In this document: positions 1 to 64,000 of the stretch, one piece after another
How the letters are laid out: each line of letters starts with the position of its first letter
Position numbering within the stretch: the first letter of the stretch is position 1
Program-made: the position numbers and the translations under genes
DNA from: Apiotrichum sp. Y4204
Taxonomy: Eukaryota > Basidiomycota > Tremellomycetes > Trichosporonales > Trichosporonaceae
DNA length: 64,000 bases
Assembly (NCBI GenBank): GCA_025531455.1
Contig: JAMYHL010000046.1
Span: 1-64,000, forward strand
Direction: 5' to 3'
Notes under the pieces: model-generated
Told to the model about the DNA's origin: nothing
What the model saw: the letters and a program-made list of their open reading frames with translations, nothing else
Databases searched by the model: none

Positions 1-65
1 GGATGGGGTCCGGGACAGCTTGACCCCTACGGGATTTTGTCCCACACCCCCCCTGCGGGAACATA

Positions 66-185
66 CAATATGGATATGGCGAATACTGCGGATACTGCGA
101 ATACTGCGACTATGGCGAATACTGCGACTACTGCGACCACTGGGACCACTGCGAATACTGCGAATACTGCGACTGCGACTGCGAT
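66..185. repeat. Low-complexity ACTGCGAAT-type tandem repeat
   Basis: Degenerate tandem copies of nine-base units such as ACTGCGAAT and ACTGCGACT run through the start of the OTU-domain reading frame. Translated, they give an Ala/Asn/Thr-rich stretch. The tract is CpG-rich while the coding sequence that follows is almost CpG-free, so the two parts have different base histories. It may be coding or 5' leader. Confidence 0.7.
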
Positions 186-2913
186 TCATGACCCTCCCCC
201 TTCGACTACTACCCTATTTGTCCTCATGCCTCCCAAGCCGGCCTTCAACTACACCATGATGCCCGACAATCCTGCTCAGGTTCCTGGCTCCCAGCCTACC
301 AACCAAAGGGTGACGAGGGGTATGCGAAGGGCCAGATTTGCGTCTGGCCCAACCCCCTCTCCAGAGCAGCACAGAGCCCCCATGGCTACTGTACAAGCGC
401 TCCCCTTTACCAAGGCTTTTCACCAGTTCTCAGCCATGGATACCCAGCGGCAGGAAGCCATCATGGCACAGGTCACCCGCCAAGCACCTGATGTTGACAG
501 GATGGAAGTCTGGATGTCTCCCAATGACTACCTCAACCACTTCCCATCCCCCCTGTCTGGGCTGAAGCTTGCGACCCATGCCCCTCCCCTTGGCAGAGGT
601 ACCTCGGACCGTGATGAGCAATTCTCAGCCTTCTTCCTTGTGGCTGAGGCAGCTCATCAAGTCTGGATGCCCAAAAGGCATAAGACCCGGTTCATGAGGA
701 TCCTCAAGCGGTACACCATGGTGCAACCAGCTCCTGAGCCATGGAAGCCCTCCCTCGGTGGTGCCCATGTTCCTGTCACCCTGCTGGTTCACTGTCTGAC
801 TGAAGCCAATTGTGACACTGTGATCTACAGACACTATGGTCAGAAGCACCCGCTGGAGGACCCCCTCATGCCAAGTGACCCAGCCACTGCCAAGCCCACC
901 CACCCTCTGTCCCACTTCAACTCTTGGGACATTGGTGTGAGCTACCACTCCCCTCATGTCTTCCTCTTTGCCCCCGCCAATGGTCCCCATGAGGATATCA
1001 AATCCTATCCCATGGTAACACCTGGCTCCCTGGACTATGGCTCCATGAAAGTGAAGCTACAGTACAAGGGTGATGACTTCACAGTCAAACTCTACCCCAG
1101 GGCTGTCCACCTCATCAAATCCTACAACAGCAGGATCCAAGGTGAAACTCTACAGACCATGGCAGGAGTGAGGAAGCGAGTGCGGGCAGCCTCCAAGATG
1201 ATCCACTACCTAGCAGGTTCACCTGCTGAGGAGATGGGAGGCTTCAGAATTGAGTTGTCCATCATGGCACCCACTCTGAAGCTTGCCTGGCAAAAGGCAA
1301 AGTCCCTCCCCTTCCTGGACATCAACTGGTGGCTTGACCCAGTGGGGCCTGGCATGGATGACTTCAAGGTTGATCTCAAAGTGACAACCAAGGAAGCCAT
1401 TCTGGCAAATGCCAGGTGGGTATACCAAAGGGCTCACCAGCTGGAGCTATTTCAAGGTGACAGCAACACCAGACCAACTGCCCTTCAAAGGCGGGTGGTG
1501 GCTGACATCCTGTGCTCCTTGGGCTGGAATGCTGCCAAGTCCCACCTGACTAAGTCCTTGTCAACAGCAGCCTGGTGGCTTGATCCTGTCCAAGACACTC
1601 ATCCCCAAGACAGGTTCACCACCATTCTGAACCACATCACCATAACCTATGTTGGGCGTTCAGGCATCAGGAAGCTCATTGATCTGTTCAAAAAAGACTC
1701 TGAGCTTGGCTGTATTCCCTGCCAACAGGGTGGTGTGCATGCCAGGCACAGGTACTGGTTGGCTGCTTGGGCTCCATTCAGGCTCAGGTGCAGGCAGTGC
1801 AAGCATGAGCTGGTGGAAGCTCAGGCATTCAGGTGGTTTGCTGAGCAGATCAACATTGGCTACCTCCCTCTGGCCTCTGTTGGACTGTCTGCCAGGGATC
1901 TGCAGCCTGCTCAACAGCTCCAGGATATGGACCCCTTCCAACCCAGGAGGGTCCAAGCTCCTGTTGCCACAGACAGAGTCACCTTGATCTTCAACCACCT
2001 CTCTGAGGAGTTCAAGACCAAGCCAGACATCCAGGAACTTGTGGCCATTCTCAAGAACAATGGTGGCAAGATTCCCTGCCAGAGAGATGATGGCACAGGG
2101 AACCACAGATACAACATCCTCAGCTGGATGCCTGTGAGATTCCGCTGTGCCCTCAGGTCCTGCAATCACAAGCTCACCAAGAAGCAAGCCTTCCAATGGT
2201 TTGCCCAGCTTGTTGATCAGGGCCATGTCTCTCTGGAGTCTGTGAACTTCTCCATGCCTGAGGCCCCCATCAGGACTGTGCCTGTGGTGAACCCTAGGTT
2301 GCCTGTTCCCAACTGGAAGCCTCCCCAGGTGCCCCCAGGGGATGTTCAGATGCGCAGACCAGTGGAGGTTGCCTCTACCTCTGGTATGGTAAACCCCAGG
2401 GTCTCTGGCCCAGGTGGTCTGAGGTTCCCCACCAGACCTGTTAAGGTTCTGTCACACAACCTTGACCCAGTCCCTGTGGCTCATGGTATCCACAAGACCA
2501 ACTGGGTCAGTGGTGATGGTAACTGCCAGTTCCATGCCTTCATCAAGGCCAGGGGTCTCACCATATCCCACTCAGAGGCCAGGGCCAAGGCTGTGGAGTT
2601 CATCAGGACCCATGAGGACCAGTTCAGGCCTTTCATCCATGGTGAAACACCTGAGGAGGAGCTCACCTGGGACCAGTACTTGGCCAACATTGCAAAGCAC
2701 AATGGTGAACTTGAGTCCTGGGGAGACAACCTCACCCTGCAGGCCCTCTGCACAGTCTATGACTGCTCAGCCAGAGTCCTCACCAAGGGAGAGAGGGGCT
2801 CTCTCAAGTGGAACACTGTTGGACCTCACTCATCCAGCACTGTCATCTGGCTCTGGGCAGATGGCACCCACTATGAGAACCTGATCCCTGTCACCACCCT
2901 GGCCTTCCCTTAG
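70..2913 (+). CDS. OTU-type cysteine protease-like protein with duplicated Cys-containing module
   Basis: From the first in-frame ATG (70) the frame encodes 947 residues with no intron. A later start at ATG 226 (MPPKPAFNY) would drop the low-complexity N-terminus and may be the real one. The C-terminus has an OTU peptidase signature: a GDGNC box with Asp816 and Cys819, and a late WADGTHYENL box with His934. OTU enzymes usually cleave ubiquitin or related linkages. Upstream, two similar modules (about residues 529-607 and 648-725) each have an IPCQ start, an RxRCxxC-like cysteine cluster and a QAFxWFA helix, which looks like an internal duplication of a zinc-ribbon-like fold. Base use is odd: CpG is nearly absent and Arg is mostly AGG. 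OTU domains also occur in transposable elements, so this may be a mobile-element gene. Its substrate is unknown. Confidence 0.75.
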   Translation: MDMANTADTANTATMANTATTATTGTTANTANTATATAIHDPPPSTTTLFVLMPPKPAFNYTMMPDNPAQVPGSQPTNQRVTRGMRRARFASGPTPSPEQHRAPMATVQALPFTKAFHQFSAMDTQRQEAIMAQVTRQAPDVDRMEVWMSPNDYLNHFPSPLSGLKLATHAPPLGRGTSDRDEQFSAFFLVAEAAHQVWMPKRHKTRFMRILKRYTMVQPAPEPWKPSLGGAHVPVTLLVHCLTEANCDTVIYRHYGQKHPLEDPLMPSDPATAKPTHPLSHFNSWDIGVSYHSPHVFLFAPANGPHEDIKSYPMVTPGSLDYGSMKVKLQYKGDDFTVKLYPRAVHLIKSYNSRIQGETLQTMAGVRKRVRAASKMIHYLAGSPAEEMGGFRIELSIMAPTLKLAWQKAKSLPFLDINWWLDPVGPGMDDFKVDLKVTTKEAILANARWVYQRAHQLELFQGDSNTRPTALQRRVVADILCSLGWNAAKSHLTKSLSTAAWWLDPVQDTHPQDRFTTILNHITITYVGRSGIRKLIDLFKKDSELGCIPCQQGGVHARHRYWLAAWAPFRLRCRQCKHELVEAQAFRWFAEQINIGYLPLASVGLSARDLQPAQQLQDMDPFQPRRVQAPVATDRVTLIFNHLSEEFKTKPDIQELVAILKNNGGKIPCQRDDGTGNHRYNILSWMPVRFRCALRSCNHKLTKKQAFQWFAQLVDQGHVSLESVNFSMPEAPIRTVPVVNPRLPVPNWKPPQVPPGDVQMRRPVEVASTSGMVNPRVSGPGGLRFPTRPVKVLSHNLDPVPVAHGIHKTNWVSGDGNCQFHAFIKARGLTISHSEARAKAVEFIRTHEDQFRPFIHGETPEEELTWDQYLANIAKHNGELESWGDNLTLQALCTVYDCSARVLTKGERGSLKWNTVGPHSSSTVIWLWADGTHYENLIPVTTLAFP

Positions 2914-3486
2914 TCCATAGAAGTGTCATAGGTCATAGTACTATGTAAGCAATTGGTCTGTCCAGTGACACCACAGGTCAACTTGTGCTTATTGTCAACC
3001 GAAAAAAGTTTTTGGTGAATTGCAAATTCAGGGTTCCGGTTGGTAGTGCCTGTCATTTACATCCCTATGAGACCAGAATAGCATGGTCGTACCACTCGTT
3101 CGCTTCCTGGGTGGCAGAAACACTGATATTTTCCCCCCCCGACACCCACTTTTCAAACGGCCATATCTCGGGAACGAGACCAGCCACCGGAAATCCACGC
3201 TTAGATCCTGAAATGGGAGACTCAGGGCTTTCTAAGCCATGTTTCAGATTTTGGTTGCACACTCTAGATCAAAAAACCCCCAACCCCAGAACCCCTTGTA
3301 ACCCCGTTTGCCCTTGTCATGCTCGAACCACGCCTTCCACAAGTTGATCATGGTGAGGAGGTCAGATTTGTGCTGAACATATGGCAGTCGCGACGCGCCT
3401 TCCGCGCACCGGAGCGGGACAGGCCTCGTCGGAGTGAGCGGAGACGTTCACATAAGCTATCGATGGTGTGCGGTATGGTCACTGAG
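2914..3486. other. Intergenic; end of the CpG-free tract and a possible repeat-family sequence
   Basis: No gene seen. The CpG-free stretch that starts at 2355 continues to 2999. From about 3120 there is a C-run, then the phrase CCATATCTCGGGAACGAGAC. I have an impression of similar phrases in fungal interspersed repeats but cannot confirm it here. The stretch separates the OTU gene from the 3' end of the minus-strand antiporter. Confidence 0.4.
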
Positions 3487-5073
3487 CTACTCCCAACCTC
3501 CTTCCAGTACGGTCCGCTTCCACCGCTTCAGCAGGGCACCCAGCGTCACTGGGCCAATCACCGTACAGACCAGCACAGCCCAGATCACGACGAGGAATTC
3601 GTAGGAAGAGAGGAGTGGAGAAGTCGTATGCCGAGCGATCTGCGCAATTCTGCTGTCAGTGTCGCCCCATATAGATTAAGCCACCACGCATCTGTACTCA
3701 CAGGAGCCCGATCTCGCCTCGTGCAACCATGGCGATTCCGACGAACGCACCAGCCTTCCAGGTCTTACGACCTGACTGCCAAAACACGAGCCAAAGCCCG
3801 CACAAAAGCTTCCCGACTGTCATCAGAGCGGAGTATGCGATACCGCGCCAGATGATTTGGCCCCTCCAAAGCGGCACGAAGGGAATGGAATATCCAATCG
3901 AACCAAAGAACACGGGCAGGAGCAATCGGTTCAGAATAGGGGAAATATAGGTCTCGAACGCTGAGATGAGGGTCGGTTCACAGTTATTGATGGGAGGGTC
4001 GTGGGCTTGTGACGCGGAATGGCCGAAACTAGGATTAGATTGGGTTTGGCCCTCGGCGGGGCTAATCGACAGACAAACGGCGTCTGGGTGTTGAACGAAG
4101 GTGTCACCAGCGTTCAAGTCTTTAACTTCACGTTGGTCGCAGAGATAGGCGACGGAAAGGCCGGCAACATATACGCCGTACAAGGGAGATGTTCCGGCGT
4201 ATCCAGCTCCGGCTACGAGGCCGATGAAGAACACAGAGTTGACGAATAGCAGGAACGATTCTGTCGACAATCGCTTCCATCTGTAACGCAGACGATACAG
4301 CGGCCTGAGTGCGAAACGGGTCATCAAGGCCCACAGAAGGCCAATCCCGAGGGTGACTCCGATTGTGCGGCCGATATTCTTCCCCAGCACCTCTCCAGAG
4401 CTATTCCCCGACCCGACGGTGCTCAGGACCTTGGCGAGAATGAACGCGACGATGTCGTCCATGATGGCTGGGACGAGAAGAGCTGCTCCCAGACGAGTGC
4501 GTCGCAGGTCAAACCCAATGACCGCGGGGTGCAGAACGGAAAGCACAGTTCCGAGAGAGGTAGAGGCGAGAGACGATCCAGCAGCGAAAGCGTGCAGAGC
4601 CGGAAATCCCATGGGCATGAGGATAAAAGAAAGACCGATTGGCGCAATGATGCCTGTGATCGCGACGCAGATGGCGAGAGGAAGGATTGCTGCAAGTTGG
4701 GCGACAGATGACTGCATTCCACCTGTCAGTTAGATGAGAGCTTGGGGGGACCTAGACAAGCACGGCGTGACTTGGGATCGGTAAACAAACCTTCAAACAC
4801 AATCAGTAGCAGCCCGACATATCCCAAGGTCACGAACGCGGCTTCTGTGGCGGGATCGAGCCATCCCGCGAGCGGAGACCCATATACGATGCCGATAAAA
4901 AGCTGGCCCAAAAGACCAGCGCTTAGAACGAGTTGAGCCAGCCATCCAAAGACATTGAGCAGATAGAGAAAGGAGACGAGCGTCAGTGTGGCGGCGATGG
5001 ATGGCTCATGGTAATCGTAAGAGTCGGTGGAGACGGCGGCGGGAGGAGTGTTGAGTTGGGTTGCAGACCACAT
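3487..5073 (-). CDS. Monovalent cation/H+ antiporter, CPA family (Na+/H+ exchanger domain)
   Basis: Three exons (5073-4791, 4722-3702, 3652-3487) give 489 residues. The introns are 68 and 49 bp, both GT-AG. The first splice restores the family signature LLLIVFEGGMQSS, followed by VAITGIIAPIGLSFIL. The second joins MVARGEIGLL to RIAQIAR and a last membrane helix (FLVVIWAVLVCTVIGP). The protein is almost entirely hydrophobic helices, with the PAIMDDIVAFILAKVL segment typical of the ion-binding core. It should exchange Na+ or K+ for H+ across the plasma membrane or an endomembrane. A polar loop of about 50 residues (near SPAEGQTQSNPSF) sits in the middle. The start ATG at 5073 faces the IMPACT-family gene, and the two share a promoter region. 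Confidence 0.88.
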
Positions 5074-5342
5074 GTAATCATGACGGGATGTGAGAGAGGG
5101 AGTGGATGGAAAAGAGAGAGAGAGAGAGAGAGAGAGAATAAGAGAGAGAATGGATGCAAAGCAGTGAATCGAGAGATGCCCAAAGACGGGAATGGGGCTG
5201 CGGCCGTGTCACGTGATGCCAAGCATCCACTCTCTCTCTCTCGTCATCGCATCGACCATGACGAGCAAGCAGCAAGCAGCAAACAGGCGTCTCCCCCTTT
5301 TCACATTGTCCACTCCGACAAGTCTTTGATATCACTACACGC
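5074..5342. promoter_or_regulatory. Divergent promoter with GA tract and CACGTG box
   Basis: A 269-bp gap separates the antiporter (minus) and the IMPACT-family gene (plus). It holds a long GA dinucleotide run (about 5113-5150), a TCACGTGATG E-box-like palindrome near 5208-5217, and a CT run near 5230-5248. Both genes start outward from it, so a shared promoter is likely. The factor that binds is not known. Confidence 0.5.
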
Positions 5343-5813
5343 ATGGTCTCTCTCGCCCGACGTCTCTTGTTCACATCAGCGGCATCGCTCAGGCAAAAAG
5401 TCACGCTTCCCGCAAAGCTCACGGCCGTCTACGACCCACAGTCCCCTCTTCCCGAGATCCACTACTCGGACCCCATTGTCGACCGCAAATCACGCTTTAT
5501 CGGTCATGCCGCAACGGTAAAGAGTCTTGGAGATGTTGCAGCTGTCGTGGGCCACCTGCTGCATGACAAGAAGATTGCACGCGCGACACATCCGGCCATT
5601 TTCGCGTATCGGATAGGCGGAGAGACGGGGTTCGACGACGCGGGCGAGTCGCAGGCCGGAGCACGACTTGCCACTATGTTAGAGCAGCGCAGTGCGGACA
5701 ACGTCGTTGTCGTCGTCACACGCTGGTACGGTGGTGTCCACCTTGGCGCGGATCGCTTTCGCCGTATTAACGAGGCCGGCCGTGAAGCCCTTGCAGCTGC
5801 CGGATTCATATGA
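5343..5813 (+). CDS. IMPACT/YIH1-type (UPF0029) domain protein
   Basis: A single-exon frame of 156 residues. Residues about 45-150 form an IMPACT N-terminal (UPF0029) fold: DRKSRFIGHAA, HPAIFAYRI, DDAGESQAGARL, then the conserved block NVVVVVTRWYGGVHLGADRF. The N-terminus (MVSLARRLLFTSAASLRQ) is basic and amphipathic, like a mitochondrial presequence. There is no RWD domain, so it resembles the short stand-alone fungal IMPACT proteins more than Gcn2-regulating Yih1. The molecular function of these short forms is not established. Confidence 0.8.
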   Translation: MVSLARRLLFTSAASLRQKVTLPAKLTAVYDPQSPLPEIHYSDPIVDRKSRFIGHAATVKSLGDVAAVVGHLLHDKKIARATHPAIFAYRIGGETGFDDAGESQAGARLATMLEQRSADNVVVVVTRWYGGVHLGADRFRRINEAGREALAAAGFI

Positions 5814-5982
5814 GTGGGTGTATTGGGCAGTGAGAGATGGGTGCACACTGACACATGCTCAGATGACACGATCTCGAATACGCATACTCTTCCTACCAAC
5901 TCGCCCGTCTGCTACGACTTTCGCTATACGCACGCGCCACTGTTTCCGAATGTTGGTCTCAGCAGAGATCATCGCACCCCAT

Positions 5983-7273
5983 CTATAGCGACTTGCGGCG
6001 GCCCTTGATAGGCACCTTTTCCTTGCTGAGCTCGCTGAAAAACTGCTCGCGGCGGTTGCCGGAGAGGTTGAGGTGCTCGGCTACCTCGAGCTGCGGGGTG
6101 TTTGCAATCCACTGCTCGACCGAAAAGTCCTCGAATTTCGGCGCGCGGAACATCTCCAGAAACTCGAGGTCGCCGTCGCCAATGTTTTCGACATAGTGGG
6201 CGTTGTTCTTTTGGAAGATGCCAACATCTCCCGCCATGTAGTTGAAGGTGCGCGCGTTGCCTGAGCTCGCAAAGATCGTCACGCGGCACCAACCGCGTAA
6301 CACGAAGAACCACTCGTCCGCGTTCGGATGCCAATGCATTTCGCGCAGTCCACCGGGCTTAACAATCACGTGGGCAGCTGCAGTCGTCTTGGAGATAGGA
6401 AAGTTGCTGGTATCGGTGATGCGGACCTCGCCCCCGGGAAATTTGAGAGGCTTTTGTCCAAGCATACTATGCACGAAACGATGTTTCGAGGGTGTCACTG
6501 CCTTCCGGGCTTCATCCAGGCTGCCGGGATCGCTCCCTTGGAAGATGTACTTCTCTCTGGGGGAGAGAGTGTCAAACACTTTGGGTGAGACGCGGAAGTT
6601 GTGGGCAAGGATGTGCTTAGGGGTGCGTGCAAAGTAGTCGGTCAAAAGAAACGTGTCGTCCTCGGAGAAGTTGCCACTGTCGAAGATGAGGAGGAACTCG
6701 ACACCATGTGAGCCAAGACCTGCGCGTGAGCTTCATTGACCTGACCAGGAGCTCCTTCATCCCACTAGGGGTGTGCTCACCTTGAATACCGTGCGGAAAG
6801 CCCGAAGGAAAGTACCACAGGTCACCCTTCTTAAGATCGTTGATAGCGCAGCCGCCCTCGGTGTCCAACACCGTTATCCGACACTCCCCCTGGAATCAGA
6901 GAGATCGGTCTATGCCTCTTACCTCGATGATGTATGCCCACTCGTTCTCATTGTGCCAATGCAGCTCGCGATAGACACCTTTCCCCAGACGCATGTTGAC
7001 TCCTGCCAGCTCCTTGGAGCTGGGCAATTCGCGGACTGTCGTCTCACGCGCCCAACCACCCTCCTCGAGGCGCATGTGCGAGTCGGCAAATGACCACTTC
7101 ATGCTAGCCATTTTTCCGGCATCTGTCTCTGGGGGGCAGATCGTGTCAGGCTGCTGGGCCTGCCGGTCTGGGTTCTGCGGGCCGAGGATGTCGTTACCAT
7201 ACTTTCCGCGGCGCGGAACGGGCGGGGAGAAGTCCAGCACGGACTGAAGCGACTCGAGAGATGGGAGGTGCAT
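5983..7273 (-). CDS. Oxalate decarboxylase, bicupin
   Basis: Exons 7273-6923, 6889-6781 and 6719-5983 give 398 residues; introns are 33 and 61 bp. Two cupin domains each carry the metal-binding HxHxxxE motif: ELHWHNENEW (His105, His107, Glu111) in the first, and EMHWHPNADEW in the second. The order and spacing match Mn-dependent oxalate decarboxylase, which converts oxalate to formate and CO2. The first ATG gives MHLPSLESLQS with no signal peptide, so a cytosolic enzyme is inferred, unlike the many secreted fungal relatives. The 33-bp first intron contains an in-frame TGA, so it must be removed. A TTATAAG box lies at 7355-7362. Confidence 0.9.
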
Positions 7274-7354
7274 GTTGCGGTGGGTGAGTGGCCTAGCGGC
7301 AAATGGATGGGTGACAAGAGTAGGAAAGAGCAATCCGAGATGCGCGATGTGTCA

Positions 7355-7362
7355 CTTATAAG
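7355..7362 (-). promoter_or_regulatory. TATA-like box of the oxalate decarboxylase gene
   Basis: The palindrome CTTATAAG lies about 82 bp upstream of the ATG at 7273. Position and sequence fit a core promoter element. Nothing else recognisable lies between 7274 and 7582. Confidence 0.4.
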
Positions 7363-7582
7363 CAGCATCTTCCCACCACATTTTGTTGACGTCGCTCGAT
7401 ACTAAGCAACATGATGACGTCAAGGTACTGATTGGATTATCCGCTACAGACCACTTCGTCTTCAGTTACGAGATATAAAGCAACTCCGTGCCGGGGAGGG
7501 AATGAGCAAAAGTCGTTTCGCAGCATCGGTCACGGCCGTGCTCAGTACCGTAGGATGGCAACGCTCCGATTCCGTTTCACCG

Positions 7583-8708
7583 TCACATCGTCGGGTAACT
7601 CGATAGCTCGATAGACTCCTTCCGGTGGTTGTTGCTGGAGTTCCGATCCTCGAGGTTCCGCGTACCAGGCGGGAGCGTGGCGAGTTTGTGAAAGCTCATG
7701 GTCAGGACCTGGCCCACTCGGAGTTGATGGACGATGCAGCCGATGTGCAGAGCGAGGGTACCCTCGACGAGTAATACAATAGCAGACTAGGATATCAATC
7801 ACCAACATGCAGTGAGACCACGTCGGACTCACCCACACACACTGAATTATGGGGAACGCGGCCGTCACATCATACAGTCTAGCGCGATCAGCTCGCGACC
7901 AAGCGTAGATTCATACTTACGGACCACTAATAATCAACCTGTCAGGTTGAACGATGATCATCCCAACAAAGAGGATGAAATTCATGGCCAAGCCGAATGC
8001 AATGTGTAAAAAGCGGCTATGGGGATGAATGGCTCGGACCAGGAAGCTCGCCATTGTCAGTTGCTGTTGTGATGATCTACGACGTACTAGGTCATGTAGT
8101 AGACCACACCAAGACCGGCGAAGACACTAGTTGGGATGCTCCAAGGCAGCGTGGCTCGACGTAGCTCTGCCACAGCGTCAACCATTCGAGAACGATCTCA
8201 AACCTACTCTCATATTCTTCCCTACCCTGTTCGTTGAGCTCGTTGACGAGTTCGGCTAGGTCGGGGTCGGCGTTATCAATTTCATCGTACCCAGCTACCA
8301 TACTGGTGATGACAAGGCCTAAGTTAACTACGCAGATGAGCAGACCGAGAGCATACAGAACCTTATGGACGATACTGAAGCTGCTGTACATGATTAGGAA
8401 AGGTGAAGTTGGGAGTCGCTGACCGTGAAGCGGCGTAAAAAGAACAGTTTATGACCACCACGCACATCCAGATCACAATCTGAGATGATCTCGTCGGAAT
8501 CGTTGATGGATAGATGCCTCCACAGATTACACAACAGACTGTAGTCCGAAAAATTGTACCTGTTTCTGCCCTGCTCCACGCAGAATGCAGTGCAGACCTC
8601 AAAAGCCAAAGGCACAGAAGCTCAGAGCAGAATGCCCAGCTGGGTACGATTACGAACCGAAACTTTGCTTCCCAGGTCAGATGTCCAAATGTCCAAGTAT
8701 TGGACACA
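7583..8708 (-). CDS. Multi-pass membrane protein, unrecognised (5' end unresolved)
   Basis: I could join six exons by phase-consistent GT-AG introns of 40-46 bp: about 8708-8424, 8383-8208, 8166-8088, 8046-7921, 7878-7833 and 7786-7583. Hydrophobic helices follow one another: VLYALGLLICVVNLGLVITS, SIPTSVFAGLGVVYYM, FGLAMNFILFVGMIIV, FPIIQCVWSAIVLLVEG. A polar loop (DEIDNADPDLAELVNELNE) lies between the first two and there is a polar C-terminal tail. The layout resembles basidiomycete seven-helix orphan proteins, but I do not recognise a family. I found no in-frame ATG at the 5' end; the frame is open to about 8708 and an upstream exon is likely. Confidence 0.5.
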
Positions 8709-9093
8709 TGAGTCAGTCACTTGATTCCCATCACAGCGCTCCAATGGAGCAGTGCCTGCCCTTGGGGCCCTTTATCTCTAGCTTGACGACATGTGTCCCA
8801 GAGACGGCCAGTGTCATTGTATCTTGATACAGATTCTGGGCATCATGAAAGTTTTAAGCCTATGGTTCGCCTGACGACGACCAGTGCGGCATAGGAAGCC
8901 CTGGGTTCTAGTCCGTTTCATCATCAGCAAAGTCCATTTGCCATGCATCGCCATGCCTTACAGGCACTCGGATTGGTGTTCCTTCCCAACTCCGCAGAAA
9001 CGTATACATGCTTCAACAAGAGATCCCAAGTGACAGCGATCGTTGTCAACGAAACCTGGACCCGATATGCTGTTGCGCAGATAGATGCTCTGC
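8709..9093. other. Intergenic, probably including the unresolved 5' end of the membrane-protein gene
   Basis: No separate gene seen. Reading the minus strand, an ATG at about 8822 opens a short frame ending near 8740. It could be a first exon of the membrane-protein gene, but I could not join it in phase. Confidence 0.3.
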
Positions 9094-11682
9094 TCAAGCA
9101 AGCGCGATGGGACTACTGAGAGCAAGGGTGACGGGGGATCCCTGAAGCTTGACCCACTGAATGGGAGGCTCATCGCCAACAACGTCATTGGTGACCTGGC
9201 CGCCAGAGGTGGTACCGGTGGGAATGGTGACAGGGATGGGTGCGGCACAGTTGAGGTTTTCGGCAGAGACAGCAAGATGGGTGATGGCGTTGCCAGCTGA
9301 GTTGAGGATGTAGCTAACCGAGGGCTGACACTTGTCCACGGTCATGCGGTCGATAAAGTAGTGCGCAAAGTCGTCCCCACCAAGCGAGACGATAGGCCAG
9401 TTGGTGATACGGCTGAGCTCATCGACAATGGTCTCAACCCACCCCATAACCAGAGACATCTTGGCGGTGCGGCCACCAGCGGTGATGACAGGCATGTCTG
9501 TGTACCGCATATTGGCTTGGTGGAACATGTAAGGGTCGGCTTTGAGGGCAAGGAGGTAGGGGACGTTGACTTGGCGGGCGTTGTCGAGGAGATCGACGTA
9601 GGTTCCCCAGCCCTGCGAAATGTCCTTCCACTCCTGGACGTCGCATTCTCAAGTGTCACAATTGTAGTAGATTGCGGTGGCCCAGCGGGGAACAATGACT
9701 AGTCCGTCGTAGCCATTCTCGGCGACGGTGGAAATGCGAGGGTGATAGGGGGAGTCGGTGCTCCTCAGGACAGGGCGGGTGTTGTCACCTACGACGTAAG
9801 TGATACCGTTGTCCATCCAAGCCTTGATGACGTCCCCGTTGTGGAGACCAGTGATTGCCGGGGGTATGAGCGAGTGAGGAGCAAAGTGGCCGGCGGCGAT
9901 GCCAGTCTGGGCCATCCATGCCTGGTTGAACTGGATCTCTTTCGCGGCGTCACGATAGGTTGCGTTGTTGAGCTCCATATGGGTGAACGTGTGCGACACG
10001 TGCATGAAGGCGTCACGGTTCGAAGCGTCCGCATACCAGTGAGTGAGGGCATCAAGCTGAGTGCATTGGTACGACCAGGGGTAGGTTGTCCATGTGGTTG
10101 GCCAAAAGACCTGACCAGTGCCGAGGGGCTTCTGGAACTCGAGGGGAGTCGCAGGAACTTCTGGGTAGTCGACAGGCTCGTCGGGAGTGCAGACACCATT
10201 GGAGCCGTGGGGCTCGGTGGCAGCAATGATGTCGCCATTACCGTTGTGGCCCAGCTCAAGGCGGAAGTTGGAGCCCGCGGGGAGACGCGAGTTGAGGTCG
10301 ATCTGCCACTCCTTGTGGCCAGTCAGGTCCCCGGGGCGGAGACGGAAAGTGGCACCTTTGGGGCTGTAAATGTCGGTGAGAAGCTCGAGGTCGTCAATCT
10401 GAACGTTCAGGTGGACCTTGCGCTTGCCAAGGAAAGCGCCACGGGTCATCCAGTGAATGTGGGCGTGCTCGAGAGTGGCGGCGGTAGGCGACCAGTTCGA
10501 GGCAAGGGGCATAAACCAGACAAACTGTTCACGCCCACTGGGGAACTTGTTGATTACGGCAGCAACACCGGACGCGCCACCGTCAGTGGCAGTGTCGAAA
10601 ACGGCCACGGGCTTGGCGATAGACGTATCGGTAATGATTGCTGGGTAGTGCCACTGGTTGGAAGTCGAGAGCTTGACGTTCCTGATAATGTCAGTTTACG
10701 GATATCTTCAAAACTGCGGACTGGCTCACGTCTTGAGACGTGCTGTTGGGAAGTCACTGTCGTCGGTGAGTGAAATGAATTGTTCGACGTTGGCACCGCA
10801 GCAGCCAGTGATAGCGGATGCACCTGACGAGTTAACACCGAACAAACTTTGTAAGGGAATTTCTAAAGGGCCGGACTTACCGTAGTTAGGACCCGGGTAC
10901 TCGTTGATGCGGACCATCCGGACGCGGAAAGCTTCCTGATACGTGTGCAGAGCGTCCCATTGAGCAGTGGTGAGGGCGCTTGCCCAGACACCACCGTCAT
11001 ACTCATACGCCAGACCGTTGAAGATGATGATAGAAGAATAGTGACCTTGAGTGGGGGAGGCGGCCAGAGTCGGAAGAGTAATACCGCTGGAAGGAACGGT
11101 GACGATTTCATAGGGAATGCCATAGCTGTCAAGACCGTGGTAGCCGGCAATAGCGTCCGCAGCGTTGGGTGCGAGGATGAGAACCTTGTTGGCAACGGTA
11201 GCGCCTCCAACCGGGCCGGGACTGGTTGGGAGAGGGTTGGGAGTGGTGGACGCAACGGTGGTTCGAGGTGCCTCGGTCGGTATGTTGGAAGAGGTCATGG
11301 TGGGAGTCTTAGTGGCAGTCACTGAAATCTGAGGCGCAGTGGTTGTTGGAGCCACAGTCGGGGCGGTGGTGGCCGGGCCAGCAGTGGTGACGGGAGTGGC
11401 AGTGGAGGCCGGACGAGAAGTGGTCGCCGCAGGGGTGGATGAACTGGTGCGGGTCGTCGTGGACTTGGTCGGGAGAGTGGACGAAGCCTTCACAGTCCTC
11501 GTGGTGCAAATCTTAATCAAACCTAGTTTGAGACACGACGAAGTAACAGCTGCCGAAGGAGCTACAGCCGCTTTGCTCTGGCGTCTTTCAAGAAGAGCGC
11601 GGCGATGCTCCTGCCGTGGACCGTGGGCATCAACGGAGCCCATGAGGGCCAGGACGGCTAAGAGTCCGAAAGAGACTCGCAT
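9094..11682 (-). CDS. agd3: Agd3-like exopolysaccharide deacetylase, interrupted by one in-frame stop
   Basis: Exons 11682-10881, 10823-10730 and 10681-9094 (introns 57 and 48 bp) form one frame of 827 codons. It starts with a signal peptide (MRVSFGLLAVLALMGSVDA), then a Ser/Thr-rich linker to about residue 160, then a domain beginning KVLILAPNAADAIAGYHGL. The deacetylase part has the Asp pair in VQIDDLELL (395-396) and the HTFTHMELNN box (His529, His533). This layout matches Aspergillus fumigatus Agd3, which partly N-deacetylates secreted galactosaminogalactan and so gives the polymer its positive charge. Codon 643 is TGA (9649-9651) with conserved-looking sequence in the same frame on both sides. 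No intron of the right phase removes it. The allele may be null, an error or a readthrough case. The ega3, sph3, uge3 and gtb3 homologues lie next to it. Confidence 0.8.
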
Positions 11683-13854
11683 GGCAAACGAACGTTGTTT
11701 TCAAAGGAGTGTCTGAGCGGGAAGAGGTCTTGTATCAATGATGGAAGAAAACGGTGGAGTAAGTGAGTAAAAGTGAGAAGATTGGAGGATGGGAGTAGTA
11801 AAGGAGATTTTGAACGGGGGAGAGATCAAGAAAGTGACCGTATTGCTGTTAACAGTTGACATTGAGCAACTGCCACCAGAATGACTGGGCAGGATCTCCA
11901 GGAGATGACGAACCGTGTACTCAAAAGCCATATCAAGCTTGACACTTGCTCTTCTCCAGCTTCTTTCAACAGATTCGTCCCCTAAGCCGGCCGGGAGGTT
12001 TCAGGCATATACCGGTCGCTGTAACCTCAAACCGTTTCAAAGCCATAGAATCCGCACCTTACTGGGGGAAGGGGGAACACACATGGCGTTCGCGCAGTGC
12101 GACATGGCGTCGAAGGCAGGAATTCACGAAGTTCGACCGAATCATGAAAGATCATCCCAAGATGCTTCCAGTATTAGTGCCCCTATCAAATGTGCCGTAC
12201 TTTGTCAATGCTCATGAGCGTTGTCGTAGGTAGCTAAACGGGAGCCAAAAGGAAAACTCAGGGAGTGGGGTGTGAAGAAAGTTCAAGCCATGTTCGAACA
12301 TTTGGGTGAACAAGATTCTTGAGCAAGTGCACTTGCCGTCCAGGGGGCGCTGGGTGCGAGTATCTATCCTAGATGTCACCCCAGGTGGTCAAGGCTGGTG
12401 GCTGAGACCGACCACACCAAACAGGGTGCCGATCGCGTGTGTCGGTTTGTGTCATCCTTGACTAGAGGTTTTCGTCTCGATTGTGGCTGGCCGGATGTCA
12501 CGGAACATGGACGGGTAGGACAAACTGTGGCGTTAATCGACAGAAGGGGGGATGGCGTTCAAGACGTTGAAAGCCAGATGGCCAAGAGAGGGAAGCTGGG
12601 CGGAAAGGGTGAATGGAAAAGAAAGAACAAGCCAAACGATCACTAATCAGAGGCGGATCTGCGACGCGACGCATCCAACAATGTGAGAAAGAAAAAAGGA
12701 AAGGTGTAGAATGTTTAGAGTAAAAGAGAACTCGCCGCGAGGACAATGACCCCACGAGTGGAAACACGCGGCGTACTGTACATGCACATGTTGAGATCCG
12801 ACACGGAGAATCGTAAACAAAACCCGAAGGGGCCCCACAGCGGACCTGCGGATCGGCGCCGATTGCCGATCACCCTAGCGTGTCCGTGTCCAGCGCGCTA
12901 TGTGGTGCAGACACGCATTCCTTCTGGCGTGCCGCGGATCCGCCGATCCTGTCGATCCGTGCAGCCCATCGCGCGGATCCTGTCGATCCCCCCCTAGTCC
13001 GCTCATTCACTCTCTTCTTTTCTCTCTTTTGTTTCTCTTCCACGACTATGTGCATGCATGATCGAAGCTGCACCAATTCAGCAAGCAACGGACGAGGAAA
13101 GGCCTTTGTACAGAAGCTCAAAAGCCTCCACCCGGCCACCCGGCCGCCTGCAGCGCGCGACACGGGCGGGCCGAGCGAGGCCCAAGAAACTTGCTGGGGG
13201 TGGCCCCTGTTACTAAAACCCCTTTGCGACCTCCCTGTAGCCTGCTGGTGGCCTGGTGGCCAACAATGACTGAGCATGCTTAGCAAGGCCTGTAAATGTC
13301 GACATCTCCGGGCCGCTAACATGCAACCACTGAAGCATGCGGAGGAGCAACGACAGTGCAACATGCGGCCGCCATTGCTGGCCAGTCCTGCTTGGTCAAC
13401 ACAGTCTCCGTCTAGTCAGAGTGAGGACTTGGCTGCCACGACGACCAATCTCTCTACATTCCACTCTTTCTCTCTGCACTGGTTCTGGACCTTCATTCAT
13501 TCCTTCTCGCCCGCTCCTGTGAGTGCGCATAGCTCCAGCCCCCGTCGCTCGGCGGACATCTGCTGTACCACCCACTGTTGCCGCATCTCCGCAGCTTTCT
13601 CTCACTCTCCCTCTTTGACCACTACTGAGCGTCTTCATCAGGAACATTGGCTGCGCCTTTTGTTCCGGCTTACCTCCACTGTCTCTACTGCATCATTTTA
13701 TCCGTGAGTCGGTGGCGATCAGTGCCAGCATGCACCTTGCTGAGTGACAGCAGCTACACTTGACTCACTGGCGCGGTTGAGGCAGGCTAGAGAGCTAAAC
13801 CACAGTTTGGGCCAAACGCTAGAGAAAAGTCCGAACCTCTGAACCGCCATTACT
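11683..13854. other. Long divergent intergenic region between agd3 and ega3
   Basis: No convincing gene in 2.2 kb. It holds the divergent promoters of agd3 (minus) and ega3 (plus). Pyrimidine-rich tracts lie near 13005-13040 and 13450-13510. A 14-bp phrase GATCCTGTCGATCC occurs at 12945-12958 and again at 12976-12989. Confidence 0.5.
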
Positions 13855-14951
13855 ATGCTTCTGTGCTTCCTCTTCTTTCTTGTTTCTTTTGCAGCTGCGG
13901 CTCCCCATGAGCGCCGAAGACAGCAATGCTCAAGGCGGTGGGCGCCGGGCAGGTCCTCCTCGACCCACACTATGGCTGTCACTGCCAGCCCCGTGACGCT
14001 CACCCCTGTCTCCACTTCATCAGCTGGGTTCGCCACTGGCTCGGTCGTCGGGTCCTCCGTGGCTGGCTCATCTTCTGTCAGCCAGACCCAGCCAAGCACG
14101 ACCCATAGCCCTCCCTCTTCTGCTCCGGCTCCCAATGGGGTCTGGCAGCCCACGATTGGCACCTCATGGCAAATCATCCTCTCAGAGCAGATCAAGTTCG
14201 ACAGCAATGGAGGTGTCACTCCCAATGTCGACATCTACGATCTGGACCTGTTCGACACTCCGGCCTCCACAATCTCCAAACTTCACGAGGCTGGCAAAAA
14301 GGTCATTTGCTACTTTTCCGCGGGCTCCTACGAAGACTGGCGACCCGACAAGGAGTCCTGGACAGCTCTTGGCTCGAACTTGGCAGAATGGGCGGGAGAG
14401 CTCTGGGCCGATGTGCGTACGGAAAACGTCCGTAACATTATGAAGGAACGCATTGCGCTGGCCGCCTCCAAGGGGTGTGACGGCATTGACCCCGACAACG
14501 TTGACGCTTTCGTGAGTACTGCTGTCAATGGTGCCAAGTCTGGATTCTGCCGAGTTATTGACCCCACTAGGACAACCAAAATGGTCTTAGTCTGAATGCT
14601 GCGGACGCGGCCGACTTTGTGAAGTTTCTCGCTGTAGAAGCCGCCAAGTACAACATGGCTACTGGTCTCAAGAACTCTGCGGCGATTGTTCCCGATGTTC
14701 TTCCGTACGTTCAGTACTCGGTCAACGAACAGTGCGGTCAGATTGGCGAATGCGATCTCTTTGCGCCCATGACGCAAGCCGGCAAGCCGGTCTACAACAT
14801 TGAGTACCCCCCCAATGGTCCCTCTCTCTCGGAAGCCGATAGCGAATCAATGTGTCAAGCCGCCACGACTTACAACTTCAGCACTGTGCTCAAAAAGATG
14901 AACCTCGACGGATGGGTAAAGTATTGCGGCAACTCAACCCTCACAGGCTAG
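13855..14951 (+). CDS. ega3: Ega3-like endo-alpha-1,4-galactosaminidase, GH114
   Basis: Two exons (13855-14511, 14571-14951) around a 59-bp intron give 345 residues. An N-terminal hydrophobic signal (MLLCFLFFLVSFAAAA) and a Ser/Thr/Pro linker to about residue 95 precede a GH114 barrel. Recognisable blocks are NVDIYDLDLFD, KVICYFSAGSYEDWRPD, GCDGIDPDNVDAF joined by splicing to DNQNGLSLN, then VYNIEYPP. In GH114 an Asp and a Glu act as catalytic residues; DGIDPDN and NIEYP are the likely sites. The A. fumigatus enzyme cuts alpha-1,4 bonds between galactosamine units of GAG. Its position between agd3 and sph3 supports a role in trimming or remodelling the same polymer. Confidence 0.9.
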
Positions 14952-15924
14952 TGGCCGGAGCTTAGTGCATCCTGTTGAAAACTCCTTCGATCTGTAGCCT
15001 GCTTTTTCTTTCGGGTGACTTGTCATAGTCAGTGGTCGCCCCTGCGGAGCGGTCCCGCTGCCCTTCTTGTAAAACCCGCTGTGCGGTATATGACACCGGT
15101 GGTCGTTTTCCAATCAACTGCGTGACTCCATTTCTCACTTCAACCCGCTGGATACATCCTTTGTTACAACCGGCCTGAAAGCTCGGGAGGCGATTGAGGA
15201 AAAAGCCTTTCGACAATGGTCAAGACCGCTTCCCTTCACCGCATCGCCTTCGGGCTTAGTCATGTGAAGCCGTTGTGAAGGCTCATGTCTTTTCGCCAAG
15301 AATCGGCTTTTGCGAGCCTCGACTGACTAAATGTAGCTCAGCGCCAAGAGACACTCGAGTACAGCATCGGAGCGCGCAAATTTGGCAAGAGTTGGCACCA
15401 AAGCCTGGTGGACGGTCAAGGTTGTTGGGTGGCTTGTCTGATAAGCAAGCCTCCAACACAGTTGTTTCAGTCACAAAGAAGTCGCCGGGTTTGTCACTCC
15501 ATGACTTCAAGGATAGCCAGCAAGCCCTTGGGGACGACAACGTTTTGAGGCTGCACCGTGTTTGCCGGACGGTGAGGCGAGCGAGATACGAGTGATTTTT
15601 TACGGAAGAGACATTGCCAGAAGGAGGAAAGCTGCCGGTGAGTACCCTGATGTTGCTGAAGCCGCGTCTACAGTCCGCATTTACCGGAGTTTACGAGGTG
15701 GCTACTCATGAGACATGCATTCTAGAGTGGAAACGACATGGATTCTACAGTGTGTTGTGCTAAGTGTCGCAATTTGTGTGTCTATAACTGGCAGCCGCGG
15801 GCAGGAGCAGGAAAACAGAGTTGCGCATTGTTCAGGACAGAGACAATCTCCGATGGCTCGCCATAACACATCTACAGAGCGGTAGTCACGGGCTAGGTCT
15901 TGAACGGATGCGGGCGAGCGTTTC
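14952..15924. other. Convergent intergenic region between ega3 and sph3
   Basis: No gene seen in 973 bp. It holds the 3' ends of two convergent genes, with no coding-like frame or RNA gene that I can support. Confidence 0.5.
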
Positions 15925-17117
15925 TCAAGTGTTTCTGTTCATTTCGCCGACGGAGCAAGCCACGGGGAGCCATGACGTGGGCCATTCGTTGTAACCGCCA
16001 TCCAGCTGCTCGGTGATGTAAAGGCCGCCAAAGCCCAGCTTTCTGATCTCGCTGGCGAGTGCTGTCGCTGATTTCCCCTCGCGCTTGCTTGGCAGGTTGA
16101 CACCGTCTGCATAAACGCCAAAGGAATGGATCATGGCCACCACCTTGTGTCGCAAGGGGGCAGGGACTTGACAGAGGCCCTCGTTCAGGAAGTAGTTGCA
16201 CCAGCGCTGGTGCGACTGCTCGAAGACGACTACGAGGTCGGCGTCCTCCAGATAACCCTTATCGACGACGACTCCAGGGTTGTAGACGACCAAGCCTCTG
16301 GGGCGGCCAGCACCGGCGGTACTGTCAGGTTTGGTTGGGGGGTCGGTCGCCCGAGTGGTCTCGGTGGAACACCACAGCTGGCGAATGTAGGTTGCCAAAT
16401 CGGCCATGTAGGTGCGATGTGTGCATTCCCATGGGGCTTCATCGATGAAGATCCCGTCAATGTGGAACTCGCCACAGGACGCAGCTTCCCACGCCCCGTA
16501 AACCTCAATCTCACGCTTGATGATGTCGGGGTCACGCGCAGCATACTGGCAATGCACGTAGCCTATCAGCTGGATGTTGGACATCCGACTGAGCTTGCCG
16601 AGGGCGGCCCTGTAATTGACATCGGGTAGCGACTCTTGGCCGGGACCACTGTTGGGGTTGACGACACAGACGAAGAGCACATCCGGGTTGGAGGCAGCCG
16701 CAGCGAAGAGCGGTTCCCATGCTCCGGGAGACGGATAAATGTAGAGAGGGAGAACGAGCGTTAGTCGTGTCATGCGGGGCGACGGGCGGGATAACAAACG
16801 ATGAAGGCGTGAAGGAGGCATGCTGGGGACTGGGCGTTGTCAAACGTTGAGGTCGGGTCGATAGCTTAGGGTGTCGGAGGAGAGAAAAGACGGCAGGCAA
16901 GTCAACCGGCGTGAGGCGGAGAGCTAAGAACAACAATACGAGAGGATGCAGAAGCAGTGCAAAGATGACCTGGACTCGTTTGTCGATCAAACCTCCTATC
17001 GCTGCCCTCCGAAGGCTTCTGGGAAGGACCAGCGCCTACTTGGGAGCCGCTTGGAGCACGGGCTCTTGAATACGAACAGGCGAGCAGAGACCTTTACCGG
17101 ATGCTTGGCCGGCGCAT
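15925..17117 (-). CDS. sph3: Sph3-like spherulin-4 family glycoside hydrolase (GH135), N-terminal join unresolved
   Basis: The catalytic part is one exon (16821-15925, 298 residues from its own ATG): LTLVLPLYIYPSPGAWEPLF, VVNPNSGPG, FHIDGIFIDEAPWE, GLVVYNPGVVVDKGYL, DLVVVFEQSH. These are spherulin-4/GH135 hallmarks. A. fumigatus Sph3 hydrolyses GAG and is needed to make it. Upstream, a short exon (17117-17098, MRRPSIR) splices over 79 bp to 17018. It then reads a basic stretch and a clear membrane helix (VQVIFALLLHPLVLLFLAL), as expected for the N-terminal anchor of this family. That exon ends in a different frame from the catalytic exon, and I found no good GT-AG intron of the needed phase. 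A non-canonical splice, a frameshift or an independent start at 16821 are all possible. Confidence 0.82.
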
Positions 17118-19053
17118 AGCTCCCCACGTTGCATCACTGGACGCCCCTCTGCAGATGCAGATGACTCAAGGCGCAGGGCCGGGCCCCGACTTGAGATCTT
17201 GAGACACCCTTTGTGTAGGCACACACACATCCGACGCCACGGCGTTCGACTTCATGATGACCCCGACGGCCTGAGGCGATGGCGCACGTTGTGCTCGGCT
17301 GTGTCCTTTCACGAAATTTTCGGGATTGAAATCTCTGATAGTTTTGAAACGGTTCTGCAGCTCCAGAAAACACCCGGCGCGTATAACCCTCACGACCAGG
17401 TGATCAAACACCCGTGAGGCTTGATGGGTTGTCTAAAATGGAGCAGAGCACAGATGTTAGGCAATTCAAGGGTCCCAGTCAGACCAGGGCCACCCCGGGG
17501 CGTTGAAGGCAACGCCCGGACGATCATGAGTATTACCCGGTTTGATCCCCATGGCGCTTTCAATGATTTGGGCTCTCCGAGACGGCGCAAAATACCATCA
17601 GATATGAGGATGACAGGCGGGAGATGCCGCATGTGAGTTGCACAAGCATTTGCCGATCACTAGCATCGCCATCGTTTCTGTAGTGGCGCCGCTATGGACG
17701 GGTGGCGGAGGGGGTGACTGTCAGACAGTCGCGTTTGTCTCAACTCTCCGTCTGCCACTGCAAGGGGTACTCGGCGATTGCACGCGGAGATTCTACGCCA
17801 CGGGACAAAGACTTCAGAGAGTCGCGATGCGGCCCAAGATATCATGTCATCTCGTAGGCCGTCTCCCGCACACTGTGTTGTAAACTATTGTCACCTCTGT
17901 TCCAAACAGACACTGTTGTTCCTTCCGGTCCCTCGATTTCTGTCAAGGCAGCGGGGCAGGCGGTGCCCAGTGCCGCCCCTGTTTGCTTCAGCGCCAACAG
18001 CTTGGTCCTCACCAGCCGGTTGCAGCAAGTACAGTCTGTTGCCAGCAGACCCTCGCTTGGAGTGGCAGGACAGATGGGCTCCCCAATTCACACAGAGCCG
18101 AGGACTTCGGATGGGCCTCTGATGTGAGACGCGGTCGCGTCTCTCATGGAAATCGCACAAAAGCAACAAATGTCAAAATTGCCAACAAAATCTCTACTGT
18201 AATTCTTCCAGACACAGAGACTGTCAGAGCGGTGACTTTGGTCCTTTCTACCTTACTTCAATGTCTGAACGACAAGAAACTCACATCCCGAGCGAAACAC
18301 TTGCAAACGGTCTGCCCCCACACGCCTGATCTCCAACAGAGCAGAAGAAAAAGACCATGGCCAAAATCTCCGAAGTTAGACATAGGCTTGACTGATACAC
18401 AAACAGCTATCCGGTTGCCTGTCTACTCACACACCAGTATCAAAACAATTGTTCATGCGACCTGAGGTGTCTGGGCCGCTGGGCATTGGGGATGTAGTTT
18501 CTGTGGCGGAGTGGACACTCCATGCTCAAGTTGCCCAGCCACAACGTTGACACTCTGGGTGCAACGCGGGAAGGAAAGCGTCGTCGACTAGTTCTCTGGA
18601 AACAGAACGCCTCTTTGTTCTGCATCAGTCTGACACATGTGAGGCTCTGAACACAGGGGGTAGGCCTCTCCAGATCTACCCAAAAGTAAAGAACGTGGGG
18701 ACGCGGCGCGTCAATCTCTGCCTCTTGGCGACAGTGACAAGAACTGGGGTGACGGAGGTCAACATGGACCGGCTTAGATTTTATTTTATTTTCACAGGAG
18801 TCACCTGTGCGGCTCGTGTCTGTCAATCACACAGCTGCAAAGTCGCAGCTTTGTCGTCACAAGGCGCAGACTTACATCGCGTTGCGCGTTGTACAAAAGC
18901 TTGTCATTCCCAACAGCTCTTGATATCCGCTTCGTCGTCCTTAAAAACCTCTGCAGGCCAACTACCTCTTCACCCTCCTTTGTACAAGCTCTGTCGCCAC
19001 TCTCATTTGTGTTTCTTCTTCCAAAAGTACAGCTCTATATTCCATAAGTTAAA
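17118..19053. other. Divergent intergenic region between sph3 and uge3
   Basis: No gene supported in 1.9 kb. A long plus-strand frame through the right end is a shadow of uge3. The uge3 start is preceded by CTCTATATTCCATAAGTT (about 19032-19050), which may serve as its core promoter. Confidence 0.45.
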
Positions 19054-20352
19054 ATGGCGTCCGCATTCTACCAGACCGCTTCCGGTTGTTCGTCAGCCTC
19101 GTCGCTCACCGACGCTCCCGGTAGCACCTGTCCGACCACTCCGGGACTGGAGAGCGATGCCGTATTCTTTCCCCTTGCCAACAACAACAACACCTACACA
19201 CTTGTCATCGGCGGTCTCGGTTACATTGGCTCCCACACTGCGGTTGAGCTCCTCAAGGCTGGAAAAAACGTTGTTATCGTCGACGACTGTAGCAACAGCT
19301 TCGACACGGTTCTCGCTCAAATCACCACCGCCGCAAGCATTTGGTGCAAGTCGAATCATCGTTCCCTCCCCGAGCTCCAATTTTACCAAATGGACTACCG
19401 TAGCAAGGCCATGCGTTCTATGCTGGAGTCCTACTCCGACCTCGTTCTTGAAGCTCCTGGACAGGGCGGCGAGCCCACACTCTGCAGACGCTCAAAAATC
19501 GTCGGCGTCATTCACTTTGCGGCCTTCAAATCCGTGGGCGACTCGATCTCCGATCCGATCAGTTACTACCGCAATAACGTTTCCGGTCTCATTGACCTCG
19601 TTGATCTTCTCGGCAGCCACAACATCAAGAAGTTTGTCTTTTCATCGTCCGCCACCGTCTACGGCACCAAGGCCGACCTCGGCCTCCCTCTCAAGGAGGA
19701 GGATGTTGTTCATCATCCTTACACGTACTTCAATAACGGCAAGGAGGTCACCGTCATGCCTGGCGTCACCGGCCTTCTCTCGCCCTACGCGCGCACGAAG
19801 TACTTTGGTGAAGCCATTCTTGCCGACCTTGCCTATTCTGATCCCTCGTGGAACATTATCGCCCTTCGCTACTTCAACCCCATCGGCTGTGACGCCTCGG
19901 GCCTTCTCGGAGAGGACCCCCGCGGTGTTCCCACCAACCTCTTTCCAGTAATTACCCAGGTTCTCACTGGTGACCGCGAGCATTTGAACATTTTTGGGTC
20001 CGACTGGGACACCCGCGATGGGACCGCCGTTCGCGACTTCATTCACGTGTCTGACCTGGCCCGCGGTCACATTGCGGCGGTCGACGCCACAGTAGATGCG
20101 CCTTTCCGGACCTTTAACCTTGGCACCGGAACTGGGACGACCGTGGCCGAGGCGCTCTCGGCGCTCGAAGCCGCCTCAGGACAAAGAATCCCAAGCCGTC
20201 TGACTGGGCGCCGCGAAGGCGACGTCGGCTCTTGTGTGGCTGCCAATGCCCGAGCCACCATAGAACTTGGTTGGACGACTACCGAGACTGTGGTACAAGC
20301 GGCACGCGATCTTTGGAACTTTGTGTCCCGGTTCCAGCATGTTGCGGCTTGA
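19054..20352 (+). CDS. uge3: UDP-glucose/UDP-GlcNAc 4-epimerase, Uge3-like
   Basis: An intronless gene of 432 residues. It is an extended SDR-type epimerase: NAD-binding GGLGYIGSH (residues 53-61), VIHFAAFKSVGDS, SSSATVYG, and the catalytic Tyr245-xxx-Lys249 (YARTK). Conserved LRYFNPIGCDASG and RDFIHVSDLARGH follow. Residues 1-48 are a non-conserved Ser/Thr/Pro-rich extension. The reaction is interconversion of UDP-Glc/UDP-Gal and probably UDP-GlcNAc/UDP-GalNAc, supplying both sugars of GAG. The GAG-specific role rests on its neighbours agd3, ega3, sph3 and gtb3. A housekeeping GalE cannot be told apart from motifs alone. Confidence 0.88.
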   Translation: MASAFYQTASGCSSASSLTDAPGSTCPTTPGLESDAVFFPLANNNNTYTLVIGGLGYIGSHTAVELLKAGKNVVIVDDCSNSFDTVLAQITTAASIWCKSNHRSLPELQFYQMDYRSKAMRSMLESYSDLVLEAPGQGGEPTLCRRSKIVGVIHFAAFKSVGDSISDPISYYRNNVSGLIDLVDLLGSHNIKKFVFSSSATVYGTKADLGLPLKEEDVVHHPYTYFNNGKEVTVMPGVTGLLSPYARTKYFGEAILADLAYSDPSWNIIALRYFNPIGCDASGLLGEDPRGVPTNLFPVITQVLTGDREHLNIFGSDWDTRDGTAVRDFIHVSDLARGHIAAVDATVDAPFRTFNLGTGTGTTVAEALSALEAASGQRIPSRLTGRREGDVGSCVAANARATIELGWTTTETVVQAARDLWNFVSRFQHVAA

Positions 20353-21129
20353 TCCCACCCCTGTTTATCTTTGCTACCCACATCTTCACGTTGACTTCGC
20401 GTCTCTCTCCATAACTTCATAGCTCCGCCTCGCAACTGCATATCACGTCAAAACTGGCTTCCCACTGTACTGTATATAGCTCTCCATGGATATTGCATCA
20501 CTGACATCTTCTGTCTAGTCGCATTCTTGGCGTCTCTCGTGCCTCAGATGTACGGTACACACTGTGCAGATCCAATGGCGCTTGGGCATGAGCATGAGGG
20601 CGACAATCATCGGAGACCCAGGCAAGAAGAGATGCTGCACAGATGCCACCTATGCGCTGTGCATCTGTCGTGACATGTGGGTGCACCGCGTGCTTTTGCG
20701 CCTGATAAAGTCTCACGCCCAGCGCCCGGACGGACACAAGTGTCGAGCTCAGATTTCCGGCATTTGCTCGCTGAGATACTGCAGCAACCGCACCAGCGCT
20801 CTCGTCAACGCTCGAGCAGCCTCACCGTCTGGCTGGTGAGGGGTTGAGTTTTGCAGCCATGCATCATATTGACCAATGCACCCTTTCTCCGGTAGCAGGT
20901 GTAAGCTCAGAGGTCTGCAGCCTGTCTACCGGACCGTACTGTATCGAAAAACGAGAAGTACAAGATGCATTGCAGAAGCATAAGGCCTGAAAGACTCAAG
21001 TGACAAGCACTTTCAGTATCTTCAGGTCGATCAGGCGAACAGGTTACCAGAATGTCTTACATTGCGTTGCCAAGCGCCACACGCGCCACCACACTCCCCC
21101 TCTCAGCCCTTTGAAAGAAATGCATCAGC
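20353..21129. other. Intergenic region between uge3 and the retrotransposon
   Basis: The uge3 3' flank and unassigned sequence; no gene seen. It is the left half of what was one intergenic region before the retrotransposon entered. The right half continues at 28217. Confidence 0.5.
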
Positions 21130-21134
21130 ATCTT
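21130..21134. repeat. Target-site duplication, left copy (ATCTT)
   Basis: ATCTT directly abuts the left LTR and recurs at 28212-28216 right after the other LTR. This is the 5-bp duplication made by Ty3/Gypsy integrases. Confidence 0.9.
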
Positions 21135-21421
21135 TGTCACTGCAGTACCTTGGTGTGCACGGCGCGACCTTAGGACAGTAGCGAATGGTGTAGTTCTAGC
21201 TAGGATGGTATAGACGCGATACATTCGCTACTGTATTCTACATGTACGAATGCTCTCTTTTATACTGTGCGAACACAGACGTTCGCACCATGAAGACTTG
21301 TCCTCCGGCGGCCGCTCCTTAGTCATACTTTCCTCCTATTGGCACGCCTTCGGAGAGCGGATGCCCGCGGTTCGTCCGTCGGAGGCGCTCCTTCGGTAAT
21401 ACTCGGTGCAGGTCCGTGACA
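21135..21421 (-). repeat. 3' LTR (287 bp)
   Basis: It matches 27925-28211 with no differences that I see. Ends are TGTCAC and GTGACA. An internal inverted repeat (ACAGTAGCGAAT at 21175-21186 and its complement at 21223-21234) could fold a stem with a 36-nt loop. Confidence 0.95.
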
Positions 21422-21433
21422 TCCTCCCCCCTC
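21422..21433 (-). other. Polypurine tract
   Basis: On the element's sense strand, a run of purines (GAGGGGGGAGGA) directly precedes the 3' LTR. This is the usual primer for plus-strand DNA synthesis. Confidence 0.8.
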
Positions 21434-21792
21434 AGGCCGGGCCGATGGTCCTTGTTCCACCCGTCGTATGCACGCATACGAGTTGCGAACAAAGGGGTTC
21501 GGGGCGCAGGGGCGCAGCTTGCGCCCCTCGAGCCTGGAACATCGATTGCGTAATCGCCACGTTCGGCGATTGTCATAACACCGGGGACCCCGCATGAGCC
21601 GTCCTCGAGGAAGGTGGCGACGGCGGACACAAGTGTTCTCGCGTGAGAACTGCAATCTTGACATTGTACTTCTCTCCATTCTCGCCGTCCTCTTGCACGC
21701 TCGCGATCGTCTTCGAATTCCTCTTGCGCGTCCCTTCGTTCCTCTACTACTCGTAGATCCGCCTCTTTCGCCGACGCCGAATTGCGCCCTTC

Positions 21793-22698
21793 ATGCCGCC
21801 GAAGAAGAAGTCCGCCCGCAACAGCGGTGGTGCCGAGGAGGAACGCGCTTCGGATTCGGAGTCCCTGCATTCGATTAACTCGAATGACGTCGTTAAGCAG
21901 CCGAAGCAGCTTAAAGCTGCTGCCGAACAGCGTCGCGCCGAGTACCGCTTCGCCAACTTCGCTCGCGCGAAGGCGGTTACCGCGAAGCAGAAGGCCGAGC
22001 TTCTGAAGGACCTGAAGCAGCGCGCCGATTCCGCTCTTCAGGATTCGCGGCGCAAGTTCTTCTTGCAGGTTGAGGAGCTTCTTGGGTCGAATGACGGAGC
22101 CCAGCTTATTGAGGTCGATGGTGAGTGTTCGGGGACTGCGAAGCCTAACATTCTAGACAATTGTACCAACTGCAAGGACGGTTCGTGCGTCGTAGTCGCG
22201 CGTCCCCTTACCGAGGCCGAGGTCGTCGACTACAGTGAGAACGACTCCCTCGAACTCGGTGGTTACGTCGAGAGCCTTGATCTTCGCGTGATTTCGCCTT
22301 GTCTCCGGTGCATCAAGAGCTCCATCGGGTGCTCCATTCGGGCGTCCTCGTATCGTCGTCGCGGCACCGTTGCCCTGAGTCCGGCCCAGTGGAGCGCTGC
22401 TCAAGAGTTCGCGAACGCGTCTGCTCGGGCGATTAAGGGGCTTTACAATCTTGTCCCGAAGAGCCAGGTGGATGCTGCGAAGGCTATAACTCGCGAGTAC
22501 CGTTTGGCTGCTGGCCGTTATCAGGAGGTGGGTGTTCGGGCGTCCGGGGGGCTAACGTTCTAGGTCCTCGGAGAGCGTGTCGTCGAGAAGAAGACCAAGA
22601 AGCGTGCCGCTCGGAGCCCTTCTCCCCTTCCCAAAGGCGTGGATGACCTGCTCGGACTCATTCAGCTCGGCCAGCCGTCGCAGAAGAAGCGCCGCTAG
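21793..22698 (+). CDS. Antisense spliced gene inside the retrotransposon: Cys-rich, basic protein of unknown function
   Basis: On the strand opposite to gag-pol, between its stop and the 3' LTR, three exons (21793-22120, 22157-22527, 22564-22698) give 277 residues. Each intron is 36 bp with GT...CTAAC...AG. The first could be read through in frame, but the second ends in an in-frame TAG, and splicing it adds a 45-residue basic tail ending QKKRR. The N-terminus is MPPKKKSAR, so both ends look like nuclear signals. The middle has paired cysteines (CTNCKDGSC, then CLRCIKSSIGC), a possible zinc-binding cluster. A helical charged stretch (about residues 30-100) may be a coiled coil. I do not recognise a family. 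A cargo, regulator or nucleic-acid-binding role is only a guess. Confidence 0.65.
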
Positions 22699-22921
22699 GC
22701 GATCGTTCTCTGCCGGTAGTCTCGAAAAAGACCGGCCGTGGTTCCGCAGCGATAGTCCCGGACCACGTAAACCATTATACGATTCGCCCGAGGGTTAATT
22801 CCGGGCCCCGAATAGCAGTGTTCGCCATTTTGTAGAGTACTGTGTATAATTATCGCATGTATGGGTATGGTCGTGTATTCGTGGTATATTCGAGTCAGTT
22901 CGTCACCCGCAAGAGAGACTT

Positions 22922-25900
22922 CTAGTTGCCGGAGCGGCGAGGGCGGAGGCGCGAAGGCGGTGCCTCCGATTGCTCCGGAAGGATGGGCTCGAGAACCCAT
23001 CCTTTCCATCCGGGAGCCGTACGTGGCTTGCCCTTTGAGCGAACTCGAGGTTCTACCTTGTCCCGGATAGAGGCCCAATGCGGGTTCGAACACATTGTGT
23101 TCTCGGTTTCCCAGCTGAATTCGGTGCCGCCTGGTCCTTCCCAGCGCACGCGGAACTGCTTCTGATCGCGTACCGTACGCCTTTGTACGACAGCCGCTGG
23201 GACTTTCGTCGTGTCAGCGAAGCCAGCCTCCTGCGGTCCTTCTTCCGGCTGCCCGGACGCCTCGTTCGAGTCGGCGCGGCCGTGGTACGGTTTAAGGAGC
23301 GAGACGTGAAACGTGTCGTGCGCGCGGGCTCCGGTCGGCAGGTCGAGTCGGTACGTCACCGGGTTGATAACCTTCGTGATCCGGTAAGGGCCCGCGAAGC
23401 GGTCGGATAGTTTCTTCGAAGGTTGTAGCACCTTCAGGTTCTTCGTGCGGAGTAACACTCGATCGTTGACTTCGAAGCTCTGGTCGCGGTGCTTCGCATT
23501 GTAGTGCTTGGCGTACCGTTCCCCTTGCTGTCGCATTGTCGAATGTAACAGTTCGTGGAGCGCCTCTAGGCGCCGCGCATGATCCTTAGCATCGAAGGGT
23601 GCGTCCATGTCTTTGGAGCAGGCATCGAACGCCGTCCTTCGTGGTTCGAACCCGGTGAGCGCCTGTAGAGGGGAGACTCCGGTGGTCGAATGCGCTGTAC
23701 TGTTGTAGCAGAACTCCGCCTTTCGAAGGTGCGCCGTCCAGTTCGACTGGTCGGTGGAGCAATACGTGCGCAAGTACTGCTCCAAGTTTTTGTTCACGCT
23801 CTCTGTCTGGCCGTCCGTCTGCGGGTGGAAGGCTGTGGACATTCGGTGGTCGATCCCTAGGCTTCTAGCAGTCGATTGCCAGTGCAAACTAGCGAACACT
23901 GAGCCCCGATCCGTTACTAAGGTGGACGGGAGTCCCCAGCGCGTATACACATGTTCGAGGAACAGGAACGACCATCCTTCGGCTGATAGGGTAGTGGTGG
24001 TCGGGACAAAGATCGCCATCTTCGTGAATCGATCCACTACCACCAAGATCGAATTGTAGCCGTCCGAGATCGGTAGCGGGCCAATGAAGTCTGCGGACAG
24101 GTGCTGGCAAGGTCGTAACGCCAAGGGAAGAGGGCGGAGAAGGCCATTCGGCTTCCCGGGCGGTATCTTTGTCTTCTGGCAGCGGGTGCACGAGCGCACA
24201 TATTCGGTGACCTCGTGGCTCATGTTCGGCCACCAGAAGCGGACTTCTATGGATCGAAGTGTCCTGTTCGCGCCTGGGTGTCCGAACGCGGGGTCGTCAT
24301 GGTAGGCCCGGATCACCGATGGGCGGGCTTCGGGGCCGACGAAGAGCTGTTCGGCTCTGAACCATAGGCCGTTCAGGGATCGAAGGCCGTGTTTCGCACG
24401 GGTCTGTTCGTCGGGCTCGCTCGCTAGGTTCAGAGTCGCGAGCAGCGAGTCCGCAACCATCGTTGTCGTGTTTTCGACATGACGGAGTTCGCAGCGGGGC
24501 TTGCTGAGTTCTTGCTTCGAAAGCCATGGTCCGACAACGTTGAACGGGTTGAGCTCCGCCGAAAGGGTTGTAGCCGTTGTGTCCGAAGGCTGATGATCGG
24601 GCCGTCGGGATAGGGCGTCCGGTTTCGTACTGATCTTTCCGGGCCGGTAGATGATTTCGTAGACGAATTCGCTCATGAATTCTAACCAGCGCGCTTGGCG
24701 GCGCGTAAGGATCTTAGTCGTCGAGTAGAACTCTAGGCTTCGGTGGTCCGTATATACCTTGATCGGCTCTTGCGTACCCTCCAGGTAGTGTCGCCATGTT
24801 CGAAAGGCGTGTACGATTGCGAGATACTCTTTATCGTGCGTCGGATAGTTGAGTTCGGCGGGTACCATCTTCCTTGACGCGAACGCCACTGGAAGCCAGC
24901 CGCGCTCATCCTTCTGGCTGAGGATCGCTCCGATCGCGTAGTCGGACGCGTCGGTTTCGACCATCGTAGGGTCTTCGGGTTTGTAGTGGCGAACAACCTG
25001 GTTCGAGGCCATGATCTTCTTTACTCCGGCCCAGGCTGCCCGGATCCCGGGGGTGCAGACGAAGGTTCGCTTGTCGCCCTTGGTGGCTTCGATGAGCGGA
25101 ATCGTTGCCTTCGTAAAGCCGGGAACTAGTGTCCGGTAGAAGTTTACCAGTCCCAGAAAGGATTGGACATCTCTGACGGATTTCGGCAAGGGCCATTCTT
25201 GGATGGCTCGAACCTTGTCTTCGTCCATCGAAACGCCTTCCGGTCTGATATCGTATCCCAGGAACTGTACTCGATCAGTGAAGAACTCGCACTTCTCTCC
25301 TTTGGCGTAGAGCTTATTGTCGCGGAGTCGTTTGAGGACTTCGCGGCACGTATTCACGTGTTCGCGTCGCGAATACGTGAAGACTAGGATGTCGTCCAAG
25401 TATACGATCACACTGGTATCGAGCATGTCTCGAAAGATGTCGTTCATTAGGTGTTGGAAGGTAGCCGGTGCATTCGTCAAACCGAATGGCATGACTAGGT
25501 ATTCGAACAGGCCGAATCGGGTGCGAAAGGCTGTCTTCCACTCATCCCCCTCCTTGATGCGTACGAGGTTGTACGCCCCTCGGAGATCAATCTTCGAGTA
25601 AAACTTCTTTCCTTCGAGCTTGTCGATCAGGTCCCGGATCAAGGGGATCGGATACCGGTTCTTGACTGTGATCGCGTTGAGGCGCCTGTAGTCTACGCAG
25701 AGTCGAAGGGAGCCGTCCTTCTTTTTAACGAAGAGGATCGGGGCCGCGGCCGGCGAGGTCGACGGTCGAATGAAACCCTTCGCTAGGTGTTCGTCCAAGT
25801 ACTCGCGCAGGGCGGTTTGCTCGGTAACTGACAGCGAATACAGCGGTCCGAAGGTGGTTTGCGCGCCCTCTAGCAGCCGAATAGAGTGATCGAAACGCCC

Positions 25901-27895
25901 GTGTTCGGGGAGCTTATCGGCTTCCTTCTTGGAGAACACGTCCTCGAAGTCCGCGAACTCAGGGGGGATCGTTGTGGCTTCGAGGATCTCTTGCTTGAGT
26001 TCGGCTCTCGAAACACGGAGTTCGGGCGGGTAGCGGGGACGCATGGTACGGGCTTTCCAATCGATGTCCGGGTTGATTTTTTCTAGGAACGGAAGTCCCA
26101 GAATAATCTCCGGAGCCTTGCCTTCGAGAATCTCGAAGGCTCCCTCGTAAGGGTGAAATCCTTCGCCGAAATTGACCGTGATTCTGGTGTGTCGGTCGAG
26201 AGGTGCCTCGGCCGCCGTAGCGAGACGTACGTTCTCCGGAGACGCCTTGTTCGTCACCCGGAGGTTGGTTTTCTGTACCATTTGGGGCGTTACGAAGTTG
26301 CGGTTCGCGCCGCAGTCGATAAACGCACGAGTTTGGAAGAGTTCGCCCTTGTCACCGCGGAATTCGATCGGGATCGTGAACATGGGTGGCGTTGGGTGGT
26401 CTTCTTTGTGCGAAGTCGTGGGTTCGATGTGCGCGTAAGCGCAACGGGGGCGCGATCCTCCGTCCTCGATATCGATTGCCGTGGCTTCGAGTTCGGATTC
26501 GGAGTCGAACAGGATGGGGTCGTCCTCCCGGGGGAGGTCACCCTCCGAGTCCGAATCCATGTATTCTTCTACGCGGGCCATAGCAATTCGAGGTGCGGGG
26601 GGCGCCGCTCGGTTGGGGTTGTTACGGCAGTTCGCCCAGCGGTGGTCTCCTGATCCGCAGCCGAGACACTTGCCTTCGGCACGCCACTTCTCCTTCTGGG
26701 CGAACGAAGGTCGCCCGGAAGAAGGGTGCCTTCCGGAAGTCGGACGCTGCTGTCCGCCGTGGGGACGGGCATCCTTCGGCTGGGAGGTTGTCCTCGTAGT
26801 GTCGAACTGGCGGGTTCGACCCTGCCCTTGGTGCTCCGTTCGGATCTCTCGGAGTCGCTGTTCGATGGCGGTCGCTGCCGAAGCCAATGCCTTCGGCTTT
26901 TCGTAGACGCGCCCCTGTTTGATCAGCTCGTCCTTCAACTGGTCACGGAGGCCGAGTTCGAACTGGTCGGTAAGCGCCCGTTCGTCCCAGAGCGTATATG
27001 GTGCCCAGGCAATAAACGCCGTGTAGTATTCTTGCACCGAACGCGTGTGCCGAGTCCTTCGAATGTTGTATACGGCCTCGCGTTGCGCGTTCGCAGGGCC
27101 GAATTGTCCAAGGAGTTCGGCCGCGAACGAAGCCCAGTTGTCCCTCCATTCGGGGTTCCCATAAGTGACTTCGGAGTGGTACCATTGTTGAGCCTGGCCC
27201 CGAAGGAAGGTGGACGCCCACACGATCTTGTGGCGATCGTCCACGAAGTGCCAAGGTTGAAGGTCGAACGCCGTCTCTACTTGTCCTAGAAACAGGGCTA
27301 CCTTGTTGGCTTCTCCGTTGAATTCGGAGGGTTTGTTCGGGGCAATCGGTTTGCCGTGGAAGCGATGGTCAGGGTCGACCGTCAGGGTTCGCTCCCTCGA
27401 AGGGAGGCGTTCGGGGGGCGTTTCCCTGAACTCGCTATCGTAACGCCGGGCGCCGTGTTGGCGAAGGCGATCCTCGTGGGGGGGGTCTTCGCGGTTTTCG
27501 TACTCAAGTTTTCGAATTGTAGTTTTCATTGTTTTCTGTTCTCGGGCCATGTCGTCGAGGTTGCCTTGAACTCTCTCGAGTTTGGACAGTACGGCGAACA
27601 TGGCTTCGTGTAAGTCGATGTTGGTTTTCGCTGGTCGTTCGTCGTCTTCGTTGTCGAACAGCTGACTATCTTCCTCTAGGACGCTGTCGTCCTCATCAAG
27701 GTCTTCGTCCTCTCGGAGGCTCTCGTTCGGGGTCGCTCCCTGCGGTCCGGTGGGGGTACTAGGCCCATCCGGATGGGGAAGTTCGGTGGCCTGCCGATCC
27801 TCCATTTCGACTCCTTCGGTCCGAGTACTCGGGCCTTGGGAGCGTGTAACTCTGTCTGTTCGACCGGTCGGAAACCGGTTGTTCGGGAGCGACAT
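22922..27895 (-). CDS. Gag-Pol polyprotein of a Ty3/Gypsy chromovirus
   Basis: One uninterrupted frame of 1,657 residues. In order: an acidic N-terminus and gag-like region; a zinc knuckle CLGCGSGDHRWANC (about 409-423); aspartic protease FIDCGANRNF (about 525); reverse transcriptase with YLDDILVF (about 832); RNase H with ETDASDYAIG (about 985); an integrase H2C2 finger ending CTRCQ (about 1200-1240) and a core with SADFIGP, VTDRGSVF and GQTES as the DDE set (about 1272-1368); then a chromodomain-like FRVRWEGPGGTEFSWE near 1560-1600. Gag and pol are fused with no frameshift, as in Tf1-like elements. The protease box reads DCG rather than the common DSG/DTG. CpG is plentiful, unlike the OTU gene at the window start. 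Confidence 0.95.
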   Translation of the reverse strand: MSLPNNRFPTGRTDRVTRSQGPSTRTEGVEMEDRQATELPHPDGPSTPTGPQGATPNESLREDEDLDEDDSVLEEDSQLFDNEDDERPAKTNIDLHEAMFAVLSKLERVQGNLDDMAREQKTMKTTIRKLEYENREDPPHEDRLRQHGARRYDSEFRETPPERLPSRERTLTVDPDHRFHGKPIAPNKPSEFNGEANKVALFLGQVETAFDLQPWHFVDDRHKIVWASTFLRGQAQQWYHSEVTYGNPEWRDNWASFAAELLGQFGPANAQREAVYNIRRTRHTRSVQEYYTAFIAWAPYTLWDERALTDQFELGLRDQLKDELIKQGRVYEKPKALASAATAIEQRLREIRTEHQGQGRTRQFDTTRTTSQPKDARPHGGQQRPTSGRHPSSGRPSFAQKEKWRAEGKCLGCGSGDHRWANCRNNPNRAAPPAPRIAMARVEEYMDSDSEGDLPREDDPILFDSESELEATAIDIEDGGSRPRCAYAHIEPTTSHKEDHPTPPMFTIPIEFRGDKGELFQTRAFIDCGANRNFVTPQMVQKTNLRVTNKASPENVRLATAAEAPLDRHTRITVNFGEGFHPYEGAFEILEGKAPEIILGLPFLEKINPDIDWKARTMRPRYPPELRVSRAELKQEILEATTIPPEFADFEDVFSKKEADKLPEHGRFDHSIRLLEGAQTTFGPLYSLSVTEQTALREYLDEHLAKGFIRPSTSPAAAPILFVKKKDGSLRLCVDYRRLNAITVKNRYPIPLIRDLIDKLEGKKFYSKIDLRGAYNLVRIKEGDEWKTAFRTRFGLFEYLVMPFGLTNAPATFQHLMNDIFRDMLDTSVIVYLDDILVFTYSRREHVNTCREVLKRLRDNKLYAKGEKCEFFTDRVQFLGYDIRPEGVSMDEDKVRAIQEWPLPKSVRDVQSFLGLVNFYRTLVPGFTKATIPLIEATKGDKRTFVCTPGIRAAWAGVKKIMASNQVVRHYKPEDPTMVETDASDYAIGAILSQKDERGWLPVAFASRKMVPAELNYPTHDKEYLAIVHAFRTWRHYLEGTQEPIKVYTDHRSLEFYSTTKILTRRQARWLEFMSEFVYEIIYRPGKISTKPDALSRRPDHQPSDTTATTLSAELNPFNVVGPWLSKQELSKPRCELRHVENTTTMVADSLLATLNLASEPDEQTRAKHGLRSLNGLWFRAEQLFVGPEARPSVIRAYHDDPAFGHPGANRTLRSIEVRFWWPNMSHEVTEYVRSCTRCQKTKIPPGKPNGLLRPLPLALRPCQHLSADFIGPLPISDGYNSILVVVDRFTKMAIFVPTTTTLSAEGWSFLFLEHVYTRWGLPSTLVTDRGSVFASLHWQSTARSLGIDHRMSTAFHPQTDGQTESVNKNLEQYLRTYCSTDQSNWTAHLRKAEFCYNSTAHSTTGVSPLQALTGFEPRRTAFDACSKDMDAPFDAKDHARRLEALHELLHSTMRQQGERYAKHYNAKHRDQSFEVNDRVLLRTKNLKVLQPSKKLSDRFAGPYRITKVINPVTYRLDLPTGARAHDTFHVSLLKPYHGRADSNEASGQPEEGPQEAGFADTTKVPAAVVQRRTVRDQKQFRVRWEGPGGTEFSWETENTMCSNPHWASIRDKVEPRVRSKGKPRTAPGWKGWVLEPILPEQSEAPPSRLRPRRSGN

Positions 27896-27911
27896 CCTAA
27901 GGTGCGATTCT

Positions 27912-27922
27912 CGAATGTATCG
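27912..27922 (-). other. Self-primer binding site
   Basis: Two bases inside the 5' LTR the sense strand reads CGATACATTCG. It is exactly complementary for 11 nt to CGAATGTATCG within the LTR (28017-28007, sense), and the match ends on both sides. Tf1-type elements use the first 11 nt of their own RNA as primer in this way. The site is not a typical tRNA-complementary TGG sequence. Confidence 0.7.
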
Positions 27923-27924
27923 TC

Positions 27925-28211
27925 TGTCACTGCAGTACCTTGGTGTGCACGGCGCGACCTTAGGACAGTAGCGAATGGTGTAGTTCTAGCTAGGATGGTA
28001 TAGACGCGATACATTCGCTACTGTATTCTACATGTACGAATGCTCTCTTTTATACTGTGCGAACACAGACGTTCGCACCATGAAGACTTGTCCTCCGGCG
28101 GCCGCTCCTTAGTCATACTTTCCTCCTATTGGCACGCCTTCGGAGAGCGGATGCCCGCGGTTCGTCCGTCGGAGGCGCTCCTTCGGTAATACTCGGTGCA
28201 GGTCCGTGACA
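27925..28211 (-). repeat. 5' LTR (287 bp) with promoter
   Basis: The LTR acting as promoter for gag-pol. It matches the copy at 21135-21421 with no differences that I see. It contains a TATAAAAG box and the predicted RNA start. Confidence 0.95.
28017..28054 (-). promoter_or_regulatory. LTR core promoter: TATA box and predicted RNA start
   Basis: On the sense strand TATAAAAGAG begins at 28054. The 11-nt segment complementary to the primer site begins at 28017, 37 nt downstream. If priming is Tf1-like, 28017 is the RNA 5' end. The spacing fits a normal TATA-to-start distance. Confidence 0.6.
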
Positions 28212-28216
28212 ATCTT
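28212..28216. repeat. Target-site duplication, right copy (ATCTT)
   Basis: Identical to 21130-21134 and directly adjoining the LTR end. Confidence 0.9.
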
Positions 28217-29475
28217 CATGATCGCTCGGTCTCAGCCTCGCACACAACCTCGGTCTCCCTTCCCGACTTCGCCGGGGCCTCGAGCAAGCCGCCGCCGCCA
28301 TGTCTATCGCCACTGTGATTGATCCACCACGCCATCCCCTTGATCGCTGCGCCCTCGGGCCCTCTGCACATGATGCTATCACACATGTCACCGTTGGGAA
28401 CTTTCCAGCTCGAAGATGCCGCGTTTGGGCCATGCAGTTGATTCTCCTTCCCATGTCGTTAGGGCGCAGCAATGCACAACGTCACACTAGAACTGAAAGG
28501 AAAAACGTTGCGCTCGTGGAGCCGTGGACCAAGCTGGACCAAAGCTGCATCCAGCGGATGTCCCCTTGTCCTGCTCCGACAGGAAAGAGCAAGAATCAGC
28601 CACAGGGCCACAGTTGTTCCCCACGATCTGGCGGCGCTGTGGTCATGTTTCAGTAAGATGCAGAATCCAGTGGCCGGTAACCTTGTAGTCCGCCGTGCAA
28701 CAAGAGGAGTCTCAGTCTCACTTCCGACGCCAAAGAGAATGTCGATCCCGGTAATGAGATCAATGAGAGGCAGCACTCATCAAGCTAAGTCTCAGCCTGC
28801 AGGCTCACAACGCTTCTTTGGAGGCCGGCCCACTCAGCCCATCAGTTCCGGGGATGCAAGTACCACACAAGGACCATCACCAGGTTGTACACCGAATCTC
28901 AGCTGCAAGAGGTGCACTAGGAGGGGCTTTTGAACGCTTTCATAGCGGATGAGCACGCCAAATCATCGAGACCACAGTGACTGTAGATTCCCCTGCCTTT
29001 CCCACACCCGATCCTACCACACAAACACAATCTACTCTGCCCACCATCACTTCACTGTCGCTTCTCAGGATCAGATCGGACTTGCAGATCTACCGGCCCC
29101 CGGCCTCCTACATCAACGTTAGTGACGTGTCGCGCCTGAGTGGTGTGCCTGTGGACGATTCCCCACACTCTTTTTGACAAGCTGCGCCGCCGACATCACC
29201 AGAGTGCTGTCGGCCACTAGAACGTATGTAGGGATTCAACCACCCAACCTACTCACCACTACAGAGGTCACAACCACGACCGCTCTTTACTGCAACAAAC
29301 TTTTATTCTCTGAAGTATTCCGGAACCGACTTCTTCGAACACCACAAACACACAGAGTGGTCCACAGTGAGTGACAAGTACTGAAGCCGTCAGAAGTTGT
29401 CTTCCGTCCGAAGCGTCGCAACGTCCTTCTTGGTTTCCACTGTTGACAGCACAGTTACACGTTTGGTTGCCCAAG
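28217..29475. other. Upstream region of gtb3, right half of the split intergenic region
   Basis: No gene supported. It contains the gtb3 promoter region, C/A-rich near 28990-29040. The retrotransposon lies directly upstream and could change gtb3 expression. Confidence 0.5.
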
Positions 29476-32400
29476 ATGGCCACCTTCTTTCAACCAGGCT
29501 TCAATGACGAGATGGTGATCTCGAATTGCACTGTCGGGAGCTTCAGAATCTTCTGCAACTCGATATTGCCCTCCACCCGTCGGCTGGCAAAATGGTATCA
29601 GAGCTTCAATCTCATCTTTGCAGTAGCCGCAATGACCCTTCCCATTCTGGTGTATGCGGTATCTCGATTGTGGCCAAAGGGAACAACCCCAAGATCACCG
29701 AAGGGAAGTAGAGGAAGAGCGGGTGGAAGAGGTGGTAACACAACGCGTATGCAGACAAGCTCGTCCAGGTGGGTTAGGACGCTGCCTCTGTGCATGGGTT
29801 TTTGCTAACGTGTGATCAGTACCCTAAGAACGCGTGTCGGTCGCATGGAAAACAGTTCAAAGTCAGACTTTGCGGTTAACTTCTCGGCGTCCGGGTCCTC
29901 GTCTCTTCGCAGCACGTTTCGGAATACTAAATCGTTCCGCGTGCTGTCGCAGACATCTCTTGACGGGATCATGTCCATTGACGACTATGAAACCTCGGAT
30001 CTTATCGTGTTTCCACTCAACAACCCTCGAAGTGGCCTAGACGATTATGACTTTCGCAGTCCGAGATGTGGCAGCCGTCCAGCCTCAATTGCCAGCGGAC
30101 GAGACTCAGTTTGTACATCGGCAACAACTGGCGCCCAAATGCGCCTCGGAAGCGTCGACCTCGAGGCTCTCGGCGACGACGCGCTGAGTGACGAGGCTAT
30201 TGGCTTGACAGTTGCTGAGATGGTCGAGCGATACAGCCAATTCGACCTGGTGGGTTTTGCTCTCCGCTGCGGGTCCACAACAGATCCGGATCAGGTGGAC
30301 CGCCTGCTCGGTCTTCTCGAAGATCGCGAAATCTCCTGCCTACTCATGTGCAACCATGACACCGAGAGCATAAGCTCGCTAAATCTCTCGTTGGCAGCAG
30401 GTCTTATCATCGAGAATGCCGTAATCCTCGCAACCGGTGAAGCACGTGATTACTTTCAGGCCGCCCGCCTCCGACAAGTGATGACGCGCTGCGCAAGAGA
30501 ACGCGAGACGCGTCCCGAGTTCTTCATCGGTTACCACGACCACTGGCTCAATCGTCCTCATCCTTCTGTTATAAAGCGTGCCATCAAGGTTGCCGAACAT
30601 TATGGTGCTGTTCTCGAGCATGGGCCATTTCAGCTCTCGCCTGGCCTCCCCACCATGCCCTCTAGCCACACCATTGGTGGATTCGAGTACCTGCGTCGCC
30701 CCGAGATCATCGACCTCCAGCGCTCGTGGGCGTCTGAGTCTCGCAAGGTCTGTCTGGGCCCAACGTCGAGCCCACTTGCATGTCTTCCAATTTATGACAT
30801 TGAGCGAATGATTCCCGGTGTCGCGGAGTGTCTCGTCTCCCAACGCCTTCCGATGGAGCTTGTGCGTCTGCAGAACGAGGCCGTTGAGTGGGTCGAGCCC
30901 CCGTCATACTTGGAAGCTTTCCCTTCCACTGGTACCAACTTTTGGGAGACCGACCTTGAAGGCCACCTTCTTGCCGCCAAGGGCTGCTTCCCGGTAGGAT
31001 CCGAGCCGCACATGGGCCACTACGACTCGATTGTCGCCGAGCAGGTGCACCTTCGTGAGCTCAACATGCTCCACTCTGTGGAGGGGACGGAGGAGCAAGC
31101 TCTTTTCACCGCCTTTCGCGCTTTGGCTGCTGACCCCGGATGCGACGTTGCTGTCCATGACCTCATCAACGGCCTGAGCTCTAGACAGGTACGCGTCTAC
31201 AAGGGTCTGCACACTGGCTTCCGTGTTCCCGACTGCAACGCCAACTTCTGGGGTGTGGCGCAACTCCGCGACGTGTCCGACCCTGGCGGCCTGGACATCT
31301 ATGTCTCTCAGCAATCCCCGAACGATGCAGCAGTCATCTTGCACACATGGCTGGCCCATCACGATCGTCCGCGAGGTGAGCGCGTCAAACATGAGCTCGT
31401 CCTTGAAAGCATCACTGGCGCGGGACACGTCAGCGGTCTGCCTGCGACCATCCGTACCGCCCTCGACAACAGCTCGCCTTCCGAACTTCTCCTGGGCATT
31501 CAAAGTCTTCGGCTCTCCAGCCCTCGATTACTCCTGGGTGAGGAGATCAAGGCCTACGTCACCCACCTTCTGCTCGATCAGACGTCCACAGACACATGGA
31601 TGACACTGTGCGCACGCAAGGCCTTGGACGGGACGATGACCATGGTTGAGATCCTCTGTCTTCGACTCGAATACCACGCCCGCCGCGGAGCTACGCAGCT
31701 TCCTCTTCTTGAAAATTTGGTTCGCCTTTACACTATCATTGACATGGTCATTGTGGATGCGCTCTTTTATGGCTGGCACGATGTGCTTAGATGCCTGACG
31801 ACCTCTCTCATCAGTTGCTACACGCGATCGACCGCTCCTGATGACAGCGAGGAGCAGGTCGATGTCGCTGCCGACATGTTCGCTCTTATCTTCTTCTCCT
31901 CCCTTCGCCGTGCGGCCTTTGAAGATGTTTACATCGAGACGACCGACCGCTGCCCTTTATTCCTCATGAAACCCGATCAAGCGGCCGTCTTTGGAGAGTT
32001 GTGGACTCTCGGCTCCCAGTGTGAGAACTACTTTGGTATTGTTCCACAGGAGATTGGTGATATCATTTACCACCGCCGCAACCAGGCCCTCGAGGCCATC
32101 GGCGCCCCCACGGCTGCCGACCGCAAGAGCAACGAGATCATGACGATGTACTCCAGCACCGACCCGACACCGGATATCAAGAAGGAAATCGTCCTTAAGA
32201 TGATTGCCGAATCGTCTGCGGTCACCAAGCTTAGCCCCTACGAGTGGCTTCAGGTCTGGAAGATGCGTTTCGCCACCGCCAGTGCAATGTCCATATTCTG
32301 TGGCCCTGCAATCGTGGACGTCGTACTCCTTACCTTTGTTGGCCGTGGTCTTTTCATGACGGCGTACATGAAGCCTGACCATGTACAGGCGGCGGGATAC

Positions 32401-35400
32401 GCTTTGCTCACCTCCCTTCTGCTGACGGCCGGCGTGACGGGATGGGTTGGCAGCGCAGGCTCTCACTACCTGCCTCATTACGCCTACGACAACATCATCT
32501 ACTTTCACGTGCAGCGGCTCTCTGGTGGATTTGTGCTCGCTCTCGTCATCTCTATCCTCGGCCTTGTCGGATTCGCCGTCAAGCTGAGTGTAACCGCTGG
32601 CTTTATCTTCGCTGCCTATCTCATGTGCATATCCACATATCTCAACCTTCTCGGAATCATGAGTACCATGCACCAGCACGGGAGCCCGATGCGTTCTGGC
32701 CGTAACGTCTTCATTCAGAGCTTTCCCGTGCTCTTCATCGCTCCTGTCCTTTCCTCTTTCGTGAATGGCCACGACCTGGAAATCTATCTTCCGACCATGT
32801 ACGGCTTCTTGTTATTCACGCTGTTCCGCTACCGCCGCCTGTGTCACCAGTGGTCGTCGTGGATGGACCAGATTCCACTGTTCAGTCATCAAGACATCCT
32901 TGATTGGTACAAAGAGCGCGCACCCTCAAACGAGAAGGACGACCAGAAACCGGAGGGCAAGCTTCTCGCTGCCGACGCCATCAGTGCATTCAGGGAGGCC
33001 GTCAACTCGTACAAACGTCGCGACGATAGCCAGGTGCTCAAGGACAATCTAGTCGCCAGAGTTGTCAAGGGCTTGCCGTACATCGACTGGCTGTTCAAGA
33101 AGGGTGCCGCGCCTCCTGATCTCTTTACTACCGCTTGGTTCACTGCGTTGGGGGAGGCCAAGTCTCAGCAGAGGCAGCTCTCACGAGGGCTCAAGGACCA
33201 CAACGTCATAGCCCTGTTTCGCATGGCCCGGTACGATCTCGGACAGAACCTCGGCCTCTTCCTCGTCGCTCTCCTTGACCGTTGGGTCATGTTGGCCATG
33301 AGCGCTCGCCAGCCTTACCCCAGCATGTACACTGACGATCGCGCTCGGTACGCATTTTGTCTGTGCATCATCTACTTTTGTCTTTCCTCGATGGTCCTCG
33401 ACGCCACGCTCTCCAAGTACTGGCCAATTCGCGACGCTCTGTCCGAGGAAAAGCTTGCCGACCTTGCCCACGCCCAGCGTGTAGCTGCTGAGGCTGAGAA
33501 GAAGCGCAAAGACTGCATGTACAATGCCTTCATGGACGTCATGGGCAAGGTCTGCGTCGTTTACGGCGTCATGACCATCTTATTCTGGCTCTTCGTCGAC
33601 CGCAAGGACACGACCATCATTTATTACCTTTACGGCTTTGGCTACACCTGCTGTGTGATATTCCAGTTCATGAGGTGCTTTACCACCAACGTCGCTGTCC
33701 ACGTCAAGATCATCCTTTACTCGGCCTTCGGGGGCTTCATTATCGGCTGCATCCTTCACGCGCTGCCATGGACTGCGGGCTTTCTCTACAACGACATCAT
33801 CGTTCAGAATCTTGCCGCGGCATCTGCTGCCATTGGTACGACGATTTGGGCCTTAAAAGACTGGACGTCGGTGCCTTCGCCTCTTGCTGCTGTGCCATCC
33901 AGCAACACCAGGGACGAGCAGGTTTACTCTCAGCGCAGAGTCATGACGTCCCCCTACATCGAAGGACCTAAGCTCAAGAGTGAGCTTCCGAAAATCTTCA
34001 CGCAGCCTACTATTTGGAACTCCGACGGCACAAGCATAGCGGAACAGATCACAAAGTTCATCTGTCTTGCCATGGGACACGAGGGCGTGTGCAGCGGCTG
34101 GGCATCTAAGGTCCTCCAGACAACGCTCGACATGTGGACCACGGGTCGGCTCACCGCCTCTGTGCTTGGGCGCCAACACTTCATTCAGGCCAACTACGAG
34201 GCGTTCAGCTCAATGTCCTTTCGTGACGGTCTTGCGCTTCATGTTGCCGTGTGTTTCGCCCAGCCGATTGCAACTTCCGCCTCTGCATCGGTGATCGGAT
34301 TCTCCACGCATGGGCATCTGCTTTCCGAGGTTGTTGCCAACGCGTTGGTCTACCATGTTGCCCACGTTCAACTTGGCCTGTCCGAGACCCAGTCGCTCTA
34401 CGTCGAGCATCTTCTTCATCCCACACAAACACTGTCTCGTCGTCTCGAGGTGGACCTCGCACTCGCCGACTCCGCTTCTCTCACCATGCTTGCCCGCAAG
34501 ACCTGGAAGGACGTCATGAATCACCTGTCCCTCGACCTCGACCTCGACACTCAGTGGCATTTACTTCCCCAAGATGTCCGTGCTGTGATCTTAAGCCGCA
34601 TCGATGGCCAACCGTCCAAACTTACACCTGAATTCGGCCTTTGGGCCGATGCGAATCACGTTGACATTGCGACCGCAAACTACTGTGCCAAACTATCTCT
34701 GGAGCTGCATCAAAAGAGTCTAGAGCAATTGAACAGCATAGCTGCCTATCCGCCCCGGAACTCAAGCACCGCCCACGAGCCCTCGTCACAGCTGCATCCG
34801 GTCCACATTGCCCGCGACAGCCAGTTTGGTCTCTGGCACAAGATTACTCGCCTGCCTTACCTTGCCGTTAAGTGGACTGCCATTGTAACCGGCGGTGGAT
34901 CAAACATTGAGCGCGAGCTTCACTATCTGCTCGGGGGCAGTGGCATTTGTCTGCGACTCGTCCTTGCTGTCTGGAAGGTTTGCTGGTGGATCAAGAATGT
35001 TTGGGTTTACTGGATACTCATTTACCACCGTCCGGCCATCCAAAAGATCACCCGCCAAGCCAAAAAGGGTGCCCGTCGTAAGATTACGGACAACGCTATC
35101 GTCGTGGAGCTCGCTCGTCACTCAATCACGGGATTTGCTATCCTCAACGAGAATGGGGCAATGCAGCTGGCGGTGTACAAAGAAGCCCACATGGAGATTC
35201 CCTCGGGCTGTCCCCTATTCACTGCCAACTACGACGAGCAGTACCGGCTGCGAAGCCGCGTGGAAGGTGATTCTCTCCGCTCCACCTACCATTACGATAC
35301 CGCGTCTCGTTCGCGCCGCCCCGCCAGTGTCAAAGTTATGAACGATTCGCTTTGCAGCGTGGGTTTCTACGATAAGAACGGTCGTGTTATCAAAGGCACT

Positions 35401-38016
35401 CTCAACCTCGGCAACACCAACATCGTCTTCCATTACCATTACAAGCGCGGTAACAAGGGCAACTCCCACGTCCTACGGGCCGACTACGCCATTACTCAAG
35501 GCAGCAACTCGCTGTCAGTCTTATGGGGCAACCCTGTGGATACGGAGAACTTTACTTGGGTGCCTTCCAAGCGTGTTGGCCTTGTGAAGCGCTGCATCAG
35601 TGGGAGAGTGTACATCACCGAGTACGACTGGTCCCACCGTCGGGACCCGATTCTGACAACCTATGTCGAGGAGGGTGGACGCCGCACCGCCATTGCTGAG
35701 GCGCCCAGTGTCTTTCCCAAAGAGTCCACACTTCTCACGGTTCCGACCAACCACTCATTTGAGCTTGACGACCTCCTGCTCCATCACTCGACTCTTCAAC
35801 TCGGCCAAATGCGCCGTTGTGCCATCAAGAAGCCGAGTCGCGTCGCCAAGCTAAACCCAGTCTACTGGCTCGGCGCTTGGCGGAAACGCACGTACACCCA
35901 TATCCCGACTTGGCGTCTGCGCACAGAGCTGTGGAACCAATGGCTGAACACCGACCAGGTTGACGCTGTCACTGCTTGCACTGTCGACGAGATTCTTCTG
36001 CGCGAGGAGCCGCTTCTCCGCAACTACTGGTGCAATCGTGACCGTGGACGCCTCGATGCTGCGCGCAAGGCTCTTGACGATAACATCCACCAAATCGTCT
36101 CGGCCATCGACATTGAGACGGATGTTTCCGAGAAGACGCTGATTGCCATCCGCACTTCGGACCTGTACGCGATGGGCCTTGGGCAAGACGCCAACCCCGT
36201 CACAACTCGTCCGCAGGACTGCTACAACGACACCCGTGATCGCATATCAGTCATCTTCAACGACATTGGCTGCTGGCCCGTCGCCCCTGGCGGTGTGTCA
36301 AACTGTCGTCGTGATCTTGTCAATGGCCACAACACCATCCGCAATCACGTCCTTGCCGAGTGCGCCAACGACTACGGCATCCCCCGTTTCCAGGTCGAAA
36401 AGAGTGTTCAGTCGCTCAAGCTTCTCCCGCTGTGGGGTATGGACGGTGGCACAGCCAAGCACGGTGTCATTGACAACTACCTCGAGTCACAGGTCGACGA
36501 GAAGGTGGAAGACACGGAGCTTGACCGCGACATTGTGAAGACTTTTGTTCCTCTCCTCGATGACTTTGTCAAAGGCTGCCGCACCCGCCGCCTCTCGTAC
36601 AATGATCTTGTTCAACTTTCAAACGTCTTCCTATCCATGGCGAAGTATTACCAGTACAAAGATTACACTCGCACTTGGCGCTCGGCTCAAGTTGAGCAAG
36701 CCTGGATAGCCGCGTGGCTCAAAGAGTACAACGACCCCAACATTGTGGAGCCGACCGAGTGCTTTGAGATCTCCCGCCCGTCCATGTTTGACTTTCGCCA
36801 GGCACTTTATATCTACCTCGCCTACTTTTTCATCTTCGCCGTCGGGGTTCCTAAACATTGTCCTCGCGTCTTCCAGTCGACACATCATGGTATCAGCTCT
36901 CTCTTTGGCATGGTGCTCAAGTACCGCCGCGGCGTTACGTTCGGCATCTGGGACCACGCCATTCTATGGCGCGAGAGTTGCCTCAACTTCTCCGTCGCAC
37001 AGTGTGAGCTTCCAGTGGCCGTGCAAAACATGCTCCTCTCTGGTATCGGCGTCGCCACTCGTCTGGCTTACTTCCACACCGATGTCATTATGCCCTGCGC
37101 CTCGCTCTTCAACCCCATGTGGGAGTGTGAGCTTGGTTCGGATGGCGCTCGTGTCTGCAGCCGCAACGTCTTCCGGCGCAAGATTGACCCCATCGTCAAT
37201 GGTATCTCGAACATGGAGGCGTTCACCCCTGTGGAGAGGGTCCGCAGCGAGATCCCAAACGTTCTCATGCTCTCCAATGTACAGTTCATCAAGGGCGTCA
37301 AGGTTGCCATCCAGGCGGCCGACATCATCGTCAATCGTTTTGGCTTCAAAGACTACAAGCTCGTCGTGTATGGCGCCAAGGACCGTCAGCCGGCGTACTG
37401 TCTCGAGATGGAGAAGCTCATTGTCGATTACAACCTCTCCGAGCACGTCATCCTTGCAGGTTTCGGCAATCCTAAGGAAGTCCTCAAGGACGCTTGGTTG
37501 TTTATGAACTCTTCCATCTCGGAAGGTCTCCCGCTCGCTATCGGAGAGGCTGCATTGGCTGGCGTGCCGATTGTTGCCACCGAGGTTGGCGCCACCGCCC
37601 TCGTCCTCACCGACCCCGATGACTCCGACCAACGTTACGGTGAGGTCGTTCCCCCCAACGACCCCATGGGCCTCGCCCGCGCTCAGATCAGCATCCTCGG
37701 CATGGTTGGACCGTGGGCGAAGTTCACTGCTCCTAAGACAGGCCCCGCACTACCCGACGTGATCAACGCCGAGGACGTCGAGTGGCTCACCAAGCGTTTC
37801 TACGAGTTCTCCGATGATCGTCGCAAGCTGGGCTTCCTCTCGCGCCAGGTCGTCCTACGCAGTTTCCATGGATCCCGCTATCTCCGTGAACACGAACAGA
37901 TGTACTGGATCCAGTGGCATTTTGCTCGTATGCGCGCCGACACGACACTCAAGCCGCTTCCCTACAAGTTTGGCGTCCAGGAGCTGCTGCGTCACAGCGA
38001 GGAGGATGAATCGTAG
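29476..38016 (+). CDS. gtb3: Gtb3-like GAG synthase: very large multi-pass membrane protein with C-terminal GT4 domain
   Basis: Two exons (29476-29768, 29820-38016; 51-bp intron) give 2,829 residues. A first helix (FNLIFAVAAMTLPILVYAV) lies near the N-terminus. Soluble domains follow to about residue 910, then three helix groups (about 918-1108, 1238-1302, 1338-1445), then further soluble sequence. The C-terminal 400 residues are a GT4 glycosyltransferase. Its N-lobe has FQSTHHGISSLFGM and GIWDHAILWRE (about 2450-2480), similar to bacterial PelF; its C-lobe starts NVLMLSNVQFIKG (about 2576) and has the EGLPLAIGEA motif (about 2666). In A. fumigatus Gtb3 is the proposed synthase and exporter of GAG, drawing on UDP-sugars from Uge3. 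Length and architecture match that protein. No break was found. Confidence 0.88.
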
Positions 38017-38809
38017 AGCCGACACAGTAGTCCATCTGTTATACAATACCGCTCCAATCTCACACTCTCTTTCTCTCTCCCTTCTCTCTATTTATAACAT
38101 TATCGTATCCCATGTATAAGACAGCCCTTGTATTATATACGAAGCCTCAGGGAGAGTTGTCTGATCGAGCGGGATAACACAGAGCTGTCAGGCTACGCTC
38201 ACCTCGACAGCACGCAGTAAGCCAGAGGGGCCTGTTCTGGTAGGAACGGGTGTGCTTCACGCGCCGACTCCTGGACGTGCCGAACAATTGCTCGGCGCGC
38301 CCCTTGTTATCTGTCTTGTACGTCATTTGTGAGGCGGGATACATCCTACCCTGTCGGGATCAAGAAATAGGCTCTCGGAAGTGGTTTGAAGGGACGCGAG
38401 GCCCTTCGGCAGAGACCCTGCGGCACTTCTCTGCGGAGCGGACCCACCGGCGGACCCACCAGTGCCTCGACAAACCGCGGTTTGTCTGGATCATGGTTGA
38501 TGGTGTTAAGCCTGATCCCGAACCTTGGTTGACGCCTTGGCCTTCAGCGTCTGCACGACGGTACGACGGTCACCGACCCCCCCCCCCACCCCGCAACCCC
38601 TGCACAAGTACCCCTCACCTTGTCACCCGCTGTTTCGGACCTGCAATCCTTGCTTGGCCTAATGGTGAACTGGCAGCCTGTAGGTACAATCGTACTGTAT
38701 CTTCCATTGTCCTGCATTCATCCCTACTGTCCTTGAATGTCCTTGTCAGCGCATGTCGCCTTTCTCCGCGGCTTGGATCTGGTAGCTTGGGTCTCGCTCC
38801 GGAAACGTG
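38017..38809. other. Intergenic, 3' flanks of gtb3 and the lectin gene
   Basis: No gene supported. Contains a CT-rich tract at 38064-38090 and a C-run near 38578-38590. Confidence 0.5.
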
Positions 38810-39488
38810 CTACAGATACTCAATGTCCCACTGCTGGTTCCTGTTCCCGGCAGCGCACTCCCAAATCTGCACTTTGGCGCCCTCGGCGACGGTGCCATTC
38901 TCGTCGTCGAGACAGAACGTCTGCGGAGGATCCTCGCGACGCCGATTGTACCGGAACGTGCCGTCGATGTATGTCCACGAAAGGACCGAAAGATACGAGG
39001 CAGGGTCCGAGTTGTTGGTGCAGTGTGCCAGCTGGGCCTCCTTACCGTTCCGCCCAACCCAGGGAGCATGGTTTTCTGGTTAGTGTAAGGAGCAGAATCG
39101 TCATAGTACTCACGAACACCACCAGCGAGGCAGTGGTCCACCCCCTCGACACGAATGACCGTGTTGGATAGGTCACCGATCGTCCACACGTAGCCAAGCG
39201 ACATCTTGCAGTCGCGGCTCAGGGTTAGACAGGTCGTCCACAAAAGAACCAGGCTCTCCTGACTTACATGAGGGCCCACTGCCCCCACTTCCAAGGCCAA
39301 ACGGCGTCCTCGATGGCAAGGCACTTGTCGGGGTGACCCCTCGGGTGAATACGAACGCGGCGGTGGCCTACAGTGGGAGGAGAGCCTGAGGGCTGTACTG
39401 GAGGAGCAGTGGTGGTTACGGGTGGGCACTCAACAGCGGGTGCTGCGAGTGCGGTAGCGGCGAGGACAGTAAGAGCAAGAATGCGCAT
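38810..39488 (-). CDS. Small secreted protein with ricin-B-type lectin fold
   Basis: Exons 39488-39268, 39217-39114 and 39075-38810 (introns 50 and 38 bp) give 196 residues. A signal peptide (MRILALTVLAATALAAPA) and a short Thr/Pro stretch precede a beta-trefoil-like domain. It shows KCLAIEDAVWPWKWGQWAL, VDHCLAGG, KVQIWECAAGNRNQQWDI; the last carries the QxW motif of ricin-type lectins. The protein is probably secreted and binds glycans. It lies just beyond the GAG genes, but no functional link is shown. A TATA-like box (minus strand ATATAAG) lies at 39534-39540. Confidence 0.75.
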
Positions 39489-39533
39489 AATTGAGTGGAG
39501 TGGCGAGGGCAATCAGTCCTTACTGTCGTCCTT

Positions 39534-39540
39534 CTTATAT
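39534..39540 (-). promoter_or_regulatory. TATA-like box of the lectin gene
   Basis: ATATAAG on the minus strand, about 46 bp upstream of the ATG at 39488. The rest of 39489-39833 shows no gene. Confidence 0.4.
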
Positions 39541-39833
39541 CCCCTTCACCCTTTCATGCCGTCACTTACGACTCCGTCCGCACTGGTCCTCCGCTGCCAT
39601 GTCAGTCAGGTTCACGGTCATCAGTGACCGCGCATCACGTCCATGCCATGGTGCTGTCTCTCACTCCGCCGGAGTAGAGGTCATCTAATCGCCACACGGA
39701 GGGACTCGTGGCGTTCTGTATCGAGCGGAATGACGTACCGTTGCCGACTTGTGAATTTCTTCATGCTGACATCGACGCCTACATGACTTTGATACTATTG
39801 CAGAGGAAACCGTCCTGTGTCCACCCCTTTCAC

Positions 39834-41574
39834 CTAGAGAATGGCCAGCAACAGGGCTGCCATCAAGGTCGACAGCCTGCCCACGGGAACAGCCAGTCGT
39901 CCGCCGCCCGAGTCCTTTTGGGTAGTGGTCGCGTTGGGCGACATGTTGTGGGTCTGGTTGGCCGTAGTGTTTGCCGCTGCCGGAGCGCTCGTCTGAGTCG
40001 GCAAGTCCCACGCCACTCCGGTAGTGGTCTCCTGGCGGAAAGTCTTGTTCGCGGGCGTCAGAACATTCAGGCTGGGAGGGAGGGGCGCAAATCCAAGCTC
40101 CAGCGGGTCGTATTTGAACGCGGTGTACACATTCCGCAAGAAGGGTAGTCCAAGCATGTACCTAAAGTCGGTTAGCAGCCTCAGAGCGTGTTTCCTAGCT
40201 ACTGCAGCGTACTCACAAGTCCAGATCGTCAAGTGACACAATGGGGGCGGCACAAAAGTCGGGCCGTCCGCTTGGATAGGCTCCTCCTAGTAGGTGGAAG
40301 GGCTTAATGTCCCACTTGCGTCCACCAATGGTAATAGTAATTATTGACGTTGTGTTACAGGGGATGGCCCACTCTGGAGAGTCTGTGCGATACTTGTAGG
40401 AGCCCGGAATACGCTCATAGATATCCTGTACCACTTTTGGGGGGAATGTCAAGAAGCCAGAGCCTGGGTTAACAAGAGAGCGGGCACGCGGCAACCCGAC
40501 AGACTCCATGGTGCTTCCGTTGGTAAACTTTGACGGAACGAGAGTAATGTTTGCGCCGTCAACAGTGATAGCGTCGATGGCAAAGCGAAAGTTTCGGTCG
40601 CTGGGGATATACGAGATGTTGCCAGAGTAGTACGCTGGATTTGTTCCACTAGGCCGCAGTATCAGCATCATGCACATGCCGCGTCCACCGCCTTCACCAA
40701 CTCCACCATTGCAACCTTCTTGCTCACCCAAAGGTAATTACTCCCATGTTGTCCTCCTGGCCGTCCACCCAGTCCGTTTCAGGAAATGTTGCTGTGAACG
40801 TCTTTTCGACAAACAAACCAACGATAGGCTGGGTCCATGTCTTGGCCAGCTGGCTAAAGAATGATGTTGCGGGTGCCCCTGGATCGACAGCGGCGAGGAG
40901 ACCCAGGTAGCCTCTGGAATCTGCACGGATTTTCATCCTACTAAACGCGTCCTCGGTCTGGTTGACGCTGTCCAGAACACTGACTGAGGTCGTTAGCCCA
41001 TTTCGTATTGGAACAAGGTGTTTGCCTACCTATCGTGGCATTTGACTGCCATCCTGCAAGTATAACGGACTCCTCCACGACCTGAGTTATGACCTTTGAG
41101 AGGCCACTGTCTGTGACGTTGACAGACGGGACAGGATGGAATGAGCTGGACTGATTGGAGATGTATCCGCAAGGAGGATGTCTGTAGCACCAGGGTCCAT
41201 CCATGCCCATGTCCGCGTCTTCGCTGAAAAGGACGAGTTGCGAGTATTCCATAGTCAAGGTGACATTGTAGGGGCGAGGAGGAGTGCTGTCCTGTTAGTG
41301 GGCAGGTGCTACTGGGCACGCGAGTCAACTCACCCGACCTCGATGCCGACATAGTACTTGGAATTGGTCGACGGATACGCTTCCACTATGGTCAAGCTGA
41401 AGGGTCAGCAAAGCCAGAGGGTTCATGCTCAGTATCTCACTTGGCATCTCCGCGTTTGGCGAGAGCTGGCCCGTAATCACGTCGCCATAGCGGTAGGTCA
41501 ACCGGGCCATCGACGGCAAAGCCACACACGGAGACGAGCCCTGCCGCGGCGATCGCAAGTGTCGTTGTCAACAT
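39834..41574 (-). CDS. GPI-anchored aspartic-protease-like protein lacking catalytic Asp motifs
   Basis: Six exons (41574-41441, 41396-41334, 41286-41030, 40983-40728, 40648-40217, 40161-39834; introns 44-79 bp) give 489 residues. After a signal peptide (MLTTTLAIAAAGLVSVCG) comes a pepsin-type fold: YYVGIEVGTPPRPYNVT, KIRADSRGYLGLLAA, YLGSLDDLDLYMLGLPFLRN-like C-lobe order, then an Asn/Thr tail. The C-terminus is hydrophobic (STLMAALLLAIL), typical of a GPI signal. Where active A1 proteases have DTGS, this protein reads TMEYSQ (77-82); the second site reads NPGSG (Asn297) instead of DTGT. Both catalytic aspartates are therefore missing. It is probably a non-catalytic wall or surface protein derived from a yapsin-like protease. 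Confidence 0.78.
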
Positions 41575-42065
41575 GATGGTCTTCCGACGGACGTTGGGGG
41601 GGGGCTATGTGGATTCTCACTGCGAACACCATACGTTCTTATAAAGCCCGACCATGGGCACGCTACCACCTAGTGGCCCACAATGTTAGAACAAGATCCC
41701 ACTCACTTGAGTCACGCGGGTTCTCTACTTTACGGAGCCTGATCCGGCGGAACGTTTGATAAATCCTGAGTTCCGCGCTGACCTTGCCGTAATTCTTATG
41801 TTTCGCCCGCGACACAAAACTCTATTCAAACATGGTTCCTGGTCTGGAAGCAAAAGCGCTCTTGGCCTACTTAGCTACTTATAAGCTCTCGAGGCTGTTC
41901 GTCACTCCGCCCGCAATCCGCTTCCCCCCGCACCGCTGAAGTCGGTCACCATGAATCACATCATACAACATCTCGGGAACGTCGTGGAGTGGACTTTGAC
42001 AGTTCCAACTTCACACACTTGCTGTTGCCAGTCTCTTACTCGCGAGCCAATAATCTTCAGCGACG
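41575..42065. promoter_or_regulatory. Divergent promoter region with TATA-like boxes
   Basis: TTTATAAG on the minus strand at 41638-41645 (about 65 bp upstream of the protease-like gene) and ACTTATAAG on the plus strand near 41877-41886 (about 180 bp upstream of the surface-protein gene). No gene seen. Confidence 0.4.
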
Positions 42066-43896
42066 ATGTTTCCGACAGTGTTGGCGGCGGCCGTGCTGGC
42101 ACCGATGGTGGCGGCGCTGTTACCCAACCTCACCATCCCTTTGTCGTTCACCGACATGCACCCGATGTTCCAGTACACCTCCGGGTGGCAACCGACGTTC
42201 AACGGCGTTCTACCAGCCTCCGCAAGCGACGCCAACTCGAGCCATGTTTATGACCCTGCCTATGCGATGAACGCAACATCAGGCATGGGCACGCATTCTG
42301 TCTCTCTTTACTTCAGTTTTGTTGGAAATGGTTTCACCATTCATGGCGAACTCCTCAATTCCCCTAATCCTTCAAAGACCGAGGATGTGCGACACAGTTA
42401 CACGCTCAACCGAGTTAACAAACCTCTCGAGCACCGCCCGGCTGGTCCCATCATTGTCAATGAGAGTAATCTCTCTCCTGGTCCGCAAGTTGTCGAACTT
42501 CACCTCAATGACGGTCTCGGCAAGGTGACCGGGATCGATCTGAATATGACAATCGCGACAGAAGCGTATGTATTGACACTGTCGTCTATTTTATGACTAT
42601 TACTGACGTTGCAGCGATACGCTGGATCACCTGGTGACAGCGACCGAGTATTGGGTTAATAACGGTACTCGCAACGATTTCTTTCTTTTCAGCAAGCACG
42701 GTAACTGGACAGTTTCAAAGTCGATTAGAGGTAGGTCTGCTAAGGTTTGATGAGTGACGTCGCCAGCTCTGCTCTAACTCCAGACGGAGTCCCGTACGAC
42801 ATAATGTTGGCGTCTTCAAAGGAAGAGATTGCAAGTACGATGATCAAGGTGCCACCCGGTACATCGATGGTGATGATCAATGGGACGACAGGTCCGAAAC
42901 ACGGCCGCATCAAGCTCTCCGTAGAGCCTCCAGCTCCAGGCCCGATAGGTACAATCCCCGGCATGGACGCTATATCTTTGACCCGCCCATGGGCCGTACA
43001 GGACGCGGTTGTGTATCTTGGCGTCCTGGATCCAACAATAGCGTACAACATCACCATCACCTCGAGCACAATTCCAAGACTCGGTGACATGGCACTCCAC
43101 AGTGCCACGTTCTGGAGCTCCAAAAGGTGAGCACTCATCACTTCGGATTTGGCTGATCTCGACAATAGCTCGGCGGAACCCCCTTCAGATCAATCCCCGT
43201 CACCAGACGGCAGTCAGGCCGGCAGCAAAACTGGCGTGAGCAAAGGCGCAATCGCAGGCATTGTTGTGAGTTCAGAGCTTGCTCAACTGATGACTTACTC
43301 TTTGTAGGTCGCTGCCGTTGTGATAATCGTTGCAGTCGCTGCGATAACGTACTTCATAGCCAAACGGGCCTCCAATCGTCGCTTGAAGAGGCTGTAAGTG
43401 GCTTCACCAAGACCTTCAACTGACGTACAGAAACAAGTGCGACCCGTCAACCTTTGTCATTGACGACAAGGAACCATCCACTACTCCATTCCAGATGACG
43501 CCACTGCCGCCTATCAACCACAAGAATCTCGGGCCATCCATGGCAAGCAGCCAAGAGCATCTGAACCCGGGGCAAGCACCGTGAGTCCACAAATGTCCTC
43601 CCGCATCCCATCTTTGTCTGACGGGAAGACCTGAGAATCCGCGGGCTCCGGCACCTGCGCCTATAGTCCAGCAAGAGTACGATGCTGGCGCAATCCCGAT
43701 CGAATACGTTCCGCCACGATACGACGACCGCTGGGCTTCTCCGGTCGTACCCACCAGCAGTCGCCCGTTCGACGACGTCGTGCTGTCGCCCGACTCGCCA
43801 AAGGAGGTCACCAGTCCGCAGTATATGGAGCACAAAATGGCTCTTATCACGCGCGAACCACCTGCGAGGGGCCCGAAGCACGGAGAAGATCCATAG
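42066..43896 (+). CDS. Single-pass surface membrane protein with large N-glycosylated ectodomain, unrecognised
   Basis: Seven exons (42066-42565, 42615-42730, 42784-43126, 43169-43265, 43308-43393, 43431-43580, 43629-43896; introns 37-53 bp) give 519 residues. A signal peptide (MFPTVLAAAVLAPMVAALLP) leads into an ectodomain of about 330 residues with many NxT/S sites. A Ser/Gly/Pro stalk follows, then one helix (VVAAVVIIVAVAAITYFIA), then a basic stop-transfer (KRASNRRLKRL). The cytosolic tail of about 140 residues is Pro-rich and has PPRYDDR and PLPPIN. The layout resembles common basidiomycete type I membrane proteins of unknown function. A sensor or wall-linked role is a guess. Confidence 0.7.
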
Positions 43897-44215
43897 GCGA
43901 CGTCCACCAAGACGAAATCCGCATACGCCATCCGATAGGCCCCTCCGCATGGACCTTTAGCTATCCTCATGGACTCTGTCAAAGTATGTATGTCATTTGT
44001 GGTGTCTCTGCAGGAACAGCAATTGGAGCGCTGGAAGTAAGTGTCGGCACTGCGTTCAGCCATCAGTGAAAGCACGCGCTAGAACGACCGGTTCATCATG
44101 ATGTCAATATAATGTTGTTTACACGTCTACTCCCGCTTCATCCGGCTCTTGTTCACAAAGCCCGTGTTGAAAAGCAGCAGCGAGCTGGCCGTCAGTGGCG
44201 CATCTCCTGCAGGAC
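43897..44215. other. Short convergent intergenic region
   Basis: Lies between two 3' ends; nothing recognisable. Confidence 0.5.
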
Positions 44216-45512
44216 TCACTTGATATCCTTGACCCATCCCTTCGCCGGCCCACCCCCGCGCTCAATACACGGCATGGGCCACTGTGCTCGCGAAACGACA
44301 ACGCTCTCGCCAACCTCGAGCTCGCCCACCTCGCGGCCGTCGAGCGACAGTGTGGCGGGCGCACGCGCGCGATCAGCAATGCGCAACTTCACCCGTGCGG
44401 TGCCCGGAAGGACGACCGAACGGAAGGATAGGGAGCGCGGTGCAATGGGAGTAAGCATCATGGCGTCTGTCTCAGGATGTGAGATCGGGCCGCCTGCGGA
44501 GAGGTTATATGCTGTAGATCCAGTTGGAGTGGACAGGAGTACCCCATCAGCCTGTGAGGCGTTAGCAGGTGACAACAGTTGGTGGGCCACCCACGATTGC
44601 CTCCGTCAGATACTCGTCGTTCAGATATGCATCCAGCACGGCGAGATGAGAGTTACCTCCCCGGTTGAGGACCAGCTCGTTCATGACCTGCCAGCTGGTG
44701 CCGTCGTTTTTGTTGCTGCAGCGCGCAAGGGGCAACCCTTCCGAGTCGAGTGGAGTGCACTTGAGGCGCATACGGTATAGAATCGAGACGGGTCCATCGA
44801 GGGTGGTGTGCAGGACATCGACGAACGACTCGATGTGGAACGGCAACAAGAAACCAAGCGTGCCGAGCGAGAAGCACAGCACGGGAGGGCACTCGCCCTG
44901 CGAGAAGAGGTGCGAGACGTGCAGCATCGTGCCATCACCGCCGATCGTAAGCACCAAGTCTGTGTGAGCGCAAAGCTGCGCCTCATCTGAGTGTGTGAGC
45001 AGAAAGATCGGGCGTGGGAATAGAATTCATGGCTCACCGGTATCGATGACAATCAGGTCGTGACCGGGATGCGCGCTGGCGGTGTGGTCTTCAACCAGGA
45101 TCCGGAGGTCACTGTACGTCTCGGCAATGTAGCTGCAAGTGAGCACCGGTGGCTGTTCAGTGCAGAAGATGCCCACGATAGGATGCGCCCGACAGCATGG
45201 TCTACGCGTGAGTCGCCCCGCTTGTGGATGATGAGAATGGATCGCGGAGGCGACGTCCAGGATGTGAGGCGGTGGCTGCCGGACACAGGAAAGCTGTCGG
45301 GATCTGCTGAGGGGACCAACCGCGCCTTGCTGCGCTGTTAGCATGGGAGAATGCACCACGGTGTAATGGCGGACTCACGGCGTAGGAGGTGGCGGGAGTT
45401 CCGAGAGTCGCTCGTGCCGTCCACGCTTGCCCGCGAGGTGTGCCTTTACGGTGGATAGCCGTTCTTTCGCCCGGGATGAGAGGGACTCTTTGTTGCTCGG
45501 CTTTGATGACAT
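44216..45512 (-). CDS. NAD+ kinase
   Basis: Five exons (45512-45379, 45329-45177, 45132-45038, 44986-44595, 44551-44216; introns 43-51 bp) give 369 residues. The kinase signature is complete: [39 protein letters not shown], then [14 protein letters not shown]. It phosphorylates NAD+ to NADP+ with ATP. I chose ATG 45512 because its frame joins through a downstream acceptor to [13 protein letters not shown]. An upstream ATG at about 45621 opens another frame that cannot be continued as well. No clear mitochondrial presequence is visible, so it is more likely the cytosolic form. Confidence 0.9.
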
Positions 45513-46699
45513 GTTCGCCGCTTAGCAACAAGGGGATGAAGTAATGGCAAGCAGAATGCAGAAGTGTGGTTTCAGTAAAAGAAGTGTGATGCGTTCTGGA
45601 CTGATGTGTTCTAGACGACATCGATGATGGCGTTGCTGTATGTGGATCATGCTGTGGTCATGCCCCGGCTCTCAGCTCGACCGGGGGGAGGGGCTGTGGA
45701 AATTGAGGATATGCTATATGCGTTCACGGTCATGCCCGGCATCTCCGATGGGTCAAGGACATGATGTCTATCTCCGGGTAGAGAGCCGTGATCCAAACGA
45801 CGAGACAGAAGAGCCGGAGGGAGTGGTTGTGCTGCAGAGAGATGTTGCAGAGTGCCACAAAATGGGGATCGACGGAAGCTTCTTCCCATTCTTCCAGATC
45901 AGCACACTGTTTGTTTGGCATCAAACATCAGCATCCCACCTCGTATTGTGCAAGTCCCAAATGCATCCCCATGCTACGCAATGTGGTCTCCACAATCACG
46001 GCAGCAGTATGTCACCAGGACGCTAACCGGGCGCTATGCCAGCCCAGCTCCGATGCCAAGTGCCTCTGGTGGTCTGGGTATGCTCCACATGTCCACCCAG
46101 AGCCTCGGCTCTCGGCCACCCAGCCGCGGTCTCCCAGGTCCCAGACCACATGCAAACACAAATAAAATGCCCTGTCAAGCCACCCGGCCGGCGGGCGGCC
46201 ACCGGGCACCGAGGGACGGGATCCCATCGCGGCATTGACGGGATATCTTTTTCCTCGTCCTGAAAAGGGATCCTGCGCAGTTTTATGAAACGTCATCGGC
46301 CGCACTTTGGTGGCCCGTCGGTGACCAATTGACCATGCAAAGTCATCAAGACCATGCCGAGCAATATCACAATTTTGTACAGCCTCTGCAAGGTACTTGG
46401 ATGCGCACTCTAAGCACAGCCCGAACAGCAATTTGAGCTTGCTCGCTGCATCTCTCGGAGATCTTTTGTCGTACACACTGTAAGGCAGCAACGCAACGCG
46501 CGAGCAAGAAAGCTGACTGTGAGAGGCGCTCGGACCAACAACACGTTTGTTTTGTCGCAGCGACACTACGGACCTCCCGGACTGGGCGAGATCGAACGCT
46601 TCCACGCTTTCAGCTGGTACTTAATCCTCCAAGCTTGAGGGCGTCTTGTCCTTGCATCCTCACACTCCCTTTATTACGGCCGACACTCTCTAGACTATA
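45513..46699. other. Intergenic region between divergent NAD kinase and Sfk1-like genes
   Basis: 1.19 kb with no frame I can support as coding. It should contain the promoters of both neighbours. Confidence 0.5.
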
Positions 46700-47978
46700 A
46701 TGACTTCGCTCCCGGCGACGCGGCCGCATGAGTTTGACTATGAGTCGGGTTCTGGGACGCAGACCCCAACGTACCAGAACCCGACACCGACATCCGAGCC
46801 CCACCCACGCCTTCCTTTACATCTGAATACGCGGAGTTTCACATCACATTTGTGTGCGTGCTTGAATGTGGAGAAAGGGCTATCACTTGGTCAAGCTAAC
46901 CCACAGTCTTTGGACCGTATATTTGGTTCCCCATCATTGCGTCCTTTGCGTGGCTTGCGGCATTGCTAGCCCTGATGGGAACATGGGTCCACAATGGAAA
47001 GAAGAAGTACCGGTCAAGCGATGCAAGTGTCCTGTTCATCAGCGACATCGCTGGCCATGAAAAGCCTGTGTTTATTCCGCTCGTATCCGTGACTGTGTTG
47101 TGAGTGGGATTGAAGTGTCGGGAGTCATGCGTCCTATGCTAATACCCAGCTTTTATGTCCTCTCCATCCTCGCCGAGCGGTGGCTGCGCACCATCGACCG
47201 CCTGCCGACCGACATTCGGCGGCGAACAATCGTGTTCGACTACCTCGCCATCGGCTTTGGTGTCATTGGAGGTGCTGCCCTAATCCTTCTTGCGATCGTA
47301 CGTGTGGTTCCCTTCGTCTTGTGATGCAAAGGATCATGCTGATGCCCAGTTCGACAATGTCCACCACTCGCGTGTGCATTGGTCCATGACCTGCGTCTTT
47401 GTCGTCTGCCTTGCGTTCTCGGCGATATTCCAGGCCGGAGAGGTAGTAAGTGTCGCTGGTTGGCCGCTTCGCAACGTAGACTTACCCCCCTTAGTGGAGC
47501 CTGCACAAGGACCACCCGGACCGCCGGTCGCTCCTCCGCAACTCGGTCTACAAGCTTTGTGTCATCACCTTTGCCGTTCTCGGTGCCATCGCCTTTGGGA
47601 CTCTGTACGGAGTGGTGAGTCCCCTTTCTCCAAAGTGTTCCACACCTAACGCCCCAGTGCCGCGGTCGCATTGAACCCAAGGGAAGTCTTAGCGCTGCGG
47701 AGTGCAACCGCGTGACGTCTGGCGCGGCTGCGATGGAGTGGACGATCGCGTTCCTCCTCTTCTTCTTCTTCTTGACGCTCACGGCCGACCTTTGGCCGGC
47801 GGGTAAGAGCTCGCCGCGATACATGCGCGCACTGGCGCGGTGGCAGGAACGCCACGGCGTACCGCACGACTTCACCGGCCGTCGCGCGTTTGCGTTCTTC
47901 CCCGAGCGCTGGCAGCCGCGCACTACGGCCAAGCACGGCGAACGCGAGGTCAAGCCAGAGCAGACGGCGGAGGTTTAG
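46700..47978 (+). CDS. Frag1/DRAM/Sfk1 family membrane protein
   Basis: Six exons (46700-46853, 46907-47099, 47150-47297, 47350-47445, 47495-47614, 47658-47978; introns 43-53 bp) give 343 residues. The polar N-terminus is followed by about six helices: WFPIIASFAWLAALLALMG, PLVSVTVLFYVLSILAE, FGVIGGAALILLAIF, MTCVFVVCLAFSAIFQ, LCVITFAVLGAIAFGTLYGV, and MEWTIAFLLFFFFLTLTADL. The helix order and the DNVHHSRVHW loop before the fourth helix fit the Frag1/DRAM/Sfk1 family. Yeast Sfk1 acts at the plasma membrane in phosphoinositide and lipid-asymmetry control. The basic C-terminal tail is cytosolic. Confidence 0.72.
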
Positions 47979-48767
47979 GGTAGGAGGATGCTGTACTAGC
48001 ACTTGTAAGCTTTAATAGATAGAGTCAGTGACCGGCATTGTATCCTATCGCCTCGGCTCCGTTTCCGCTGAGCAGTCGGTTGAGAAGTATGGTGCACGCT
48101 TCCGAAGGTGATCAGCAGTCTACTCAGTGTCAGCAGTCATCAGCAGTTGCTGCTCCAACGGATGACAGACTCTTGAACGTGTGGCTCGACGCGCCAGTTG
48201 TGTCCAGATCGTCTCCCGGGTCCGTCGCGGTTTGGAAGCTGTGCATTAAGGCTATTAATGACTTTGGCAAGCTCAACGTTCCACAGGCATATACAATGGA
48301 AACATTCGTCCGAGACACGTCCTTTTCAACAAGGTCGACAATGGAAAGCAGGTGCAGGTCTCTACGGACCTACGGAATCCACGAGCCACTCGACGCGACT
48401 CTTATGCACACCGCCTCGATTCTTTCCGCATGTAGTCGGCATGCACGTGAGCTGCCAAAGTCCCCGGAATAGTTTCAAGCATCCAAGCATACCCGCGCAG
48501 ACAGCTGAACGACTGGTGTGATGGCGATAAGCGCGGGCTGAAACGCGGCATTGCACTGTATGTACAGTCCACGGCACCGTTCCTATGGAAGCGCAACTCA
48601 CGTCTGGTCCAGACACTGGTCAAAACAGTTGGTCAAGGTCATCTTGTTCCATCGGATCGCGACGAACCCTACTCCAATAACTGCAAGACGATGATCGTAC
48701 ACAACGCAGTATATAAACAGACTGTCTGGCGTCGGTGACTCCTCAAGCAACACAGACAGACAGCAGC
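47979..48767. other. Intergenic region with the lysozyme gene promoter
   Basis: No gene supported. Contains the TATATAAA box at 48710-48717. Confidence 0.5.
48710..48717 (+). promoter_or_regulatory. TATA box of the lysozyme gene
   Basis: TATATAAA lies about 50 bp upstream of the ATG at 48768. Sequence and position fit a strong core promoter. Confidence 0.55.
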
Positions 48768-49970
48768 ATGCGCCTCACCTACTTTGTTTCGTTCTCCATT
48801 CTCGCCGCTACGGCCTTCGCACTCCCACAGGGTGCGCTCGAGGAGCGCGACGCGGACCCTGCCGTGTGGCATGGCGCGCTCGACGAACGCGCTCTTGACG
48901 CTGTGGAGGAGCGCGCCTTCGACACGGCGCTGGACGGCGTCGACGCCATCAAGCGCGAGGTCGCTGAAGTGGCCGCGCACGAGCATGAGGCGCGCAGCGT
49001 ATGTCACCCGCCGTATTCCCACTAACGCCAGATCGCCGCACGCGACCTCGGCAAGAACGCAGCCGTGACAGCCAACTCTGACGCAAACTCTATCAGAGCG
49101 CTTCAGTGGCTGCTCACCGCGAAGGGGCACGCGGCCGCAGCGGACGGCAAGTTTGGCCCCCAAACGACGGCGGCGATCAAGGCCTTCCAAGCCAAGAACA
49201 AGCTCAAAGTGGACGGTCAGGCGGGACCAGCGACGCTCGGGAAGCTCGTTGTTGTCGTCAAAGTTGGGTCGAAGGGCGACACCGTCAAGGCCGCGCAGGC
49301 CGCGCTGAACGCCAAGGGCGCCAAGCTCACCGTCGACGGCAGCTTTGGCGCGAACACCAAGAACGCCGTGGTCGCGTTCCAGGCCAAGAGCAAGCTGGGA
49401 CAGGACGGCGTCGTGGGCCCCGCGACCTGGACGGCGCTGTTCACTGGCGGCGGGGGCCCCAGTACCCCGAACCCTCCGACCAGCAACTCGTTCTGCAAGG
49501 GCATCAATGCGGCCGGCATTGCGCTTCTCAAGAAGGTCGAGGGCTTCCGCGCCAACGTCTACGACGATCACAAGGGCTACGCCACGGTCGGGTACGGACA
49601 CCTGTGCAAGAAGCCCGGCTGCGCCGAGGTGCGCGCCAAGTATAAGATTCCTCTCACAGAGACGACGGGGACGCAGCTGCTCCGCGACGATGTGCCCAAC
49701 TACAGCAACTGCCTGGGCCGCTTGCTCAAGGTGCCCGTCAACGACAACCAGTGGGCGGCGCTCACGTCGCTCGTCTTCCAGTACGGCTGTGGCGGCTTTT
49801 CCAAGAAGGCCATCCTCCGCCGCATCAACGCGGGTGAGAACCTCATCAAGGTCGCAGAGCAGGAATACCCTCGCCTCGTGGAAGGCAACTACTACAAGGA
49901 GCGCCGCAGGCAGGAGCTTGCCCTCTTTAAGACGCCCAGCAAGCACCAGGCGTTCCCCAAGTGCACCTAG
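48768..49970 (+). CDS. Secreted GH24 (T4-type) lysozyme with two peptidoglycan-binding domains
   Basis: Two exons (48768-48998, 49032-49970) around a 33-bp intron give 389 residues. A signal peptide ([18 protein letters not shown]) and an acidic propeptide-like stretch lead to two tandem PG_binding_1 repeats (about 94-150 and 154-215). Each has the DGxFGxxT and FQAK blocks. A Pro/Ser linker then precedes a GH24 domain. Its active-site order is Glu247, Asp256, Thr262, the same spacing (9 and 15) as Glu11, Asp20, Thr26 of T4 lysozyme. It should hydrolyse bacterial peptidoglycan outside the cell. Both domain types are mainly bacterial or phage, so horizontal transfer with later gain of a signal peptide and intron is likely. 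A KR-like step in the propeptide may be cut by a Kex2-type protease. Confidence 0.9.
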
Positions 49971-50361
49971 TCTGCCATCTCCTGTATCTATCAGTCTTTA
50001 GTCAGTTGTCATGAACCGTACATCATGAATCAGTGAAGGATAAATCACAGTCTCCAACGCATGCCCCAGACGGACCCCACGGGCCACGGGCCCCACTCGC
50101 CACATGCATGCACGCAGGGCTGCACTGGGACCTCGCTGGGGGCTAGTGTGAGACTGTGCGGATGGCTGGCGCGCCAACGAGGTGCGCAACGCCTGGGGGA
50201 CATTAAACATGCGTGGAGTTGGGCAGGAGAGTCACGGTGGTCAGCAGCGGTGTCCTGTCGTCTGTTCAAGCCTCATCGTAACAACAAAATGCAAATAATG
50301 TCATACTTCCGACGCCCATACAATCCCAATCGAGGTCCTTCTCGCCACTGCCAGCAGCGTA
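49971..50361. other. Convergent intergenic region
   Basis: The 3' ends of the lysozyme and acyl-CoA synthetase genes meet here. Nothing else recognisable. Confidence 0.5.
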
Positions 50362-52413
50362 TTAGAGCTTGGCGCGCTTGAGATGCTTCTCGTACAGCTC
50401 GCCGACGGTCTTCTTGATCTCCGTCTTGATGAGCTTGCCGTTCGCATTGCGCGGCAGCAGGTCGGGTGAGACCCACACAAAGACTGGTCGGGCGTGGGAG
50501 CGCACACTGGAGTCAGTTTGGATTCAGAGATCAGAGATGGATATGCCAGGACGCACCGGTTGTGAACTGCGGCAATGATCTGCTCGGGGGTCGCCTTTGC
50601 GCCTGGGCGGAGCGAGACAGCGACAGCGACGAGCTCGCCCAGTAGGTCGTCGGGCACGGGGACAGCGGCCGCCTCGGCAACCCGGTCATCGAGGAAGATT
50701 GCGTTCTCGACCTCTTCTGAGGAGATGTTCTCGCCGCCCCGGATGATAATGTCCTTGACTGGATTGTCAGCAGCAGCTCAGGCCCTTGGTTCATGTGCAC
50801 TCACTCCGGTCGGCAATGTACAGGAACCCGTCCTCGTCGAGGTATCCCGCGTCGCCAGTGTCAAACCATCCCTCGCTGTCAATGGCCTTTGCGGTGGCGG
50901 CTGGGTCGTTGAGGTAGCCCTTCATCATGGTAATGCCGCGGGACTGGATAAGACCAGTCTGGCCAGTCGGGAGGAGGCGCTTCGTCTCGGGGTCCACTAT
51001 GCGCACCTCAGCAACAGGCAGCGGGTAACCACAGCTCTTTGGCCGCTCGACATAGTCCTGCCCCACGATGACGGTGTGCGGCGCATTCGTCTCAGTCATG
51101 CCCCATGCGGTGACCCTGGGTGTCAGCACTACAGTTACGACTTGGCCAGTGGACTCACATTCCCATCTCCGGCCAGCGCTTCATAAGATCTCCGGCGAGA
51201 CGTGCCGGGGCCGGCGAACCGCCGTACGATACGCCAACGAGATTGTGGTCTTTTGGGAGCTTGGGGGACTGGATGATGGCCTGGACGATGGCAGGGACGC
51301 CGCCAAGAACGGTGACATTGTACTTTTGCATGAGGCGAATGCCCTCGTCGACGTTCCAGCGGCGCATGATCACCACCTGGTTGCCGTCTGAAATGGACTT
51401 GAGAAGCATGCTTAGGCAGCCGGTGACGTGGAAGAAGGGGACGGCCATGAGAAGCACGTTCTGCTGCGGCGGCGGTGTGTTCACCATCTCGTAGATCTGG
51501 TCCAGTGTCAAGCCCATGCGAAGGCCGATGCGGAAGATTGCTGCGGGTCAGTGGTGGGTTGAGGGCTGCTTTACTCACGCTGCACAGAGGAGATGACGTT
51601 GTGGAGGGCGGCGCGCTGGCTCGAAATGACTGCCTTGGGGTATCCCGTCGTGCCCGAGGTGAAGAAGATGACGCCGTCGCTGTCTGGGTGGAGCTTCTCA
51701 AGGTCAAAGCCCTTGCCATCGGCAATGGCTTGTGCGGCGGCGGGAGAGACGCCCAGGCGGCCGAGATCGATGACATTCACGGGCTTATGGTTGAGGTGGT
51801 CGACGTTCTGCCATGAGAAGATCTCGTCCATGCCGTGGGCCTTGAGCTCGGCCTTGTTGAAGCTGAGCGTCGCGGCGGAGACGGCGTCAGCGAGGATGAT
51901 CCGCGGGCGCGCAATCTTGAGGCAGTGAACGATCGAGTCCGGCTGGATTGCAGCGTTGACCATGACGGGGACCGCACCCAGGAGGTGAATGGCGGTGAAC
52001 GCTGTGACCCAGCCGCCCGAGTTGAAGCCGACGAGGCCAACGGGGTCTCCGCAGCGCACGCCGCGCGCGACGAGCCACGCGGCCAAGTCGAGAGCACGCC
52101 GCCTCACCTCGCCGTACGTCAGGTACTCGCGCTCGCCGTGCGGGTCTGCGGGCTCGGGCAGCGGCGAGTTGAGAAACACACGGTCGGCGTACATGTCCAT
52201 CTTGTTCATCAGGTGAACACGAAACGACGGCGGGCACTAGATGTTAGCTGGAGATCAGAGGGGGCTACGGGTGGGACGCACATTCTTCCAGACCTTGGTC
52301 GGCCGACCGTCGATGGTGACCGTCTCGATCTCGAACATAGAGCCAGGCGTGCAGATCATTTCGTCGCACTCGGCCATCGACGGCCGCGCGGCAGCAGTAG
52401 CAGGAGTGCCCAT
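50362..52413 (-). CDS. AMP-forming acyl-CoA synthetase with PTS1-like C-terminus
   Basis: Six exons (52413-52282, 52236-51579, 51540-51159, 51115-50805, 50758-50557, 50506-50362; introns 38-50 bp) give 609 residues. The adenylate-forming signatures are present: P-loop VIFFTSGTTGYPKAV, VTAWGMTETNAP, GWFDTGDAGYLDEDGFLYIADR, and the C-terminal lysine in RNANGKLIKTEIKK. It activates a carboxylic acid to acyl-AMP and then acyl-CoA; the acid is not known. The protein ends in AKL, a peroxisomal PTS1 variant. The second synthetase at 57162 also ends in AKL, so both may work in the same organelle. Confidence 0.88.
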
Positions 52414-53338
52414 CGTGATCTTAGGAGGTGATATGAAGTGCAATGAGAGATGGGAGTCGCAGCGATATTCTGTGCGCTTCTATGCTTTATGAAAGTCCAG
52501 AGATCGAACATTATAGTCTCTCCGCTTCGACCACCCCTTCGATGCCCACAATGTCTGCACACCCGCCCGACCTTTCTGGCCTTGTTGGGTGGCGTGTCCC
52601 GGCTATACCATCCATGCCATCATGTCGTCGTGCCTTCGGAGGATGCCGAGATCGCGTGGGGGACAGGTTAGTCCGCGCTGGCCATGGGGGCTGTGGGGAA
52701 TGCGCGCGAGACTGGACAATGTCCACATGTCATGTCGAGTAATCGGCCATCAGGCTGCGCAATCGAGGCCTTGCATGAACGAGGACCGACCTGAAGCGTG
52801 GTGACCGCCGGGGATGCAACGGTTCCCCACCACCTGCTCTTGGCCCCGACATCGGTAAAACGCCACCGGGTTCCAGCATATCCCCACCCCCACGGGGAGT
52901 CGTCTCGCAGTTTCTTGTCCTCTCTTGCCCACCAACACTTCCAGTGTGTCCAGCAGCACAACCGAACAATCCTGCAGAGCACTGCCGAGTTCAGGGAGAG
53001 GTGGGGATATCCGAGGTGGCCCCCCGGGATATCAGGGCCAGGAGTAGTGTGGGGGGAGGTTGGGATATCATGATGAACCCCCACATTCCAAGTGGAGTTT
53101 CTTGCCACTGTCGAGCAACAACAGCGCATGGGGTTTGCGGCGTCTACTGTTTCACGGTGCATACTGTCTGATGAACGCTGCGTCGCTTCATTGTAACCCA
53201 CACGGCGCTCACCATCGCTTGGATCAATGTTTGCATGACCTGAGTGGAGTGACTGTCTGTGACTATTGGTGACCCGCAAACTGACTCGATCCATGAAACG
53301 AGCACGAGCTCCACAGCAGTCGATAAAGTACATGCATT
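52414..53338. other. Intergenic region
   Basis: 925 bp without a supported gene. GGGATATC-type words recur near 53005-53070, too few to call a repeat family. Confidence 0.45.
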
Positions 53339-54506
53339 CTACAGCGTCACCATCCGCTCCCCGTCTGCAATGGCCTCCCTTCCGCGAGGATACAGCGCAA
53401 CGACCGACTCCCTCTCGCGGAACACCTGTCCCGAGCCAACAGCAGCAACGATGTCTTCCGCAAACATCCTTTTCGGCCCCTCCTCCGGAGTGAGCGAGTA
53501 CACGACCTCGAGCGCAGAGAGCGTGCCGCCAAACGCGCGCGATATCCCCGTATCAATAATCAGCACGCTCCCGCGACATCGCGACACGATGCGATCCAGG
53601 CGTGGCGTGTGCCCCTGCCGTCAGCCCCCAGGCCCGCCTGTCGGCCGCTCACACTAATCATCCTCGTTGCACCGATTTTCCTCCCCACCTCCGCCGTCCA
53701 GCGGCACACCGTGTCTTCCAGTCCATCAGCCATCGCACGGGACCAGAGCGGGCCGCGCCCATTGAGGATGGCCCCCTCTGCACCGACATCCACCTCCCGT
53801 GGGGGATTCGGCGGAAAGGGGGGCACGGCCTCGTGCAGCGCCTTCCTCAACAGCGTCCCGCCGAGCTCGTTGATGCGCTCCGGAAAGGGGAGGAGGTGTG
53901 GAAAGGACGGACGGAGGCCGGCGTGCGTGAACGCCCACACGGGTGCACCGCGCCATGGCGCGAGCGGGACACGCGCGGCAAACGTCCAGTTCGCGGTCCA
54001 CTCTGCGCCCAGCCACCCATGAGTGGAGAGTGCGGCGCGCCGAGCCGCGAGCCCGCCAGCGGCCGTAATGTCTGCGGCGGGAACGTCCCGCCAGTCTCCG
54101 AGCGCGTTCAGCATCTCGTGGTTCCCCAGCAGAGTTATAACTCTGCCGCCGGATAGCGGCGCCTGCGAGCGCAGAGAGGAGAGGAGGCGGTAGATTGCAA
54201 ACGAGTCTGGACCACGGTCGACCACGTCGCCGACCTGCACGAGAATGGTTGGACCGCCCGACCAGGTGTCGTCTGCATCGATGACGCCCGCGAGGCGGAG
54301 GACCGCGCGCGTGTTCGCGAGGTCTGGTGTTAGCGACGAAGGTTGCGCGACTCACCGCCATGGAGGTCGCCAACTGCGACAAGACGCTGCGTGAATCCCG
54401 GGCTTGTCGCGTGAGTGGCGGTTGGCCTCTGGAAAAGACACCATAGAATGAGCACCCCAACTATGGCCAAGATGGCCAGCAGGCGTCTCCAAAGCGGCGG
54501 CGCCAT
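53339..54506 (-). CDS. Membrane-anchored calcineurin-like metallophosphatase (Shewanella-like type)
   Basis: Exons 54506-54356, 54323-53653 and 53614-53339 give 365 residues; introns are 32 and 38 bp. A single N-terminal helix (LLAILAIVGVLILWCLF) acts as signal anchor. The metallophosphatase metal-binding blocks are VGDLHGD (restored by splicing the 32-bp intron), VGDVVDRG, LLGNHEMLN, THAGL and the late SGHTPRLDRIV with IDTGIS. The set and spacing match Shewanella-like protein phosphatases of fungi and bacteria. It should dephosphorylate Ser/Thr or Tyr residues in the secretory lumen or outside, given the anchor. Its substrate is unknown. Confidence 0.85.
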
Positions 54507-55005
54507 GGAGGAGGGTCAAGTTGTGTGAAGTGGTCGCCTCGCCGTCTCCATCTTGGTCCGGCTGACACGCGTCGTCGACGGACCGGCGGTGCATTGGTGT
54601 CTTGTCATATGCTCTGCACTGTAAACTCCGTCGGAGGTCGGATGTAGTCTGCTGCATGTTGCAAAGTTGCGGAGTCATTCAACAGAGTGAGTAACCAAAC
54701 ACTCCGAGCTCGTGTCGTTTCTCGTCCATCCTCCTACTTTGTCAACTGTGCTACGTGATGGAGTCGCCAAGCATGCGCCATGTTTGCGTTCTGGGACGTT
54801 GAAGACGATGATATGAATGGTTCTGCTGGACATCTCGCAATTACCCGTTTAGCCAGATTGCCTCTTCAATGTAGTCATGTCCGGGGTGACTGCCAGTTGA
54901 TAACCTTGTTGCCCACCGTCGTCTATCGCGTCTATCCTCGCTCTATAAAGTACAGCAACAGTCTGTGGGACCCAGCACAGACAGACATCCCCCGGCTACA
55001 CAATC
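54507..55005. promoter_or_regulatory. Divergent promoter region with a TATA box for the amidohydrolase gene
   Basis: TATAAAG at 54944-54950 lies about 60 bp before the ATG at 55006. No gene seen; a longer frame starting at 54780 only runs through the intron of the amidohydrolase gene. Confidence 0.45.
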
Positions 55006-56696
55006 ATGGCCCCTGTGCAGGTGTTCTCAAACGCGCGCGTGTTCACGTCCAAGGAGGGCGACAGCACGCTGTACGACACGCTGGTAACGGAGGGCGACAG
55101 TGTGCTGTATGTCGGCGACCGCGCCGGTGCGAAGAGTGTGCTTCCGGATGTAAGTCGGAGAGTCCGGACTGCTCTCACACGCAGAACTACGAAGAACGCG
55201 ACATGAAGCAGCAGGTGATCCTGCCCGGGATCCTCGACGGGCACATCCACCTCTTGCAGACGGGCAACGCACTGGGCCGTGTCAACTGTCTGCGGATGAC
55301 GGCGTCCGAGATCCAGGCGGCGTTCAAGGCTCGACGTGCAGAGCAGCCAGACGCAAAGATGTATCTCGGCGCGTCGTTCCTCTTTGACGCGGTGGGCCAG
55401 CCGATTCACCGCCGGCTGCTCGACGAGATCATCCCGGACGTGCCCGTGTTCATTGACTCTATGGACCTCCATTCGTGCTGGACAAACACAAAGGGCCTCG
55501 AGGTGCTGAGGATTACGCGCGACTCGCCGGACCCCAAAGGCGGCGAGTTCCAGCGCGACGCCGACGGCGAGCTCACGGGCCTCCTCCTGGAGACGGCCTT
55601 CCACGACTACGTGTGGCCGTACATTGGCGAGATGACGAGTCTCGAGGAGGCCGTCGGCCAGCTCGATACCGCATTTAAAGCGTTCGTCTCGACAGGTGTC
55701 ACTGGCGCAGTGGACATGGCGATGCAGCCGGATTCCCTCGCCGCTCTCGAAGTCTACTACAAGCGGAACGGGAACAAGCTCCCCATCCGGCTGTCGATGC
55801 ACTGGCTCATCTACCCCGGCGGGACGGATGCCGACCGGGAGGAGCGCGTCCGCCAGGCGGCCGCACACAAGGAGCGGCTCAAGGAGTGTGCGCCGTGGAT
55901 GCGCATGGTTGGCATCAAGATCATCTCGGACGGCGTCATTGACAGCTGCACGGCATACATGAAGGAGCCGTACCCGAACGGCGCGTCGCCGGATCCCATC
56001 TGGACAGGCGACGAGCTCAACCGCGTCATCACGCTTGCCGACAGCCTCGGGCTCCAGATCGCGTGCCATGCCCTCGGTGACGCGGCGAGCGAACAGGCTC
56101 TGAACGCGTTCGACGCAGCCATCAAGGCGAACGGGCCGCGCGAGCGCCGCAACCGCATCGAGCACCTCGAGGTCGTCACCCCTGAGAGCATCAAGCGCCT
56201 CACGGACCTGGGTATTGTCGCCTCGCTGCAGCCGCTGCACGCGGATCCCGTGTACGCGGCCAACTGGCACGCGCAGCTGGACCGTGAGCGAGGATGCCGC
56301 GCTTTCCCGATCACAGAGTTTGCCGAGGCCGGCTCGCGCATCGCACTCGGGACAGACGCGCCGGTCGCGCCGCACCATGCTCTGCCGAACCTGTACTGCA
56401 GCACGACACGGAAAAGCATGATCGACCCGGAGCTAGAGGTGACGGACCCGCGCCTCAAGGAGGTGGAGCACTATGTGTTCCCGTTGGACGACAGCATCCG
56501 GTACTACACGGCTGGAACGGCGTGGAGCATGTGGGAAGACGCCCGGCACGGCACCCTGGAGCCCGGCAAGGCGGCGGACTTTTGCGTGCTCGGCATCGAC
56601 CCGTTCAAGGACGGCCTCGAGACGCTCCGCCAGGCGCAGGAGGGCGTGCTCGAGACCTGGATCAACGGCGAGCAGGTGTGGAGCAGAGCAGCATAG
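55006..56696 (+). CDS. Amidohydrolase family 3 (YtcJ-like) metal-dependent hydrolase
   Basis: Two exons (55006-55149, 55185-56696) around a 35-bp intron give 551 residues. The small N-terminal domain (MAPVQVFSNARVFTSKEGD) leads into the metal-binding barrel. It has LPGILDGHIHLLQTG (HxH pair), CHALGDAASEQAL, RIEHLEVVTPE and ALGTDAPVAPHH with the catalytic Asp. The C-terminus returns to the beta-sandwich (TLEPGKAADFCVLGIDPF). The family cleaves amide or ester bonds in small molecules and N-acyl compounds. No signal peptide or PTS1 is visible, so it is probably cytosolic. Substrate unknown. Confidence 0.88.
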
Positions 56697-57161
56697 GGGA
56701 TGGCCCAGATGGGGTGGCGGGTTCGCCCTGAGATGTCTTGGCAGCGGCGGAGACGAGATTGCATAGGAGAGACGACGTTTAGGATACGCAGAGATTGCAG
56801 AGATATAAGCCAACATGCATGTGTTCTTGTAAAAGCTTCTACAATCATCCAGACATGTTCCGGAAGAACGGGCGAGTTGTTGGTTGTCTGCTTGGGTGTT
56901 GCTGATTGTTGACGGCGACCTCCGACAACTCTGCCAGGGACTCCCGGCAATGCGCTCTTCCGAGAGAGAGAGATGTAGTATATCCGTCTAGCTCCAGCCG
57001 CGCGCGTCGTATACTTTGTACTGTTGTCGTATGCAGCCAAAGAGAGAAGCACGAGACCAGCGCAAGGGAGAGCCTCCCTGCCTGTGGGGCTGTCTCGTCG
57101 GGTCAGTCAATAAATGAATGGATCAAGAATGTTACTCCTTACCATCACTCACCCCTCCATC
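56697..57161. other. Intergenic region
   Basis: 465 bp between two plus-strand genes; no gene or clear TATA box seen. Confidence 0.45.
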
Positions 57162-58914
57162 ATGTCGCAGCCCATTGTCTACAGCTCGCCGTATCCGGCG
57201 CCATACCTCCCCCAGCTCGGCATCTTCGACTACATTTTCCCGCCAGCACCGGGGATCTCGCCTGCGCCGGCGTTCCCCCGCGAGCTGCCGGCATTCATTG
57301 ACGGGTTCGACGGCCGCGTCCTCACTCGCGGCCAGCTCGAGGACTCGGCGCTCCGCCTCGCCACCGGCCTCCGCTCCCTCGGCCTCAAGCGCGGCGACAC
57401 GGTCTGCCTCTGGGGCCTCAACTCCCTCGAGTGGGTCCGCGCCGCGTACGGGTGCATGGCCGTCGGCGTGACTGTCACCCCGGCAAATGCCGCCTAGTAA
57501 GTGCATGGAAGGAGAGGTAGAGCGCGATGACTGACCCATCAGCCAGCCGAATGAGATTGCACACCAGATCAACGATTCCGGAGCAAATGCAATCCTTGTT
57601 GTGCCCGCTCTCCTGCCCGGTTTCGAGGCCGCCCGCGCGCACCTCAAGCGGCCCATTCCCGACAGCCGCGTGATTCTGCTCTGCGACCGCGCGCAAAAGC
57701 TCGCGGGACTGAAATACAAGGCGCTCGATGAGATTGAAGGGGAGCGCGGGCACGTCGAGCACTTTGAGGGGACGGACGCGCACACGACTGCATGGCTGTG
57801 CTACTCGTCGGGCACAACGGGTCTGCCGAAGGGTGTCATGACGACACACTACAACCTGACGAGCCAGATCTCGACGTACAACACGGTCGGGCTCAAGCAC
57901 GTCTGCGGCAAGGACGTCATCGCCGGCGTCCTCCCCATGAGCCACATCTTTGGCCTCATGTGCCTCCTCATCCAGCCGCTCACGCGCGGCGTCCCTGTCG
58001 TTCTGATGCCCCGCTTCGAGGAGATTGCGCTGCTGCGCGCGATAGAGAAGTACAAGATTACTTTCGCGTGCTTTGTCCCGCCCATCGTGCTCGTCCTCCT
58101 CCACTCCAAGGAGCGGTCAAAGTACGACGTGTCCTCGCTGCGCCGCATCATGTGCGGTGCGGCACCGCTCAGCGCCGAGCTCGCGCAGGCGTTCATGAAA
58201 GCGTTCCCCGGTGTTGTGCTGTACCAGGGCTACGGCATGACCGAGGCGTCGCCGGGAACGCACTGGGTCAACGAGGCGCTGGCCGTAGACCGCGACGGAT
58301 GGATTGGCGAGCTGCTGCCGGGCACAGAGGCACGACTTGTCAAGGACGACGGGACGGACGCGGCGGTCGGCGAGCGCGGCGAGCTGTGGTTCCGCGGACC
58401 GAACGTCATGAAGGGATACCACAACAACCCGGAAGCGACTGCCAAGACAATGGCGCCGGGAGGGTGGTACAAGACGGGCGACGTGCTCATCTGCGACGAG
58501 CACGGCTGGTTCAAGGTCGTCGACCGCGTCAAGGAGCTTATCAAGTACAAGGGCTTCCAGGTCCCGCCGGCCGAGCTCGAGGCGCTGCTCCTCACGCACC
58601 CGCAGCTTGTCGACGCGGGCGTGATTGGCGTATACGACGAGAGCCAGGCGACTGAGCTGCCGCGCGGGTACGTCGTCGCGGCCAGCGAAGTAGCGGCAGG
58701 CTTCAAGACGGATGCGGACAAGGCGCGCTTCGCAAAGGAGGTGCAGGCCTGGGTCGCTGCCCGTGTTGCGCCGCACAAGCGCCTCGTCGGCGGCGTGGTC
58801 ATTCTCGACGCCATTCCAAAGTCGCCGTCGGGAAAGATCCTCCGCAAGGACCTGCGCGCTGCGGCCGAGAAGGAGCTGAAGGAGATTGCTGCGAGTGCCA
58901 AGGCGAAGCTCTAA
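57162..58914 (+). CDS. 4-coumarate-CoA ligase-like acyl-CoA synthetase, peroxisomal (ends AKL)
   Basis: Exons 57162-57496 and 57543-58914 (46-bp intron) give 568 residues. It is an ANL-superfamily ligase: CYSSGTTGLPKGVM, YQGYGMTEASPGTH, GWYKTGDVLICDEHGWFKVVDR, ELIKYKGFQVPPAELE, and PSGKILRKDLR with the catalytic Lys. The KGFQVPPAELE hinge is typical of 4CL and firefly-luciferase-type enzymes. It would form CoA thioesters of aromatic or fatty acids. The last residues (SAKAKL) give a PTS1. I chose ATG 57162 because it precedes the conserved start of the family; an upstream in-frame Met would add only a few residues. Confidence 0.9.
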
Positions 58915-59059
58915 TGGGGGGTAGTGTAGTACGGATTCTGTCAGATGTTCCGGGATTTTATCGTAATGTGATGCATGTTTCTTGCAGAAGTGGAGCAGTT
59001 GCGTTTAGCAAGATACCAGGCCATCTTCATAATGTCCTCTGTCTCCAAAGATCTAGATT

Positions 59060-59740
59060 CTACAACTTGGACGCGCGCTTGCGTCCACCGCGCGGCGCGA
59101 GCGTCGTGTGCATGCCGGCTGCGATGCGCCGCCCAGAGTCCCAATCGCTCAGCTGGCTGTCAGCTGTGGGTTTCCTACCAAGCAGCCGCCTGGGAACCTC
59201 TTGTACTCACCACACAGCGCGCAGTGCTGAGGCTTGAGCTCATCTTATCGATCGTGACTTCGACGCGCATCCTCGTCCCGCTGGACATTAGCTCTATACG
59301 GTGGGGGCTTGGCGACTCACGCGGGGGCAGCAGCATAGTAGTTCATGTCGATGGAGATGCTCGGTCCCTGCGGGTTCCACTCCTCTGTCCTCAAGCGCGC
59401 AAACGCTGCGTTGGTAATCCTGCCATCAGCACACCTGTATGCATCCCACGACGCACATGTCCACGAGCCACGCCGACGCAGCACCGTGCAGTCCGCCCAG
59501 GCCATTAACCCACGCTGCTGTCAGCACCGCCTACAGCTATCACTCACACTCCTGCACGACGGCCTCGTAAATCGCGACCCAGCCCTCGACGTCGCGCCCG
59601 CCCTTGGCGTTGATGGGCGGCAGTGGGTCGGCCTCGACGGCGCGCACGTGCGGCGCGAACAGGTCGCCTGCAAACGGCATGCGCGACAGACGCCGGCGCG
59701 CGGCCTCGGTGTCCTCTGGGCTGGCGGGGATGCGGGCCAT
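59060..59740 (-). CDS. Hotdog-fold thioesterase (PaaI-like), peroxisomal (ends SKL)
   Basis: Five small exons (59740-59548, 59514-59435, 59382-59321, 59280-59211, 59152-59060; introns 33, 52, 40 and 58 bp) give 165 residues. No single open frame shows it; splicing yields a continuous hotdog domain: GLGGLHGAASAWLVDMC (the HGG-type helix), GPSISIDMNYYAAAPAGTRM, then VEVTIDKMSS and IAAGMHTTLAP. This family hydrolyses acyl-CoA thioesters. The C-terminus RASKL is the canonical PTS1. Together with the two AKL-ending CoA ligases it suggests a peroxisomal cycle of CoA loading and release. The acceptors of introns 1 and 2 were chosen by phase and could be off by a few codons. Confidence 0.8.
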
Positions 59741-60191
59741 GACGGTAGAGATAAAGTAGAGATCGGATAAGTTGGATGCAGAGCTGATATCGCGTCGCTT
59801 CGTGCGGCTTCCGCTTGCGACTTAAGACCTTGGCATGGGGCTCTGTCGTTGCTGTCGTTGGCGTCGCTTGTCTCTTTGGCGCGCAGCGGGCGGCGAGCGC
59901 CGGAATCGATGCAATGTGGAATTCCGGATACGCGGGCTCGGAGCTCGCCGTGTGGGGTTACAAGAACAACTCGGACTAGGCGGCCAATGCCCGAGGTAGT
60001 CTTGCGTGGGGGTTGATGGGCATGGGGAGGTGTATGCATGCAGCTGACGGAGAGATCGATGGGAAGGGGAGGGCGATAGTCGTTGAGGGACCTGGCTGTT
60101 GGTTCAGTCGTGGACATTGGAGCAAGGTGAACGAGGCGCTGCTGAACAGGATGCATCAAGTGTGCAATCTACCACTATGAACGATTTAGCC
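59741..60191. other. Intergenic region
   Basis: 451 bp; no supported gene. Confidence 0.45.
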
Positions 60192-61478
60192 CTACTTCGC
60201 ATCACTGGGCATCTTGAGACATGAGCGTTTGATCTCCTTGACGCCGGGCACGCCGGCGAGGGCCATAGTGAGATCAAACTCGGCGAGGAGACGCGCCATG
60301 ACGGCCTGGCAACCGGCAGCGCCGTCGAGGGCGAGGCCGTACAGCCACGGGCGGCCGACCATGACGGCAGACGCACCGAGGGCGAGCGCCTTGAAGATGT
60401 CGCTGCCGGTGCGGATCCCACTGTCAAAGATAATGGGTGCGCGGCCGTCAACTACACGCGCAATCTCCTCCAGCGCATCGAGCGACGCGATCGCGCCGTC
60501 CACTTGCCGCCCGCCGTGGTTTGACACTCCAATGCCGTCGACCCCGTGCTCGAGCGCGAGGCGTGCGTCCTCTGGCGACTGGATGCCCTTGAGCACAATC
60601 GGGAGCTTTGTCCACTTGCGCAGCTTGGCGACGTCCTCCCATGTGAGTGCCGAACAAGGGAATACGTCGAGGAACGTCTCAACGGCAGCGCGGGGCATTG
60701 GCGAGAAGAGGTTGTCGTACCACCGCCCGGGGTAGTGTCCCACGATGGAGCAGAACGTCCAGAGGGCAGACAGCGTCGGCCTCTGCTTGGGCGCGAGGCT
60801 CGGCGTGCCTTTCTTGACCCGCTCCGCGGCGAGCTCGGTGAACACGGGATCCGTGACATACTGCGCGATGCCCTGCGCGCGGATGAACGGGAGGTATCCG
60901 AGGTCGAGGTCTTTTGTTCGCCAGCCGAGGACGTGCGTGTCGAGCGTGACGACGAGCACCTTTGCGCCGTTCTTCTCCGCACGGCGGACGAGCGACTCGG
61001 CGAGCGCATCGCTGTTAGACCAATACAACTGGTACCAGTGCGGGGAGCCCTGCAGTGCCTCGGCGGTGCGCTCCATCGGCGTCGAGCCCTGCGTCGAGAG
61101 CACCATGGGGATCTTGAGGTTGCGCGCGGCGGTGGCGACGGCGATCTCGGCGTGCGGGTGCGCCATCTCGAGCACGCCGATGGGCGCAAAGAGCAGTGGC
61201 GAGGCGTACTCTTCTCCAAACAGCGAAACTCCCAGCGGGCGGCGGGAGACGTCGCGGAGCATGCGCGGCACGATCGGGTACCGCCCAAACGCGGCTTGGT
61301 TCGCGGCGTCGGTGCGGTGCTGCCCCGCGCTCCCACTCACGTACCCCCACGCCTCGGGGGTCATTCGTGCGCGTGCGGCGTCATACAGCGCGTCCGCCTC
61401 GACGGGGACCTTTGGCTTGTGCCCGTACGCGCCGGCAGCGTAGATCTGCCCTTGGATGAGGCGGCCGATGCCGTCCAT
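60192..61478 (-). CDS. FMN-dependent alpha-hydroxyacid oxidase (lactate 2-monooxygenase/glycolate oxidase family)
   Basis: An intronless gene of 428 residues from ATG 61478 (MDGIGRLIQ). Earlier in-frame codons are not ATG. The FMN alpha-hydroxyacid dehydrogenase barrel is clear: APIGVLEMAHPHAE, HWYQLYWSNSD, VVTLDTHVLGWR, PIVLKGIQSPEDA, the catalytic-His box VSNHGGRQVDGA, then IIFDSGIRTGSDIFKALALG and VGRPWLYGLA. It oxidises an L-2-hydroxy acid with O2. The loop between strands 4 and 5 is longer than in glycolate oxidase, as in lactate 2-monooxygenase. It lacks a visible PTS1 (ends SDAK) but sits beside peroxisomal-type enzymes. Confidence 0.9.
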   Translation of the reverse strand: MDGIGRLIQGQIYAAGAYGHKPKVPVEADALYDAARARMTPEAWGYVSGSAGQHRTDAANQAAFGRYPIVPRMLRDVSRRPLGVSLFGEEYASPLLFAPIGVLEMAHPHAEIAVATAARNLKIPMVLSTQGSTPMERTAEALQGSPHWYQLYWSNSDALAESLVRRAEKNGAKVLVVTLDTHVLGWRTKDLDLGYLPFIRAQGIAQYVTDPVFTELAAERVKKGTPSLAPKQRPTLSALWTFCSIVGHYPGRWYDNLFSPMPRAAVETFLDVFPCSALTWEDVAKLRKWTKLPIVLKGIQSPEDARLALEHGVDGIGVSNHGGRQVDGAIASLDALEEIARVVDGRAPIIFDSGIRTGSDIFKALALGASAVMVGRPWLYGLALDGAAGCQAVMARLLAEFDLTMALAGVPGVKEIKRSCLKMPSDAK

Positions 61479-61953
61479 CTTGAGAGTAAAGGGCTGAGAG
61501 CGGGGATGCGAAGGGACGTAGTGGAGAGGGAGGAGAGAGACGGAGTGAGAGGTATAAAGTGAGGGATAAGAAAGAGACACGCAGCTGGGAATGTGGACTT
61601 CCGCTTATAACGTCTGCCGAGACATGAAAGCACATCGACGCATTCAGCACAATGCTCGACGTCTTGTTGATTGTTGACATTCCATGACATCAAGTCTCAC
61701 AGAGTGATCCTGTTCACGAGCGACCAACACGTAGCATCTGTCAAGCTCCAGTACATGCATAATAGGCATCGAGAGCGCAAGACGCACAGCAGCTTGCCCA
61801 GTCTATGTATTCCAACAGTCAGTGGCCCACTCGACTGCTTTGAGACCACACGAGAAGAGTGTCATCGGTCATGTCCGCCAGCTGGTCCACACCGTCAATC
61901 ACACCTTCAGCACTCCTCCGAGCGCCTCCCATTCATGCAGCGCCGACTTCGCC
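61479..61953. other. Intergenic region
   Basis: 475 bp. A GTTATAAG word (minus strand) at 61604-61611 might serve the oxidase gene. No gene seen. Confidence 0.4.
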
Positions 61954-62881
61954 CTACTTGGTGAGAATGCCATACGTGTGCGGGGTGGTGGCCCACCACG
62001 GCTCGTCAACAGGCATGGCGAGGTCGACAGACGACCACTTGCCAGCGTTTCGGAGGCTCCACTCGGTGTTGCGGCAGAGTTGGCAACCGCCCATCATCGT
62101 CGGCCAGAAAAAGTTGAGGATGCCTGGCAGTCAGCACTCTGCTCTGTCCGCTTCACGACTCACGTTGGTAGATGGCCAGGAAGGCGCCCTGAGAACGGTG
62201 CGCGACGACATGCTCGTACACGAACCAGCGGCCGCCGGGCTTGAGGTACGAGTAGAGCTCGCGGATGTTCTTCTCGGGGTCGGGGATGCTGCAGAGGCAG
62301 AGGACGGTGACGATCGCATCCACGCTGCCCTTGGGGATGAGCTGCGGGGTGATGTCCTCGATGCCGACGGGCACAATCTCGTAGCGCCCGTCCAGTCCCG
62401 CGTCCTTTGCCCGCTTGGCGAGCGCATCGTGGTGCGCCGAGTTGGGCTCGATACCGTACACCTTGTTGACGCGGGTGCGCTCGCCGTTGGCAGCGACGCC
62501 TTGCATCCCGGCTTGGGTGCCGACGTACTTGTCCGCAAAGATGCTGACCCACATGCCGCTGCCGGGTCCGATCTCGATTACTGTACCGCCAACGCCGGGT
62601 TGTACGGCGTCCGCGGCGGGCACGATCGCGCCGGAGCGCACGCGGCCTTGCAGCAACGGCGAGACGCGCGCCTCGCCGCTCTGCCGCACCATCGGGCCCG
62701 CATACGACCAGAAGTTGCCAAACCACGCAAAGCTAAACTTGTCCCAGCTCGTGAAGAAGGACCACTCGCCTGCGGACATGAGGGCCTTGATCGTGACGGG
62801 AAGATAGCTGAGGGCGATGCCCAGGAAGAGCCATGGCTCAAAGAGCCCGTTGATGGTGTCGAAGACGTTGTTCATGTCCAT
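61954..62881 (-). CDS. Membrane-anchored SAM-dependent methyltransferase (METTL7-like)
   Basis: Exons 62881-62164 and 62123-61954 (40-bp intron) give 295 residues. An N-terminal hydrophobic segment (PWLFLGIALSYLPVTIKAL) is followed by a class I methyltransferase: motif I VIEIGPGSGMWVSIFADKY, YGIEPNSAHHDALAKRA, the SVDAIVTVLCLCSIPDPEKNI block and LKPGGRWFVYEHV. The C-terminus has CQLCRNTEW. The order matches the METTL7-like group, often bound to ER or lipid-droplet membranes. Substrate unknown. Confidence 0.85.
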
Positions 62882-63236
62882 GGCGCGCGATTGAAGATGG
62901 GTATTTTGTGATGGACGACTGGAAGAGACAAGAGTTCAGAGATGCACGACGAGTATCAGTTGCAGTATCAGAGCCCATCTCCTCCGCAGGTCCCTGCCGC
63001 CGCCGTCGTCATTCTATACGACGCCGGCGACTGCTCGAGCAACACGTTCTGTACAGGGTCATCTCGCAAGGTGCATGGCGGGCAAGAGTTTATCCGACCG
63101 ATGTCATTGCCATTGCTCACTCTGTGGGCAGCGCCGGGCAAGCAACCGGCAACCGGCGACCTCCGACAGCAACCAGCTCTCTTCTTGTATACCGAGCCTC
63201 GATCTCGGCTGTCTTTGCCTTGTTGCAGCAACTGCA
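62882..63236. other. Divergent intergenic region
   Basis: 355 bp between the methyltransferase (minus) and NUDIX (plus) genes. No gene or clear box seen. Confidence 0.45.
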
Positions 63237-64000
63237 ATGCAGCGCGTCCTCCGTCCACTCCCCGTCTCACTCGCATCGCGACTAGCACCACGACACACCC
63301 GCACAATGTACGCGACCCTCGCATATCCCAAGGGCGACGCGCCGCTCGCCGACCCGCGGCCCAGCTCGAGGTGAGTACAGTGGAAGCGGCGCTCGCCCAG
63401 GTCATGCTGACCACAGTATCCTCGTGTTCAACCCGCAGAACGAGCTGCTGCTGCTGCACCGGGTCCGCACGTCGTCCGCCTTTCCATCCGCTCACGTGTT
63501 TCCCGGCGGCACACTCTCCGAGTTCCATGAGGGCGTGCCCCCGCTCGGCAGCGCGGAGCGACACATTGACGGGCGGGCGTATCGCCTCGCCGCAGTCCGC
63601 GAGACCTTTGAAGAGAGCGGCATCCTCCTCGCCCGCGCCCGCGGCGACACGACCGGCCCGCTTCTCCATCTCTCCCCTGATGCAGTCGCCGCTGGCCGCA
63701 AGGCCATCCACGGCGACCAGGTGCGCTTTGTCGACTGGCTGGCAGAACTGGATGCCGAACCTGATCTCGGTAAGTCCTTCCACCCCGCCTGACTGACCCG
63801 TCAGACAACCTCATTCCGTTCACGCGCTGGATCACGCCGCCGCACCTGGGCAAGCGGTTCTCCGCGCAGATGTACCTCTACTTTCTCCCTGTGAGCGAGC
63901 ACGCGGCGCTGGCGTCGCACGACGGCGGGATCGAGCACACCGAGGCGCAGTGGGCGTCGGCAGCCGAGTGGGTCGAGCGCGCTCGCAACGGCTCGGTAAT
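63237..64000 (+). CDS. NUDIX hydrolase (NUDT19-like), truncated by the window end
   Basis: Exons 63237-63370, 63417-63769 and 63805 onward (introns 46 and 35 bp), open to the last base. The N-terminus (MQRVLRPLPVSLASRLAPRHTRTM) resembles a mitochondrial presequence; a second start at ATG 63306 would remove it. The body has ILVFNPQNELLLLHRV, FPSAHVFPGGTLSEF and the Nudix helix AVRETFEESGILLAR. A long insert between GG and the helix is typical of NUDT19/CoA diphosphatase-like proteins. FTRWITPPHLGKRF follows, as in that family. It may hydrolyse CoA or acyl-CoA species, which would suit the neighbouring CoA enzymes. Confidence 0.85.

What the first reader, a model, noticed from the sequence alone, without database searches (positions are those of the whole stretch)
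9094..38016. Complete galactosaminogalactan-type gene cluster in a likely basidiomycete
Homologues of agd3, ega3 (GH114), sph3 (spherulin-4/GH135), uge3 and gtb3 lie together with no other host gene between them. In Aspergillus these five make, trim and deacetylate GAG, an adhesive alpha-1,4-linked Gal/GalNAc polymer. Their co-occurrence here supports a GAG-like secreted polymer in this fungus. The short introns throughout suggest basidiomycete gene structure, so either ancient linkage or transfer between phyla is implied.
Basis: partly seen in the sequence, partly recalled or inferred. Interest (0 to 1): 0.9.

Follow-up and report, generated by a model that had tools for sequence, protein, structure and literature searches.

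The report
Sticky-sugar gene cluster, deacetylase broken
A yeast-like basidiomycete carries five linked genes for an adhesive sugar polymer that its lineage probably acquired from a mould, and its genome holds two diverged copies of the region, in both of which the gene that makes the polymer sticky looks disrupted.

Summary
The five genes are there: agd3, ega3, sph3, uge3 and gtb3, each matched by profile or solved structure. The cluster is not new in kind: Lee et al. 2016 (PMC4817252, passages read) reported it in Trichosporon asahii and inferred transfer from Sordariomycetes. Here Gtb3 and Agd3 group with T. asahii (Gtb3 also with Cutaneotrichosporon and Vanrija), nested inside Sordariomycetes near Plectosphaerellaceae; keeping Sordariomycetes as one clade is rejected (AU p 4e-5 and 3e-4). 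So cross-phylum transfer is favoured over ancient linkage.

Two additions change the reading. (1) "Complete" is doubtful: agd3 has an in-frame TGA (9649-9651) upstream of the catalytic-acid motif, and a young Ty3/gypsy element lies between uge3 and gtb3. (2) The 48.9 Mb assembly holds a second, collinear copy, 85-92% identical, on contig C138. There gtb3, uge3 and sph3 are open and constrained (dN/dS 0.17-0.28), but ega3 and most of agd3 are deleted. If the TGA is real, no intact deacetylase remains and the fungus should secrete acetylated, non-adhesive polymer. The TGA could be an assembly error or an unfixed allele, since the rest of that agd3 copy shows no decay. No reads, transcripts or chemistry were available.

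The parts
9094..11682 (-). agd3, polysaccharide deacetylase (CBM87 + CE18-type domain); exons 11682-10881, 10823-10730, 10681-9094; frame interrupted by TGA
   Evidence: Pfam PF25116/PF25115; PDB 6nwz; splicing by homologue alignment
9649..9651 (-). in-frame TGA inside the agd3 catalytic domain, at the slot of residue 625 of A. fumigatus Agd3; no change of length, no intron fits
   Evidence: (one TGA counted inside the match)
13855..14951 (+). ega3, GH114 family, 345 aa, intron 14512-14570 (59 nt), open, with N-terminal hydrophobic leader
   Evidence: PF03537; model
15925..16821 (-). sph3, Spherulin4/GH135 family, 298 aa, open; no obvious signal peptide or membrane anchor in this model
   Evidence: PF12138, PDB 5d6t and 5c5g, model
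19054..20352 (+). uge3, UDP-glucose/UDP-GlcNAc 4-epimerase-type, no intron
21135..28211 (-). Ty3/gypsy LTR retrotransposon; identical 287-nt LTRs (21135-21421, 27925-28211), target duplication ATCTT; gag-pol ORF 22922-27985; absent at the matching place on C138
29476..38016 (+). gtb3, large membrane glycosyltransferase (GT4), 2829 aa, intron 29769-29819 (51 nt)
5983..7273 (-). flanking host gene, bicupin (oxalate decarboxylase-like), 398 aa, two introns

Best explanation
This is a galactosaminogalactan (GAG) cluster of the kind already known in Trichosporon asahii, derived from an ascomycete related to Plectosphaerellaceae and inherited within Trichosporonales. It sits in a genome that carries two diverged, collinear copies of this region (probably a hybrid, possibly a very heterozygous diploid or dikaryon). 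In the window copy all five genes remain but agd3 is cut by a TGA; in the C138 copy ega3 and the catalytic part of agd3 are deleted while uge3, sph3 and gtb3 are kept. Expected working (inferred from the families): Uge3 supplies UDP-GalNAc and UDP-Gal, Gtb3 polymerises and exports the chain, Sph3 trims it, but without Agd3 the chain is not deacetylated, so it carries no positive charge, does not stick to the wall and is shed, and Ega3 has little substrate. Shown: presence, order, tree position, second copy, deletions, TGA, constraint. Inferred: enzymes' activity, loss of deacetylation, polymer chemistry.
For: Gene identities. Trees: Gtb3, 41 rows, window with five Trichosporonales-type rows at 100 and with Plectosphaerellaceae at 100; Agd3, 30 rows, 100/99 and 95/95; AU tests reject Sordariomycetes as one clade (p 4.5e-5; p 2.9e-4). 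Second copy: seven collinear blocks at 84.9-92.3% identity between window and C138. Loss on C138: agd3 reduced to a 710-bp 5' piece without start or catalytic domain, ega3 absent; only one Agd3_CE match in the whole assembly. Retained genes constrained: dN/dS 0.184 gtb3, 0.165 uge3, 0.275 sph3. The TGA lies before the motif with M666 and catalytic acid H668, whose alanine mutants lose activity in A. fumigatus (PMC7229062 passages; position by counting). Deletion of agd3 in A. fumigatus abolishes wall-bound GAG without lowering secreted GAG (PMC4817252 passages).
Against: The window agd3 shows no other decay: the piece after the TGA is 52.7-57.3% identical to seven ascomycete Agd3 rows, against 50.0-56.0% for the T. 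asahii piece, and at conserved sites of the first domain the window copy has 0 changes against 6-7 in the C138 piece. So the TGA is very recent, unfixed or an error. One of four further stretches sampled for a homeologous partner (C124:150001-160000) found none in the 40 kb of C138 searched. Gtb3 copies elsewhere in the assembly were not searched (search unanswered, 20 tries).
Confidence: 0.58

Rival explanations
1. The TGA is a base error of the assembly or a minor allele. The window copy is then an ordinary working five-gene cluster, and only the C138 copy has lost ega3 and agd3, as expected when one of two homeologous copies is redundant.
For: No other lesion in the window agd3; the stretch behind the TGA is as conserved as in T. 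asahii; the first domain of the window copy is unchanged at conserved sites.
Against: Eight other gene copies from both contigs, about 7,770 codons, are open over the length of their homologues, though they were picked as open frames. The lesion is a substitution in a non-homopolymer context, not an indel.
Confidence: 0.35
2. The TGA is real but bypassed by stop-codon readthrough or mRNA editing, so some full-length Agd3 is made.
For: Conservation behind the TGA.
Against: The bases after the TGA do not make the leaky context that I recall for readthrough (recalled, not tested); no transcript data.
Confidence: 0.05
3. The cluster was inherited vertically from a common ancestor of Ascomycota and Basidiomycota and lost elsewhere (ancient linkage).
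For: The Trichosporonales rows form one clade, and presence in at least Trichosporon, Cutaneotrichosporon and Vanrija shows that it is not a recent, single-species acquisition.
Against: The clade nests within Sordariomycetes; AU tests reject the alternative.
Confidence: 0.03
4. C138 is not a homeolog but a haplotype of a heterozygous diploid or dikaryon, or a second organism in the culture.
For: The tools give no ploidy or read depth.
Against: 8-15% nucleotide difference is large for alleles; natural hybrids are known in this order (passages of PMC7026411, PMC6642101, PMC12820176), though those are of other genera and about 40 Mb.
Confidence: 0.3

Closest known systems
GAG cluster of Trichosporon asahii (Lee et al. 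2016, PMC4817252)
   Same: Five genes; same order family; Gtb3 62% and Agd3 64% identical; nested in Sordariomycetes.
   Different: T. asahii stains for a GAG-like polymer and has a MULE-type protein in the cluster; here a young Ty3/gypsy element, a TGA in agd3 and a second, partly deleted copy.
GAG cluster of Verticillium albo-atrum and other Plectosphaerellaceae
   Same: Gtb3 58% identical; agd3 and gtb3 locus tags ACHAQA_007225 and _007229 leave room for three genes between, as in the window.
   Different: Ascomycete; inner order not seen here; extra agd3 paralogue (ACHAQA_003494).
GAG cluster of Aspergillus fumigatus
   Same: Same five enzyme families; Agd3 structure 6nwz and Sph3 structures match.
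   Different: gtb3 lies next to agd3 there (recalled from locus numbers), at the uge3 end here.
Natural hybrids of Trichosporonales (T. coremiiforme, T. ovoides, C. mucoides)
   Same: Two diverged collinear gene sets in a genome about twice the haploid size (PMC7026411, PMC6642101 passages).
   Different: 48.9 Mb against about 40 Mb; this lineage branches outside Trichosporon plus Cutaneotrichosporon in the Gtb3 tree.

Membership tests
GAG biosynthetic cluster | Linked large GT4 glycosyltransferase (gtb3) | tested here: met
GAG biosynthetic cluster | Linked UDP-glucose 4-epimerase (uge3) | tested here: met
   Cys at the pocket position that in human GALE admits N-acetyl sugars (alignment; meaning recalled)
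GAG biosynthetic cluster | Linked Agd3-type deacetylase, intact | tested here: not met
   Family present but frame cut by TGA in the window copy and mostly deleted on C138; may be met if the TGA is an error
GAG biosynthetic cluster | Linked GH114 hydrolase and/or spherulin-like Sph3 | tested here: met
   Both in the window; C138 keeps sph3 only
GAG biosynthetic cluster | Secretion of a Gal/GalNAc polymer | not testable with these tools
   needs chemistry or lectin staining
CE18 (Agd3) enzymes | Catalytic motifs CM1 (D377, D378), CM2 (H510, H514), CM3 (R613) | tested here: met
   aligned residues conserved; numbering from PMC7229062 passages
CE18 (Agd3) enzymes | CM4 (M666, H668) in the same protein | tested here: not met
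   M and H are conserved but encoded after the TGA
Trichosporonales clade of the cluster | Gtb3 and Agd3 branch with T. asahii inside Sordariomycetes | tested here: met
Hybrid genome | Genome-wide collinear diverged duplicates | tested here: inconclusive
   C124/C138 and C68/C166 pairs seen; 3 of 4 extra stretches found a partner; BUSCO duplication and parents not tested

The most novel reading that the evidence does not exclude
Deacetylation of a horizontally acquired biofilm polymer has been lost from both homeologous copies of the cluster in a natural hybrid-like basidiomycete, by different lesions (deletions in one, a nonsense codon in the other), while the synthase, epimerase and Sph3 stay under purifying selection in both. 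The fungus would be a natural producer of fully acetylated, non-adhesive GAG, which would show that the polymer has a use other than adhesion.
Probability: 0.42. Interest if true: 0.65.

Novelty: new variant of a known kind. Interest (0 to 1): 0.5.

Why it matters
The GAG cluster is held to work through Agd3-made positive charge. A lineage that keeps the synthesis genes under constraint but has lost the deacetylase would be a natural test of whether acetylated GAG has a role of its own. The locus also narrows the donor of a cross-phylum cluster transfer, shows that the cluster is older in Trichosporonales than a single species, and gives two homeologous copies caught at different stages of decay.

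Tried and rejected
Considered and rejected: (a) that the TGA lies in a short intron: the two pieces align to 6nwz residues 502 and 504 with one codon between and no insertion. (b) Ancient vertical linkage: AU tests. (c) Subtelomeric position: no telomere-type repeats found in the window or in the first 50 kb of C138. (d) The cupin gene as a clean marker of the host: its three best-scoring hits are Tremellomycetes, but the fourth is an Aureobasidium protein at 77% identity, and T. asahii is not among the 120 listed. (e) Conserved flanking synteny: cupin and gtb3 tags are far apart in C. cavernicola and V. albida.

Led nowhere: naming the species (no eukaryotic reference collection). Base composition: third-position GC is 0.58-0.70 in cluster genes against 0.78-0.82 in two flank ORFs, but the whole first 40 kb is GC-poorer, so it does not show foreign origin. 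One search stopped on a script error after its gtb3 result; one search repeated the rest.
Full report
What is there. Profile searches of stop-to-stop ORFs find, in order, agd3 (minus), ega3 (plus), sph3 (minus), uge3 (plus) and gtb3 (plus) between 9094 and 38016. Agd3 and Sph3 match their solved A. fumigatus structures by sequence, and Uge3 matches human and other GALE enzymes. Splicing was set by alignment with homologues: agd3 has introns of 57 and 48 nt, ega3 one of 59 nt, gtb3 one of 51 nt behind a 5' exon that the stop-to-stop ORF had missed.

Interruption of agd3. The frame has a TGA at 9649-9651. The two pieces align to 6nwz up to chain residue 502 and from 504 on, so exactly one codon lies between and no intron fits; the whole-genome family search counts the same single TGA. 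By counting in those alignments against the residue numbers in PMC7229062 (passages), the TGA stands at residue 625 of A. fumigatus Agd3: motifs CM1 to CM3 lie before it, and CM4 with M666 and the catalytic acid H668 lies after it. Mutants of those two residues are inactive in that paper. The predicted product of 642 residues should therefore be inactive (inference).

Second copy. A Spherulin4 hit on contig C138 proved to be a 90.6% identical sph3. DNA fetched around it aligns with the window in seven collinear blocks at 84.9-92.3% identity, covering both flanks. Missing on C138 are window 8888-10874 and 11585-15262, that is, the catalytic part of agd3, the agd3 start and all of ega3, and the stretch with the retrotransposon. 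What remains of agd3 is a 710-bp piece without start or deacetylase domain. sph3, uge3 and gtb3 are open there, with dN/dS 0.275, 0.165 and 0.184 between the copies and dS 0.14-0.20. The agd3 piece has dN/dS 0.435 (0.294 for its CBM part) and dS 0.28-0.33. At sites conserved in outgroups, the agd3 piece shows 0 changes in the window copy and 6-7 in the C138 copy of 94 sites; gtb3 shows 19 and 29 of 2619. So the C138 agd3 decays, and the window agd3 was constrained until recently.

Hybrid or not. The assembly is 48.9 Mb, about twice the usual haploid size in this order and larger than any of the 33 strains in PMC7026411 (16.4-42.4 Mb; passages). A second pair of contigs, C68/C166, is also collinear (88.9% over 2.4 kb around GH114). 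Of four further stretches tested, three found a partner (C124:300 kb, C68:5 kb, C68:100 kb; 80-93% identity) and one (C124:150 kb) did not within 40 kb of C138. This fits a hybrid, but a heterozygous diploid or dikaryon is not excluded.

Mobile element. A Ty3/gypsy element of 7,077 bp lies at 21135-28211 on the minus strand, with identical 287-nt LTRs and a 5-bp target duplication, hence young. C138 has no counterpart.

Origin. Gtb3's best-scoring named hits are T. asahii (62%), Cutaneotrichosporon cavernicola (62%), Vanrija albida (60%), then Verticillium albo-atrum (58%). In the Gtb3 tree of 41 rows, selected from the 120 listed of 320 hits, the window, those three and two unnamed proteins form a clade (100), sister to Verticillium plus Plectosphaerella (100), inside Sordariomycetes. 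Agd3 gives the same grouping in a quick tree of 56 rows (97, with Diaporthe rows inside) and a careful one of 30 rows (95/95; the nearest sister, Plectosphaerella, has only 85/85). Forcing Sordariomycetes together costs 565 and 67.5 log-likelihood units (p-AU 4.5e-5 and 2.9e-4). Verticillium and Plectosphaerella are Plectosphaerellaceae, order Glomerellales, yet in the Gtb3 tree they too sit among Hypocreales, so transfers within Ascomycota may also have occurred. Trees of Ega3, Sph3 and Uge3 were not made.

Order. Locus tags were compared by eye for 14 species: gtb3 and agd3 differ by four in six (among them V. albo-atrum), by five in T. asahii, by two in three, and by other numbers in four. 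A difference of four fits gtb3 and agd3 at opposite ends with three genes between, as here. Tags do not show which genes lie between.

Host. The flanking cupin gene's three best-scoring hits are C. cavernicola, V. albida and Dioszegia (Tremellales), the fourth the ascomycete Aureobasidium (77% identity), so this marker supports but does not prove the placement. In the Gtb3 tree the window branches next to Trichosporon plus Cutaneotrichosporon, with Vanrija outside. The species is unknown.

How it probably works. In A. fumigatus, agd3 deletion leaves secreted GAG unchanged but removes the wall-bound form, and deacetylation is extracellular (PMC4817252 passages). By analogy this fungus would polymerise and secrete GAG but not charge it. 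Ega3 is described as acting on the galactosamine regions of GAG (PMC8224951 passage), so loss of both agd3 and ega3 on C138 is functionally coherent, though they are neighbours and may have been lost by chance together.

What weighs against. The window agd3 has no other lesion, and the stretch after the TGA is 52.7-57.3% identical to seven ascomycete rows, against 50.0-56.0% for T. asahii's. An assembly error or unfixed allele is therefore a serious rival. Against error: about 7,770 codons in eight other gene copies of the two contigs are open, with the caveat that they were chosen as open frames. I put real loss in both copies somewhat above one half.

Prior knowledge. Passages were read of PMC4817252, PMC8224951, PMC7329490, PMC8855340, PMC7229062, PMC7026411, PMC12820176, PMC6642101 and PMC5383668; none in full. 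In seven searches of the open-licence library (at most the first 20 rows seen each) I saw no title or abstract reporting loss of agd3 or a GAG cluster in a Trichosporonales hybrid. PMC8855340 reports two or three UgeB genes in Apiotrichum mycotoxinivorans (passage).

Noticed in passing
(protein lists): C. cavernicola and V. albida have Gtb3 among the best hits, but neither appears among the 120 listed of 882 Agd3 hits, where T. asahii ranks second. This may mean agd3 is lost or mis-modelled there too; rows 121-882 were not shown.
   Followed up: no
window 21135-28211: Young Ty3/gypsy retrotransposon with identical LTRs and target duplication ATCTT, 1.26 kb upstream of the gtb3 start; absent from C138. 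A further plus-strand ORF of 268 aa (21757-22563) inside it has no Pfam match.
   Followed up: partly
G000 C68:55113-55888, C166:56708-57483, C129:146769-147466, C1:567016-567375: Further GH114 genes outside the cluster; C68 and C166 copies are 88.9% identical at DNA level, so they look like homeologs. The C1 match holds an in-frame TAA.
   Followed up: partly
window 1-40000 against 48000-64000; C138 1-24000 against 31000-47000: GC step from about 0.56 to 0.62 at the same place in both copies; the cluster lies in the GC-poorer part.
   Followed up: partly
window 15925-16821 and L011: Sph3 model has no obvious signal peptide or membrane anchor in either copy; an upstream exon was not found.
   Followed up: partly
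window 38000-48000: About 10 kb right of gtb3 with long ORFs of which those scanned have no Pfam match.
   Followed up: no
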